In this document: positions 1 to 64,000 of the stretch, one piece after another | Layout of the letters: each line of letters starts with the position of its first letter | Numbering within the stretch: the stretch's first letter is position 1 | Assembly: GCA_951213105.1 (NCBI GenBank) | Contig: OX578142.1 | Location: 2,248,649-2,312,648 of the forward strand | DNA: 64,000 bases | Direction of reading: 5' to 3' | From: Amaurobius ferox | Taxonomy: Eukaryota; Arthropoda; Arachnida; Araneae; Amaurobiidae | Notes under the pieces: generated by a model | What the model was told of the DNA's origin: nothing | The model's input: the letters and a program-made list of their open reading frames with translations, nothing else | Databases searched by the model: none | Translations under genes and position numbers: made by a program

Positions 1-2923
1 CTTCTCCATCGAAATTAGATATAAAAAATTGTATTTGAACGAAAATTATCATGGTCGGATTTTTCACAAAATCGGTAAGGGGGGGTAGCATGAAAAAGTA
101 TAGATTTTTCGAAATTTTGAAACCTCGTTTTTTGGACATCAAACAGAAGGTATCGGCCAGAAAGCCAGGAAATCGGTCTTCTCCATCGAAATTAGATATA
201 AAAAATTGTATTTGAACGAAAATTATCATGGTCGGATTTTTCACAAAATCGGTAAGGGGGGGTAGCATGAAAAAGTATAGATTTTTCGAAATTTTGAAAC
301 CTCGTTTTTTGGACATCAAACAGAAGGTATCGGCCAGAAAGCCAGAAAATCGGTCTTCTCCATCGAAATTAGATATAAAAAATTGTATTTGAACGAAAAT
401 TATCATGGTCGGATTTTTCACAAAATCGGTAAGGGGGGGTAGCATGAAAAAGTATAAATTTTTCGAAATTTTGAAACCTCGTTTTCGGACATCAAACAGA
501 AGGTATCGGCCAGAAAGCCAGGAAATCGGTTTTCTCCATCGAAATTAGATATAAAAAATTGTATTTGAACGAAAATTATCATGGTCGGATTTTTCACAAA
601 ATCGGTAAGGGGGGGTAGCATGAAAAAGTATAGATTTTTCGAAATTTTGAAACCTCCTTTTTTGGACATCAAACAGAAGGTATCGGCCAGAAAACCAGGA
701 AATCGGTCTTCTCCATCGAAATGAGATATAAAAAATTGTATTTGAACGAAAATTATCATGGTCGGATTTTTCACAATATCGGTAAGGGGGGGTAGCATGA
801 AAAAGTATAGATTTTTCGAAATTTTGAAACCTCGTTTTTTGGACATCAAACAGAAGGTATCGGCCAGAAAGCCAGGAAATCGGTCTTCTCCATCGAAATT
901 AGATATAAAAAATTGTATTTGAACGAAAATTATCATGGTCGGATTTTTCACAAAATCGGTAAGGGGGGGTAGCACGAAAAAGTATAGATTTTTCGAAATT
1001 TTGAAACCTCGTTTTTGGACATCAAACAGAAGGTATCGGCCAGAAAGCCAGGAAATCGGTCTTCTCCATCGAAATTAGATATAAAAAATTGTATTTGAAC
1101 GAAAATTATCATGGTCGGATTTTTCACAAAATCGGTAAGGGGGGGTAGCATGAAAAAGTATAGATTTTTCGAAATTTTGAAACCTCGTTTTTTGGACATC
1201 AAACAGAAGGTATCGGCCAGAAAACCAGGAAATCGGTCTTCTCCATCGAAATGAGATATAAAAAATTGTATTTGAACGAAAATTATCATGGTCGGATTTT
1301 TCACAATATCGGTAAGGGGGGTAGCATGAAAAAGTATAGATTTTTCGAAATTTTGAAACCTCGTTTTTTGGACATCAAACAGAAGGTATCGGCCAGAAAG
1401 CCAGGAAATCGGTCTTCTCCATCGAAATTAGATTAAAAAATTGTATTTGAACGAAAATTATCATGGTCGGATTTTTCACAAAATCGGTAAGGGGGGGGGT
1501 AGCATGAAAAGTATAGATTTTTCGAAATTTTGAAACCTCGTTTTTTGGACATCAAACAGAAGGTATCGGCCAGAAAACCAGGAAATCGGTCTTCTCCATC
1601 GAAATTAGATATAAAAAATTGTATTTGAACGAAAATTATCATGGTCGGATTTTTCACAAAATCGGTAAGGGGGGGTAGCATGAAAAAGTATAGATTTTTC
1701 GAAATTTTGAAACCTCGTTTTTTGGACATCAAACAGAAGGTATCGGCCAGAAAGCCAGGAAATCGGTCTTCTCCATCGAAATTAGATATAAAAAATTGTA
1801 TTTGAACGAAAATTATCATGGTCGGATTTTTCACAAAATCGGTAAGGGGGGGTAGCATGAAAAAGTATAGATTTTTCGAAATTTTGAAACCTCGTTTTTT
1901 GGACATCAAACAGAAGGTATCGGCCAGAAAGCCAGAAAATCGGTCTTCTCCATCGAAATTAGATATAAAAAATTGTATTTGAACGAAAATTATCATGGTC
2001 GGATTTTTCACAAAATCGGTAAGGGGGGGTAGCATGAAAAAGTATAAATTTTTCGAAATTTTGAAACCTCGTTTTCGGACATCAAACAGAAGGTATCGGC
2101 CAGAAAGCCAGGAAATCGGTTTTCTCCATCGAAATTAGATATAAAAAATTGTATTTGAACGAAAATTATCATGGTCGGATTTTTCACAAAATCGGTAAGG
2201 GGGGGTAGCATGAAAAAGTATAGATTTTTCGAAATTTTGAAACCTCGTTTTTTGGACATCAAACAGAAGGTATCGGCCAGAAAACCAGGAAATCGGTCTT
2301 CTCCATCGAAATGAGATATAAAAAATTGTATTTGAACGAAAATTATCATGGTCGGATTTTTCACAAAATCGGTAAGGGGGGGTAGCATGAAAAAGTATAG
2401 ATTTTTCGAAATTTTGAAACCTCGTTTTTTGGACATCAAAGAGAAGGTATCGGCCAGAAAGCCAGGAAATCGGTCTTCTCCATCGAAATTAGATATAAAA
2501 AATTGTATTTGAACGAAAATTATCATGGTCGGATTTTTCACAAAATCGGTAAGGGGGGGTAGCATGAAAAAGTATAGATTTTTCGAAATTTTGAAACCTC
2601 GTTTTTTGGACATCAAACAGAAGGTATCGGCCAGAAAACCAGGAAATCGGTCTTCTCCATCGAAATGAGATATAAAAAATTGTATTTGAACGAAAATTAT
2701 CATGGTCGGATTTTTCACAAAATCGGTAAGGGGGGGTAGCATGAAAAAGTATAGATTTTTCGAAATTTTGAAACCACGTTTTTTGGACATCAAACAGAAG
2801 GTATCGGCCAGAAAGCTAGGAAATCGGACTTCTCCATCGAAATTAGATATAAAAAATTGTATTTGAACGAAAATTATCATGGTCGGATTTTTCACAAAAT
2901 CGGTAAGGGGGGGTAGCATGAAA
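1..2923. repeat. 177-bp satellite array S1 (about 16.5 units)
   Basis: Head-to-tail units of about 177 bp. Landmarks in each unit, in order, are 'catgaaaaagtatag', 'cctcgttttttggacatc', 'gaaggtatcggccag', 'cttctccatcgaaatt', 'ttgtatttgaacg', 'tcacaaaatcggtaag', then a G run of usually 7 and 'tagcatg'. Recurrent unit variants act as markers. K units (here near 440-540 and 2018-2130) read 'cctcgttttcggac', are 1 bp shorter and have 'ggttttctcc'. M units have 'gaaatgagatat' and often 'cacaatatcgg'. R units have 'agattaaaaaattg', also 1 bp shorter. The array is cut by the left window edge and ends on the right at element A1. The unoccupied equivalent of the short-tail insertion site lies at 2730-2746. 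Confidence 0.97.
2730..2746. other. Unoccupied target site matching the 166-bp tail insertion
   Basis: Here an M-type unit ('gaaatgagat', 'cacaaaatcgg') runs straight into a unit with 'gaaaccacg' and 'gctaggaaatcgg', across seven G and 'tagcatgaaa'. The same two units flank the 166-bp element tails at 18732-18897 and 34541-34706. This is therefore what the locus looked like before that insertion. The 17 bp at this position are the ones duplicated on either side of the tail. Confidence 0.8.
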
Positions 2924-3917
2924 GGCCCAGACCATACAGCCAACCCAGGGGTTTATGGCAGTTTAATGTATGGCCGGGAGAAAATTTAGAACAGGAAAGT
3001 TAGAACAGGAGAATTTAGAAATTTAAAAAATTTAGAACAGAAGACCGACTTCCACAGACCGACACCCACGAGCAGCCCAGAGTAAACCAGTAGTTTATTA
3101 AATAATCAATCAAAGGTTACAGTTACAAAATATTAGGTGTCACGTAGGACACAGGCAGCAGAACAGACAGGCAAACAAACAAACAACAAACCATAAAGAT
3201 ACAGCAAACAACATAAAGAACACAGCAAACAACATAAAATCACTGCAAACAACATGAAGAAGGGAGTCAGACAATTAAAAGAAATTAAACTTTCTATTAG
3301 TGTTTAAATTCAAAGGTCTTAAGTTAACGGTTTAAAACTTAATCGATCCCAAATTTTGAAATTTATAATGATACTAAATTCTCAATAAAAGAAGTGATTC
3401 CATTAAAAGTTCTATCAGATTTATATAGTTTTTAATATTTTTTTTTTATTAAGAGTAAAGATATAATTTTAGTTTATATTTACAAGCCTGGTTTCCATAA
3501 AGGATCAAACCCAAGGGTTAAATCCAGGAAAATTAAAATATTCATCACTAAAACCAGATAAAAACGTTAATTAATTAAAGAAAATATGCCAGTAAACAGT
3601 TAAAAAGTTTTAAGTTAAAGGAAGATAATTAAAAGTTTATTATTATTATTATTATTTTTTTTTTAAAAACATAACATTTACACTAAGGGTTATAAAGTGT
3701 TTTTTCACTCTCTTTTCTATTTTTTTCTTCTCTAAAACTTATCAATTATTCTAAGAATGAAACAACGGAGGTCAATTATAAGTGTAGAATTACTATTTCC
3801 GAGCAGTAAAAATATATTAATAAACAGCAAAAATCATATAAATATACAGCAAAAGTCATTAAATGGCAAAGCATTATTAAAAAGTAACACAGGACAGGTG
3901 AGAAATCTCAGAAAAGT
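2924..3917 (-). other. 3' UTR of element A1
   Basis: No ORF of note. Reading up from the element end, there is a nested terminal stem-loop (2932-2973). Next come short 'aatttagaacagg' repeats (about 2990-3050) and a hairpin GTGTC-N6-GACAC (3137-3152). Three 22-bp tandem copies containing 'gcaaacaacat' follow (about 3199-3260). The rest is AT-rich, with a T run near 3440 and a (TTA)n/T-run microsatellite near 3636-3665 whose length differs between A copies. Roughly the first 250 bp are almost identical to elements B and C; the remainder is specific to A. Confidence 0.85.
2932..2973 (-). other. Terminal nested stem-loop at the element 3' end (A1)
   Basis: CCATACA (2932-2938) pairs with TGTATGG (2967-2973), and inside that loop AACCC (2942-2946) pairs with GGGTT (2949-2953) across a 2-nt loop. 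The structure lies 8 nt from the satellite junction. It is present in all A copies, in B1 (9799-9840), B2 (25791-25832) and C (46903-46944), and in the 166-bp tails. The position suits an RNA signal recognised by the element's RT, but that role is inferred. Confidence 0.6.
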
Positions 3918-5006
3918 CTAAAGAGTTTTTTGAAGATTCTTAATACGTAAGAGTTCCCTGTGGAGGGCATGACAGTTGGCCCTGTCCCTAGCATTATGTT
4001 TTGTACACCATTGAAGAGAGGAATCTTGCAAGTTGGCTGATATACAGTTAGGACAAGACGGGGTTTTAGCATTACAGGTCTTGAAAGAGTGTTTATCAGA
4101 GGAGCACTGGCTACACTTACTGGATGGTTGACGGCAGGTGGCAGCAGAGTGACCGAATCCTTGGCAATGGTAACATATTTGCAAGGAAACATATTTCTTT
4201 ATATTGAAGTATTGGAAGTGATAGTACAGTTTTTTGATGTCTATAAGTGATTTTCCGGCGGCAACATCAGTCAAGATCACCCAATTATTGGATCCCAATT
4301 TGTTCTTAAAGGTTTTGATTATCTTAAACTCCTGTATTTCAGTATTGGAAAGGTTTTTTAAGAGCAGAGGCTTGATGTCTGCCTCAGAGATATTCACAGG
4401 AACGTTAAAAATAATAAGTGGCATTTTCCGGACAGGTGGCCTGTGTATGACAAAATTATCCGAGAGATCAGAGTTTATAAATTTAGGCAGTATGGATTCG
4501 TCATCTTCGTCACGACAAGTGATTTTAAGGGTATCTCTGCTGATGGTGGAAACATTTTGAATTTTTACGTTAAGTGGGCAGTCAGACAAATGAAGATCAT
4601 TCTTGAGTTGATCAAGAGATTTAGTTTGATCCTTTCCACGAAGCAACACACTGGCATAGGATGGTTTGTTGTGATGAGAACCAGGACGAAGTTCATTATG
4701 AAGATCCAAGTTTGTAAGGTTCTTACGGACAACGTCATCAACAAAAGCAGGAATTTCTTGGAGGTCCTGAGCAAGGCAGTTCGTAAAATTAGCGAGGTCT
4801 AATGATATGGAGTTTTTCAGCTGGTAGAGATCCTCGTGGAAAGTAGTTTTAATTTCCTGCAAAGCGTTTAAAGAATCTTGATCCGGAGGGGTGACTGTTG
4901 AAGACTGTGATTCAAAGAGATAGCAGGTTGTTTTAATCTTGTCGATTTTGCAATTCAAAAATTCTTGTTGGGTTTCAGAGGGTTTAACATGTCGAACTAG
5001 AAAACT
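3918..5006 (-). pseudogene. ORF1 (Gag) C-terminal part, 5'-truncated, copy A1
   Basis: This is the last 346 or so residues of the type A Gag, identical in sequence to the overlapping part of the complete protein at 60728-62527. It keeps the region before the zinc knuckles and all three knuckles (CX2CX4HX4C twice, then CX2CX15HX7C). The N-terminal Ser/Pro-rich part is missing. The reading frame continues into the satellite without a stop until a TAA in the first unit, but with no ATG. The first in-frame ATG is internal (Met432 of the full protein) and would give 168 residues holding only the pre-knuckle region and the knuckles. It is probably not a functional gene. Confidence 0.88.
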
Positions 5007-5019
5007 ACATGTCGAACTA

Positions 5020-7325
5020 GGGGGGGTAGCATGAAAAAGTATAGATTTTTCGAAATTTTGAAACCTCGTTTTTTGGACATCAAACAGAAGGTATCGGCCA
5101 GAAAGCCAGTAAATCGGTCTTCTCCATCGAAATTAGATTAAAAAATTGTATTTGAACGAAAATTATCATGGTCGGATTTTTCACAAAATCGGTAAGGGGG
5201 GGTAGCATGAAAAAGTATAAATTTTTCGATATTTTGAAACCTCGTTTTCGGACATCAAACAGAAGGTATCGGCCAGAAAGCCAGGAAATCGGTTTTCTCC
5301 ATCGAAATTAGATATAAAAAATTGTATTTGAACGAAAATTATCATGGTCGGATTTTTCACAAAATCGGTAAGGGGGGGGTAGCATGAAAAAGTATAGATT
5401 TTTTGAAATTTTGAAACCTCGTTTTTTGGACATCAAACAGAAGGTATCGGCCAGAAAACCAGGAAATCGGACTTCTCCATCGAAATTAGATATAAAAAAT
5501 TGTATTTGAACGAAAATTATCATGGTCGGATTTTTCACAAAATCGGTAAGGGGGGGTAGCATGAAAAAGTATAGATTTTTGAAACCTCGTTTTTTGGACA
5601 TCAAACAGAAGGTATCGGCCAGAAAGCCAGGAAATCGGTCTTCTCCATCGAAATTAGATATAAAAAATTGTATTTGAACGAAAATTATCATGGTCGGATT
5701 TTTCACAAAATCGGTAAGGGGGGGTAGCATGAAAAAGTATAAATTTTTCGAAATTTTGAAACCTCGTTTTCGGACATCAAACAGAAGGTATCGGCCAGAA
5801 AGCCAGGAAATCGGTTTTCTCCATCGAAATTAGATATAAAAAATTGTATTTGAACGAAAATTATCATGGTCGGATTTTTCACAAAATCGGTAAGGGGGGG
5901 TAGCATGAAAAAGTATAGATTTTTCGAAATTTTGAAACCTCGTTTTTTGGACATCAAACAGAAGGTATCGGCCAGAAAGCCAGGAAATCGGTCTTCTCCA
6001 TCGAAATTAGATATAAAAAATTGTATTTGAACGAAAATTATCATGGTCGGATTTTTCACAAAATCGGTAAGGGGGGGTAGCATGAAAAAGTATAGATTTT
6101 TCGAAATTTTGAAACCTCGTTTTTTGGACATCAAACAGAAGGTATCGGCCAGAAAGCCAGGAAATCGGACTTCTCCATCGAAATTAGATATAAAAAATAG
6201 TATTTGAACGAAAATTATCATGGTCGGATTTTTCACAACATCGGTAAGGGGGGTAGCATGAAAAAGTATAGATTTTTCGAAATTTTGAAACCTCGTTTTT
6301 TGGACATCAAACAGAAGGTATCGGCCAGAAAGCCAGGAAATCGGTCTTCTCCATCGAAATTAGATATAAAAAATTGTATTTGAACGAAAATTATCATGGT
6401 CGGATTTTTCACAAAATCGGTAAGGGGGGGTAGCATGAAAAAGTATAGATTTTTCGAAATTTTGAAACCTCGTTTTTTGGACATCAAACAGAAGGTATCG
6501 GCCAGAAAGCCAGGAAATCGGTCTTCTCCATCGAAATTAGATATAAAAAATTGTATTTGAACGAAAATTATCATGGTCGGATTTTTCACAAAATCGGTAA
6601 GGGGGGGTAGCATGAAAAAGTATAGATTTTTCGAAATTTTGAAACCTCGTTTTTTGGACATCAAACAGAAGGTATCGGCCAGAAAGCCAGAAAATCGGTC
6701 TTCTCCATCGAAATTAGATATAAAAAATTGTATTTGAACGAAAATTATCATGGTCGGATTTTTCACAAAATCGGTAAGGGGGGGTAGCATGAAAAAGTAT
6801 AAATTTTTCGAAATTTTGAAACCTCGTTTTCGGACATCAAACAGAAGGTATCGGCCAGAAAGCCAGGAAATCGGTTTTCTCCATCGAAATTAGATATAAA
6901 AAATTGTATTTGAACGAAAATTATCATGGTCGGATTTTTCACAAAATCGGTAAGGGGGGGTAGCATGAAAAAGTATAGATTTTTCGAAATTTTGAAACCT
7001 CGTTTTTTGGACATCAAACAGAAGGTATCGGCCAGAAAACCAGGAAATCGGTCTTCTCCATCGAAATGAGATATAAAAAATTGTATTTGAACGAAAATTA
7101 TCATGGTCGGATTTTTCACAAAATCGGTAAGGGGGGGTAGCATGAAAAAGTATAGATTTTTCGAAATTTTGAAACCACGTTTTTTGGACATCAAACAGAA
7201 GGTATCGGCCAGAAAGCTAGGAAATCGGACTTCTCCATCGAAATTAGATATAAAAAATTGTATTTGAACGAAAATTATCATGGTCGGATTTTTCACAAAA
7301 TCGGTAAGGGGGGGGTAGCATGAAA
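5020..7325. repeat. 177-bp satellite array S2 (about 13 units)
   Basis: It opens with an R unit carrying 'gccagtaaatcgg', then a K-like unit with 'tttttcgatattttg'. A unit with a 9-bp deletion ('tatagatttttgaaacc', near 5570) follows later. The unit at 6150-6250 has 'aaatagtatttg' and 'cacaacatcgg', a marker combination seen in only five places in the window (6198, 14590, 22191, 30582, 45943). The array ends at A2. The unit at 5381-5389 is the unoccupied equivalent of the element B insertion site. Confidence 0.97.
5381..5389. other. Unoccupied target site matching the element B insertion
   Basis: 'agcatgaaa' sits here inside an uninterrupted unit with a G8 run on the left and 'tatagattttttgaaa' on the right. 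The same left flank precedes B1 at 9790 and the same right flank follows it at 13773. Comparing the filled and unoccupied copies defines both ends of B and a 9-bp target duplication. Confidence 0.85.
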
Positions 7326-9420
7326 GGCCCAGACCATACAGCCAACCCAGGGGTTTATGGCAGTTTAATGTATGGCCGGGAGAAAATTTAGAACAGGAAA
7401 TTTAGAACAGGAGAATTTAGAAATTTAGAAAATTTAGAACAGAAGACCGACTTCCACAGACCGACACCCACGAGCAGCCCAGAGTAAACCAGTAGTTTAT
7501 TAAATAATCAATCAAAGGTTACAGTTACAAAATATTAGGTGTCACGTAGGACACAGGCAGCAGAACAGACAGGCAAACAAACAAACAACAAACCATAAAG
7601 ATACAGCAAACAACATAAAGAACACAGCAAACAACATAAAATCACTGCAAACAACATGAAGAAGGGAGTCAGACAATTAAAAGAAATTAAACTTTCTATT
7701 AGTGTTTAAATTCAAAGGTCTTAAGTTAACGGTTTAAAACTTAATCGATCCCAAATTTTGAAATTTATAATGATACTAAATTCTCAATAAAAGAAGTGAT
7801 TCCATTAAAAGTTCTATCAGATTTATATAGTTTTTAATATTTTTTTTTATTAAGAGTAAAGATATAATTTTAGTTTATATTTACAAGCCTGGTTTCCATA
7901 AAGGATCAAACCCAAGGGTTAAATCCAGGAAAATTAAAATATTCATCACTAAAACCAGATAAAAACGTTAATTAATTAAAGAAAATATGCCAGTAAACAG
8001 TTAAAAAGTTTTAAGTTAAAGGAAGATAATTAAAAGTTTATTATTATTATTATTATTTTTTTTTTAAAAACATAACATTTACACTAAGGGTTATAAAGTG
8101 TTTTTTCACTCTCTTTTCTATTTTTTTCTTCTCTAAAACTTATCAATTATTCTAAGAATGAAACAACGGAGGTCAATTATAAGTGTAGAATTGCTATTTC
8201 CGAGCAGTAAAAATATATTAATATACAGCAAAAATCATATAAATATACAGCAAAAGTCATTAAATGGCAAAGCATTATTAAAAAGTAACACAGGACAGGT
8301 GAGAAATCTCAGAAAAGTCTAAAGAGTTTTTTGAAGATTCTTAATACGTAAGAGTTCCCTGTGGAGGGCATGACAGTTGGCCCTGTCCCTAGCATTATGT
8401 TTTGTACACCATTGAAGAGAGGAATCTTGCAAGTTGGCTGATATACAGTTAGGACAAGACGGGGTTTTAGCATTACAGGTCTTGAAAGAGTGTTTATCAG
8501 AGGAGCACTGGCTACACTTACTGGATGGTTGACGGCAGGTGGCAGCAGAGTGACCGAATCCTTGGCAATGGTAACATATTTGCAAGGAAACATATTTCTT
8601 TATATTGAAGTATTGGAAGTGATAGTACAGTTTTTTGATGTCTATAAGTGATTTTCCGGCGGCAACATCAGTCAAGATCACCCAATTATTGGATCCCAAT
8701 TTGTTCTTAAAGGTTTTGATTATCTTAAACTCCTGTATTTCAGTATTGGAAAGGTTTTTTAAGAGCAGAGGCTTGATGTCTGCCTCAGAGATATTCACAG
8801 GAACGTTAAAAATAATAAGTGGCATTTTCCGGACAGGTGGCCTGTGTATGACAAAATTATCCGAGAGATCAGAGTTTATAAATTTAGGCAGTATGGATTC
8901 GTCATCTTCGTCACGACAAGTGATTTTAAGGGTATCTCTGCTGATGGTGGAAACATTTTGAATTTTTACGTTAAGTGGGCAGTCAGACAAATGAAGATCA
9001 TTCTTGAGTTGATCAAGAGATTTAGTTTGATCCTTTCCACGAAGCAACACACTGGCATAGGATGGTTTGTTGTGATGAGAACCAGGACGAAGTTCATTAT
9101 GAAGATCCAAGTTTGTAAGGTTCTTACGGACAACGTCATCAACAAAAGCAGGAATTTCTTGGAGGTCCTGAGCAAGGCAGTTCGTAAAATTAGCGAGGTC
9201 TAATGATATGGAGTTTTTCAGCTGGTAGAGATCCTCGTGGAAAGTAGTTTTAATTTCCTGCAAAGCGTTTAAAGAATCTTGATCCGGAGGGGTGACTGTT
9301 GAAGACTGTGATTCAAAGAGATAGCAGGTTGTTTTAATCTTGTCGATTTTGCAATTCAAAAATTCTTGTTGGGTTTCAGAGGGTTTAACATGTCGAACTA
9401 GAAAACTACATGTCGAACTA
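7326..9420 (-). mobile_element. Type A retrotransposon, 5'-truncated copy A2
   Basis: Same structure and same 5' truncation as A1, 4401 bp further on, with 3' UTR 7326-8318. The 14-mer duplication is at 9388-9401 and 9408-9421. It shares with A1 and A4 an A at the site reading 'cacgacaagtg' (G in A3, A5, A6, A7), and the flanking R unit with 'gtaaatcgg'. A1 plus S2 and A2 plus its following satellite are therefore two copies of a 4.4-kb block. Confidence 0.93.
8319..9407 (-). pseudogene. ORF1 (Gag) C-terminal part, 5'-truncated, copy A2
   Basis: 346 residues identical to the A1 copy, with three intact zinc knuckles and no in-frame ATG before the pre-knuckle region. The lack of protein change points to recent amplification rather than to selection on this truncated copy. 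Confidence 0.88.
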
Positions 9421-9790
9421 GGGGGGGTAGCATGAAAAAGTATAGATTTTTCGAAATTTTGAAACCTCGTTTTTTGGACATCAAACAGAAGGTATCGGCC
9501 AGAAAGCCAGTAAATCGGTCTTCTCCATCGAAATTAGATTAAAAAATTCTATTTGAACGAAAATTATCATGGTCGGATTTTTCACAAAATCGGTAAGGGG
9601 GGGTAGCATGAAAAAGTATAAATTTTTCGATATTTTGAAACCTCGTTTTCGGACATCAAACAGAAGGTATCGGCCAGAAAGCCAGGAAATCGGTTTTCTC
9701 CATCGAAATTAGATATAAAAAATTGTATTTGAACGAAAATTATCATGGTCGGATTTTTCACAAAATCGGTAAGGGGGGGGTAGCATGAAA
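9421..9790. repeat. Short satellite array S3 (about 2 units)
   Basis: One R unit with 'gccagtaaatcgg' and one K-like unit with 'tttttcgatattttg', matching the first two units of S2. A third unit begins and is interrupted at its G8 run plus 'tagcatgaaa' by element B1. Its remainder resumes at 13773. Confidence 0.95.
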
Positions 9791-10013
9791 GGCCCAGACC
9801 ATACAGCCAACCCAGGGGTTTATGGCAGTTTAATGTATGGCCGGGAGAAAATTTAGAACAGGAGAATTTAGAAATTTAGAAAATTTAGAACAGGAGAATT
9901 TAGAAAATTTAGAACAGGAGACCGACTTCCACAGACCGACACCCTCGAGCAGCCCAGAGTAAACCAGTAGTTTATTAAATAATCAATCAAAGGTTACAGT
10001 TACAAAGTGTTAG

Positions 10014-10215
10014 GTGTCACGTAGGACACAGGCAGCAGAACAGACAGGCAAGCAAACAGACAACAAACCACAAAGATAAAAGTACAAAACGTGTCACATA
10101 AGACACAAACAGCAAAACGTTTCACGTAGGACACAGACAGCAAGAAAAACAGCAAGCAAACGGCACAAAACGTGTCACATAAGACACAAACAGCAAAACG
10201 TGTCACGTAGGACAC
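10014..10215 (-). repeat. Five-copy hairpin array in the B1 3' UTR
   Basis: Five copies of a 16-nt inverted repeat with a 6-nt loop, at 10014-10029, 10091-10106, 10119-10134, 10172-10187 and 10200-10215. Four have a perfect 5-bp stem (GTGTC/GACAC); the third has GTTTC. Loops alternate between ACGTAG and ACATAA on the plus strand. C has five equivalents (47108-47306) and A has one. Confidence 0.75.
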
Positions 10216-10347
10216 AGACACAGGAATAACAGCAGCAAACGACAAAAACAAATATAACATAAAACAAGTCATCTTCAAATTTCAAAAATTTAAAAACTAT
10301 TCAAATATTTAATTTCAATAAGTATTTGAAATCAAAATAATTCAGAT

Positions 10348-10407
10348 GGCCGGAAGTCAGCCGGACCGGCTAAGAGTCAACCAGAACGGTCGGAAGTCAG
10401 CCAAACC
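10348..10407. repeat. Three tandem 20-bp GC-rich units in the B1 3' UTR
   Basis: Units at 10348-10367, 10368-10387 and 10388-10407 share the frame 'GG-C-G-A-GTCA-CC'. The first and third contain 'cggaagtcagcc' and the second 'taagagtcaacc'. They stand out in an AT-rich region and are absent from A and C. The B2 copy is at 26340-26399. Function unknown. Confidence 0.7.
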
Positions 10408-10506
10408 CCAGGAGCAAGGACAATACGACATCAAAGCACAACATCAAAACACAAGAATAACACAATAACACAATAGTAGATCTTAAACTGTAAATGTGAA
10501 AGATGG

Positions 10507-12453
10507 CTAAGACTGTAAGTTTTGAAGGTTTTTAGTTCGTAAAAGTTCCCCTTGGAAACAGACACACTTAGACAGGTCCCTAGAATTGTGATCAGTAGGT
10601 AAGTTCAGAGTTTTGTCTTTATCATTAGCCAAGGAACAATTGATGCACTTGAGCATAACACTTTTACAGTTTTTAAAGGAGTGATCGTGAGCGGAGCACT
10701 GACTGCAATTGCTGTGGGCCCGTCTGCACGTAGTAGAAGAGTGCCCAAACCCCTGGCACCGGAAACAGATTTGAACAGAAATGTACTTTTTGATAGCAAA
10801 GTAGATGAAGTGGTGAAAAACCCTCTTGAGTTCGATCAATGTATCGCCTGAAGATGCATCAACCAAAATGATCCAGTTCAGGTTACCGTACTTATTCTTA
10901 AAAGTTCTGACAGTTTTAAACTCTTGTAGATTGTTAGAAGGTAAGTTATTCTCGAGAAGATTCCGAATGTGATCCTCCTTGTAGGAAGCAGGCACATTGA
11001 AGAGAATAAGAGCAAGTTTTTTGGTTGGAGTTTTGTGAACTGAAAAGTTCTTGGTGATCTCAGGGTTTTGAAATTTAGGAATAAGAGTGTCCACGCTCTC
11101 CTCACGACAGGTAACCTTAAGGGAACCCTTCCCAAAGGAAGAGACACTGTGAACACGGACAGACGGCGGGCAGGTAGACGACAGCAGGTCACTCTTGAGC
11201 TGTATGTTGCTTTTTTGACGATCATTTCCATGCAGCAAAATACTGGCGTAAGATGGAACAGGAGTGAGAGGAGAGTTCACAGCAGGAGTCTGCTGCAGAG
11301 AAGAGATATTTCTCTGAACAGCATCGTCAATCGCAACAGAGAGATCTTGAGAAAGATTTTTTGTAAATTTGTTTAAGTCTTGAATGATAGATGTTTTGAG
11401 TAAAGAAATTTCCTCCCCGAAAGCTGTTTTAATTTCTTGGGTGGAAGCATCAATGTCTGCCCGTTGATCGGAGAGCTGGGTTTCAAAGGAGGTACATGCC
11501 AAGTGGTTGGATTCAAATTTTGTGTCCAGGTATTTTTTCTGAGTAGAATTAGTTTTGATATGTCGAGAAATATAACCTTTGATCGAATTGGTGAAGTGAC
11601 GGATTTTTAGAAGAAAAATGTTACGATAATCACTACCCTCCTCTGGAAGAGTAGACATAGACACTGAGTCAGTATCTCTCAGATCTTCGATAGAACCAGT
11701 AAAGTCAGAAGTAGCTGGAGTAACTGGCAGAAGGTCAGGAGGCTCCATGGGGACGGCAGCCTGAGCGGAAGAGTGAGAGGCACAAGTCACCACCGGAGTC
11801 GCAGAAGGCACCACAGGGAGAGCTGCAGAAGTGTCCAGTGGAACAGTAGTATCCAAGGGAGCAGTATCCACAGGAGTAACAGGAGAATCAGTCAGAGGCA
11901 GAGCAGGAGGAGGAGAAGGTCGGAACAAGGCAGCAGGGACAGGAATAACGATGGGAACTGGGTTACAAGGAGAAGACAGAGGTCCAGCAGGAACCGGTGA
12001 AGATGACGGAGCCGGACGGGAAGAAGCAGCAGGAGGCTTTGAAAAAACCGTGAAGCGAGGCGACGACCCGTGAAGCAGGACATCAAGAGCAGCTCGCCGA
12101 GCCTGACTGGACAGCACAGGCGACGACGACGGAGGCGAAGAGCGAGCAGCAACACTGGAGTAGGATGGAGAAGATGAATAGGTGATATCAGTTCTTTTCA
12201 GTCGGACTGATGGTTGAAGTTGAGCAGATAAGAAGGGGTTAAATGTTTGTGGAGACGAGCCACAGGGCAATGCAGTGAAAGAAGTAACTGAAGATAATGG
12301 AGGATAGTCAGTATCCAACGATCTAAAGTTAGGTGAAGGAAAGCCATCATCACTAGCAGAGTGACCGGAAGTGTGATTCCTCGGCGCAGAGGGAGAAGAT
12401 TCCCCGTCATAAACACCACGTGATCGGGGGGGAAAGTTCGTATCAGAGTTCAT
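10507..12453 (-). CDS. Type B ORF1 / Gag-like nucleic-acid-binding protein, 648 aa
   Basis: ORF1 of a non-LTR retrotransposon, expected to coat the element RNA and form the particle. Residues 1 to about 260 are low-complexity and rich in Ser and Pro. A central region follows with motifs shared with type A Gag ('SRHIK', 'TQKKYL', 'PSYASILLHG'). Residues of about 450-560 resemble the domain that precedes the knuckles in jockey/R1-type Gags. Knuckles: C563-C566-H571-C576 and C583-C586-H591-C596 (both CX2CX4HX4C), and C603-C606-H622-C630 (CX2CX15HX7C). The ATG at 12453 has A at -3 and is followed by an unbroken frame. No RT follows; the stop is 716 bp from the element end. It differs from the B2 copy by one residue (Asn here, Ile there, from base 11507). 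Divergence from type A is strong outside the C-terminal half. Confidence 0.9.
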   Translation of the reverse strand: MNSDTNFPPRSRGVYDGESSPSAPRNHTSGHSASDDGFPSPNFRSLDTDYPPLSSVTSFTALPCGSSPQTFNPFLSAQLQPSVRLKRTDITYSSSPSYSSVAARSSPPSSSPVLSSQARRAALDVLLHGSSPRFTVFSKPPAASSRPAPSSSPVPAGPLSSPCNPVPIVIPVPAALFRPSPPPALPLTDSPVTPVDTAPLDTTVPLDTSAALPVVPSATPVVTCASHSSAQAAVPMEPPDLLPVTPATSDFTGSIEDLRDTDSVSMSTLPEEGSDYRNIFLLKIRHFTNSIKGYISRHIKTNSTQKKYLDTKFESNHLACTSFETQLSDQRADIDASTQEIKTAFGEEISLLKTSIIQDLNKFTKNLSQDLSVAIDDAVQRNISSLQQTPAVNSPLTPVPSYASILLHGNDRQKSNIQLKSDLLSSTCPPSVRVHSVSSFGKGSLKVTCREESVDTLIPKFQNPEITKNFSVHKTPTKKLALILFNVPASYKEDHIRNLLENNLPSNNLQEFKTVRTFKNKYGNLNWIILVDASSGDTLIELKRVFHHFIYFAIKKYISVQICFRCQGFGHSSTTCRRAHSNCSQCSAHDHSFKNCKSVMLKCINCSLANDKDKTLNLPTDHNSRDLSKCVCFQGELLRTKNLQNLQS

Positions 12454-13772
12454 TTTATAAATTCAAGAGTTCAGAAGTACATGAAGTGTAAATGGTAAAG
12501 AAAGGCAAATCAATATTTTCCTAAAATATGCGATATTTTATACAATTAAATACATAATTATACACAAGAAAACAGTAGAACCCGAAAAAAGCCGAACCAG
12601 AGGAAGAAACAAGGAGGAAAAAGGAGAGGAAGGTGAGCGAGAGCGAGCAGAGACAAGCAAAGGGGACGAAAAGTAAAAACAAAGAACCAGGGAAAAAAAA
12701 CCGGAGCGAAAGCGCAAGAGGGAGAGGAAGGAGAGCAGAAAAGGAAAAGTTAAGAAGAGAACAGGAAGAGTAAAGAAGAAGAACCTTCAGAAAAATAAAA
12801 AAAGGAGCTAGAGCTTAGAAAAAAATATTACAGTATGAAGAAGGCAAACCAAGAGGATACACCGAAGGGAAAGTCTCTGAATCAATTAGAAAAAACTTTG
12901 GTGTTGCCACCAACCAAAACCTGAACCAGCAAGGCGAGGCACAGCAGAAGGAAAACAGGAGGAGAGGAAGGTAAACCATCTCTAAATGTCGAAGGAAAAT
13001 GATATCTGGCAAAATTAAAAAAATAATAAGAAACAAGGATCCACTAAGGAAAGAAGTAAAAGTATGACATGGAACCAGGCCGGAAATGAAAATATCTAAA
13101 TTCAAAAGAGAAGATAAACTGAAGAAGAGGATATTACGTGCAAAGCAAGGGAAGGAAGTCACGATATAAAGCAATGGATACGAAACCCGAAAGGAAACGA
13201 AAAAGTGCAAGAACCGGAAAGAGTTCAAAAGGAAGAAGAAGAAGAAGAAGCCAGAGGGAAGAAGAGGAGAAGTCAGAAAAACAGAGCGGGAAAGGGAAAG
13301 ACCATTCAACAGAGGGGGGAACCGTAGAATACCATTACACAATGAAAATGCTCAAAACAGAAGTAAAAGTGACATTTCAAAAATGCAATTTACACTAATA
13401 TATAATGCTCCTGGGGGGAAGGCAGTTTAAAATTAACATAGTAAACATGTTGATTAAACTTAATATATACTTTAAAAAATGAAAAGATAATGATAATATA
13501 AAGTTTTACAGATGTATAAAAGGCACTATTTGGGCCTTTCACTATATTTCCGCCATTACAATTGATATCCAATACTGTAGAATATTTACAAAATAAAAGT
13601 TAATTTATCTCACCAAATAGAAGACGTAGCGAAAACGCAATGGCATATAAAAGAAGCTGAGGCGAAGGGCTTTAAAAAGATACAACACTCGAGGCAAAAC
13701 TCAAAGATTTACACAGGTTTAAGAAGCAAAAACTGGAGTGTTTTAAAACAGCGTGCTACCAATGTCAAAACG
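12454..13772 (-). promoter_or_regulatory. 5' UTR and presumed internal promoter of element B1
   Basis: About 1.3 kb upstream of Gag on the minus strand, with no convincing ORF. The part next to Gag is strongly purine-rich on the plus strand (about 12590-12780 and 13140-13330). The distal part is AT-rich and includes an inverted repeat AAAGGC/GCCTTT (13519-13539). Several segments match the 5' UTR of A7, for example 'accgaaggga', 'aaactttggtgttgcca', 'acagatgtataaa' and 'tctcaccaaata'. Non-LTR elements normally start transcription at their first base from an internal promoter, so one is expected near 13772. I cannot identify the promoter elements themselves. Confidence 0.55.
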
Positions 13773-16700
13773 AGCATGAAAAAGTATAGATTTTTTGAAA
13801 TTTTGAAACCTCGTTTTTTGGACATCAAACAGAAGGTATCGGCCAGAAAACCAGGAAATCGGACTTCTCCATCGAAATTAGATATAAAAAATTGTATTTG
13901 AACGAAAATTATCATGGTCGGATTTTTCACAAAATCGGTAAGGGGGGGTAGCATGAAAAAGTATAGATTTTTGAAACCTCGTTTTTTGGACATCAAACAG
14001 AAGGTATCGGCCAGAAAGCCAGGAAATCGGTCTTCTCCATCGAAATTAGATATAAAAAATTGTATTTGAACGAAAATTATCATGGTCGGATTTTTCACAA
14101 AATCGGTAAGGGGGGGTAGCATGAAAAAGTATAAATTTTTCGAAATTTTGAAACCTCGTTTTCGGACATCAAACAGAAGGTATCGGCCAGAAAGCCAGGA
14201 AATCGGTTTTCTCCATCGAAATTAGATATAAAAAATTGTATTTGAACGAAAATTATCATGGTCGGATTTTTCACAAAATCGGTAAGGGGGGGTAGCATGA
14301 AAAAGTATAGATTTTTCGAAATTTTGAAACCTCGTTTTTTGGACATCAAACAGAAGGTATCGGCCAGAAAGCCAGGAAATCGGTCTTCTCCATCGAAATT
14401 AGATATAAAAAATTGTATTTGAACGAAAATTATCATGGTCGGATTTTTCACAAAATCGGTAAGGGGGGGTAGCATGAAAAAGTATAGATTTTTCGAAATT
14501 TTGAAACCTCGTTTTTTGGACATCAAACAGAAGGTATCGGCCAGAAAGCCAGGAAATCGGACTTCTCCATCGAAATTAGATATAAAAAATAGTATTTGAA
14601 CGAAAATTATCATGGTCGGATTTTTCACAACATCGGTAAGGGGGGTAGCATGAAAAAGTATAGATTTTTCGAAATTTTGAAACCTCGTTTTTTGGACATC
14701 AAACAGAAGGTATCGGCCAGAAAGCCAGGAAATCGGTCTTCTCCATCGAAATTAGATATAAAAAATTGTATTTGAACGAAAATTATCATGGTCGGATTTT
14801 TCACAAAATCGGTAAGGGGGGGTAGCATGAAAAAGTATAGATTTTTCGAAATTTTGAAACCTCGTTTTTTGGACATCAAACAGAAGGTATCGGCCAGAAA
14901 GCCAGGAAATCGGTCTTCTCCATCGAAATTAGATATAAAAAATTGTATTTGAACGAAAATTATCATGGTCGGATTTTTCACAAAATCGGTAAGGGGGGGT
15001 AGCATGAAAAAGTATAGATTTTTCGAAATTTTGAAACCTCGTTTTTTGGACATCAAACAGAAGGTATCGGCCAGAAAGCCAGGAAATCGGTTTTCTCCAT
15101 CGAAATTAGATATAAAAAATTGTATTTGAACGAAAATTATCATGGTCGGATTTTTCACAAAATCGGTAAGGGGGGGTAGCATGAAAAAGTATAGATTTTT
15201 CGAAATTTTGAAACCTCGTTTTTTGGACATCAAACAGAAGGTATCGGCCAGAAAACCAGGAAATCGGTCTTCTCCATCGAAATGAGATATAAAAAATTGT
15301 ATTTGAACGAAAATTATCATGGTCGGATTTTTCACAATATCGGTAAGGGGGGGTAGCATGAAAAAGTATAGATTTTTCGAAATTTTGAAACCTCGTTTTT
15401 TGGACATCAAACAGAAGGTATCGGCCAGAAAGCCAGGACATCGGTCTTCTCCATCGAAATTAGATTAAAAAATTGTATTTGAACGAAAATTATCATGGTC
15501 GGATTTTTCACAAAATCGGTAAGGGGGGGGTAGCATGAAAAAGTATAGATTTTTCGAAATTTTGAAACCTCGTTTTTTGGACTTCAAACAGAAGGTATCG
15601 GCCAGAAAACCAGGAAATCGGTCTTCTCCATCGAAATTAGATATAAAAAATTGTATTTGAACGAAAATTATCATGGTCGGATTTTTCACAAAATCGGTAA
15701 GGGGGGTAGCATGAAAAAGTATAGATTTTTCGAAATTTTGAAGCCACGTTTTTTGGACATCAAACAGAAGGTATCGGCCAGAAAGCTAGGAAATCGGACT
15801 TCTCCATCGAAATTAGATATAAAAAATTGTATTTGAACGAAAATTATCATGGTCGGATTTTTCACAAAATCGGTAAGGGGGGGTAGCATGAAAAAGTATA
15901 GATTTTTCGAAATTTTGAAACCTCGTTTTTTGGACATCAAACAGAAGGTATCGGCCAGAAAGCCAGGAAATCGGTCTTCTCCATCGAAATTAGATATAAA
16001 AAATTGTATTTGAACGAAAATTATCATGGTCGGATTTTTCACAAAATCGGTAAGGGGGGGTAGCATGAAAAAGTATAGATTTTTCGAAATTTTGAAACCT
16101 CGTTTTTTGGACATCAAACAGAAGGTATCGGCCAGAAAGCCAGGAAATCGGTCTTCTCCATCGAAATTAGATATAAAAAATTGTATTTGAACGAAAATTA
16201 TCATGGTCGGATTTTTCACAAAATCGGTAAGGGGGGGTAGCATGAAAAAGTATAGATTTTTCGAAATTTTGAAACCTCGTTTTTTGGACATCAAACAGAA
16301 GGTATCGGCCAGAAAGCCAGAAAATCGGTCTTCTCCATCGAAATTAGATATAAAAAATTGTATTTGAACGAAAATTATCATGGTCGGATTTTTCACAAAA
16401 TCGGTAAGGGGGGGTAGCATGGAAAAGTATAAATTTTTCGAAATTTTGAAACCTCGTTTTCGGACATCAAACAGAAGGTATCGGCCAGAAAGCCAGGAAA
16501 TCGGTTTTCTCCATCGAAATTAGATATAAAAAATTGTATTTGAACGAAAATTATCATGGTCGGATTTTTCACAAAATCGGTAAGGGGGGGTAGCATGAAA
16601 AAGTATGGATTTTTCGAAATTTTGAAACCTCGTTTTTTGGACATCAAACAGAAGGTATCGGCCAGAAAACCAGGAAATCGGTCTTCTCCATCGAAATGAG

Positions 16701-18731
16701 ATATAAAAAATTGTATTTGAACGAAAATTATCATGGTCGGATTTTTCACAATATCGGTAAGGGGGGGGTAGCATGAAAAAGTATAGATTTTTCGAAATTT
16801 TGAAACCTCGTTTTTTGGACATCAAACAGAAGGTATCGGCCAGAAAGCCAGGAAATCGGTCTTCTCCATCGAAATTAGATATAAAAAATTGTATTTGAAC
16901 GAAAATTATCATGGTCGGATTTTTCACAAAATCGGTAAGGGGGGGTAGCACGAAAAAGTATAGATTTTTCGAAATTTTGAAACCTCGTTTTTTGGACATC
17001 AAACAGAAGGTATCGGCCAGAAAGCCAGGAAATCGGTCTTCTCCATCGAAATTAGATATAAAAAATTGTATTTGAACGAAAATTATCATGGTCGGATTTT
17101 TCACAAAATCGGTAAGGGGGGGTAGCATGAAAAAGTATACATTTTTCGAAATTTTGAAACCTCGTTTTTTGGACATCAAACAGAAGGTATCGGCCAGAAA
17201 ACCAGGAAATCGGTCTTCTCCATCGAAATGAGATATAAAAAATTGTATTTGAACGAAAATTATCATGGTCGGATTTTTCACAATATCGGTAAGGGGGGGT
17301 AGCATGAAAAAGTATAGATTTTTCGAAATTTTGAAACCTCGTTTTTTGGACATCAAACAGAAGGTATCGGCCAGAAAGCCAGGAAATCGGTCTTCTCCAT
17401 CGAAATTAGATTAAAAAATTGTATTTGAACGAAAATTATCATGGTCGGATTTTTCACAAAATCGGTAAGGGGGGGGGGGGGGTAGCATGAAAAGTATAGA
17501 TTTTTCGAAATTTTGAAACCTCGTTTTTTGGACATCAAACAGAAGGTATCGGCCAGAAAACCAGGAAATCGGTCTTCTCCATCGAAATTAGATATAAAAA
17601 ATTGTATTTGAACGAAAATTATCATGGTCGGATTTTTCACAAAATCGGTAAGGGGGGGGTAGCATGAAAAAGTATAGATTTTTCGAAATTTTGAAACCTC
17701 GTTTTTTGGACATCAAACAGAAGGTATCGGCCAGAAAGCCAGGAAATCGGTCTTCTCCATCGAAATTAGATATAAAAAATTGTATTTGAACGAAAATTAT
17801 CATGGTCGGATTTTTCACAAAATCGGTAAGGGGGGGGTAGCATGAAAAAGTATAGATTTTTCGAAATTTTGAAACCTCGTTTTTTGGACATCAAACAGAA
17901 GGTATCGGCCAGAAAGCCAGAAAATCGGTCTTCTCCATCGAAATTAGATATAAAAAATTGTATTTGAACGAAAATTATCATGGTCGGATTTTTCACAAAA
18001 TCGGTAAGGGGGGGTAGCATGAAAAAGTATAAATTTTTCGAAATTTTGAAACCTCGTTTTCGGACATCAAACAGAAGGTATCGGCCAGAAAGCCAGGAAA
18101 TCGGTTTTCTCCATCGAAATTAGATATAAAAAATTGTATTTGAACGAAAATTATCATGGTCGGATTTTTCACAAAATCGGTAAGGGGGGGTAGCATGAAA
18201 AAGTATAGATTTTTCGAAATTTTGAAACCTCGTTTTTTGGACATCAAACAGAAGGTATCGGCCAGAAAACCAGGAAATCGGTCTTCTCCATCGAAATGAG
18301 ATATAAAAAATTGTATTTGAACGAAAATTATCATGGTCGGATTTTTCACAAAATCGGTAAGGGGGGGTAGCATGAAAAAGTATAGATTTTTCGAAATTTT
18401 GAAACCTCGTTTTTTGGACATCAAACAGAAGGTATCGGCCAGAAAGCCAGGAAATCGGTCTTCTCCATCGAAATTAGATATAAAAAATTGTATTTGAACG
18501 AAAATTATCATGGTCGGATTTTTCACAAAATCGGTAAGGGGGGGTAGCATGAAAAAGTATAGATTTTTCGAAATTTTGAAACCTCGTTTTTTGGACATCA
18601 AACAGAAGGTATCGGCCAGAAAACCAGGAAATCGGTCTTCTCCATCGAAATGAGATATAAAAAATTGTATTTGAACGAAAATTATCATGGTCGGATTTTT
18701 CACAAAATCGGTAAGGGGGGGTAGCATGAAA
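13773..18731. repeat. 177-bp satellite array S4 (about 28 units)
   Basis: It starts with the remainder of the unit split by B1, then a 9-bp-deleted unit, a K unit, and the 'aaatagtatttg' marker at 14590, in the same order as S2. It includes the rare 'ccaggacatcgg' unit (about 15433) and a 'gacttcaaacag' unit (about 15590). The longest G run I noticed is here (14 G, 17469-17482). S4 and S7 are duplicates, but S4 has one K unit fewer near 15100 and about two units more near 17700. 15347-15363 is an unoccupied equivalent of the element C insertion site. Confidence 0.97.
15347..15363. other. Unoccupied target site matching the element C insertion
   Basis: Seven G plus 'tagcatgaaa' lie between an M unit ('gaaatgagat', 'cacaatatcgg') on the left and a unit with 'ccaggacatcgg' on the right. 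The same two units flank element C at 46894 and 51226. S7 carries the same unoccupied site at 31515-31531. Together they show that C entered a copy of this block. Confidence 0.82.
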
Positions 18732-18897
18732 GGCCCAGACCATACAGCCAACCCAGGGGTTTCTGGCAGTTTAATGTATGGCCGGGAGAAAATTTAGAAC
18801 AGGAAATTTAGAACAGGAGAATTTAGAAATTTAGAAAATTTAGAACAGAAGACCGACTTCCACAGACCGACACCCACGAGCAGCCCAGAGTAAACCA
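18732..18897 (-). mobile_element. 166-bp 3' tail of an A/B/C-type element, first copy
   Basis: A severely 5'-truncated insertion with only the shared 3' end: the terminal stem-loop and 'aatttagaacagg' repeats, stopping at 'gagtaaaccag'. Seven G plus 'tagcatgaaa' flank it on both sides (18715-18731 and 18898-18914), giving a 17-bp target duplication. The unoccupied site is at 2730-2746. It has 'tttctggcag' where full elements have 'tttatggcag'. The parent type cannot be told because A, B and C are nearly identical here. Confidence 0.88.
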
Positions 18898-19090
18898 GGG
18901 GGGGTAGCATGAAAAAGTATAGATTTTTCGAAATTTTGAAACCACGTTTTTTGGACATCAAACAGAAGGTATCGGCCAGAAAGCTAGGAAATCGGACTTC
19001 TCCATCGAAATTAGATATAAAAAATTGTATTTGAACGAAAATTATCATGGTCGGATTTTTCACAAAATCGGTAAGGGGGGTAGCATGAAA
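18898..19090. repeat. Single satellite unit between two insertions
   Basis: One unit with 'gaaaccacg' and 'gctaggaaatcggac', bounded by the 166-bp tail and A3. Two independent insertions therefore occupy the same base of two adjacent satellite units. Confidence 0.95.
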
Positions 19091-21187
19091 GGCCCAGACC
19101 ATACAGCCAACCCAGGGGTTTATGGCAGTTTAATGTATGGCCGGGAGAAAATTTAGAACAGGAAATTTAGAACAGGAGAATTTAGAAATTTATAAAATTT
19201 AGAACAGAAGACCGACTTCCACAGACCGACACCCACGAGCAGCCCAGAGTAAACCAGTAGTTTATTAAATAATCAATCAAAGGTTACAGTTACAAAATAT
19301 TAGGTGTCACGTAGGACACAGGCAGCAGAACAGACAGGCAAACAAACAAACAACAAACCATAAAGATACAGCAAACAACATAAAGAACACAGCAAACAAC
19401 ATAAAATCACTGCAAACAACATGAAGAAGGGAGTCAGACAATTAAAAGAAATTAAACTTTCTATTAGTGTTTAAATTCAAAGGTCTTAAGTTAACGGTTT
19501 AAAACTTAATCGATCCCAAATTTTGAAATTTATAATGATACTAAATTCTCAATAAAAGAAGTGATTCCATTAAAAGTTCTATCAGATTTATATAGTTTTT
19601 AATATTTTTTTTTTATTAAGAGTAAAGATATAATTTTAGTTTATATTTACAAGCCTGGTTTCCATAAAGGATCAAACCCAAGGGTTAAATCCAGGAAAAT
19701 TAAAATATTCATCACTAAAACCAGATAAAAACGTTAATTAATTAAAGAAAATATGCCAGTAAACAGTTAAAAAGTTTTAAGTTAAAGGAAGATAATTAAA
19801 AGTTTATTATTATTATTATTATTTTTTTTTTTAAAAACATAACATTTACACTAAGGGTTATAAAGTGTTTTTTCACTCTCTTTTCTATTTTTTTCTTCTC
19901 TAAAACTTATCAATTATTCTAAGAATGAAACAACGGAGGTCAATTATAAGTGTAGAATTACTATTTCCGAGCAGTAAAAATATATTAATATACAGCAAAA
20001 ATCATATAAATATACAGCAAAAGTCATTAAATGGCAAAGCATTATTAAAAAGTAACACAGGACAGGTGAGAAATCTCAGAAAAGTCTAAAGAGTTTTTTG
20101 AAGATTCTTAATACGTAAGAGTTCCCTGTGGAGGGCATGACAGTTGGCCCTGTCCCTAGCATTATGTTTTGTACACCATTGAAGAGAGGAATCTTGCAAG
20201 TTGGCTGATATACAGTTAGGACAAGACGGGGTTTTAGCATTACAGGTCTTGAAAGAGTGTTTATCAGAGGAGCACTGGCTACACTTACTGGATGGTTGAC
20301 GGCAGGTGGCAGCAGAGTGACCGAATCCTTGGCAATGGTAACATATTTGCAAGGAAACATATTTCTTTATATTGAAGTATTGGAAGTGATAGTACAGTTT
20401 TTTGATGTCTATAAGTGATTTTCCGGCGGCAACATCAGTCAAGATCACCCAATTATTGGATCCCAATTTGTTCTTAAAGGTTTTGATTATCTTAAACTCC
20501 TGTATTTCAGTATTGGAAAGGTTTTTTAAGAGCAGAGGCTTGATGTCTGCCTCAGAGATATTCACAGGAACGTTAAAAATAATAAGTGGCATTTTCCGGA
20601 CAGGTGGCCTGTGTATGACAAAATTATCCGAGAGATCAGAGTTTATAAATTTAGGCAGTATGGATTCGTCATCTTCGTCACGGCAAGTGATTTTAAGGGT
20701 ATCTCTGCTGATGGTGGAAACATTTTGAATTTTTACGTTAAGTGGGCAGTCAGACAAATGAAGATCATTCTTGAGTTGATCAAGAGATTTAGTTTGATCC
20801 TTTCCACGAAGCAACACACTGGCATAGGATGGTTTGTTGTGATGAGAACCAGGACGAAGTTCATTATGAAGATCCAAGTTTGTAAGGTTCTTACGGACAA
20901 CGTCATCAACAAAAGCAGGAATTTCTTGGAGGTCCTGAGCAAGGCAGTTCGTAAAATTAGCGAGGTCTAATGATATGGAGTTTTTCAGCTGGTAGAGATC
21001 CTCGTGGAAAGTAGTTTTAATTTCCTGCAAAGCGTTTAAAGAATCTTGATCCGGAGGGGTGACTGTTGAAGACTGTGATTCAAAGAGATAGCAGGTTGTT
21101 TTAATCTTGTCGATTTTGCAATTCAAAAATTCTTGTTGGGTTTCAGAGGGTTTAACATGTCGAACTAGAAAACTACATGTCGAACTA
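19091..21187 (-). mobile_element. Type A retrotransposon, 5'-truncated copy A3
   Basis: Same junctions and truncation as A1, with 3' UTR 19091-20085. It carries the 'cacggcaagtg' variant shared with A5, A6 and A7. Its right flank is an R unit with 'gccaggaaatcgg', as in A5 and A6, not the 'gtaaatcgg' form of A1, A2 and A4. Confidence 0.93.
20086..21174 (-). pseudogene. ORF1 (Gag) C-terminal part, 5'-truncated, copy A3
   Basis: 346 residues identical to A1, apart from silent changes such as the G in 'cacggcaagtg'. All three zinc knuckles are intact. No ATG precedes the retained region in frame. Confidence 0.88.
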
Positions 21188-23317
21188 GGGGGGGTAGCAT
21201 GAAAAAGTATAGATTTTTCGAAATTTTGAAACCTCGTTTTTTGGACATCAAACAGAAGGTATCGGCCAGAAAGCCAGGAAATCGGTCTTCTCCATCGAAA
21301 TTAGATTAAAAAATTGTATTTGAACGAAAATTATCATGGTCGGATTTTTCACAAAATCGGTAAGGGGGGGGGTAGCATGAAAAAGTATAGATTTTTGGAA
21401 ATTTTGAAACCTCGTTTTTTGGACATCAAACAGAAGGTATCGGCCAGAAAACCAGGAAATCGGTCTTCTCCATCGAAATGAGGTATAAAAAATTGTATTT
21501 GAACGAAAATTATCATGGTCGGATTTTTCACAAAATCGGTAAGGGGGGGTAGCATGAAAAAGTATAGATTTTTGAAACCTCGTTTTTTGGACATCAAACA
21601 GAAGGTATCGGCCAGAAAGCCAGGAAATCGGTCTTCTCCATCGAAATTAGATATAAAAAATTGTATTTGAACGAAAATTATCATGGTCGGATTTTTCACA
21701 AAATCGGTAAGGGGGGGTAGCATGAAAAAGTATAAATTTTTCGAAATTTTGAAACCTCGTTTTCGGACATCAAACAGAAGGTATCGGCCAGAAAGCCAGG
21801 AAATCGGTTTTCTCCATCGAAATTAGATATAAAAAATTGTATTTGAACGAAAATTATCATGGTCGGATTTTTCACAAAATCGGTAAGGGGGGGTAGCATG
21901 AAAAAGTATAGATTTTTCGAAATTTTGAAACCTCGTTTTTTGGACATCAAACAGAAGGTATCGGCCAGAAAGCCAGGAAATCGGTCTTCTCCATCGAAAT
22001 TAGATATAAAAAATTGTATTTGAACGAAAATTATCATGGTCGGATTTTTCACAAAATCGGTAAGGGGGGGTAGCATGAAAAAGTATAGATTTTTCGAAAT
22101 TTTGAAACCTCGTTTTTTGGACATCAAACAGAAGGTATCGGCCAGAAAGCCAGGAAATCGGACTTCTCCATCGAAATTAGATATAAAAAATAGTATTTGA
22201 ACGAAAATTATCATGGTCGGATTTTTCACAACATCGGTAAGGGGGGTAGCATGAAAAAGTATAGATTTTTCGAAATTTTGAAACCTCGTTTTTTGGACAT
22301 CAAACAGAAGGTATCGGCCAGAAAGCCAGGAAATCGGTCTTCTCCATCGAAATTAGATATAAAAAATTGTATTTGAACGAAAATTATCATGGTCGGATTT
22401 TTCACAAAATCGGTAAGGGGGGGTAGCATGAAAAAGTATAGATTTTTCGAAATTTTGAAACCTCGTTTTTTGGACATCAAACAGAAGGTATCGGCCAGAA
22501 AGCCAGGAAATCGGTCTTCTCCATCGAAATTAGATATAAAAAATTGTATTTGAACGAAAATTATCATGGTCGGATTTTTCACAAAATCGGTAAGGGGGGG
22601 TAGCATGAAAAAGTATAGATTTTTCGAAATTTTGAAACCTCGTTTTTTGGACATCAAACAGAAGGTATCGGCCAGAAAGCCAGAAAATCGGTCTTCTCCA
22701 TCGAAATTAGATATAAAAAATTGTATTTGAACGAAAATTATCATGGTCGGATTTTTCACAAAATCTGTAAGGGGGGTAGCATGAAAAAGTATAGATTTTT
22801 CGAAATTTTGAAACCTCGTATTTTGGACATCAAACAGAAGGTATCGGCCAGAAAGCCAGGAAATCGGACTTCTCCATCGAAATTAGATATAAAAAATTGT
22901 ATTTGAACGAAAATTATCATGGTCGGATTTTTCACAAAATCGGTAAGGGGGGGTAGCATGAAAAAGTATAGATTTTTCGAAATTTTGAAACCTCGTTTTT
23001 TGGACATCAAACAGAAGGTATCGGCCAGAAAACCAGGAAATCGGTCTTCTCCATCGAAATGAGATATAAAAAATTGTATTTGAACGAAAATTATCATGGT
23101 CGGATTTTTCACAAAATCGGTAAGGGGGGGGAGCATGAAAAAGTATAGATTTTTCGAAATTTTGAAACCACGTTTTTTGGACATCAAACAGAAGGTATTG
23201 GCCAGAAAGCTAGGAAATCGGACTTCTCCATCGAAATTAGATATAAAAAATTGTATTTGAACGAAAATTATCATGGTCGGATTTTTCACAAAATCGGTAA
23301 GGGGGGGTAGCATGAAA
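21188..23317. repeat. 177-bp satellite array S5 (about 12 units)
   Basis: An R unit, then a unit with 'tttttggaaattttg' and 'gaaatgaggtata', the 9-bp-deleted unit, a K unit, and the marker at 22191. It resembles S2 but lacks the second unit of S2. Near 22770 it has a unit with 'aatctgtaag' and 'cctcgtattttgg' where S2 has a K unit. Near 23130 the end of a G run reads 'gggagcatg' instead of 'gtagcatg'. Confidence 0.97.
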
Positions 23318-25412
23318 GGCCCAGACCATACAGCCAACCCAGGGGTTTATGGCAGTTTAATGTATGGCCGGGAGAAAATTTAGAACAGGAAATTTAGAAC
23401 AGGAGAATTTAGAAATTTAGAAAATTTAGAACAGAAGACCGACTTCCACAGACCGACACCCACGAGCAGCCCAGAGTAAACCAGTAGTTTATTAAATAAT
23501 CAATCAAAGGTTACAGTTACAAAATATTAGGTGTCACGTAGGACACAGGCAGCAGAACAGACAGGCAAACAAACAAACAACAAACCATAAAGATACAGCA
23601 AACAACATAAAGAACACAGCAAACAACATAAAATCACTGCAAACAACATGAAGAAGGGAGTCAGACAATTAAAAGAAATTAAACTTTCTATTAGTGTTTA
23701 AATTCAAAGGTCTTAAGTTAACGGTTTAAAACTTAATCGATCCCAAATTTTGAAATTTATAATGATACTAAATTCTCAATAAAAGAAGTGATTCCATTAA
23801 AAGTTCTATCAGATTTATATAGTTTTTAATATTTTTTTTTATTAAGAGTAAAGATATAATTTTAGTTTATATTTACAAGCCTGGTTTCCATAAAGGATCA
23901 AACCCAAGGGTTAAATCCAGGAAAATTAAAATATTCATCACTAAAACCAGATAAAAACGTTAATTAATTAAAGAAAATATGCCAGTAAACAGTTAAAAAG
24001 TTTTAAGTTAAAGGAAGATAATTAAAAGTTTATTATTATTATTATTATTTTTTTTTTAAAAACATAACATTTACACTAAGGGTTATAAAGTGTTTTTTCA
24101 CTCTCTTTTCTATTTTTTTCTTCTCTAAAACTTATCAATTATTCTAAGAATGAAACAACGGAGGTCAATTATAAGTGTAGAATTACTATTTCCGAGCAGT
24201 AAAAATATATTAATATACAGCAAAAATCATATAAATATACAGCAAAAGTCATTAAATGGCAAAGCATTATTAAAAAGTAACACAGGACAGGTGAGAAATC
24301 TCAGAAAAGTCTAAAGAGTTTTTTGAAGATTCTTAATACGTAAGAGTTCCCTGTGGAGGGCATGACAGTTGGCCCTGTCCCTAGCATTATGTTTTGTACA
24401 CCATTGAAGAGAGGAATCTTGCAAGTTGGCTGATATACAGTTAGGACAAGACGGGGTTTTAGCATTACAGGTCTTGAAAGAGTGTTTATCAGAGGAGCAC
24501 TGGCTACACTTACTGGATGGTTGACGGCAGGTGGCAGCAGAGTGACCGAATCCTTGGCAATGGTAACATATTTGCAAGGAAACATATTTCTTTATATTGA
24601 AGTATTGGAAGTGATAGTACAGTTTTTTGATGTCTATAAGTGATTTTCCGGCGGCAACATCAGTCAAGATCACCCAATTATTGGATCCCAATTTGTTCTT
24701 AAAGGTTTTGATTATCTTAAACTCCTGTATTTCAGTATTGGAAAGGTTTTTTAAGAGCAGAGGCTTGATGTCTGCCTCAGAGATATTCACAGGAACGTTA
24801 AAAATAATAAGTGGCATTTTCCGGACAGGTGGCCTGTGTATGACAAAATTATCCGAGAGATCAGAGTTTATAAATTTAGGCAGTATGGATTCGTCATCTT
24901 CGTCACGACAAGTGATTTTAAGGGTATCTCTGCTGATGGTGGAAACATTTTGAATTTTTACGTTAAGTGGGCAGTCAGACAAATGAAGATCATTCTTGAG
25001 TTGATCAAGAGATTTAGTTTGATCCTTTCCACGAAGCAACACACTGGCATAGGATGGTTTGTTGTGATGAGAACCAGGACGAAGTTCATTATGAAGATCC
25101 AAGTTTGTAAGGTTCTTACGGACAACGTCATCAACAAAAGCAGGAATTTCTTGGAGGTCCTGAGCAAGGCAGTTCGTAAAATTAGCGAGGTCTAATGATA
25201 TGGAGTTTTTCAGCTGGTAGAGATCCTCGTGGAAAGTAGTTTTAATTTCCTGCAAAGCGTTTAAAGAATCTTGATCCGGAGGGGTGACTGTTGAAGACTG
25301 TGATTCAAAGAGATAGCAGGTTGTTTTAATCTTGTCGATTTTGCAATTCAAAAATTCTTGTTGGGTTTCAGAGGGTTTAACATGTCGAACTAGAAAACTA
25401 CATGTCGAACTA
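23318..25412 (-). mobile_element. Type A retrotransposon, 5'-truncated copy A4
   Basis: Counterpart of A2 in the second 16-kb block, with 3' UTR 23318-24310. It shares the 'cacgacaagtg' variant and the same right-flank satellite unit with 'gtaaatcgg'. The duplicated 14-mer at the 5' edge is present. Confidence 0.93.
24311..25399 (-). pseudogene. ORF1 (Gag) C-terminal part, 5'-truncated, copy A4
   Basis: 346 residues identical to A1 and A2, with three intact zinc knuckles. It is truncated at the same base as the other five copies and has no usable upstream ATG. Confidence 0.88.
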
Positions 25413-25782
25413 GGGGGGGTAGCATGAAAAAGTATAGATTTTTCGAAATTTTGAAACCTCGTTTTTTGGACATCAAACAGAAGGTATCGGCCAGAAAGCC
25501 AGTAAATCGGTCTTCTCCATCGAAATTAGATTAAAAAATTGTATTTGAACGAAAATTATCATGGTCGGATTTTTCACAAAATCGGTAAGGGGGGGTAGCA
25601 TGAAAAAGTATAAATTTTTCGATATTTTGAAACCTCGTTTTCGGACATCAAACAGAAGGTATCGGCCAGAAAGCCAGGAAATCGGTTTTCTCCATCGAAA
25701 TTAGATATAAAAAATTGTATTTGAACGAAAATTATCATGGTCGGATTTTTCACAAAATCGGTAAGGGGGGGGTAGCATGAAA
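25413..25782. repeat. Short satellite array S6 (about 2 units)
   Basis: Copy of S3: an R unit with 'gtaaatcgg' and a K-like unit with 'tttttcgatattttg', then the interrupted third unit ending at B2. One base differs ('aattgtatttg' here, 'aattctatttg' in S3). Confidence 0.95.
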
Positions 25783-26005
25783 GGCCCAGACCATACAGCC
25801 AACCCAGGGGTTTATGGCAGTTTAATGTATGGCCGGGAGAAAATTTAGAACAGGAGAATTTAGAAATTTAGAAAATTTAGAACAGGAGAATTTAGAAAAT
25901 TTAGAACAGGAGACCGACTTCCACAGACCGACACCCTCGAGCAGCCCAGAGTAAACCAGTAGTTTATTAAATAATCAATCAAAGGTTACAGTTACAAAGT
26001 GTTAG

Positions 26006-26207
26006 GTGTCACGTAGGACACAGGCAGCAGAACAGACAGGCAAGCAAACAGACAACAAACCACAAAGATAAAAGTACAAAACGTGTCACATAAGACACAA
26101 ACAGCAAAACGTTTCACGTAGGACACAGACAGCAAGAAAAACAGCAAGCAAACGGCACAAAACGTGTCACATAAGACACAAACAGCAAAACGTGTCACGT
26201 AGGACAC
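26006..26207 (-). repeat. Five-copy hairpin array in the B2 3' UTR
   Basis: Counterpart of 10014-10215, with the same five GTGTC/GACAC-type inverted repeats and the same GTTTC variant in the third. The 20-bp triplicate follows at 26340-26399. Confidence 0.72.
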
Positions 26208-26498
26208 AGACACAGGAATAACAGCAGCAAACGACAAAAACAAATATAACATAAAACAAGTCATCTTCAAATTTCAAAAATTTAAAAACTATTCAAATAT
26301 TTAATTTCAATAAGTATTTGAAATCAAAATAATTCAGATGGCCGGAAGTCAGCCGGACCGGCTAAGAGTCAACCAGAACGGTCGGAAGTCAGCCAAACCC
26401 CAGGAGCAAGGACAATACGACATCAAAGCACAACATCAAAACACAAGAATAACACAATAACACAATAGTAGATCTTAAACTGTAAATGTGAAAGATGG

Positions 26499-28445
26499 CT
26501 AAGACTGTAAGTTTTGAAGGTTTTTAGTTCGTAAAAGTTCCCCTTGGAAACAGACACACTTAGACAGGTCCCTAGAATTGTGATCAGTAGGTAAGTTCAG
26601 AGTTTTGTCTTTATCATTAGCCAAGGAACAATTGATGCACTTGAGCATAACACTTTTACAGTTTTTAAAGGAGTGATCGTGAGCGGAGCACTGACTGCAA
26701 TTGCTGTGGGCCCGTCTGCACGTAGTAGAAGAGTGCCCAAACCCCTGGCACCGGAAACAGATTTGAACAGAAATGTACTTTTTGATAGCAAAGTAGATGA
26801 AGTGGTGAAAAACCCTCTTGAGTTCGATCAATGTATCGCCTGAAGATGCATCAACCAAAATGATCCAGTTCAGGTTACCGTACTTATTCTTAAAAGTTCT
26901 GACAGTTTTAAACTCTTGTAGATTGTTAGAAGGTAAGTTATTCTCGAGAAGATTCCGAATGTGATCCTCCTTGTAGGAAGCAGGCACATTGAAGAGAATA
27001 AGAGCAAGTTTTTTGGTTGGAGTTTTGTGAACTGAAAAGTTCTTGGTGATCTCAGGGTTTTGAAATTTAGGAATAAGAGTGTCCACGCTCTCCTCACGAC
27101 AGGTAACCTTAAGGGAACCCTTCCCAAAGGAAGAGACACTGTGAACACGGACAGACGGCGGGCAGGTAGACGACAGCAGGTCACTCTTGAGCTGTATGTT
27201 GCTTTTTTGACGATCATTTCCATGCAGCAAAATACTGGCGTAAGATGGAACAGGAGTGAGAGGAGAGTTCACAGCAGGAGTCTGCTGCAGAGAAGAGATA
27301 TTTCTCTGAACAGCATCGTCAATCGCAACAGAGAGATCTTGAGAAAGATTTTTTGTAAATTTGTTTAAGTCTTGAATGATAGATGTTTTGAGTAAAGAAA
27401 TTTCCTCCCCGAAAGCTGTTTTAATTTCTTGGGTGGAAGCATCAATGTCTGCCCGTTGATCGGAGAGCTGGGTTTCAAAGGAGGTACATGCCAAGTGGAT
27501 GGATTCAAATTTTGTGTCCAGGTATTTTTTCTGAGTAGAATTAGTTTTGATATGTCGAGAAATATAACCTTTGATCGAATTGGTGAAGTGACGGATTTTT
27601 AGAAGAAAAATGTTACGATAATCACTACCCTCCTCTGGAAGAGTAGACATAGACACTGAGTCAGTATCTCTCAGATCTTCGATAGAACCAGTAAAGTCAG
27701 AAGTAGCTGGAGTAACTGGCAGAAGGTCAGGAGGCTCCATGGGGACGGCAGCCTGAGCGGAAGAGTGAGAGGCACAAGTCACCACCGGAGTCGCAGAAGG
27801 CACCACAGGGAGAGCTGCAGAAGTGTCCAGTGGAACAGTAGTATCCAAGGGAGCAGTATCCACAGGAGTAACAGGAGAATCAGTCAGAGGCAGAGCAGGA
27901 GGAGGAGAAGGTCGGAACAAGGCAGCAGGGACAGGAATAACGATGGGAACTGGGTTACAAGGAGAAGACAGAGGTCCAGCAGGAACCGGTGAAGATGACG
28001 GAGCCGGACGGGAAGAAGCAGCAGGAGGCTTTGAAAAAACCGTGAAGCGAGGCGACGACCCGTGAAGCAGGACATCAAGAGCAGCTCGCCGAGCCTGACT
28101 GGACAGCACAGGCGACGACGACGGAGGCGAAGAGCGAGCAGCAACACTGGAGTAGGATGGAGAAGATGAATAGGTGATATCAGTTCTTTTCAGTCGGACT
28201 GATGGTTGAAGTTGAGCAGATAAGAAGGGGTTAAATGTTTGTGGAGACGAGCCACAGGGCAATGCAGTGAAAGAAGTAACTGAAGATAATGGAGGATAGT
28301 CAGTATCCAACGATCTAAAGTTAGGTGAAGGAAAGCCATCATCACTAGCAGAGTGACCGGAAGTGTGATTCCTCGGCGCAGAGGGAGAAGATTCCCCGTC
28401 ATAAACACCACGTGATCGGGGGGGAAAGTTCGTATCAGAGTTCAT
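26499..28445 (-). CDS. Type B ORF1 / Gag-like nucleic-acid-binding protein, 648 aa (B2)
   Basis: Second intact copy of the type B Gag, with the same Ser/Pro-rich N-terminal third, pre-knuckle region and three zinc knuckles (C563-C576, C583-C596, C603-C630). The one residue difference from B1 is Ile for Asn in the central region, from T-to-A at 27499. The frame is open from the ATG at 28445 to the stop at 26499. As in B1, no RT ORF follows before the 3' UTR. Either copy could be expressed if transcribed. The sequence does not say which, if either, is active. Confidence 0.9.
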   Translation of the reverse strand: MNSDTNFPPRSRGVYDGESSPSAPRNHTSGHSASDDGFPSPNFRSLDTDYPPLSSVTSFTALPCGSSPQTFNPFLSAQLQPSVRLKRTDITYSSSPSYSSVAARSSPPSSSPVLSSQARRAALDVLLHGSSPRFTVFSKPPAASSRPAPSSSPVPAGPLSSPCNPVPIVIPVPAALFRPSPPPALPLTDSPVTPVDTAPLDTTVPLDTSAALPVVPSATPVVTCASHSSAQAAVPMEPPDLLPVTPATSDFTGSIEDLRDTDSVSMSTLPEEGSDYRNIFLLKIRHFTNSIKGYISRHIKTNSTQKKYLDTKFESIHLACTSFETQLSDQRADIDASTQEIKTAFGEEISLLKTSIIQDLNKFTKNLSQDLSVAIDDAVQRNISSLQQTPAVNSPLTPVPSYASILLHGNDRQKSNIQLKSDLLSSTCPPSVRVHSVSSFGKGSLKVTCREESVDTLIPKFQNPEITKNFSVHKTPTKKLALILFNVPASYKEDHIRNLLENNLPSNNLQEFKTVRTFKNKYGNLNWIILVDASSGDTLIELKRVFHHFIYFAIKKYISVQICFRCQGFGHSSTTCRRAHSNCSQCSAHDHSFKNCKSVMLKCINCSLANDKDKTLNLPTDHNSRDLSKCVCFQGELLRTKNLQNLQS

Positions 28446-29764
28446 TTTATAAATTCAAGAGTTCAGAAGTACATGAAGTGTAAATGGTAAAGAAAGGCAA
28501 ATCAATATTTTCCTAAAATATGCGATATTTTATACAATTAAATACATAATTATACACAAGAAAACAGTAGAACCCGAAAAAAGCCGAACCAGAGGAAGAA
28601 ACAAGGAGGAAAAAGGAGAGGAAGGTGAGCGAGAGCGAGCAGAGGCAAGCAAAGGGGACGAAAAGTAAAAACAAAGAACCAGGGAAAAAAAACCGGAGCG
28701 AAAGCGCAAGAGGGAGAGGAAGGAGAGCAGAAAAGGAAAAGTTAAGAAGAGAACAGGAAGAGTAAAGAAGAACAACCTTCAGAAAAATAAAAAAAGGAGC
28801 TAGAGCTTAGAAAAAAATATTACAGTATGAAGAAGGCAAACCAAGAGGATACACCGAAGGGAAAGTCTCTGAATCAATTAGAAAAAACTTTGGTGTTGCC
28901 ACCAACCAAAACCTGAACCAGCAAGGCGAGGCACAGCAGAAGGAAAACAGGAGGAGAGGAAGGTAAACCATCTCTAAATGTCGAAGGAAAATGATATCTG
29001 GCAAAATTAAAAAAATAATAAGAAACAAGGATCCACTAAGGAAAGAAGTAAAAGTATGACATGGAACCAGGCCGGAAATGAAAATATCTAAATTCAAAAG
29101 AGAAGATAAACTGAAGAAGAGGATATTACGTGCAAAGCAAGGGAAGGAAGTCACGATATAAAGCAATGGATACGAAACCCGAAAGGAAACGAAAAAGTGC
29201 AAGAACCGGAAAGAGTTCAAAAGGAAGAAGAAGAAGAAGAAGCCAGAGGGAAGAAGAGGAGAAGTCAGAAAAACAGAGCGGGAAAGGGAAAGACCATTCA
29301 ACAGAGGGGGGAACCGTAGAATACCATTACACAATGAAAATGCTCAAAACAGAAGTAAAAGTGACATTTCAAAAATGCAATTTACACTAATATATAATGC
29401 TCCTGGGGGGAAGGCAGTTTAAAATTAACATAGTAAACATGTTGATTAAACTTAATATATACTTTAAAAAATGAAAAGATAATGATAATATAAAGTTTTA
29501 CAGATGTATAAAAGGCACTATTTGGGCCTTTCACTATATTTCCGCCATTACAATTGATATCCAATACTGTAGAATATTTACAAAATCAAAGTTAATTTAT
29601 CTCACCAAATAGAAGACGTAGCGAAAACGCAATGGCATATAAAAGAAGCTGAGGCGAAGGGCTTTAAAAAGATACAACACTCGAGGCAAAACTCAAAGAT
29701 TTACACAGGTTTAAGAAGCAAAAACTGGAGTGTTTTAAAACAGCGTGCTACCAATGTCAAAACG
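28446..29764 (-). promoter_or_regulatory. 5' UTR and presumed internal promoter of element B2
   Basis: Near-identical to the B1 5' UTR (three substitutions noted). The purine-rich proximal part, the AT-rich distal part and the AAAGGC/GCCTTT inverted repeat (29511-29531) are all kept. No credible ORF lies here. Confidence 0.5.
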
Positions 29765-32700
29765 AGCATGAAAAAGTATAGATTTTTTGAAATTTTGAAA
29801 CCTCGTTTTTTGGACATCAAACAGAAGGTATCGGCCAGAAAACCAGGAAATCGGACTTCTCCATCGAAATTAGATATAAAAAATTGTATTTGAACGAAAA
29901 TTATCATGGTCGGATTTTTCACAAAATCGGTAAGGGGGGGTAGCATGAAAAAGTATAGATTTTTGAAACCTCGTTTTTTGGACATCAAACAGAAGGTATC
30001 GGCCAGAAAGCCAGGAAATCGGTCTTCTCCATCGAAATTAGATATAAAAAATTGTATTTGAACGAAAATTATCATGGTTGGATTTTTCACAAAATCGGTA
30101 AGGGGGGGTAGCATGAAAAAGTATAAATTTTTCGAAATTTTGAAACCTCGTTTTCGGACATCAAACAGAAGGTATCGGCCAGAAAGCCAGGAAATCGGTT
30201 TTCTCCATCGAAATTAGATATAAAAAATTGTATTTGAACGAAAATTATCATGGTCGGATTTTTCACAAAATCGGTAAGGGGGGGTAGCATGAAAAAGTAT
30301 AGATTTTTCGAAATTTTGAAACCTCGTTTTTTGGACATCAAACAGAAGGTATCGGCCAGAAAGCCAGGAAATCGGTCTTCTCCATCGAAATTAGATATAA
30401 AAAATTGTATTTGAACGAAAATTATCATGGTCGGATTTTTCACAAAATCGGTAAGGGGGGGTAGCATGAAAAAGTATAGATTTTTCGAAATTTTGAAACC
30501 TCGTTTTTTGGACATCAAACAGAAGGTATCGGCCAGAAAGCCAGGAAATCGGACTTCTCCATCGAAATTAGATATAAAAAATAGTATTTGAACGAAAATT
30601 ATCATGGTCGGATTTTTCACAACATCGGTAAGGGGGGTAGCATGAAAAAGTATAGATTTTTCGAAATTTTGAAACCTCGTTTTTTGGACATCAAACAGAA
30701 GGTATCGGCCAGAAAGCCAGGAAATCGGTCTTCTCCATCGAAATTAGATATAAAAAATTGTATTTGAACGAAAATTATCATGGTCGGATTTTTCACAAAA
30801 TCGGTAAGGGGGGGTAGCATGAAAAAGTATAGATTTTTCGAAATTTTGAAACCTCGTTTTTTGGACATCAAACAGAAGGTATCGGCCAGAAAGCCAGGAA
30901 ATCGGTCTTCTCCATCGAAATTAGATATAAAAAATTGTATTTGAACGAAAATTATCATGGTCGGATTTTTCACAAAATCGGTAAGGGGGGGTAGCATGAA
31001 AAAGTATAGATTTTTCGAAATTTTGAAACCTCGTTTTTTGGACATCAAACAGAAGGTATCGGCCAGAAAGCCAGAAAATCGGTCTTCTCCATCGAAATTA
31101 GATATAAAAAATTGTATTTGAACGAAAATTATCATGGTCGGATTTTTCACAAAATCGGTAAGGGGGGGTAGCATGAAAAAGTATAAATTTTTCGAAATTT
31201 TGAAACCTCGTTTTCGGACATCAAACAGAAGGTATCGGCCAGAAAGCCAGGAAATCGGTTTTCTCCATCGAAATTAGATATAAAAAATTGTATTTGAACG
31301 AAAATTATCATGGTCGGATTTTTCACAAAATCGGTAAGGGGGGGTAGCATGAAAAAGTATAGATTTTTCGAAATTTTGAAACCTCGTTTTTTGGACATCA
31401 AACAGAAGGTATCGGCCAGAAAACCAGGAAATCGGTCTTCTCCATCGAAATGAGATATAAAAAATTGTATTTGAACGAAAATTATCATGGTCGGATTTTT
31501 CACAATATCGGTAAGGGGGGGTAGCATGAAAAAGTATAGATTTTTCGAAATTTTGAAACCTCGTTTTTTGGACATCAAACAGAAGGTATCGGCCAGAAAG
31601 CCAGGACATCGGTCTTCTCCATCGAAATTAGATTAAAAAATTGTATTTGAACGAAAATTATCATGGTCGGATTTTTCACAAAATCGGTAAGGGGGGGGTA
31701 GCATGAAAAAGTATAGATTTTTCGAAATTTTGAAACCTCGTTTTTTGGACTTCAAACAGAAGGTATCGGCCAGAAAACCAGGAAATCGGTCTTCTCCATC
31801 GAAATTAGATATAAAAAATTGTATTTGAACGAAAATTATCATGGTCGGATTTTTCACAAAATCGGTAAGGGGGGTAGCATGAAAAAGTATAGATTTTTCG
31901 AAATTTTGAAGCCACGTTTTTTGGACATCAAACAGAAGGTATCGGCCAGAAAGCTAGGAAATCGGACTTCTCCATCGAAATTAGATATAAAAAATTGTAT
32001 TTGAACGAAAATTATCATGGTCGGATTTTTCACAAAATCGGTAAGGGGGGGTAGCATGAAAAAGTATAGATTTTTCGAAATTTTGAAACCTCGTTTTTTG
32101 GACATCAAACAGAAGGTATCGGCCAGAAAGCCAGGAAATCGGTCTTCTCCATCGAAATTAGATATAAAAAATTGTATTTGAACGAAAATTATCATGGTCG
32201 GATTTTTCACAAAATCGGTAAGGGGGGGTAGCATGAAAAAGTATAGATTTTTCGAAATTTTGAAACCTCGTTTTTTGGACATCAAACAGAAGGTATCGGC
32301 CAGAAAGCCAGGAAATCGGTCTTCTCCATCGAAATTAGATATAAAAAATTGTATTTGAACGAAAATTATCATGGTCGGATTTTTCACAAAATCGGTAAGG
32401 GGGGGTAGCATGAAAAAGTATAGATTTTTCGAAATTTTGAAACCTCGTTTTTTGGACATCAAACAGAAGGTATCGGCCAGAAAGCCAGAAAATCGGTCTT
32501 CTCCATCGAAATTAGATATAAAAAATTGTATTTGAACGAAAATTATCATGGTCGGATTTTTCACAAAATCGGTAAGGGGGGGTAGCATGGAAAAGTATAA
32601 ATTTTTCGAAATTTTGAAACCTCGTTTTCGGACATCAAACAGAAGGTATCGGCCAGAAAGCCAGGAAATCGGTTTTCTCCATCGAAATTAGATATAAAAA

Positions 32701-34540
32701 ATTGTATTTGAACGAAAATTATCATGGTCGGATTTTTCACAAAATCGGTAAGGGGGGGTAGCATGAAAAAGTATGGATTTTTCGAAATTTTGAAACCTCG
32801 TTTTTTGGACATCAAACAGAAGGTATCGGCCAGAAAACCAGGAAATCGGTCTTCTCCATCGAAATGAGATATAAAAAATTGTATTTGAACGAAAATTATC
32901 ATGGTCGGATTTTTCACAATATCGGTAAGGGGGGGGTAGCATGAAAAAGTATAGATTTTTCGAAATTTTGAAACCTCGTTTTTTGGACATCAAACAGAAG
33001 GTATCGGCCAGAAAGCCAGGAAATCGGTCTTCTCCATCGAAATTAGATATAAAAAATTGTATTTGAACGAAAATTATCATGGTCGGATTTTTCACAAAAT
33101 CGGTAAGGGGGGGTAGCACGAAAAAGTATAGATTTTTCGAAATTTTGAAACCTCGTTTTTTGGACATCAAACAGAAGGTATCGGCCAGAAAGCCAGGAAA
33201 TCGGTCTTCTCCATCGAAATTAGATATAAAAAATTGTATTTGAACGAAAATTATCATGGTCGGATTTTTCACAAAATCGGTAAGGGGGGGTAGCATGAAA
33301 AAGTATACATTTTTCGAAATTTTGAAACCTCGTTTTTTGGACATCAAACAGAAGGTATCGGCCAGAAAACCAGGAAATCGGTCTTCTCCATCGAAATGAG
33401 ATATAAAAAATTGTATTTGAACGAAAATTATCATGGTCGGATTTTTCACAATATCGGTAAGGGGGGGTAGCATGAAAAAGTATAGATTTTTCGAAATTTT
33501 GAAACCTCGTTTTTTGGACATCAAACAGAAGGTATCGGCCAGAAAGCCAGGAAATCGGTCTTCTCCATCGAAATTAGATTAAAAAATTGTATTTGAACGA
33601 AAATTATCATGGTCGGATTTTTCACAAAATCGGTAAGGGGGGGGGGTAGCATGAAAAGTATAGATTTTTCGAAATTTTGAAACCTCGTTTTTTGGACATC
33701 AAACAGAAGGTATCGGCCAGAAAACCAGGAAATCGGTCTTCTCCATCGAAATTAGATATAAAAAATTGTATTTGAACGAAAATTATCATGGTCGGATTTT
33801 TCACAAAATCGGTAAGGGGGGGTAGCATGAAAAAGTATAGATTTTTCGAAATTTTGAAACCTCGTTTTTTGGACATCAAACAGAAGGTATCGGCCAGAAA
33901 GCCAGGAAATCGGTCTTCTCCATCGAAATTAGATATAAAAAATTGTATTTGAACGAAAATTATCATGGTCGGATTTTTCACAAAATCGGTAAGGGGGGGT
34001 AGCATGAAAAAGTATAGATTTTTCGAAATTTTGAAACCTCGTTTTTTGGACATCAAACAGAAGGTATCGGCCAGAAAGCCAGGAAATCGGTCTTCTCCAT
34101 CGAAATGAGATATAAAAAATTGTATTTGAACGAAAATTATCATGGTCGGATTTTTCACAAAATCGGTAAGGGGGGGTAGCATGAAAAAGTATAGATTTTT
34201 CGAAATTTTGAAACCTCGTTTTTTGGACATCAAACAGAAGGTATCGGCCAGAAAGCCAGGAAATCGGTCTTCTCCATCGAAATTAGATATAAAAAATTGT
34301 ATTTGAACGAAAATTATCATGGTCGGATTTTTCACAAAATCGGTAAGGGGGGGTAGCATGAAAAAGTATAGATTTTTCGAAATTTTGAAACCTCGTTTTT
34401 TGGACATCAAACAGAAGGTATCGGCCAGAAAACCAGGAAATCGGTCTTCTCCATCGAAATGAGATATAAAAAATTGTATTTGAACGAAAATTATCATGGT
34501 CGGATTTTTCACAAAATCGGTAAGGGGGGGTAGCATGAAA
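29765..34540. repeat. 177-bp satellite array S7 (about 27 units)
   Basis: Duplicate of S4. It has one extra K unit near 31190, which shifts the offset from 15,992 to 16,168. It lacks about two units near 33650-34000. The G run that is 14 long in S4 is 10 long here (33637-33646). The 'ccaggacatcgg' unit is at about 31601 and the 'gacttcaaacag' unit near 31750. The unoccupied C-type site is at 31515-31531. Confidence 0.97.
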
Positions 34541-34706
34541 GGCCCAGACCATACAGCCAACCCAGGGGTTTCTGGCAGTTTAATGTATGGCCGGGAGAAA
34601 ATTTAGAACAGGAAATTTAGAACAGGAGAATTTAGAAATTTAGAAAATTTAGAACAGAAGACCGACTTCCACAGACCGACACCCACGAGCAGCCCAGAGT
34701 AAACCA
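34541..34706 (-). mobile_element. 166-bp element 3' tail, second copy
   Basis: Duplicate of the tail at 18732-18897, with the same 'tttctggcag' variant and the same flanking G7 plus 'tagcatgaaa' repeats. It was copied with the 16-kb block rather than inserted anew. Confidence 0.88.
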
Positions 34707-34899
34707 GGGGGGGTAGCATGAAAAAGTATAAATTTTTCGAAATTTTGAAACCACGTTTTTTGGACATCAAACAGAAGGTATCGGCCAGAAAGCTAGGAAA
34801 TCGGACTTCTCCATCGAAATTAGATATAAAAAATTGTATTTGAACGAAAATTATCATGGTCGGATTTTTCACAAAATCGGTAAGGGGGGTAGCATGAAA
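34707..34899. repeat. Single satellite unit between the tail and A5
   Basis: Counterpart of 18898-19090, with 'gaaaccacg' and 'gctagg'. It reads 'gtataaattt' where the first copy has 'gtatagattt'. Confidence 0.95.
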
Positions 34900-36995
34900 G
34901 GCCCAGACCATACAGCCAACCCAGGGGTTTATGGCAGTTTAATGTATGGCCGGGAGAAAATTTAGAACAGGAAATTTAGAACAGGAGAATTTAGAAATTT
35001 ATAAAATTTAGAACAGAAGACCGACTTCCACAGACCGACACCCACGAGCAGCCCAGAGTAAACCAGTAGTTTATTAAATAATCAATCAAAGGTTACAGTT
35101 ACAAAATATTAGGTGTCACGTAGGACACAGGCAGCAGAACAGACAGGCAAACAAACAAACAACAAACCATAAAGATACAGCAAACAACATAAAGAACACA
35201 GCAAACAACATAAAATCACTGCAAACAACATGAAGAAGGGAGTCAGACAATTAAAAGAAATTAAACTTTCTATTAGTGTTTAAATTCAAAGGTCTTAAGT
35301 TAACGGTTTAAAACTTAATCGATCCCAAATTTTGAAATTTATAATGATACTAAATTCTCAATAAAAGAAGTGATTCCATTAAAAGTTCTATCAGATTTAT
35401 ATAGTTTTTAATATTTTTTTTTTATTAAGAGTAAAGATATAATTTTAGTTTATATTTACAAGCCTGGTTTCCATAAAGGATCAAACCCAAGGGTTAAATC
35501 CAGGAAAATTAAAATATTCATCACTAAAACCAGATAAAAACGTTAATTAATTAAAGAAAATATGCCAGTAAACAGTTAAAAAGTTTTAAGTTAAAGGAAG
35601 ATAATTAAAAGTTTATTATTATTATTATTATTTTTTTTTTAAAAACATAACATTTACACTAAGGGTTATAAAGTGTTTTTTCACTCTCTTTTCTATTTTT
35701 TTCTTCTCTAAAACTTATCAATTATTCTAAGAATGAAACAACGGAGGTCAATTATAAGTGTAGAATTACTATTTCCGAGCAGTAAAAATATATTAATATA
35801 CAGCAAAAATCATATAAATATACAGCAAAAGTCATTAAATGGCAAAGCATTATTAAAAAGTAACACAGGACAGGTGAGAAATCTCAGAAAAGTCTAAAGA
35901 GTTTTTTGAAGATTCTTAATACGTAAGAGTTCCCTGTGGAGGGCATGACAGTTGGCCCTGTCCCTAGCATTATGTTTTGTACACCATTGAAGAGAGGAAT
36001 CTTGCAAGTTGGCTGATATACAGTTAGGACAAGACGGGGTTTTAGCATTACAGGTCTTGAAAGAGTGTTTATCAGAGGAGCACTGGCTACACTTACTGGA
36101 TGGTTGACGGCAGGTGGCAGCAGAGTGACCGAATCCTTGGCAATGGTAACATATTTGCAAGGAAACATATTTCTTTATATTGAAGTATTGGAAGTGATAG
36201 TACAGTTTTTTGATGTCTATAAGTGATTTTCCGGCGGCAACATCAGTCAAGATCACCCAATTATTGGATCCCAATTTGTTCTTAAAGGTTTTGATTATCT
36301 TAAACTCCTGTATTTCAGTATTGGAAAGGTTTTTTAAGAGCAGAGGCTTGATGTCTGCCTCAGAGATATTCACAGGAACGTTAAAAATAATAAGTGGCAT
36401 TTTCCGGACAGGTGGCCTGTGTATGACAAAATTATCCGAGAGATCAGAGTTTATAAATTTAGGCAGTATGGATTCGTCATCTTCGTCACGGCAAGTGATT
36501 TTAAGGGTATCTCTGCTGATGGTGGAAACATTTTGAATTTTTACGTTAAGTGGGCAGTCAGACAAATGAAGATCATTCTTGAGTTGATCAAGAGATTTAG
36601 TTTGATCCTTTCCACGAAGCAACACACTGGCATAGGATGGTTTGTTGTGATGAGAACCAGGACGAAGTTCATTATGAAGATCCAAGTTTGTAAGGTTCTT
36701 ACGGACAACGTCATCAACAAAAGCAGGAATTTCTTGGAGGTCCTGAGCAAGGCAGTTCGTAAAATTAGCGAGGTCTAATGATATGGAGTTTTTCAGCTGG
36801 TAGAGATCCTCGTGGAAAGTAGTTTTAATTTCCTGCAAAGCGTTTAAAGAATCTTGATCCGGAGGGGTGACTGTTGAAGACTGTGATTCAAAGAGATAGC
36901 AGGTTGTTTTAATCTTGTCGATTTTGCAATTCAAAAATTCTTGTTGGGTTTCAGAGGGTTTAACATGTCGAACTAGAAAACTACATGTCGAACTA
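34900..36995 (-). mobile_element. Type A retrotransposon, 5'-truncated copy A5
   Basis: Counterpart of A3 in the second 16-kb block, with 3' UTR 34900-35893. It has the 'cacggcaagtg' variant and the doubled 14-mer at the 5' edge. The right flank begins with an R unit carrying 'gccaggaaatcgg'. Confidence 0.93.
35894..36982 (-). pseudogene. ORF1 (Gag) C-terminal part, 5'-truncated, copy A5
   Basis: 346 residues identical to A1-A4, with three intact zinc knuckles. Same truncation point, and no ATG ahead of the retained region. Confidence 0.88.
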
Positions 36996-39900
36996 GGGGG
37001 GGTAGCATGAAAAAGTATAGATTTTTCGAAATTTTGAAACCTCGTTTTTTGGACATCAAACAGAAGGTATCGGCCAGAAAGCCAGGAAATCGGTCTTCTC
37101 CATCGAAATTAGATTAAAAAATTGTATTTGAACGAAAATTATCATGGTCGGATTTTTCACAAAATCGGTAAGGGGGGGGGGTAGCATGAAAAAGTATAGA
37201 TTTTTTGAAATTTTGAAACCTCGTTTTTTGGACATCAAACAGAAGGTATCGGCCAGAAAACCAGGAAATCGGTCTTCTCCATCGAAATGAGGTATAAAAA
37301 ATTGTATTTGAACGAAAATTATCATGGTCGGATTTTTCACAAAATCGGTAAGGGGGGGGGTAGCATGAAAAAGTATAGATTTTTCGAAATTTTGAAACCT
37401 CGTTTTTTGGACATCAAACAGAAGGTATCGGCCAGAAAGCCAGGAAATCGGTCTTCTCCATCGAAATTAGATTAAAAAATTGTATTTGAACGAAAATTAT
37501 CATGGTCGGATTTTTCACAAAATCGGTAAGGGGGGGTAGCATGAAAAAGTATAGATTTTTCGAAATTTTGAAACCTCGTTTTTTGGACATCAAACAGAAG
37601 GTATCGGCCAGAAAGCCAGAAAATCGGACTTCTCCATCGAAATTAGATATAAAAAATTGTATTTGAACGAAAATTATCATGGTCGGATTTTTTACAAAAT
37701 CGGTAAGGGAGGGTAGCATGAAAAAGTATAGATTTTTCGAAATTTTGAAACCTCGTTTTTTGGACATCAAACAGAAGGTATCGGCCAGAAAGCCAGGAAA
37801 TCGGTTTTCTCCATCGAAATTAGATATAAAAAATTGTATTTGAACGAAAATTATCATGGTCGGATTTTTCACAAAATCGGTAAGGGGGGGTAGCATGAAA
37901 AAGTATAGATTTTTCGAAATTTTGAAACCTCGTTTTTTGGACATCAAACAGAAGGTATCGGCCAGAAAACCAGGAAATCGGTCTTCTCCATCGAAATGAG
38001 ATATAAAAAATTGTATTTGAACGAAAATTATCATGGTCGGATTTTTCACAATATCGGTAAGGGGGGGTAGCATGAAAAAGTATAGATTTTTCGAAATTTT
38101 GAAACCTCGTTTTTTGGACATCAAACAGAAGGTATCGGCCAGAAAGCCAGGAAATCGGTCTTCTCCATCGAAATTAGATATAAAAAATTGTATTTGAACG
38201 AAAATTATCATGGTCGGATTTTTCACAAAATCGGTAAGGGGGGGTAGCACGAAAAAGTATAGATTTTTCGAAATTTTGAAACCTCGTTTTTTGGACATCA
38301 AACAGAAGGTATCGGCCAGAAAGCCAGGAAATCGGTCTTCTCCATCGAAATTAGATATAAAAAATTGTATTTGAACGAAAATTATCATGGTCGGATTTTT
38401 CACAAAATCGGTAAGGGGGGGTAGCATGAAAAAGTATAGATTTTTCGAAATTTTGAAACCTCGTTTTTTGGACATCAAACAGAAGGTATCGGCCAGAAAA
38501 CCAGGAAATCGGTCTTCTCCATCGAAATGAGATATAAAAAATTGCATTTGAACGAAAATTATCATGGTCGGATTTTTCACAATATCGGTAAGGGGGGGTA
38601 GCATGAAAAATTATAGATTTTTCGAAATTTTGAAACCTCGTTTTTTGGACATCAAACAGAAGGTATCGGCCAGAAAGCCAGGAAATCGGTCTTCTCCATC
38701 GAAATTAGATTAAAAAATTGTATTTGAACGAAAATTATCATGGTCGGATTTTTCACAAAATCGGTAAGGGGGGGGGGTAGCATGAAATGTATAGATTTTT
38801 CGAAATTTTGAAACCTCGTTTTTTGGACATCAAACAGAAGGTATCGGCCAGAAAACCAGGAAATCGGTCTTCTCCATCGAAATTAGATATAAAAAATTGT
38901 ATTTGAACGAAAATTATCATGGTCGGATTTTTCACAAAATCGGTAAGGGGGGGGTAGCATGAAAAAGTATAGATTTTTCGAAATTTTGAAACCTCGTTTT
39001 TTGGACATCAAACAGAAAGTATCGGCCAGAAAGCCAGGAAATCGGTCTTCTCCATCGAAATTAGATATAAAAAATTGTATTTGAACGAAAATTATCATGG
39101 TCGGATTTTTCACAAAATCGGTAAGGGGGGGTAGCATGAAAAAGTATAGATTTTTCGAAATTTTGAAACCTCGTTTTTTGGACATCAAACAGAAGGTATC
39201 GGCCAGAAAGCCAGGAAATCGGTCTTCTCCATCGAAATTAGATATAAAAAATTGTATTTGAACGAAAATTATCATGGTCGGATTTTTCACAAAATCGGTA
39301 AGGGGGGGTAGCATGAAAAAGTATAGATTTTTCGAAATTTTGAAACCTCGTTTTTTGGACATCAAACAGAAGGTATCGGCCAGAAAGCCAGGAAATCGGT
39401 CTTCTCCATCGAAATTAGATATAAAAAATTGTATTTGAACGAAAATTATCATGGTCGGATTTTTCACAAAATCGGTAAGGGGGGGTAGCATGAAAAAGTA
39501 TAGATTTTTCGAAATTTTGAAACCTCGTTTTTTGGACATCAAACAGAAGGTATCGGCCAGAAAACCAGGAAATCGGTCTTCTCCATCGAAATGAGATATA
39601 AAAAATTGTATTTGAACGAAAATTATCATGGTCGGATTTTTCACAATATCGGTAAGGGGGGGTAGCATGAAAAAGTATAGATTTTTCGAAATTTTGAAAC
39701 CTCGTTTTTTGGACATCAAACAGAAGGTATCGGCCAGAAAGCCAGGAAATCGGTCTTCTCCATCGAAATTAGATATAAAAAATTGTATTTGAACGAAAAT
39801 TATCATGGTCGGATTTTTCACAAAATCGGTAAGGGGGGGGTAGCATGAAAAAGTATAGATTTTTCGAAATTTTGAAACCTCGTTTTTTGGACATCAAACA

Positions 39901-40381
39901 GAAGGTATCGGCCAGAAAGCCAGGAAATCGGTCTTCTCCATCGAAATTAGATATAAAAAATTGTATTTGAACGAAAATTATCATGGTCGGATTTTTCACA
40001 AAATCGGTAAGGGGGGGTAGCATGAAAAAGTATAGATTTTTCGAAATTTTGAAACCTCGTTTTTTGGACATCAAACAGAAGGTATCGGCCAGAAAACCAG
40101 GAAATCGGTCTTCTCCATCGAAATGAGATATAAAAAATTGTATTTGAACGAAAATTATCATGGTCGGATTTTTCACAAAATCGGTAAGGGGGGGTAGCAT
40201 GAAAAAGTATAGATTTTTCGAAATTTTGAAACCACGTTTTTTGGACATCAAACAGAAGGTATCGGCCAGAAAGCTAGGAAATCGGACTTCTCCATCGAAA
40301 TTAGATATAAAAAATTGTATTTGAACGAAAATTATCATGGTCGGATTTTTCACAAAATCGGTAAGGGGGGGTAGCATGAAA
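36996..40381. repeat. 177-bp satellite array S8 (about 19 units)
   Basis: It opens like S5 and S9 with an R unit, then a unit with 'gattttttgaaatt' and 'gaaatgaggtata'. After about 37350 it differs. A unit near 37690 has 'ggattttttacaaaatcgg' and the interrupted G run 'gggagggtagc', which recurs in S9 near 43172 and 44580. A long run of units without K follows, so the minus-strand frame stays open for 396 codons (37414-38604). It ends with the 'gaaaccacg'/'gctagg' unit at A6. Confidence 0.97.
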
Positions 40382-42479
40382 GGCCCAGACCATACAGCCA
40401 ACCCAGGGGTTTATGGCAGTTTAATGTATGGCCGGGAGAAAATTTAGAACAGGAAATTTAGAACAGGAGAATTTAGAAATTTAGAAAATTTAGAACAGAA
40501 GACCGACTTCCACAGACCGACACCCACGAGCAGCCCAGAGTAAACCAGTAGTTTATTAAATAATCAATCAAAGGTTACAGTTACAAAATGTTAGGTGTCA
40601 CGTAGGACACAGGCAGCAGAACAGACAGGCAAACAAACAAACAACAAACCATAAAGATACAGCAAACAACATAAAGAACACAGCAAACAACATAAAATCA
40701 CTGCAAACAACATGAAGAAGGGAGTCAGACACTTAAAAGAAATTAAACTTTCTATTAGTGTTTAAATTCAAAGGTCTTAAGTTAACGGTTTAAAACTTAA
40801 TCGATCCCAAATTTTGAAATTTATAATGATACTAAATTCTCAATAAAAGAAGTGATTCCATTAAAAGTTCTATCAGATTTATATAGTTTTTAATATTTTT
40901 TTTTATTAAGAGTAAAGATATAATTTTAGTTTATATTTACAAGCCTGGTTTCCATAAAGGATCAAACCCAAGGGTTAAATCCAGGAAAATTAAAATATTC
41001 ATCACTAAAACCAGATAAAAACGTTAATTAATTAAAGAAAATATGCCAGTAAACAGTTAAAAAGTTTTAAGTTAAAGGAAGATAATTAAAAGTTTATTAT
41101 TATTATTATTATTTTTTTTTTTTAAAAAACATAACATTTACACTAAGGGTTATAAAGTGTTTTTTCACTCTCTTTTCTATTTTTTTCTTCTCTAAAACTT
41201 ATCAATTATTCTAAGAATGAAACAACGGAGGTCAATTATAAGTGTAGAATTACTATTTCCGAGCAGTAAAAATATATTAATATACAGCAAAAATCATATA
41301 AATATACAGCAAAAGTCATTAAATGGCAAAGCATTATTAAAAAGTAACACAGGACAGGTGAGAAATCTCAGAAAAGTCTAAAGAGTTTTTTGAAGATTCT
41401 TAATACGTAAGAGTTCCCTGTGGAGGGCATGACAGTTGGCCCTGTCCCTAGCATTATGTTTTGTACACCATTGAAGAGAGGAATCTTGCAAGTTGGCTGA
41501 TATACAGTTAGGACAAGACGGGGTTTTAGCATTACAGGTCTTGAAAGAGTGTTTATCAGAGGAGCACTGGCTACACTTACTGGATGGTTGACGGCAGGTG
41601 GCAGCAGAGTGACCGAATCCTTGGCAATGGTAACATATTTGCAAGGAAACATATTTCTTTATATTGAAGTATTGGAAGTGATAGTACAGTTTTTTGATGT
41701 CTATAAGTGATTTTCCGGCGGCAACATCAGTCAAGATCACCCAATTATTGGATCCCAATTTGTTCTTAAAGGTTTTGATTATCTTAAACTCCTGTATTTC
41801 AGTATTGGAAAGGTTTTTTAAGAGCAGAGGCTTGATGTCTGCCTCAGAGATATTCACAGGAACGTTAAAAATAATAAGTGGCATTTTCCGGACAGGTGGC
41901 CTGTGTATGACAAAATTATCCGAGAGATCAGAGTTTATAAATTTAGGCAGTATGGATTCGTTATCTTCGTCACGGCAAGTGATTTTAAGGGTATCTCTGC
42001 TGATGGTGGAAACATTTTGAATTTTTACGTTAAGTGGGCAGTCAGACAAATGAAGATCATTCTTGAGTTGATCAAGAGATTTAGTTTGATCCTTTCCACG
42101 GAGCAACACACTGGCATAGGATGGTTTGTTGTGATGAGAACCAGGACGAAGTTCATTATGAAGATCCAAGTTTGTAAGGTTCTTACGGACAACGTCATCA
42201 ACAAAAGCAGGAATTTCTTGGAGGTCCTGAGCAAGGCAGTTCGTAAAATTAGCGAGGTCTAATGATATGGAGTTTTTCAGCTGGTAGAGATCCTCGAGGA
42301 AAGTAGTTTTAATTTCCTGCAAAGCGTTTAAAGAATCTTGATCCGGAGGGGTGACTGTTGAAGACTGTGATTCAAAGAGATAGCAGGTTGTTTTAATCTT
42401 GTCGATTTTGCAATTCAAAAATTCTTGTTGGGTTTCAGAGGGTTTAACATGTCGAACTAGAAAACTACATGTCGAACTA
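40382..42479 (-). mobile_element. Type A retrotransposon, 5'-truncated copy A6
   Basis: Same junctions as A1-A5, with 3' UTR 40382-41377. Within the A set it is closest to A7 at one site ('ccacggagcaac' in both, 'ccacgaagcaac' elsewhere). Its 3' UTR has 'agacacttaaaag' where others have 'agacaattaaaag'. Confidence 0.93.
41378..42466 (-). pseudogene. ORF1 (Gag) C-terminal part, 5'-truncated, copy A6
   Basis: The most diverged truncated copy, though it differs at only two residues: Leu for His in 'TFHEDLYQ' and Asn for Asp in 'DEDDES'. The zinc knuckles are unchanged and the truncation is the same. Confidence 0.87.
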
Positions 42480-45400
42480 GGGGGGGTAGCATGAAAAAGT
42501 ATAGATTTTTCGAAATTTTGAAACCTCGTTTTTTGGACATCAAACAGAAGGTATCGGCCAGAAAGCCAGGAAATCGGTCTTCTCCATCGAAATTAGATTA
42601 AAAAATTGTATTTGAACGAAAATTATCATGGTCGGATTTTTCACAAAATCGGTAAGGGGGAGATAGCATGAAAAAGTATAGATTTTTTGAAATTTTGAAA
42701 CCTCGTTTTTTGGACATCAAACAGAAGGTATCGGCCAGAAAACCAGGAAATCGGTCTTCTCCATCGAAATGAGGTATAAAAAATTGTATTTGAACGAAAA
42801 TTATCATGGTCGGATTTTTCACAAAATCGGTAAGGGGGGGGGGTAGCATGAAAAAGTATAGATTTTTCGAAATTTTGAAACCTCGTTTTTTGGACATCAA
42901 ACAGAAGGTATCGGCCAGAAAGCCAGGAAATCGGTCTTCTCCATCGAAATTAGATTAAAAAATTGTATTTGAACGAAAATTATCATGGTCGGATTTTTCA
43001 CAAAATCGGTAAGGGGGGGTAGCATGAAAAAGTATAGATTTTTCGAAATTTTGAAACCTCGTTTTTTGGACATCAAACAGAAGGTATCGGCCAGAAAGCC
43101 AGAAAATCGGACTTCTCCATCGAAATTAGATATAAAAAATTGTATTTGAACGAAAATTATCATGGTCGGATTTTTTACAAAATCGGTAAGGGAGGGTAGC
43201 ATGAAAAAGTATAGATTTTTCGAAATTTTGAAACCTCGTTTTTTGGACATCAAACAGAAGGTATCGGCCAGAAAGCCAGGAAATCGGTCTTCTCCATCGA
43301 AATTAGATATAAAAAATTGTATTTGAACGAAAATTATCATGGTCGGATTTTTCACAAAATCGGTAAGGGGGGGTAGCATGAAAAAGTATAGATTTTTGAA
43401 ACCTCGTTTTTTGGACATCAAACAGAAGGTATCGGCCAGAAAACCAGGAAATCGGTCTTCTCCATCGAAATTAGATATAAAAAATTGTATTTGAACGAAA
43501 ATTATCATGGTCGGATTTTTCACAAAATCGGTAAGGGGGGGTAGCATGAAAAAGTATAAATTTTTCGAAATTTTGAAACCTCGTTTTCGGACATCAAACA
43601 GAAGGTATCGGCCAGAAAGCCAGGAAATCGGTTTTCTCCATCGAAATTAGATATAAAAAATTGTATTTGAACGAAAATTATCATGGTCGGATTTTTCACA
43701 AAATCGGTAAGGGGGGGTAGCATGAAAAAGTATAGATTTTTCGAAATTTTGAAACCTCGTTTTTTGGACATCAAACAGAAGGTATCGGCCAGAAAACCAG
43801 GAAATCGGTCTTCTCCATCGAAATGAGGTATAAAAAATTGTATTTGAACGAAAATTATCATGGTCGGATTTTTCACAAAATCGGTAAGGGGGGGTAGCAT
43901 GAAAAAGTATAGATTTTTCGAAATTTTGAAACCTCGTTTTTTGGACATCAAACAGATGGTATCGGCCAGAAAGCCAGGAAATCGGTCTTCTCCATCGAAA
44001 TTAGATTAAAAAATTGTATTTGAACGAAAATTATCATGGTCGGATTTTTCACAAAATCGGTAAGGGGGGGGTAGCATGAAAAAGTATAGATTTTTTGAAA
44101 TTTTGAAACCTCGTTTTTTGGACATCAAACAGAAGGTATCGGCCAGAAAACCAGGAAATCGGTCTTCTCCATCGAAATGAGGTATAAAAAATTGTATTTG
44201 AACGAAAATTATCATGGTCGGATTTTTAACAAAATCGGTAAGGGGGGGGGTAGCATGAAAAAGTATAGATTTTTCGAAATTTTGAAACCTCGTATTTTGG
44301 ACATCAAACAGAAGGTATCGGCCAGAAAGCCAGGAAATCGGTCTTCTCCATCGAAATTAGATTAAAAAATTGTATTTGAACGAAAATTATCATGGTCGGA
44401 TTTTTCACAAAATCGGTAAGGGGGGGTAGCATGAAAAAGTATAGATTTTTCGAAATTTTGAAACCTCGTTTTTTGGACATCAAACAGAAGGTATCGGCCA
44501 GAAAGCCAGAAAATCGGACTTCTCCATCGAAATTAGATATAAAAAATTGTATTTGAACGAAAATTATCATGGTCGGATTTTTTACAAAATCGGTAAGGGA
44601 GGGTAGCATGAAAAAGTATAGATTTTTCGAAATTTTGAAACCTCGTTTTTTGGACATCAAACAGAAGGTATCGGCCAGAAAGCCAGGAAATCGGTCTTCT
44701 CCATCGAAATTAGATATAAAAAATTGTATTTGAACGAAAATTATCATGGTCGGATTTTTCACAAAATCGGTAAGGGGGGGTAGCATGAAAAAGTATAGAT
44801 TTTTGAAACCTCGTTTTTTGGACATCAAACAGAAGGTATCGGCCAGAAAGCCAGGAAATCGGTCTTCTCCATCGAAATTAGATATAAAAAATTGTATTTG
44901 AACGAAAATTATCATGGTCGGATTTTTCACAAAATCGGTAAGGGGGGGTAGCATGAAAAAGTATAGATTTTTCGAAATTTTGAAACCTCGTTTTCGGACA
45001 TCAAACAGAAGGTATCGGCCAGAAAGCCAGGAAATCGGTTTTCTCCATCGAAATTAGATATAAAAAATTGTATTTGAACGAAAATTATCATGGTCGATTT
45101 TTCACAAAATCGGTAAGGGGGGGGTAGCATGAAAAAGTATAGATTTTTTGAAATTTTGAAACCTCGTTTTTTGGACATCAAACAGAAGGTATCGGCCAGA
45201 AAACCAGGAAATCGGACTTCTCCATCGAAATTAGATATAAAAAATTGTATTTGAACGAAAATTATCATGGTCGGATTTTTCACAAAATCGGTAAGGGGGG
45301 GTAGCATGAAAAAGTATAGATTTTTGAAACCTCGTTTTTTGGACATCAAACAGAAGGTATCGGCCAGAAAGCCAGGAAATCGGTCTTCTCCATCGAAATT

Positions 45401-46894
45401 AGATATAAAAAATTGTATTTGAACGAAAATTATCATGGTCGGATTTTTCACAAAATCGGTAAGGGGGGGTAGCATGAAAAAGTATAAATTTTTCGAAATT
45501 TTGAAACCTCGTTTTCGGACATCAAACAGAAGGTATCGGCCAGAAAGCCAGGAAATCGGTTTTCTCCATCGAAATTAGATATAAAAAATTGTATTTGAAC
45601 GAAAATTATCATGGTCGGATTTTTCACAAAATCGGTAAGGGGGGGTAGCATGAAAAAGTATAGATTTTTCGAAATTTTGAAACCTCGTTTTTTGGACATC
45701 AAACAGAAGGTATCGGCCAGAAAGCCAGGAAATCGGTCTTCTCCATCGAAATTAGATATAAAAAATTGTATTTGAACGAAAATTATCATGGTCGGATTTT
45801 TCACAAAATCGGTAAGGGGGGGTAGCATGAAAAAGTATAGATTTTTCGAAATTTTGAAACCTCGTTTTTTGGACATCAAACAGAAGGTATCGGCCAGAAA
45901 GCCAGGAAATCGGACTTCTCCATCGAAATTAGATATAAAAAATAGTATTTGAACGAAAATTATCATGGTCGGATTTTTCACAACATCGGTAAGGGGGGTA
46001 GCATGAAAAAGTATAGATTTTTCGAAATTTTGAAACCTCGTTTTTTGGACATCAAACAGAAGGTATCGGCCAGAAAGCCAGGAAATCGGTCTTCTCCATC
46101 GAAATTAGATATAAAAAATTGTATTTGAACGAAAATTATCATGGTCGGATTTTTCACAAAATCGGTAAGGGGGGGTAGCATGAAAAAGTATAGATTTTTC
46201 GAAATTTTGAAACCTCGTTTTTTGGACATCAAACAGAAGGTATCGGCCAGAAAGCCAGGAAATCGGTCTTCTCCATCGAAATTAGATATAAAAAATTGTA
46301 TTTGAACGAAAATTATCATGGTCGGATTTTTCACAAAATCGGTAAGGGGGGGTAGCATGAAAAAGTATAGATTTTTCGAAATTTTGAAACCTCGTTTTTT
46401 GGACATCAAACAGAAGGTATCGGCCAGAAAGCCAGAAAATCGGTCTTCTCCATCGAAATTAGATATAAAAAATTGTATTTGAACGAAAATTATCATGGTC
46501 GGATTTTTCACAAAATCGGTAAGGGGGGGGGTAGCATGAAAAAGTATAAATTTTTCGAAATTTTGAAACCTCGTTTTCGGACATCAAACAGAAGGTATCG
46601 GCCAGAAAGCCAGGAAATCGGTTTTCTCCATCGAAATTAGATATAAAAAATTGTATTTGAACGAAAATTATCATGGTCGGATTTTTCACAAAATCGGTAA
46701 GGGGGGGTAGCATGAAAAAGTATAGATTTTTCGAAATTTTGAAACCTCGTGTTTTGGACATCAAACAGAAGGTATCGGCCAGAAAACCAGGAAATCGGTC
46801 TTCTCCATCGAAATGAGATATAAAAAATTGTATTTGAACGAAAATTATCATGGTCGGATTTTTCACAATATCGGTAAGGGGGGGTAGCATGAAA
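42480..46894. repeat. 177-bp satellite array S9 (about 25 units)
   Basis: It contains an internal duplication. The stretch around 42897-43547 recurs at 44304-44954, 1407 bp on, which equals eight units less the 9 bp missing from one of them. Near 42656 the G run reads 'gggggagatagc'. The right part (about 45300-46890) follows the unit order of S2, S4 and S7, including the marker at 45943. It stops at element C where S4 and S7 continue with the 'ccaggacatcgg' unit. Confidence 0.97.
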
Positions 46895-47491
46895 GGCCCA
46901 GACCATACAGCCAACCCAGGGGTTTATGGCAGTTTAATGTATGGCCGGGAGAAAATTTAGAACAGGAAATTTAGAACAGGAGAATTTAGAAATTTAGAAA
47001 ATTTAGAACAGGAGACCGACTTCCACAGACCGATACCCACGAGCAGCCCAAAGTAAACCAGTAGTTTATTAAATAATTAATCAAAGGTTACAGTTACAAA
47101 ATGTTAGGTGTCACGTAGGACACAGGCAGCAGAACAGACAGGCAAGCAAACAAACAAACCACAAAGATAAAAGTACAAAACGTGTCACATAAGACACAAA
47201 CAGTAAAACGTTTCACGTAGGACACACACAGCAAGAAAAACAGCAAGCAAACGGCACAAAACGTGTCACAAAAGACACAAACAGCAAAACGTGTCACGTA
47301 GGATACAGACACAGGAATAACAGCAGCAAACGGCAAAAACAAAAAGTCACACACACATAAAAAAAATACAATAAACAGGGAAGTATGCAAGGAATATGCA
47401 AGCAGAGCATTCAAAAGGGGTGCCAAGGGAACAGTAAAGAGCTCCACTGATCAAAAATTAAAAGCAGAAGGGACGCCGGCTCACGGGCAGG
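46895..47491 (-). other. 3' UTR of element C
   Basis: It holds the terminal nested stem-loop (46903-46944), 'aatttagaacagg' repeats, and five hairpins of the GTGTC-N6-GACAC type between 47108 and 47306. Two of the hairpins have one mismatch (GTTTC near 47210, GATAC near 47302). Sequence similar to B ends near 47340. After that a C-specific stretch of about 150 bp runs to the pol stop. Confidence 0.8.
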
Positions 47492-50400
47492 TTATGAAAT
47501 GCCATTCGAGATCTCTCTCGCAATGAGAACACAGTTTTTAAGTTTATTTAAAAGGATAGGGTTTTTCCTAACACCCGAGAACCAGGTTGCACAATGAGCG
47601 GGAGTGGGCTTGATTAAGTGGTGGGCAGAAGTGTGTGGACAGGAAAATACATAATGGTCCACATCACCGTAAGCACTGCAGGTACAGCAAGATGTTCTTT
47701 TAATTTTAAAATGATGAAGGTAGTCCAAAAAGGGGCCATGACCGGTAAGAAAGTAAATTAAATATTTATTATAAATTTGGAAATTTTGACTGACTTTAGG
47801 GAGGTAAGTTAAAATTCTTGCCGGGTCATGGGTACGAGGGGAAATGTAATTATTAAGAAGGGTTTGCCAAATATTTAAAAGGTATGTTTTGCAGTGATTA
47901 GTTAAAAAAGAGTAAGGTAAAGGTACAACAGTAGGGGAGCCAACAGTAGTGGCGAGTTTGGCGTTTTCATCGGCAACCTCATTACCTCGAATGTTAGCAT
48001 GGGCTTTAACCCACTGTAAATTAAAAAGTGATTTAAAAGGGTAAATATAAGTTTTAATATCGTTTAAAAATTTTGATTTAATATTGGGAGAGTTTAACGC
48101 CAAAATGGCTGAAAGGCTGTCTGAAAAAATGTTAACTTTTGTGTTATTGTTGATTGCCCAGGAAAAGGCTTCTCGTAAAGCAGCCAATTCAGCCTGGAAA
48201 ACCGTGTTCTCATTATCAAGTTTATATAAAAATGTCTCGATCAACGAATCATCTTTAAAGACACAGATGGCAAAGCCAACCTTATCTTCTATTTTGGAGC
48301 CATCTGTGTAGATATTAAAGTCAGAAAAGGTGACAGGATTACGAGGGGAAAAAATAATGGAACGTAGTCCAGGGGAGAGGCCCGAAAGAGCACAATTGGT
48401 GTCGAAACGGGCGGGGGGGGGGAGGGAAGAGTCAGGAAAAAAGTTATTTTTCTGCTTCCAGAAATGGTATTTTAAAAATTGGGTCTTGATTACACAGTGA
48501 AGGGGGGGAATACCAGTTATTGAAAAAAGAGAAATGTTTGAAGATGTTCTAAAACCGGTAGAAATCTTTAATAAGAATAATCTTTGTAAGGAAGTAAGCT
48601 TAGAAATTTGAACCCCCGTTAAATGACCTCCCCAAATACCCGCCCCGTAAGTAATAATTTTCTCTATTACTGCAAGATACCAAGATTTCAATAAAACTTT
48701 ATTAACACCCCAATTATTACTTGATATTTTGCCAAAGGTAGAAAAGAGCTTAAAACACTTCTCTTTTAGATAAAAAATGTGGGAACTCCATTTTAAGTTG
48801 TCGTCAATAATAATACCCAAAAATTTAAGGGAACGAGTAATTTTAATAGTTTTGTTTAAAAGTTTGACCGGAGGGTAATACCTGCGTTTTTTAAGGGACC
48901 TATTGAAAATAATGCAAGAAGACTTTTCTACTGAGACAGTAAGATTAAGTGAAGTAAGGGAGGAGGTAATAAGTGAAAGAGCATCATTAATATTATTGAC
49001 GACTGAGCGGATGCTGGTGGAGTAGGAGACCACAGCCAGATCATCAGCGAAGGCTTGGAGGTAATAAAGATCATTATTTAAATTTAGTAAGTTGTTAAAA
49101 TAAATATTCCAAAGGACGGGGGAAATAACCGAACCTTGGGGGGCGCCTTTTGAGATTATTTTAGTTAGGGAGAAATTTTTATTTGTAAAAGTTATTGTTC
49201 TTGAATGTAAGTATGAGTAAATAAAGGTTCTAAAATGAGGTGGAAGGCTAATTTTATCAAAGGTAGAGGGTAAAACTTTCCAATCTAGGTTATCAAAAGC
49301 TCCGCTGATGTCGACTGTGGCAAGGGCAACAATGTTCGCCGATCGGAGAGATTTTATATGCGTAACAAGCGCGTGAGCCGCATCCTCACAACTATGTAAC
49401 TCCCTGAATCCGAATTGGAGAGGGTGAAGAGCACCTGCCGTCTTCAACCAGATGTTGAGTTTGTTTATAAAAATTCTCTCGATTATTTTCCCAAAAGTGG
49501 GGAGAAGGCATATTGGACGATAAGCGGAACAGGAGGCTGGATTTTTGTCAGGTTTTTGAATAAATAAAATTTTAGCGTTTTTGAGTGAATCAGGAAATTT
49601 ACAGAATTTGAAAATAAGATTAATAATTTTAGAAAAAAGGAGGGGATACGATTTAAAAAGATTTTTCCATATATTAAAGTCAAGGTTATCCTGGCCCGGG
49701 GCCTTACCAGATTTTAAATGATTGAAGACAAGGGAGAGCTCTTCATCCGAGACCGCCCCCAAACCCTCATCAGAAGTGTCATGGGTGGGAAAAGAGGTAA
49801 AAGAGGGGTCCTCAGGAAAACAGTGGTCCAAAAGACGCTGAATTTTATCATTATAATCAAGGTTAGGGTTGTCCTGGAACTGCAAGTTTATATTATTAAA
49901 ATTTTTATGTTTTTGGAAAGTGTATTTAAATAAAGAGCCGAATTTTTCAGAGCAATTGTTGCAGTGTTTTTTCCAGGCGTCAGATTTTGCTTTATTTATT
50001 AGAAGTTTATATTTTGCTCTGTTTAGTTTATATTTAATTTTTGCTTGGTTAATGAGTTCGGGAGGGTCGGAGTTTCTCTCGTGTGAACCGATTCTTTTAT
50101 AAAGCGCATTGACAAAATTTCTAAACTTCGCTAGGTCTCGGCTCCACCAGCTGAAGTTAAAATTTTTTGAAGCTTTTTTCTTTCTAATATATTTAAATGC
50201 ACAATTTTGTGTTTTGAGTATAAAGTCTTTGATAAATACATCCAGCATGGCGGAGTCGAGAACAGAGTCAAGGGAGGTGTTGAATTCCTCTGAAAGAGGT
50301 TTAAAATTATGTAAAAATTTTCCCAGACTATAATTTGTTTTAAAGAAAAAGGAAGTGTCGATAGAAGGAGCAGTATTAAGAGTAAGTAAAATATATTTGT

Positions 50401-51016
50401 GGTCACTTAATGTGTCACACGAGAGAACTTCCCAATTTTGAATAGAGTCAAAAAAGCTGAAAGAAGAAAGGGACAGGTCAGGGAATCCCCTGCCTGAGTG
50501 CGAGGCGAATGTTGGTCCACATTTCGGGTCGTTCAGAATAATCAAGTTGTTTTCAAGGCAAAAATCAATAGTGGATGTACCCCTACGATCAGTGAAGCCA
50601 TAACCCCACATCTGAGCATGGGCGTTGAAATCACCAAGGATGAGAAAGTTTGTATTAAAGAGGTCAAGGGTGGAAAATTCGTCAATAAGGTTGGAAATTT
50701 CAGAGTGCGGGGGGAAGTAAAGGGAAGCAACATTAAGGGTTTTATTATCAGGAAGGGAAATTTCAATTACGATAATTGAGAGAGATTGGAATTTTAAGGA
50801 GGCGGAAAGATTCGAATTTAGAACAAGTATGACCGCCTTAGAGGAGAGGGAAGAAAACTGGGAAAATGTAGAGGGGGGACGGAGAATACCGTCCTTCGAA
50901 ACATAAGGTTCCTGTAAGCATATTAGGTCTATTGAGTTGTCGAGAGAAAATTGCAGTAAGTTGCTGTGAGCAGTTAAAGAGTGGTTAGAATTAAATTGGA
51001 TGAACTTAAGAACCAT
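47492..51016 (-). CDS. Type C ORF2: endonuclease / reverse transcriptase / RNase H polyprotein, 1174 aa
   Basis: An intact LINE-type pol with no stop or frameshift. The APE-like endonuclease spans residues 1 to about 215, with 'QFNSN' (7-11), E36 in 'LQEPY', D129 in 'GDFNAH', D180 in 'FPDLS', and D205-H206 in 'LSDH'. The RT is about 430-760, with 'YRPICLLP' near 499-506, catalytic D569 in 'VDISGAFDN', 'GAPQGSVISP' (624-633) and D658-D659 in 'FADD'. The RNase H is about 898-1030, with D905 ('YTDGS'), E943, D966, H1006 and D1016 all present. A zinc-knuckle-like motif lies at C1110-C1113-H1121-C1126. Domain order and motifs fit the R1/I group of non-LTR elements; the exact clade needs an RT tree. 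The ATG at 51016 lies 95 bp after the ORF1 stop. The endonuclease would nick the satellite target and the RT would prime there. It could act on C, A and B RNAs alike, given the shared 3' end. Confidence 0.95.
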   Translation of the reverse strand: MVLKFIQFNSNHSLTAHSNLLQFSLDNSIDLICLQEPYVSKDGILRPPSTFSQFSSLSSKAVILVLNSNLSASLKFQSLSIIVIEISLPDNKTLNVASLYFPPHSEISNLIDEFSTLDLFNTNFLILGDFNAHAQMWGYGFTDRRGTSTIDFCLENNLIILNDPKCGPTFASHSGRGFPDLSLSSFSFFDSIQNWEVLSCDTLSDHKYILLTLNTAPSIDTSFFFKTNYSLGKFLHNFKPLSEEFNTSLDSVLDSAMLDVFIKDFILKTQNCAFKYIRKKKASKNFNFSWWSRDLAKFRNFVNALYKRIGSHERNSDPPELINQAKIKYKLNRAKYKLLINKAKSDAWKKHCNNCSEKFGSLFKYTFQKHKNFNNINLQFQDNPNLDYNDKIQRLLDHCFPEDPSFTSFPTHDTSDEGLGAVSDEELSLVFNHLKSGKAPGQDNLDFNIWKNLFKSYPLLFSKIINLIFKFCKFPDSLKNAKILFIQKPDKNPASCSAYRPICLLPTFGKIIERIFINKLNIWLKTAGALHPLQFGFRELHSCEDAAHALVTHIKSLRSANIVALATVDISGAFDNLDWKVLPSTFDKISLPPHFRTFIYSYLHSRTITFTNKNFSLTKIISKGAPQGSVISPVLWNIYFNNLLNLNNDLYYLQAFADDLAVVSYSTSIRSVVNNINDALSLITSSLTSLNLTVSVEKSSCIIFNRSLKKRRYYPPVKLLNKTIKITRSLKFLGIIIDDNLKWSSHIFYLKEKCFKLFSTFGKISSNNWGVNKVLLKSWYLAVIEKIITYGAGIWGGHLTGVQISKLTSLQRLFLLKISTGFRTSSNISLFSITGIPPLHCVIKTQFLKYHFWKQKNNFFPDSSLPPPARFDTNCALSGLSPGLRSIIFSPRNPVTFSDFNIYTDGSKIEDKVGFAICVFKDDSLIETFLYKLDNENTVFQAELAALREAFSWAINNNTKVNIFSDSLSAILALNSPNIKSKFLNDIKTYIYPFKSLFNLQWVKAHANIRGNEVADENAKLATTVGSPTVVPLPYSFLTNHCKTYLLNIWQTLLNNYISPRTHDPARILTYLPKVSQNFQIYNKYLIYFLTGHGPFLDYLHHFKIKRTSCCTCSAYGDVDHYVFSCPHTSAHHLIKPTPAHCATWFSGVRKNPILLNKLKNCVLIAREISNGIS

Positions 51017-51111
51017 CCGAAGGCGATTTCAATCCAGTGCACAGTGTGGGGGAAAAACAGAGAAACAAATTTAAAATAATATAAGTAAAACAAAATATAC
51101 AAGATGTGAGT

Positions 51112-51225
51112 CTATTGCTCACTTTGGAGTTTTTTGATGCGGTCAATTTCACGGCGAAAAGCCTTGCAATTGTTTTTGTCATGCACTGAATGGCGATAGT
51201 TCCAGTTAAGGGTTTCACCATTGTC
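51112..51225 (-). pseudogene. Remnant of type C ORF1 (Gag C-terminus, 37 codons)
   Basis: Minus-strand codons before a TAG at 51112-51114 encode a tail with 'LNW', 'H' then seven residues then 'C', 'RREIDRIKKLQ' and the stop. It aligns without gaps over 31 residues with the type A Gag end ('LQW', HX7C, 'HRELLRIKNLQ'), and I count 14 identities. The HX7C spacing of the third knuckle is kept. This shows that C once had its own Gag, different from A and B, and that the copy lost its 5' part when it inserted. Confidence 0.85.
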
Positions 51226-54200
51226 GGGGGGGTAGCATGAAAAAGTATAGATTTTTCGAAATTTTGAAACCTCGTTTTTTGGACATCAAACAGAAGGTAT
51301 CGGCCAGAAAGCCAGGACATCGGTCTTCTCCATCGAAATTAGATTAAAAAATTGTATTTGAACGAAAATTATCATGGTCGGATTTTTCAATAAATCGGTA
51401 AGGGGGGGGTAGCATGAAAAAGTATAGATTTTTCGAAATTTTGAAACCTCGTTTTTTGGACATCAAACAGAAGGTATCGGCCAGAAAACCAGGAAATCGG
51501 TCTTCTCCATCGAAATTAGATATAAAAAATTGTATTTGAACGAAAATTATCATGGTCGGATTTTTCACAAAATCGGTAAGGGGGGGTAGCATGAAAAAGT
51601 ATAGATTTTTCGAAATTTTGAAACCACGTTTTTTGGACATCAAACAGAAGGTATCGGCCAGAAAGCTAGGAAATCGGACTTCTCCATCGAAATTAGATAT
51701 AAAAAATTGTATTTGAACGAAAATTATCATGGTCGGATTTTTCACAAAATCGGTAAGGGGGGGTAGCATGAAAAAGTATAGATTTTTCGAAATTTTGAAA
51801 CCTCGTTTTTTGGACATCAAACAGAAGGTATCGGCCAGAAAGCCAGGAAATCGGTCTTCTCCATCGAAATTAGATATAAAAAATTGTATTTGAACGAAAA
51901 TTATCATGGTCGGATTTTTCACAAAATCGGTAAGGGGGGGTAGCATGAAAAAGTATAGATTTTTCGAAATTTTGAAACCTCGTTTTTTGGACATCAAACA
52001 GAAGGTATCGGCCAGAAAGCCAGGAAATCGGTCTTCTCCATCGAAATTAGATATAAAAAATTGTATTTGAACGAAAATTATCATGGTCGGATTTTTCACA
52101 AAATCGGTAAGGGGGGGTAGCATGAAAAAGTATAGATTTTTCGAAATTTTGAAACCTCGTTTTTTGGACATCAAACAGAAGGTATCGGCCAGAAAGCCAG
52201 AAAATCGGTCTTCTCCATCGAAATTAGATATAAAAAATTGTATTTGAACGAAAATTATCATGGTCGGATTTTTCACAAAATCGGTAAGGGGGGGTAGCAT
52301 GAAAAAGTATAAATTTTTCGAAATTTTGAAACCTCGTTTTCGGACATCAAACAGAAGGTATCGGCCAGAAAGTCAGGAAATCGGTTTTCTCCATCGAAAT
52401 TAGATATAAAAAATTGTATTTGAACGAAAATTATCATGGTCGGATTTTTCACAAAATCGGTAAGGGGGGGTAGCATGAAAAAGTATAGATTTTTCGAAAT
52501 TTTGAAACCTCGTTTTTTGGACATCAAACAGAAGGTATCGGCCAGAAAACCAGGAAATCGGTCTTCTCCATCGAAATGAGATATAAAAAATTGTATTTGA
52601 ACGAAAATTATCATGGTCGGATTTTTCACAATATCGGTAAGGGGGGGTAGCATGAAAAAGTATAGATTTTTCGAAATTTTGAAACCTCGTTTTTTGGACA
52701 TCAAACAGAAGGTATCGGCCAGAAAGCCAGGAAATCGGTCTTCTCCATCGAAATTAGATATAAAAAATTGTATTTGAACGAAAATTATCATGGTCGGATT
52801 TTTCACAAAATCGGTAAGGGGGGGTAGCATGAAAAAGTATAGATTTTTCGAAATTTTGAAACCTCGTTTTTTGGACATCAAACAGAAAGTATCAGCCAGA
52901 AAGCCAGGAAATCGGTCTTCTCCATCGAAATTAGATATAAAAAATTGTATTTGAACGAAAATTATCATGGTCGGATTTTTCACAAAATCGGTAAGGGGGG
53001 GTAGCATGAAAAAGTATAGATTTTTCGAAATTTTGAAACCTCGTTTTTTGGACATCAAACAGAAGGTATCGGCCAGAAAACCAGGAAATCGGTCTTCTCC
53101 ATCGAAATGAGATATAAAAAATTGTATTTGAACGAAAATTATCATGGTCGGATTTTTCACAATATCGGTAAGGGGGGGTAGCATGAAAAAGTATAGATTT
53201 TTCGAAATTTTGAAACCTCGTTTTTTGGACATCAAACAGAAGGTATCGGCCAGAAAGCCAGGAAATCGGTCTTCTCCATCGAAATTAGATTAAAAAATTG
53301 TATTTGAACGAAAATTATCATGGTCGGATTTTTCACAAAATCGGTAAGGGGGGGGGGGTAGCATGAAAAGTATAGATTTTTCGAAATTTTGAAACCTCGT
53401 TTTTTGGACATTAAACAGAAGGTATCGGCCAGAAAACCAGGAAATCGGTCTTCTCCATCGAAATTAGATATAAAAAATTGTATTTGAACGAAAATTATCA
53501 TGGTCGGATTTTTCACAAAATCGGTAAGGGGGGGTAGCATGAAAAAGTATAGATTTTTCGAAATTTTGAAACCTCGTTTTTTGGACATCAAACAGAAGGT
53601 ATCGGCCAGAAAGCCCGGAAATCGGACTTCTCCATCGAAATTAGATATAAAAAATTGTATTTGAACGAAAATTATCATGGTCGGATTTTTCACAAAATCG
53701 GTAAGGGGGGGTAGCATGAAAAAGTATAGATTTTTCGAAATTTTGAAACCTCGTTTTTTGGACATCAAACAGAAGGTATCGGCCAGAAAGCCAGAAAATC
53801 GGTCTTCTCCATCGAAATTAGATATAAAAAATTGTATTTGAACGAAAATTATCATGGTCGGATTTTTCACAAAATCGGTAAGGGGGGGTAGCATGAAAAA
53901 GTATAAATTTTTCGAAATTTTGAAACCTCGTTTTCGGACATCAAACAGAAGGTATCGGCCAGAAAGCCAGGAAAACGGTTTTCTCCATCGAAATTAGATA
54001 TAAAAAATTGTATTTGAACGAAAATTATCATGGTCGGATTTTTCACAAAATCGGTAAGGGGGGGGTAGCATGAAAAAGTATAGATTTTTCGAAATTTTGA
54101 AACCTCGTTTTTTGGACATCAAACAGAAGGTATCGGCCAGAAAACCAGGAAATCGGTCTTCTCCATCGAAATTAGATATAAAAAATTGTATTTGAACGAA

Positions 54201-57200
54201 AATTATCATGGTCGGATTTTTCACAAAATCGGTAAGGGGGGGTAGCATGAAAAAGTATAGATTTTTCGAAATTTTGAAACCACGTTTTTTGGACATCAAA
54301 CAGAAGGTATCGGCCAGAAAGCTAGGAAATCGGACTTCTCCATCGAAATTAGATATAAAAAATTGTATTTGAACGAAAATTATCATGGTCGGATTTTTCA
54401 CAAAATCGGTAAGGGGGGGTAGCATGAAAAAGTATAGATTTTTCGAAATTTTGAAACCTCGTTTTTTGGACATCAAACAGAAGGTATCGGCCAGAAAGCC
54501 AGGAAATCGGTCATCTCCATCGAAATTAGATATAAAAAATTGTATTTGAACGAAAATTATCATGGTCGGATTTTTCACAAAATCGGTAAGGGGGGGTAGC
54601 ATGAAAAAGTATAGATTTTTCGAAATTTTGAAACCTCGTTTTTTGGACATCAAACAGAAGGTATCGGCCAGAAAGCCAGAAAATCGGTCTTCTCCATCGA
54701 AATTAGATATAAAAAATTGTATTTGAACGAAAATTATCATGGTCGGATTTTTCACAAAATCGGTAAGGGGGGGTAGCATGAAAAAGTATAAATTTTTCGA
54801 AATTTTGAAACCTCGTTTTCGGACATCAAACAGAAGGTATCGGCCAGAAAGCCAGGAAATCGGTTTTCTCCATCGAAATTAGATATAAAAAATTGTATTT
54901 GAACGAAAATTATCATGGTCGGATTTTTCACAAAATCGGTAAGGGGGGGTAGCATGAAAAAGTATAGATTTTTCGAAATTTTGAAACCTCGTTTTTTGGA
55001 CATCAAACAGAAGGTATCGGCCAGAAAACCAGGAAATCGGTCTTCTCCATCGAAATGAGATATAAAAAATTGTATTTGAACGAAAATTATCATGGTCGGA
55101 TTTTTCACAATATCGGTAAGGGGGGGTAGCATGAAAAAGTATAGATTTTTCGAAATTTTGAAACCTCGTTTTTTGGACATCAAACAGAAGGTATCGGCCA
55201 GAAAGCCAGGAAATCGGTCTTCTCCATCGAAATTAGATATAAAAAATTGTATTTGAACGAAAATTATCATGGTCGGATTTTTCACAAAATCGGTAAGGGG
55301 GGGTAGCATGAAAAAGTATAGATTTTTCGAAATTTTGAAACCTCGTTTTTTGGACATCAAACAGAAGGTATCGGCCAGAAAGCCAGAAAATCGGTCTTCT
55401 CCATCGAAATTAGATATAAAAAATTGTATTTGAACGAAAATTATCATGGTCGGATTTTTCACAAAATCGGTAAGGGGGGGTAGCATGAAAAAGTATAAAT
55501 TTTTCGAAATTTTGAAACCTCGTTTTCGGACATCAAACAGAAGGTATCGGCCAGAAAGCCAGGAAATCGGTCTTCTCCATCGAAATTAGATATAAAAAAT
55601 TGTATTTGAACGAAAATTATCATGGTCGGATTTTTCACAAAATCGGTAAGGGGGGGGTAGCATGAAAAAGTATAGATTTTTCGAAATTTTGAAACCTCGT
55701 TTTTTGGACATCAAACAGAAGGTATCGGCCAGAAAACCAGGAAATCGGTCTTCTCCATCGAAATTAGATATAAAAAATTGTATTTGAACGAAAATTATCA
55801 TGGTCGGATTTTTCACAAAATCGGTAAGGGGGGGTAGCATGAAAAAGTATAGATTTTTCGAAATTTTGAAACCACGTTTTTTGGACATCAAACAGAAGGT
55901 ATCGGCCAGAAAGCTAGGAAATCGGACTTCTCCATCGAAATTAGATATAAAAAATTGTATTTGAACGAAAATTATCATGGTCGGATTTTTCACAAAATCG
56001 GTAAGGGGGGGTAGCATGAAAAAGTATAGATTTTTCGAAATTTTGAAACCTCGTTTTTTGGACATCAAACAGAAGGTATCGGCCAGAAAGCCAGGAAATC
56101 GGTCTTCTCCATCGAAATTAGATATAAAAAATTGTATTTGAACGAAAATTATCATGGTCGGATTTTTCACAAAATCGGTAAGGGGGGGTAGCATGAAAAA
56201 GTATAGATTTTTCGAAATTTTGAAACCTCGTTTTTTGGACATCAAACAGAAGGTATCGGCCAGAAAGCCAGGAAATCGGTCTTCTCCATCGAAATTAGAT
56301 ATAAAAAATTGTATTTGAACGAAAATTATCATGGTCGGATTTTTCACAAAATCGGTAAGGGGGGGTAGCATGAAAAAGTATAGATTTTTCGAAATTTTGA
56401 AACCTCGTTTTTTGGACATCAAACAGAAGGTATCGGCCAGAAAGCCAGAAAATCGGTCTTCTCCATCGAAATTAGATATAAAAAATTGTATTTGAACGAA
56501 AATTATCATGGTCGGATTTTTCACAAAATCGGTAAGGGGGGGTAGCATGAAAAAGTATAAATTTTTCGAAATTTTGAAACCTCGTTTTCGGACATCAAAC
56601 AGAAGGTATCGGCCAGAAAGCCAGGAAATCGGTTTTCTCCATCGAAATTAGATATAAAAAATTGTATTTGAACGAAAATTATCATGGTCGGATTTTTCAC
56701 AAAATCGGTAAGGGGGGGTAGCATGAAAAAGTATAGATTTTTCGAAATTTTGAAACCTCGTTTTTTGGACATCAAACAGAAGGTATCGGCCAGAAAACCA
56801 GGAAATCGGTCTTCTCCATCGAAATGAGATATAAAAAATTGTATTTGAACGAAAATTATCATGGTCGGATTTTTCACAATATCGGTAAGGGGGGGTAGCA
56901 TGAAAAAGTATAGATTTTTCGAAATTTTGAAACCTCGTTTTTTGGACATCAAACAGAAGGTATCGGCCAGAAAGCCAGGAAATCGGTCTTCTCCATCGAA
57001 ATTAGATATAAAAAATTGTATTTGAACGAAAATTATCATGGTCGGATTTTTCACAAAATCGGTAAGGGGGGGTAGCATGAAAAAGTATAGATTTTTCGAA
57101 ATTTTGAAACCTCGTTTTTTGGACATCAAACAGAAGGTATCGGCCAGAAAGCCAGGAAATCGGTCTTCTCCATCGAAATTAGATATAAAAAATTGTATTT

Positions 57201-59738
57201 GAACGAAAATTATCATGGTCGGATTTTTCACAAAATCGGTAAGGGGGGGTAGCATGAAAAAGTATAGATTTTTCGAAATTTTGAAACCTCGTTTTTTGGA
57301 CATCAAACAGAAGGTATCGGCCAGAAAACCAGGAAATCGGTCTTCTCCATCGAAATGAGATATAAAAAATTGTATTTGAACGAAAATTATCATGGTCGGA
57401 TTTTTCACAATATCGGTAAGGGGGGGTAGCATGAAAAAGTACAGAGTTTTCGAAATTTTGAAACCTCGTTTTTTGGACATCAAACAGAAGGTATCGGCCA
57501 GAAAGCCAGGAAATCGGTCTTCTCCATCGAAATTAGATTAAAAAATTGTATTTGAACGAAAATTATCATGGTCGGATTTTTCATAAAATCGGTAAGGGGG
57601 GGGGGTAGCATGAAAAGTATAGATTTTTCGAAATTTTGAAACCTCGTTTTTTGGACATCAAACAGAAGGTATCGGCCAGAAAACCAGGAAATCGGTCTTC
57701 TCCATCGAAATTAGATATAAAAAATTGTATTTGAACTAAAATTATCATGGTCGGATTTTTCACAAAATCGGTAAGGGGGGGTAGCATGAAAAAGTATAGA
57801 TTTTTCGAAATTTTGAAACCTCGTTTTTTGGACATCAAACAGAAGGTATCGGCCAGAAAACCAGGAAATCCGTCTTCTCCATCGAAATGAGATATAAAAA
57901 ATTGTATTTGAACGAAAATTATCATGGTCGGATTTTTCACAATATCGGTAAGGGGGGGTAGCATGAAAAAGTATAGATTTTTCGAAATTTTGAAACCTCG
58001 ATTTTTGGACATCAAACAGAAGGTATCGGCCAGAAAGCCAGGAAATCGGTCTTCTCCATCGAAATTAGATTAAAAAATTGTATTTGAACGAAAATTATCA
58101 TGGTCGGATTTTTCACAAAATCGGTAAGGGGGGGGGGTAGCATGAAAAGTATAGATTTTTCGAAATTTTGAAACCTCGTTTTTTGGACATTAAACAGAAG
58201 GTATCGGCCAGAAAACCAGGAAATCGGTCTTCTCCATCGAAATTAGATATAAAAAATTGTATTTGAACGAAAATTATCATGGTCGGATTTTTCACAAAAT
58301 CGGTAAGGGGGGGTAGCATGAAAAAGTATAGATTTTTCGAAATTTTGAAACCTCGTTTTTTGGACATCAAACAGAAGGTATCGGCCAGAAAGCCAGGAAA
58401 TCGGTCTTCTCCATCGAAATTAGATATAAAAAATTGTATTTGAACGAAAATTATCATGGTCGGATTTTTCACAAAATCGGTAAGGGGGGGTAGCATGAAA
58501 AAGTATAGATTTTTCGAAATTTTGAAACCTCGTTTTTTGGACATCAAACAGAAGGTATCGGCCAGAAAGCCAGAAAATCGGTCTTCTCCATCGAAATTAG
58601 ATATAAAAAATTGTATTTGAACGAAAATTATCATGGTCGGATTTTTCACAAAATCGGTAAGGGGGGGTAGCATGAAAAAGTATAAATTTTTCGAAATTTT
58701 GAAACCTCGTTTTCGGACATCAAAGAGAAGGTATCGGCCAGAAAGCCAGGAAAACGGTTTTCTCCATCGAAATTAGATATAAAAAATTGTATTTGAACGA
58801 AAATTATCATGGTCGGATTTTTCACAAAATCGGTAAGGGGGGGGTAGCATGAAAAAGTATAGATTTTTCGAAATTTTGAAACCTCGTTTTTTGGACATCA
58901 AACAGAAGGTATCGGCCAGAAAACCAGGAAATCGGTCTTCTCCATCGAAATTAGATATAAAAAATTGTATTTGAACGAAAATTATCATGGTCGGATTTTT
59001 CACAAAATCGGTAAGGGGGGGTAGCATGAAAAAGTATAGATTTTTCGAAATTTTGAAACCACGTTTTTTGGACATCAAACAGAAGGTATCGGCCAGAAAG
59101 CTAGGAAATCGGACTTCTCCATCGAAATTAGATATAAAAAATTGTATTTGAACGAAAATTATCATGGTCGGATTTTTCACAAAATCGGTAAGGGGGGGTA
59201 GCATGAAAAAGTATAGATTTTTCGAAATTTTGAAACCTCGTTTTTTGGACATCAAACAGAAGGTATCGGCCAGAAAGCCAGGAAATCGGTCTTCTCCATC
59301 GAAATTAGATATAAAAAATTGTATTTGAACGAAAATTATCATGGTCGGATTTTTCACAAAATCGGTAAGGGGGGGTAGCATGAAAAAGTATAGATTTTTC
59401 GAAATTTTGAAACCTCGTTTTTTGGACATCAAACAGAAGGTATCGGCCAGAAAGCCAGAAAATCGGTCTTCTCCATCGAAATTAGATATAAAAAATTGTA
59501 TTTGAACGAAAATTATCATGGTCGGATTTTTCACAAAATCGGTAAGGGGGGGTAGCATGAAAAAGTATAAATTTTTCGAAATTTTGAAACCTCGTTTTCG
59601 GACATCAAACAGAAGGTATCGGCCAGAAAGCCAGGAAATCGGTTTTCTCCATCGAAATTAGATATAAAAAATTGTATTTGAACGAAAATTATCATGGTCG
59701 GATTTTTCACAAAATCGGTAAGGGGGGGTAGCATGAAA
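51226..59738. repeat. 177-bp satellite array S10 (about 48 units)
   Basis: The longest array. It begins with the 'ccaggacatcgg' unit expected after element C. K units fall at about 52301, 53895, 54785, 55490, 56552, 58680 and 59563. Two long internal repeats are visible. About 51350-53360 recurs 4248 bp on (exactly 24 x 177), and about 53290-54780 recurs 4779 bp on (exactly 27 x 177). The array ends in a K unit at A7, which is not the flank seen at A1-A6. Confidence 0.97.
51350..53360. repeat. Higher-order satellite block, first copy (S10)
   Basis: The order of variant units here (normal, 'gaaaccacg'/'gctagg', two normal, 'gccagaaaatcgg', K, M, and so on to an R unit) is repeated at about 55598-57608 with an offset of exactly 24 units. 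Small differences separate the copies, for example 'caataaatcgg' near 51389 and 'tacagagttttcg' near 57440. Confidence 0.75.
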
Positions 59739-60727
59739 GGCCCAGACCATACAGCCAACCCAGGGGTTTATGGCAGTTTAATGTATGGCCGGGAGAAAAT
59801 TTAGAACAGGAAATTTAGAACAGGAGAATTTAGAAATTTAGAAAATTTAGAACAGAAGACCGACTTCCACAGACCGACACCCACGAGCAGCCCAGAGTAA
59901 ACCAGCAGTTTATTAAATAATCAATCAAAGGTTACAGTTACAAAATATTAGGTGTCACGTAGGACACAGGCAGCAGAACAGACAGGCAAACAAACAAACA
60001 ACAAACCATAAAGATACAGCAAACAACATAAAGAACACAGCAAACAACATAAAATCACTGCAAACAACATGAAGAAGGGAGTCAGACAATTAAAAGAAAT
60101 TAAACTTTCTATTAGTGTTTAAATTCAAAGGTCTTAAGTTAACGGTTTAAAACTTAATCGATCCCAAATTTTGAAATTTATAATGATACTAAATTCTCAA
60201 TAAAAGAAGTGATTCCATTAAAAGTTCTATCAGATTTATATAGTTTTTCATATATTTTTTTTTTATTAAGAGTAAAGATATAATTTTAGTTTATATTTAC
60301 AAGCCTGGTTTCCATAAAGGATCATACCCAAGGGTTAAATCCAGGAAAATTAAAATATTCATCACTAAAACCAGATAAAAACGTTAATTAATTAAAGAAA
60401 ATATGCCAGTAAACAGTTAAAAAGTTTTAAGTTAAAGGAAGATAATTAAAAGTTTATTATTATTATTTTTTTTTAAAACATAACATTTACACTAAGGGTT
60501 ATAAAGTGTTTTTTCACTCTCTTTTCTATTTTTTTTCTTCTCTAAAACTTATCAATTATTCTAAGGATGAAACAACGAAGGTCAATTATGAGTGTAGAAT
60601 TACTAGTTCCGAGCAGTAAAAATATATTAATATACAGCAAAAATCATATAAATATACAGCAAAAGTCATTAAATGGCAAAGCATAATTAAAAAGTAACAC
60701 AGGACAGGTGAGAAATCTCAGAAAAGT
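59739..60727 (-). other. 3' UTR of element A7
   Basis: Same plan as the A1 3' UTR: terminal stem-loop (59747-59788), 'aatttagaacagg' repeats, one GTGTC/GACAC hairpin and the 22-bp triplicate. It carries substitutions not seen in the truncated copies ('accagcagttt', 'tttttcatatatt', 'ggatcataccc'). Its (TTA)n tract near 60457 is shorter. Confidence 0.82.
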
Positions 60728-62506
60728 CTAAAGAGTTTTTTGAAGATTCTTAATACGTAAGAGTTCCCTGTGGAGGGCATGACAGTTGGCCCTGTCCCTA
60801 GCATTATGTTTTGTACACCATTGAAGAGAGGAATCTTGCAAGTTGGCTGATATACAGTTAGGACAAGACGGGGTTTTAGCATTACAGGTCTTGAAAGAGT
60901 GTTTATCAGAGGAGCACTGGCTACACTTACTGGATGGTTGACGGCAGGTGGCAGCAGAGTGACCGAATCCTTGGCAATGGTAACATATTTGCAAGGAAAC
61001 ATATTTCTTTATATTGAAGTATTGGAAGTGATAGTACAGTTTTTTGATGTCTATAAGTGATTTTCCGGCGGCAACATCAGTCAAGATCACCCAATTATTG
61101 GATCCCAATTTGTTCTTAAAGGTTTTGATTATCTTAAACTCCTGTATTTCAGTATTGGAAAGGTTTTTTAAGAGCAGAGGCTTGATGTCTGCCTCAGAGA
61201 TATTCACAGGAACGTTAAAAATAATAAGTGGCATTTTCCGGACAGGTGGCCTGTGTATGACAAAATTATCCGAGAGATCAGAGTTTATAAATTTAGGCAG
61301 TATGGATTCGTCATCTTCGTCACGGCAAGTGATTTTAAGGGTATCTCTGCTGATGGTGGAAACATTTTGAATTTTTACGTTAAGTGGGCAGTCAGACAAA
61401 TGAAGATCATTCTTGAGTTGATCAAGAGATTTAGTTTGATCCTTTCCACGGAGCAACACACTGGCATAGGATGGTTTGTTGTGATGAGAACCAGGACGAA
61501 GTTCATTATGAAGATCCAAGTTTGTAAGGTTCTTACGGACAACGTCATCAACAAAAGCAGGAATTTCTTGGAGGTCCTGAGCAAGGCAGTTCGTAAAATT
61601 AGCGAGGTCTAATGATATGGAGTTTTTCAGCTGGTAGAGATCCTCGTGGAAAGTAGTTTTAATTTCCTGCAAAGCGTTTAAAGAATCTTGATCCGGAGGG
61701 GTGACTGTTGAAGACTGTGATTCAAAGAGATAGCAGGTTGTTTTAATCTTGTCGATTTTGCAATTCAAAAATTCTTGTTGGGTTTCAGAGGGTTTAACAT
61801 GTCGAACTAGAAAACTTTGAATTTGGTTGCAAGTTCTAAGAATTTTTTGATAGAAGGTGTAGCTATGACCACCCTCGAGGTCTTCAGTATCCGAGGAGGT
61901 AAAAGGATTGGTATCAATCTGATCTTCAGGAAGATCAGAGAAGGTATTGTTCTGAGCTTGTTCGGGTACAGCTGGAGGGATGGTGAGAAGAGAAGGCAGG
62001 ACAGGTGGAAGTAAAGGTACCGGAGGCGGAGGAGAAGGACAGGAAGCATCAACAGGAGGAGGTGGTCGAACAACAGAGAGATCAAGAGCAGGATCAGAAG
62101 ATGTAGAAGGAGATGTCACCGGCTGGTCAGCAAGGCGATGTGAAGAAAGTCTACTGGAGTATAATGAAGTAAAACGTTCAAGTCTCTTTTTGTACGAAGA
62201 AGTGGAAACAGATTCAGTATTGTCAAATTTCAGAGAGGATTCGTTTTCATGACGACCAGAGTATGATGGTGAGTCACGATCGGAGGATAGATTATCACAG
62301 CGACCAGAGTATGAAGGTGAGTCACGATGAGAGGATAGAATATCATAGTATTTTTTGCCATGGTGTTGAGATGTATCACGATTGTATTTCAGCCTTTCGG
62401 AGTAACGTCTGTTGGTGCACAAAGGTTTAGCATGATCAAATGTCACCGGAGGAATAGATGGAAAGTCAAGCACTGAAATAAATTCACTGGGTATTTCTTT
62501 GTCCAT
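60728..62506 (-). CDS. Type A ORF1 / Gag-like nucleic-acid-binding protein, complete
   Basis: The frame is open for 599 codons from 62527, but the ATG at 62506 (Met8) has the better context (ACC before, G after) and is chosen, giving 592 residues. Numbering below is for the 599-codon frame. Residues of about 65-95 hold a doubled 'SPSYSGR' motif. About 150-190 is Pro-rich. About 255-420 aligns with the centre of type B ('VRHVK', 'TQQEFL', 'PSYASVLLRG'). About 420-510 is the pre-knuckle region. Knuckles: C515-C518-H523-C528, C535-C538-H543-C548, and C555-C558-H574-C582, with the same spacings as type B. The truncated copies keep residues from about 254 on. The role is RNA binding and particle formation, inferred from the family. 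No pol follows. Confidence 0.9.
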   Translation of the reverse strand: MDKEIPSEFISVLDFPSIPPVTFDHAKPLCTNRRYSERLKYNRDTSQHHGKKYYDILSSHRDSPSYSGRCDNLSSDRDSPSYSGRHENESSLKFDNTESVSTSSYKKRLERFTSLYSSRLSSHRLADQPVTSPSTSSDPALDLSVVRPPPPVDASCPSPPPPVPLLPPVLPSLLTIPPAVPEQAQNNTFSDLPEDQIDTNPFTSSDTEDLEGGHSYTFYQKILRTCNQIQSFLVRHVKPSETQQEFLNCKIDKIKTTCYLFESQSSTVTPPDQDSLNALQEIKTTFHEDLYQLKNSISLDLANFTNCLAQDLQEIPAFVDDVVRKNLTNLDLHNELRPGSHHNKPSYASVLLRGKDQTKSLDQLKNDLHLSDCPLNVKIQNVSTISRDTLKITCRDEDDESILPKFINSDLSDNFVIHRPPVRKMPLIIFNVPVNISEADIKPLLLKNLSNTEIQEFKIIKTFKNKLGSNNWVILTDVAAGKSLIDIKKLYYHFQYFNIKKYVSLQICYHCQGFGHSAATCRQPSSKCSQCSSDKHSFKTCNAKTPSCPNCISANLQDSSLQWCTKHNARDRANCHALHRELLRIKNLQKTL

Positions 62507-64000
62507 GGTGATGATGTACAATAACAATTTTAATTACAAGAAAGGTTTAATTTCGTTCAAAAATATCAATTTTACAAATTATGTGAAAAATTCAGAACAA
62601 ATCACCGAAAAAATTTTTTTCCAAAAAAGAGATGTTGAGCAGAGGCGAGCACAGGGGGCACGAAGGGGTCGGAAAGTAAGATCCAAACAAGGAGGAGAAA
62701 AAACCAGGCGAAAAACTGTAAAAGGGAAGGAGGGAGAGCGAAAAGAGAGAAGTTAAGGTGAAAAGGGGAAAAGAAGAAGAACGTTGCCACAAAAGATAAT
62801 CCAATAGCACGAAGCCAGAGCTTAGTAAAAAATATTTAGAACGGAGGAAGGCAAACGGGCTCTATGTACCGAAGGGAAAAGGTATAAGTGTATAAAAAGA
62901 AACTTTGGTGTTGCCACTAAAATAAATCCAAAATAATGAAACCAGTCAGTTCAGATTTAAAGGGGAGGAAGAGGGAGGCAAATGGACTCCAAGTACCGAA
63001 GGAAAAAGGAATCAAATAAGATTAAAAATTTAAAAAAAAATTTTGAGATTTTTTCAAAATTTAATAAGGTGAAAAGTAAGTATAAGTGTATAATCCGAAA
63101 CCAAATAGGAAAGAATAAAACAAGAAGCCTGAACGAATCAAAAGTGAAGAAGAGGACCGGGGTAAAAAAATCCAATAGGGAAACCAAAGTAAAAATACAA
63201 TGCCTGAAATCAGGTAGGAAGGGAAAATATCAAAAAAGTGAAATGTGTTCAAAAGGAAGAAGAGGAAAGCGGAGCAAACGAGCCAAGCAGGGAGAAGTCC
63301 ATTAACACAAAAGAGGGGGAACCGTAGAAACAACGTCTACACGGAACAGGCAGAATGCCAAAAAAGGGGGGAGGCCAGAAACAGAACAAAAATCTTCAAA
63401 AGAGACATTTCTTAAAACACTGATTACATAATAAACAATGCATATGAGTGAAAAACACTTTTCAATTATCAAAGATAAAACTTTAAATTAGTTAAATATG
63501 TAGTTTATATAAACATCAATCAATATAAACAGTGAATTTAATAGATGTATATTCAGTCAATTTGATCCGTTTCCTAATCAATCTCCACTATAAAGCCAGA
63601 ACCAGAAGTAAATATTTGCAAAAGAGACATTTTTAAATCTTGGAATACATATAAATAAATCACTTGGAAGTCAAGAATACTTTTAAAAAATCAAAAACAA
63701 AACTTCAGAAAAGCTAAATATGTAAATTACATGAACTTTTAATAATAAATACAGTGTTTTTAACAGATGTATAAACGGTCAAATATGACCATTTTGAAGC
63801 AATCTCCATAACAATTGTATAAGCAGGAACAATAGAATGTTTATAAAATTAAAATTGAGATTTCTCACCAAATAAACATCGTAGAGACAAATCAATGATA
63901 TCAAATTAAAGCTGGGATGAGGGACAACAAAAAATATGCAGACGTAAAAAGCAGAAAGCAGGATTCACGCCTCCAAGGCAGGAAAATGACGGAGGTCGAA
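62507..64000 (-). promoter_or_regulatory. 5' UTR and presumed internal promoter region of A7
   Basis: No credible gene. Next to Gag it is purine-rich on the plus strand (about 62620-62760 and 63110-63370). 'gtaccgaagg' occurs twice (near 62867 and 62991). The distal part is AT-rich and contains two tandem copies of a 221-228-bp monomer and the start of a third. Many segments match the B 5' UTR at low identity. The window ends before the element's 5' end. Confidence 0.55.
63374..63822 (-). repeat. Tandem monomers in the A7 5' UTR
   Basis: Monomer 1 is 63374-63594 and monomer 2 is 63595-63822; a third starts at 63823. Shared landmarks in order are 'gccagaa-cagaa', 'caaaagagacattt', 'taaatatgta', 'cagatgtata' or 'tagatgtata', and 'caatctcca'. 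Monomer 2 has an inverted repeat GGTCA/TGACC (63777-63790) where B has AAAGGC/GCCTTT. B appears to have a single equivalent (about 13355-13590). The copies are clearly diverged. Confidence 0.68.

What the first reader, a model, noticed from the sequence alone, without database searches (positions are those of the whole stretch)
1..64000. Retrotransposons that insert at one fixed base of a 177-bp satellite
All twelve element 3' junctions in the window fall at the same position of the satellite unit, after 'tagcatgaaa', in the same orientation. They represent at least five separate insertion events: A-truncated, A7, B, C and the 166-bp tail. Flanking duplications are seen for A1, B, C and the tail, and unoccupied sites for B, C and the tail. 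Target-specific non-LTR elements are known for rDNA (R1, R2) and for telomeric repeats (TRAS, SART). I know of no described family aimed at this satellite.
Basis: partly seen in the sequence, partly recalled or inferred. Interest (0 to 1): 0.9.

Follow-up and report, generated by a model that had tools for sequence, protein, structure and literature searches.

The report
Retrotransposon subfamily homing to a satellite
In this 3.56-billion-base genome, one branch of a widely scattered retrotransposon family has most of its mapped copies in a 177-bp satellite, at one base of the unit wherever we read it, and its stray copies often sit at satellite-like sites, likely because its RNA tail matches the satellite, so target specificity may be caught here as it arises.

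Summary
All 12 3' junctions in the window, and 11 more in three further array samples, lie at TAGCATGAAA|GGCCC in one orientation; ten 5' ends are distinct, six with their own 12-16-bp duplication. The boundary is misplaced by about four bases: dispersed copies show that GAAA is usually element tail, so the likely nick is TAGCAT^GAAA.

The 18-nt 3' end occurs 1434 times; 812 copies lack the satellite flank. Of 85 loci read on C1 and C2, none is satellite and 71 are sister subfamilies, often ~54 bp long, at TGT^GTAA sites. C is a LINE with ORF1 and ORF2; A and B look gag-only and share its 3' end. Likely mechanism: endonuclease preference plus annealing of a satellite-matching RNA tail. A new variant of target-specific LINEs.

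The parts
1..2923 (+). 177-bp satellite array (first satellite stretch of the window)
   Evidence: TRF period 177, 97% matches; segmentation
2914..2923 (+). Target and tail: TAGCAT (target, inferred nick after 2919) then GAAA (probably element-coded tail, TTTC on the element strand)
   Evidence: the nick is inferred from dispersed duplications
2924..5018 (-). Element A, 5'-truncated; 14-bp duplication AGGGGGGGTAGCAT ends 2919 and restarts at 5019
   Evidence: same junction 12x, only C7:2236573-2383049
7326..9419 (-). Element A, 5'-truncated (amplified copy)
   Evidence: 99.8% identical to 2924 copy
9791..13772 (-). Element B, gag-only; duplication at most 5 bp
10507..12453 (-). ORF1 (gag-like) of B, 648 aa, two CCHC knuckles by pattern; no ORF2 match in the element
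18732..18896 (-). 165-bp 3' tail copy with 14-bp duplication
19091..21186 (-). Element A, 5'-truncated (amplified copy)
23318..25411 (-). Element A, 5'-truncated (amplified copy)
25783..29764 (-). Element B (amplified copy, 99.9%)
26499..28445 (-). ORF1 (gag-like) of second B copy, 648 aa
34541..34705 (-). 165-bp 3' tail copy (amplified, 100%)
34900..36994 (-). Element A, 5'-truncated (amplified copy)
40382..42478 (-). Element A, 5'-truncated (amplified copy)
46895..51225 (-). Element C, 5'-truncated just upstream of ORF2; 13-bp duplication GGGGGGGTAGCAT
   Evidence: this 5' junction occurs once in the genome as an exact 27-mer
47492..51016 (-). ORF2 of C, 1174 aa: APE-type endonuclease, reverse transcriptase, RNase H
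   Evidence: Pfam PF14529, PF00078, PF00075
46895..46948 (-). 3'-terminal 54-nt hairpin (CCGGCCAUACA paired with UGUAUGGUC-U-GG); 50 of 74 dispersed copies with a duplication are about this length
   Evidence: shuffle z only -1.5
59739..64000 (-). Long copy of A, runs off the window
60728..62527 (-). ORF1 (gag-like) of A, 599 aa, two CCHC knuckles by pattern; no ORF2 match in the 4262 bp seen

Best explanation
A, B and C are one subfamily of a dispersed LINE family, with most mapped copies in a 177-bp satellite and at one base of its unit in every sample read, and they likely home there because the C endonuclease prefers a TAGCAT^G-like site and the RNA tail, which matches the satellite, would anneal to the nicked strand and prime reverse transcription. 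Shown: fixed position and orientation in 23 of 23 sampled copies; many separate insertions; 3 of 100 listed A and of 100 listed C copies elsewhere; tails that go with body type; satellite-like flanks of stray copies; a dispersed full-length C copy with ORF1, ORF2 and a 14-bp duplication; A and B with ORF1 but no ORF2 found, sharing 278-462 bp of 3' end with C. Inferred: the enzyme steps (C protein nicks, and copies A and B in trans), and that the RNA reads a few bases into the satellite flank (UUUC-AUGCUA), so that a primer ending TAGC or GCAT pairs with it. Array amplification then multiplies copies.
For: 23 of 23 junctions at one base and strand in 89 kb of array; ten distinct 5' ends, six with 12-16-bp duplications. 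Subfamily probes: A 97/100 and C 97/100 listed copies in satellite-bearing stretches; B 39/49. The dispersed family uses TGT^GTAA with duplications of modal length 14 (64 sites). Dispersed subfamily copies have satellite-like flanks: by full diagnostic body, ATGAAA or longer in 7/10 against 2/71 others (Fisher 1e-6), GCATGAAA or longer in 3/10 against 0/71 (p 0.0014); with three shorter copies admitted, 10/13 and 6/13. In L005, L060 and L077, ATGAAA was added after a target ending AGC that itself lacks ATGAAA: the RNA supplied UUUCAU and the primer matches the next satellite bases. Tail type follows body type (TAAA in 14/15 GAGYG bodies, 5/49 others, p=3e-9), so tails are templated. Exact TAGCATGAAA sites seem about as common outside the satellite (41,044 in all, 6.6 per Mb in the first 15 Mb of C1), yet 95 of 100 listed occupied ones are in the C3 and C7 arrays.
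Against: The read-through RNA is not seen; an endonuclease preferring TAGCAT^G would give most of the same flanks, and only three copies separate the two, one of which (L005) is too short to class surely. If the four short copies are counted against the subfamily, the GCATGAAA test falls to 3/10 against 4/75 (p 0.03). One copy of another subfamily (L029) also shows ATGAAA, after TGT. By the general family matrix the best site in the unit is TTTTGT^GAAAAA on the other strand, empty in every sample: the matrix does not predict the choice. B and the 684-, 927- and 107-bp copies lack a normal duplication. Array counts are inflated by amplification. Stray copies exist (C1, C3, C4, C15, C19 and others). 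The 3' hairpin is only modestly better than shuffles (z -1.5).
Confidence: 0.7

Rival explanations
1. Endonuclease motif alone: the family has a short target motif, the satellite happens to carry one good match per unit, and satellite insertions are no more than that times array size.
For: Dispersed copies prefer TGT^GTAA; TAGCAT^GAAAAA ranks 2nd of 354 positions in the unit.
Against: Positions scoring as well occur about once per 145 strand-positions in the fetched C1 and C2 DNA (that DNA includes the occupied sites), so motif density cannot explain 97 of 100 listed A and C copies in the arrays. The top-ranked satellite position is empty in all four samples. An estimated half of all exact TAGCATGAAA sites lie outside the satellite, yet only 5 of 100 listed occupied ones do.
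Confidence: 0.14
2. One or a few insertions followed only by array amplification, recombination and gene conversion; the fixed site is inherited, not chosen repeatedly.
For: Within the window, copies of a kind are 99.4-100% identical; the A-truncated junction is confined to 147 kb. A copy outside the satellite was also amplified in another tandem repeat (12 places at C2:200.18-200.21 Mb). Four of the ten 5' ends have no normal duplication.
Against: A, B and C differ beyond their 3' 278-462 bp; six distinct 5' ends each have their own 12-16-bp duplication; the C junction is unique in the genome; arrays on C3 and C7 hold different truncations.
Confidence: 0.09
3. Retention: insertions fall widely but survive only in satellite heterochromatin.
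For: Not directly tested.
Against: Sister subfamilies with the same 3' end persist in ordinary DNA (812 ends without the satellite flank; 71 of 85 read are sister subfamilies), and retention does not explain one base and one orientation.
Confidence: 0.05

Closest known systems
Telomere- and rDNA-specific LINEs of the R1 clade (SART1, TRAS1, R1)
   Same: APE-type endonuclease LINE with CCHC gag (recalled for these families), fixed base and orientation in a tandem repeat, tail matching the target. In SART1Bm, repeat-like bases in the RNA are proposed to anneal to the target, and R1Bm is said to need downstream target sequence for accurate reverse transcription (passages of PMC7265360). TRAS1 endonuclease (1wdu, E 2e-4) is the only solved-structure match covering the ORF2 endonuclease domain.
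   Different: Target is a 177-bp satellite, not telomere or rRNA gene; no poly(A) tail; specificity leaks (3 of 100 listed A and C copies); close sister subfamilies are dispersed. Clade membership was not tested with a tree.
YURE (sea squirt)
   Same: A LINE said to show relatively weak specificity to U2-derived satellites (passage of PMC4640811), so satellite association of a LINE has precedent.
   Different: That paper places YURE among NeSL-related families, whose endonuclease is restriction-like; here it is APE-type. Whether this satellite derives from U2 was not tested.
Stringent-type LINEs with 3' stem-loop (ZfL2, UnaL2)
   Same: 3' terminal hairpin shared by autonomous and dependent elements; the abstract of PMC4176376 reports ORF2 recognising its cognate stem-loop. 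UnaL2 is recalled, not read.
   Different: Recognition was not tested here, and the element ends in TTTC or TTTA rather than a repeat tail (repeat tails are recalled).
HeT-A and HAL1 (gag-only LINEs)
   Same: Intact ORF1, no ORF2, own 3' UTR, dependent on another element's reverse transcriptase (recalled from the literature).
   Different: A and B share their last 278-462 bp with C; their gags are 41% identical to each other and 33% to the C gag.
Dispersed relatives of site-specific LINEs (R2NS)
   Same: Target-specific and non-specific relatives within one lineage (passages of PMC5035012; abstract of PMC7650587).
   Different: There specificity was lost; here a dispersed parent appears to have gained it. 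The direction is an inference from numbers, not a tree.

Membership tests
Non-LTR retrotransposon (LINE) using target-primed reverse transcription | APE endonuclease, reverse transcriptase | tested here: met
   PF14529, PF00078 and PF00075 in the 1174-aa ORF2
Non-LTR retrotransposon (LINE) using target-primed reverse transcription | Variable 5' truncation, fixed 3' end, short target-site duplication | tested here: met
   74 of 85 distinct dispersed loci show a duplication by script (a few matched array repeats instead); 64 clear short copies have modal length 14
Target-specific LINE (R1/R2/TRAS-like behaviour) | Most copies at one base of a repeated target | tested here: met
   For A, B, C: 97 of 100 listed, 39 of 49, 97 of 100 listed copies in satellite-bearing stretches; 23 of 23 at one base in samples
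Target-specific LINE (R1/R2/TRAS-like behaviour) | Whole family restricted to that target | tested here: not met
   812 of 1434 exact 3' ends lack the satellite flank
Target-specific LINE (R1/R2/TRAS-like behaviour) | Endonuclease nicks the target specifically | not testable with these tools
   needs biochemistry
R1 clade | Reverse transcriptase phylogeny | not tested
   No named reference set; only a weak TRAS1 endonuclease match
Gag-only dependent LINE (HeT-A/HAL1-like) | Intact ORF1, no ORF2 | tested here: met
   ORF1 599 and 648 aa; no tblastn match of C ORF2 in A or B at 1e-3. The A copy's 5' end was not seen, and Pfam named neither ORF1
Gag-only dependent LINE (HeT-A/HAL1-like) | Mobilised in trans by another element | not testable with these tools
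   Inferred from the shared 3' end and target

The most novel reading that the evidence does not exclude
Target specificity is written in the RNA tail: a subfamily that landed in the satellite began to transcribe a few satellite bases past its end, and base pairing of that borrowed tail with nicked satellite DNA now sends it, and two gag-only hitchhikers, back to the same base. The genome thus holds both the dispersed parent and the newly homing offspring, a step-by-step record of how a LINE becomes site-specific.
Probability: 0.33. Interest if true: 0.82.

Novelty: new variant of a known kind. Interest (0 to 1): 0.62.

Why it matters
How site-specific LINEs gain their target is, as far as I know, an open question, because specific families are usually compared across distant hosts. 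Here a dispersed family (TGT^GTAA) and a satellite-homing subfamily (TAGCAT^G) with the same 3' end live in one genome and differ in tail and target, and the window's C copy has an open ORF2. That makes the roles of endonuclease and RNA tail separable by swapping tails or endonucleases. It also suggests a route by which a satellite array collects autonomous and gag-only elements and amplifies them.

Tried and rejected
Motif-only explanation: the family matrix ranks another satellite site first, and that site is empty in the samples. Pure amplification: disfavoured by distinct junctions and duplications. Covariation of the 3' hairpin: the loci were chosen by an exact 3' arm, so the test was nearly uninformative; a few variant arms still pair. 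Clade by homology: 49 matches, almost none named. Pfam found nothing in the A and B ORF1s; CCHC motifs were found by pattern. My duplication script gave lengths over 100 bp for nine loci; on reading, five of these (L017, L020, L057, L067, L075) look like short copies near repeats, and L086 is an array match. Apart from YURE, the ten literature searches listed no LINE that I recognised as aimed at a complex satellite; most listed papers I saw only as titles and opening lines.

Not obtained: a whole-genome table of the 20 bp beside each hit; a count of the counter-site GATTTTGTGAAA|GGCCC (not completed); flanks of the eight dispersed subfamily copies on C3-C5 and of the B copies on C5, C22, C51, C211 and C262; ORF2 copy number (not completed).
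Full report
WHAT IS THERE. The window is C7:2248649-2312648 of a 3.56-Gb assembly in 276 contigs. It is a 177-bp satellite interrupted by 12 stretches of other sequence. Each begins, on the + strand, GGCCCAGACCATACAGCC after TAGCATGAAA. The coding strand is the - strand, so this is the elements' 3' end. A (2.1 kb truncated, or at least 4.3 kb) and B (4.0 kb) carry an ORF1 of 599 or 648 aa (only the 3' part of it in the truncated A copies) with two CCHC knuckles, and no tblastn trace of ORF2. C (4.3 kb) carries an open 1174-aa ORF2 with APE-type endonuclease, reverse transcriptase and RNase H. A shares its last 278-288 bp with B and C; B shares its last 462 bp with C.

FIXED SITE. In the window and three further array samples (L090 C7:1-10000, L091 C3:1739701-1746700, L092 C3:1772701-1780900; 89.2 kb in all), 23 of 23 exact 3' ends lie at the same base and strand, among 266 TAGCATGAAA sites. 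Ten 5' ends are distinct. Six (A-truncated, C, the 165-bp tail, a 59-bp copy, a 1773-bp C-type copy and a full-length C-type copy) have their own 12-16-bp duplication; B has 5 bp at most, and the 684-, 927- and 107-bp copies have no normal one. Three more copies run off the fetched sequence. Copies within a kind look like array duplicates; the A-truncated junction occurs 12 times within 147 kb and the C junction once in the genome, both as exact probes.

THE FAMILY IS NOT SATELLITE-BOUND. The exact 3' end occurs 1434 times; 622 copies follow TAGCATGAAA. Of the first 100 listed places I read 98 in this set (one was cut off; the one on C3 lies in the array read later as L091): 98 junctions, 85 distinct left flanks, all on C1 and C2. 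None of the 85 flanks, nor any of the 88 loci, matches the satellite. Of the 85, 74 show a duplication by script, and 50 of these 74 copies are 53-60 bp long, mostly ending at the 5' foot of a 3'-terminal hairpin (z -1.5 only). The duplications show that the 3-6 bases before GGCCC (AAA, GAAA, TAAA, GGAA, ATGAAA) are usually not target but element tail. From 64 clear short copies the empty target reads TGT^GTAA with modal duplication 14. The tail goes with the body: TAAA in 14 of 15 GAGYG bodies against 5 of 49 others, so it is templated.

THE WINDOW'S SUBFAMILY HOMES. A 45-nt diagnostic 3' end occurs 634 times; of 100 listed, 16 lie singly on C1-C5 and the other 84 in the C3 and C7 arrays. A-specific DNA: 118 copies, 100 listed, 97 in stretches that hold the satellite; one flank each read on C13, C78 and C169 is satellite. 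One of the two C15 strays and the C19 stray read TTTGGGGGTATGCATGAAA and GAAGAGGGTAGCATGAAA, both close to the satellite's GGGGGTAGCATGAAA. B-specific: 49 copies, 39 on C7, C13 and C169, 2 single (C5, C22), and 8 on C51, C211 and C262, whose flanks I did not read. C-specific: 212 copies, 100 listed, 97 in the C3 and C7 arrays and 3 single. On C7 I read the satellite at 0-10 kb and in the window only; the arrays between are inferred. On C1, a dispersed C copy is full length (about 7.8 kb, ORF1 692 aa, ORF2 with a frame break, 99.6% identical to the window's C) with a 14-bp duplication ATGCATATTATATT, beside an apparently empty paralogous site; its target is GCAT^G and its tail GAAA.

WHY THE SATELLITE. 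I compared left flanks with the satellite's GGGGGGGTAGCATGAAA. Among copies with the full diagnostic body, 7 of 10 match for 6 or more bases against 2 of 71 others (p 1e-6) and 3 of 10 for 8 or more against 0 of 71 (p 0.0014). Four copies are too short to class; counted with the others they give 6 of 75 (p 3e-5) and 4 of 75 (p 0.03). With three of them admitted to the subfamily the figures are 10 of 13 and 6 of 13. In L005, L060 and L077 the target ends AGC and continues G, yet ATGAAA was added: the RNA must have supplied UUUCAU, and a primer ending TAGC or AGC would pair with the next satellite bases GCUA. One copy of another subfamily (L029) also shows ATGAAA, after TGT. I infer read-through of a few satellite bases and annealing, as proposed for SART1 and R1 (passages of PMC7265360). 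Endonuclease preference for TAGCAT^G is needed too and cannot be separated from annealing by these data. Exact TAGCATGAAA occurs 41,044 times (reversed-letter control 7,004) and the empty satellite 19-mer 19,526 times. The first 100 places span 15 Mb of C1, 6.6 per Mb, so an estimated half of such sites are outside the satellite. Of the first 100 listed occupied sites, 5 are single places on C1, C2 and C5 and 95 are in the C3 and C7 arrays. Motif density alone therefore fails, as it does by matrix score (about one position in 145 scores as well in the fetched C1 and C2 DNA; that sample includes the occupied sites).

AGAINST. The reading of annealing rests on three copies. The general matrix ranks an empty site on the other strand first, and its genome-wide count did not complete. 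All counts use exact probes and are lower bounds; lists show the first 100 places only. Amplification inflates array numbers. The organism and the reverse transcriptase clade are not known.

LITERATURE. Seen as passages: PMC4640811, PMC2868851, PMC5035012, PMC7265360. Seen as abstract and outline: PMC4176376, PMC7650587, PMC7265360. Other papers only as search listings. HeT-A, HAL1 and UnaL2 features are recalled.

VERDICT. Observation confirmed with a four-base correction; interpretation partly supported: not a satellite-specific family, but a satellite-homing subfamily, with two apparently gag-only partners, of a dispersed one.

Noticed in passing
L001-L088 (C1 and C2), e.g. L012, L046, L058: Of 74 dispersed copies with a duplication, 50 are only 53-60 bp long, mostly ending at the foot of the 3' hairpin: reverse transcription seems to stop once the hairpin is copied.
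   Followed up: partly
L014, L020, L023, L057, L067 and others: A second hairpin-ended repeat (CCAGACCGTCCGACC...TTTGGACGGCC with a TTG-repeat tail), 23 hits in 297 kb of fetched loci, often beside copies of the first family.
   Followed up: no
L015, L043, L036, L019, L003: Copies sit at or near the centre of inverted duplications of their flanks (255-nt arms in L015 and 50 nt in L043 by script; L036, L019 and L003 by eye only): fold-back synthesis or an assembly artefact.
   Followed up: partly
C2:200175853-200206111 (L086-L088): One short copy of the family has been amplified with another tandem repeat: 12 listed places, 11 read with the same flank.
   Followed up: no
L089 about 440-456: The dispersed full-length C copy has a run of 12 C between its duplication and its 5' end, like the C7 run of the satellite; it may carry satellite bases at the 5' end too.
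   Followed up: no
C7:1-2.9 Mb and C13:148.5-149.2 Mb (contig ends): The satellite-linked copies cluster at the start of C7 and near the end of C13, so the arrays may be centromeric or subtelomeric.
   Followed up: no
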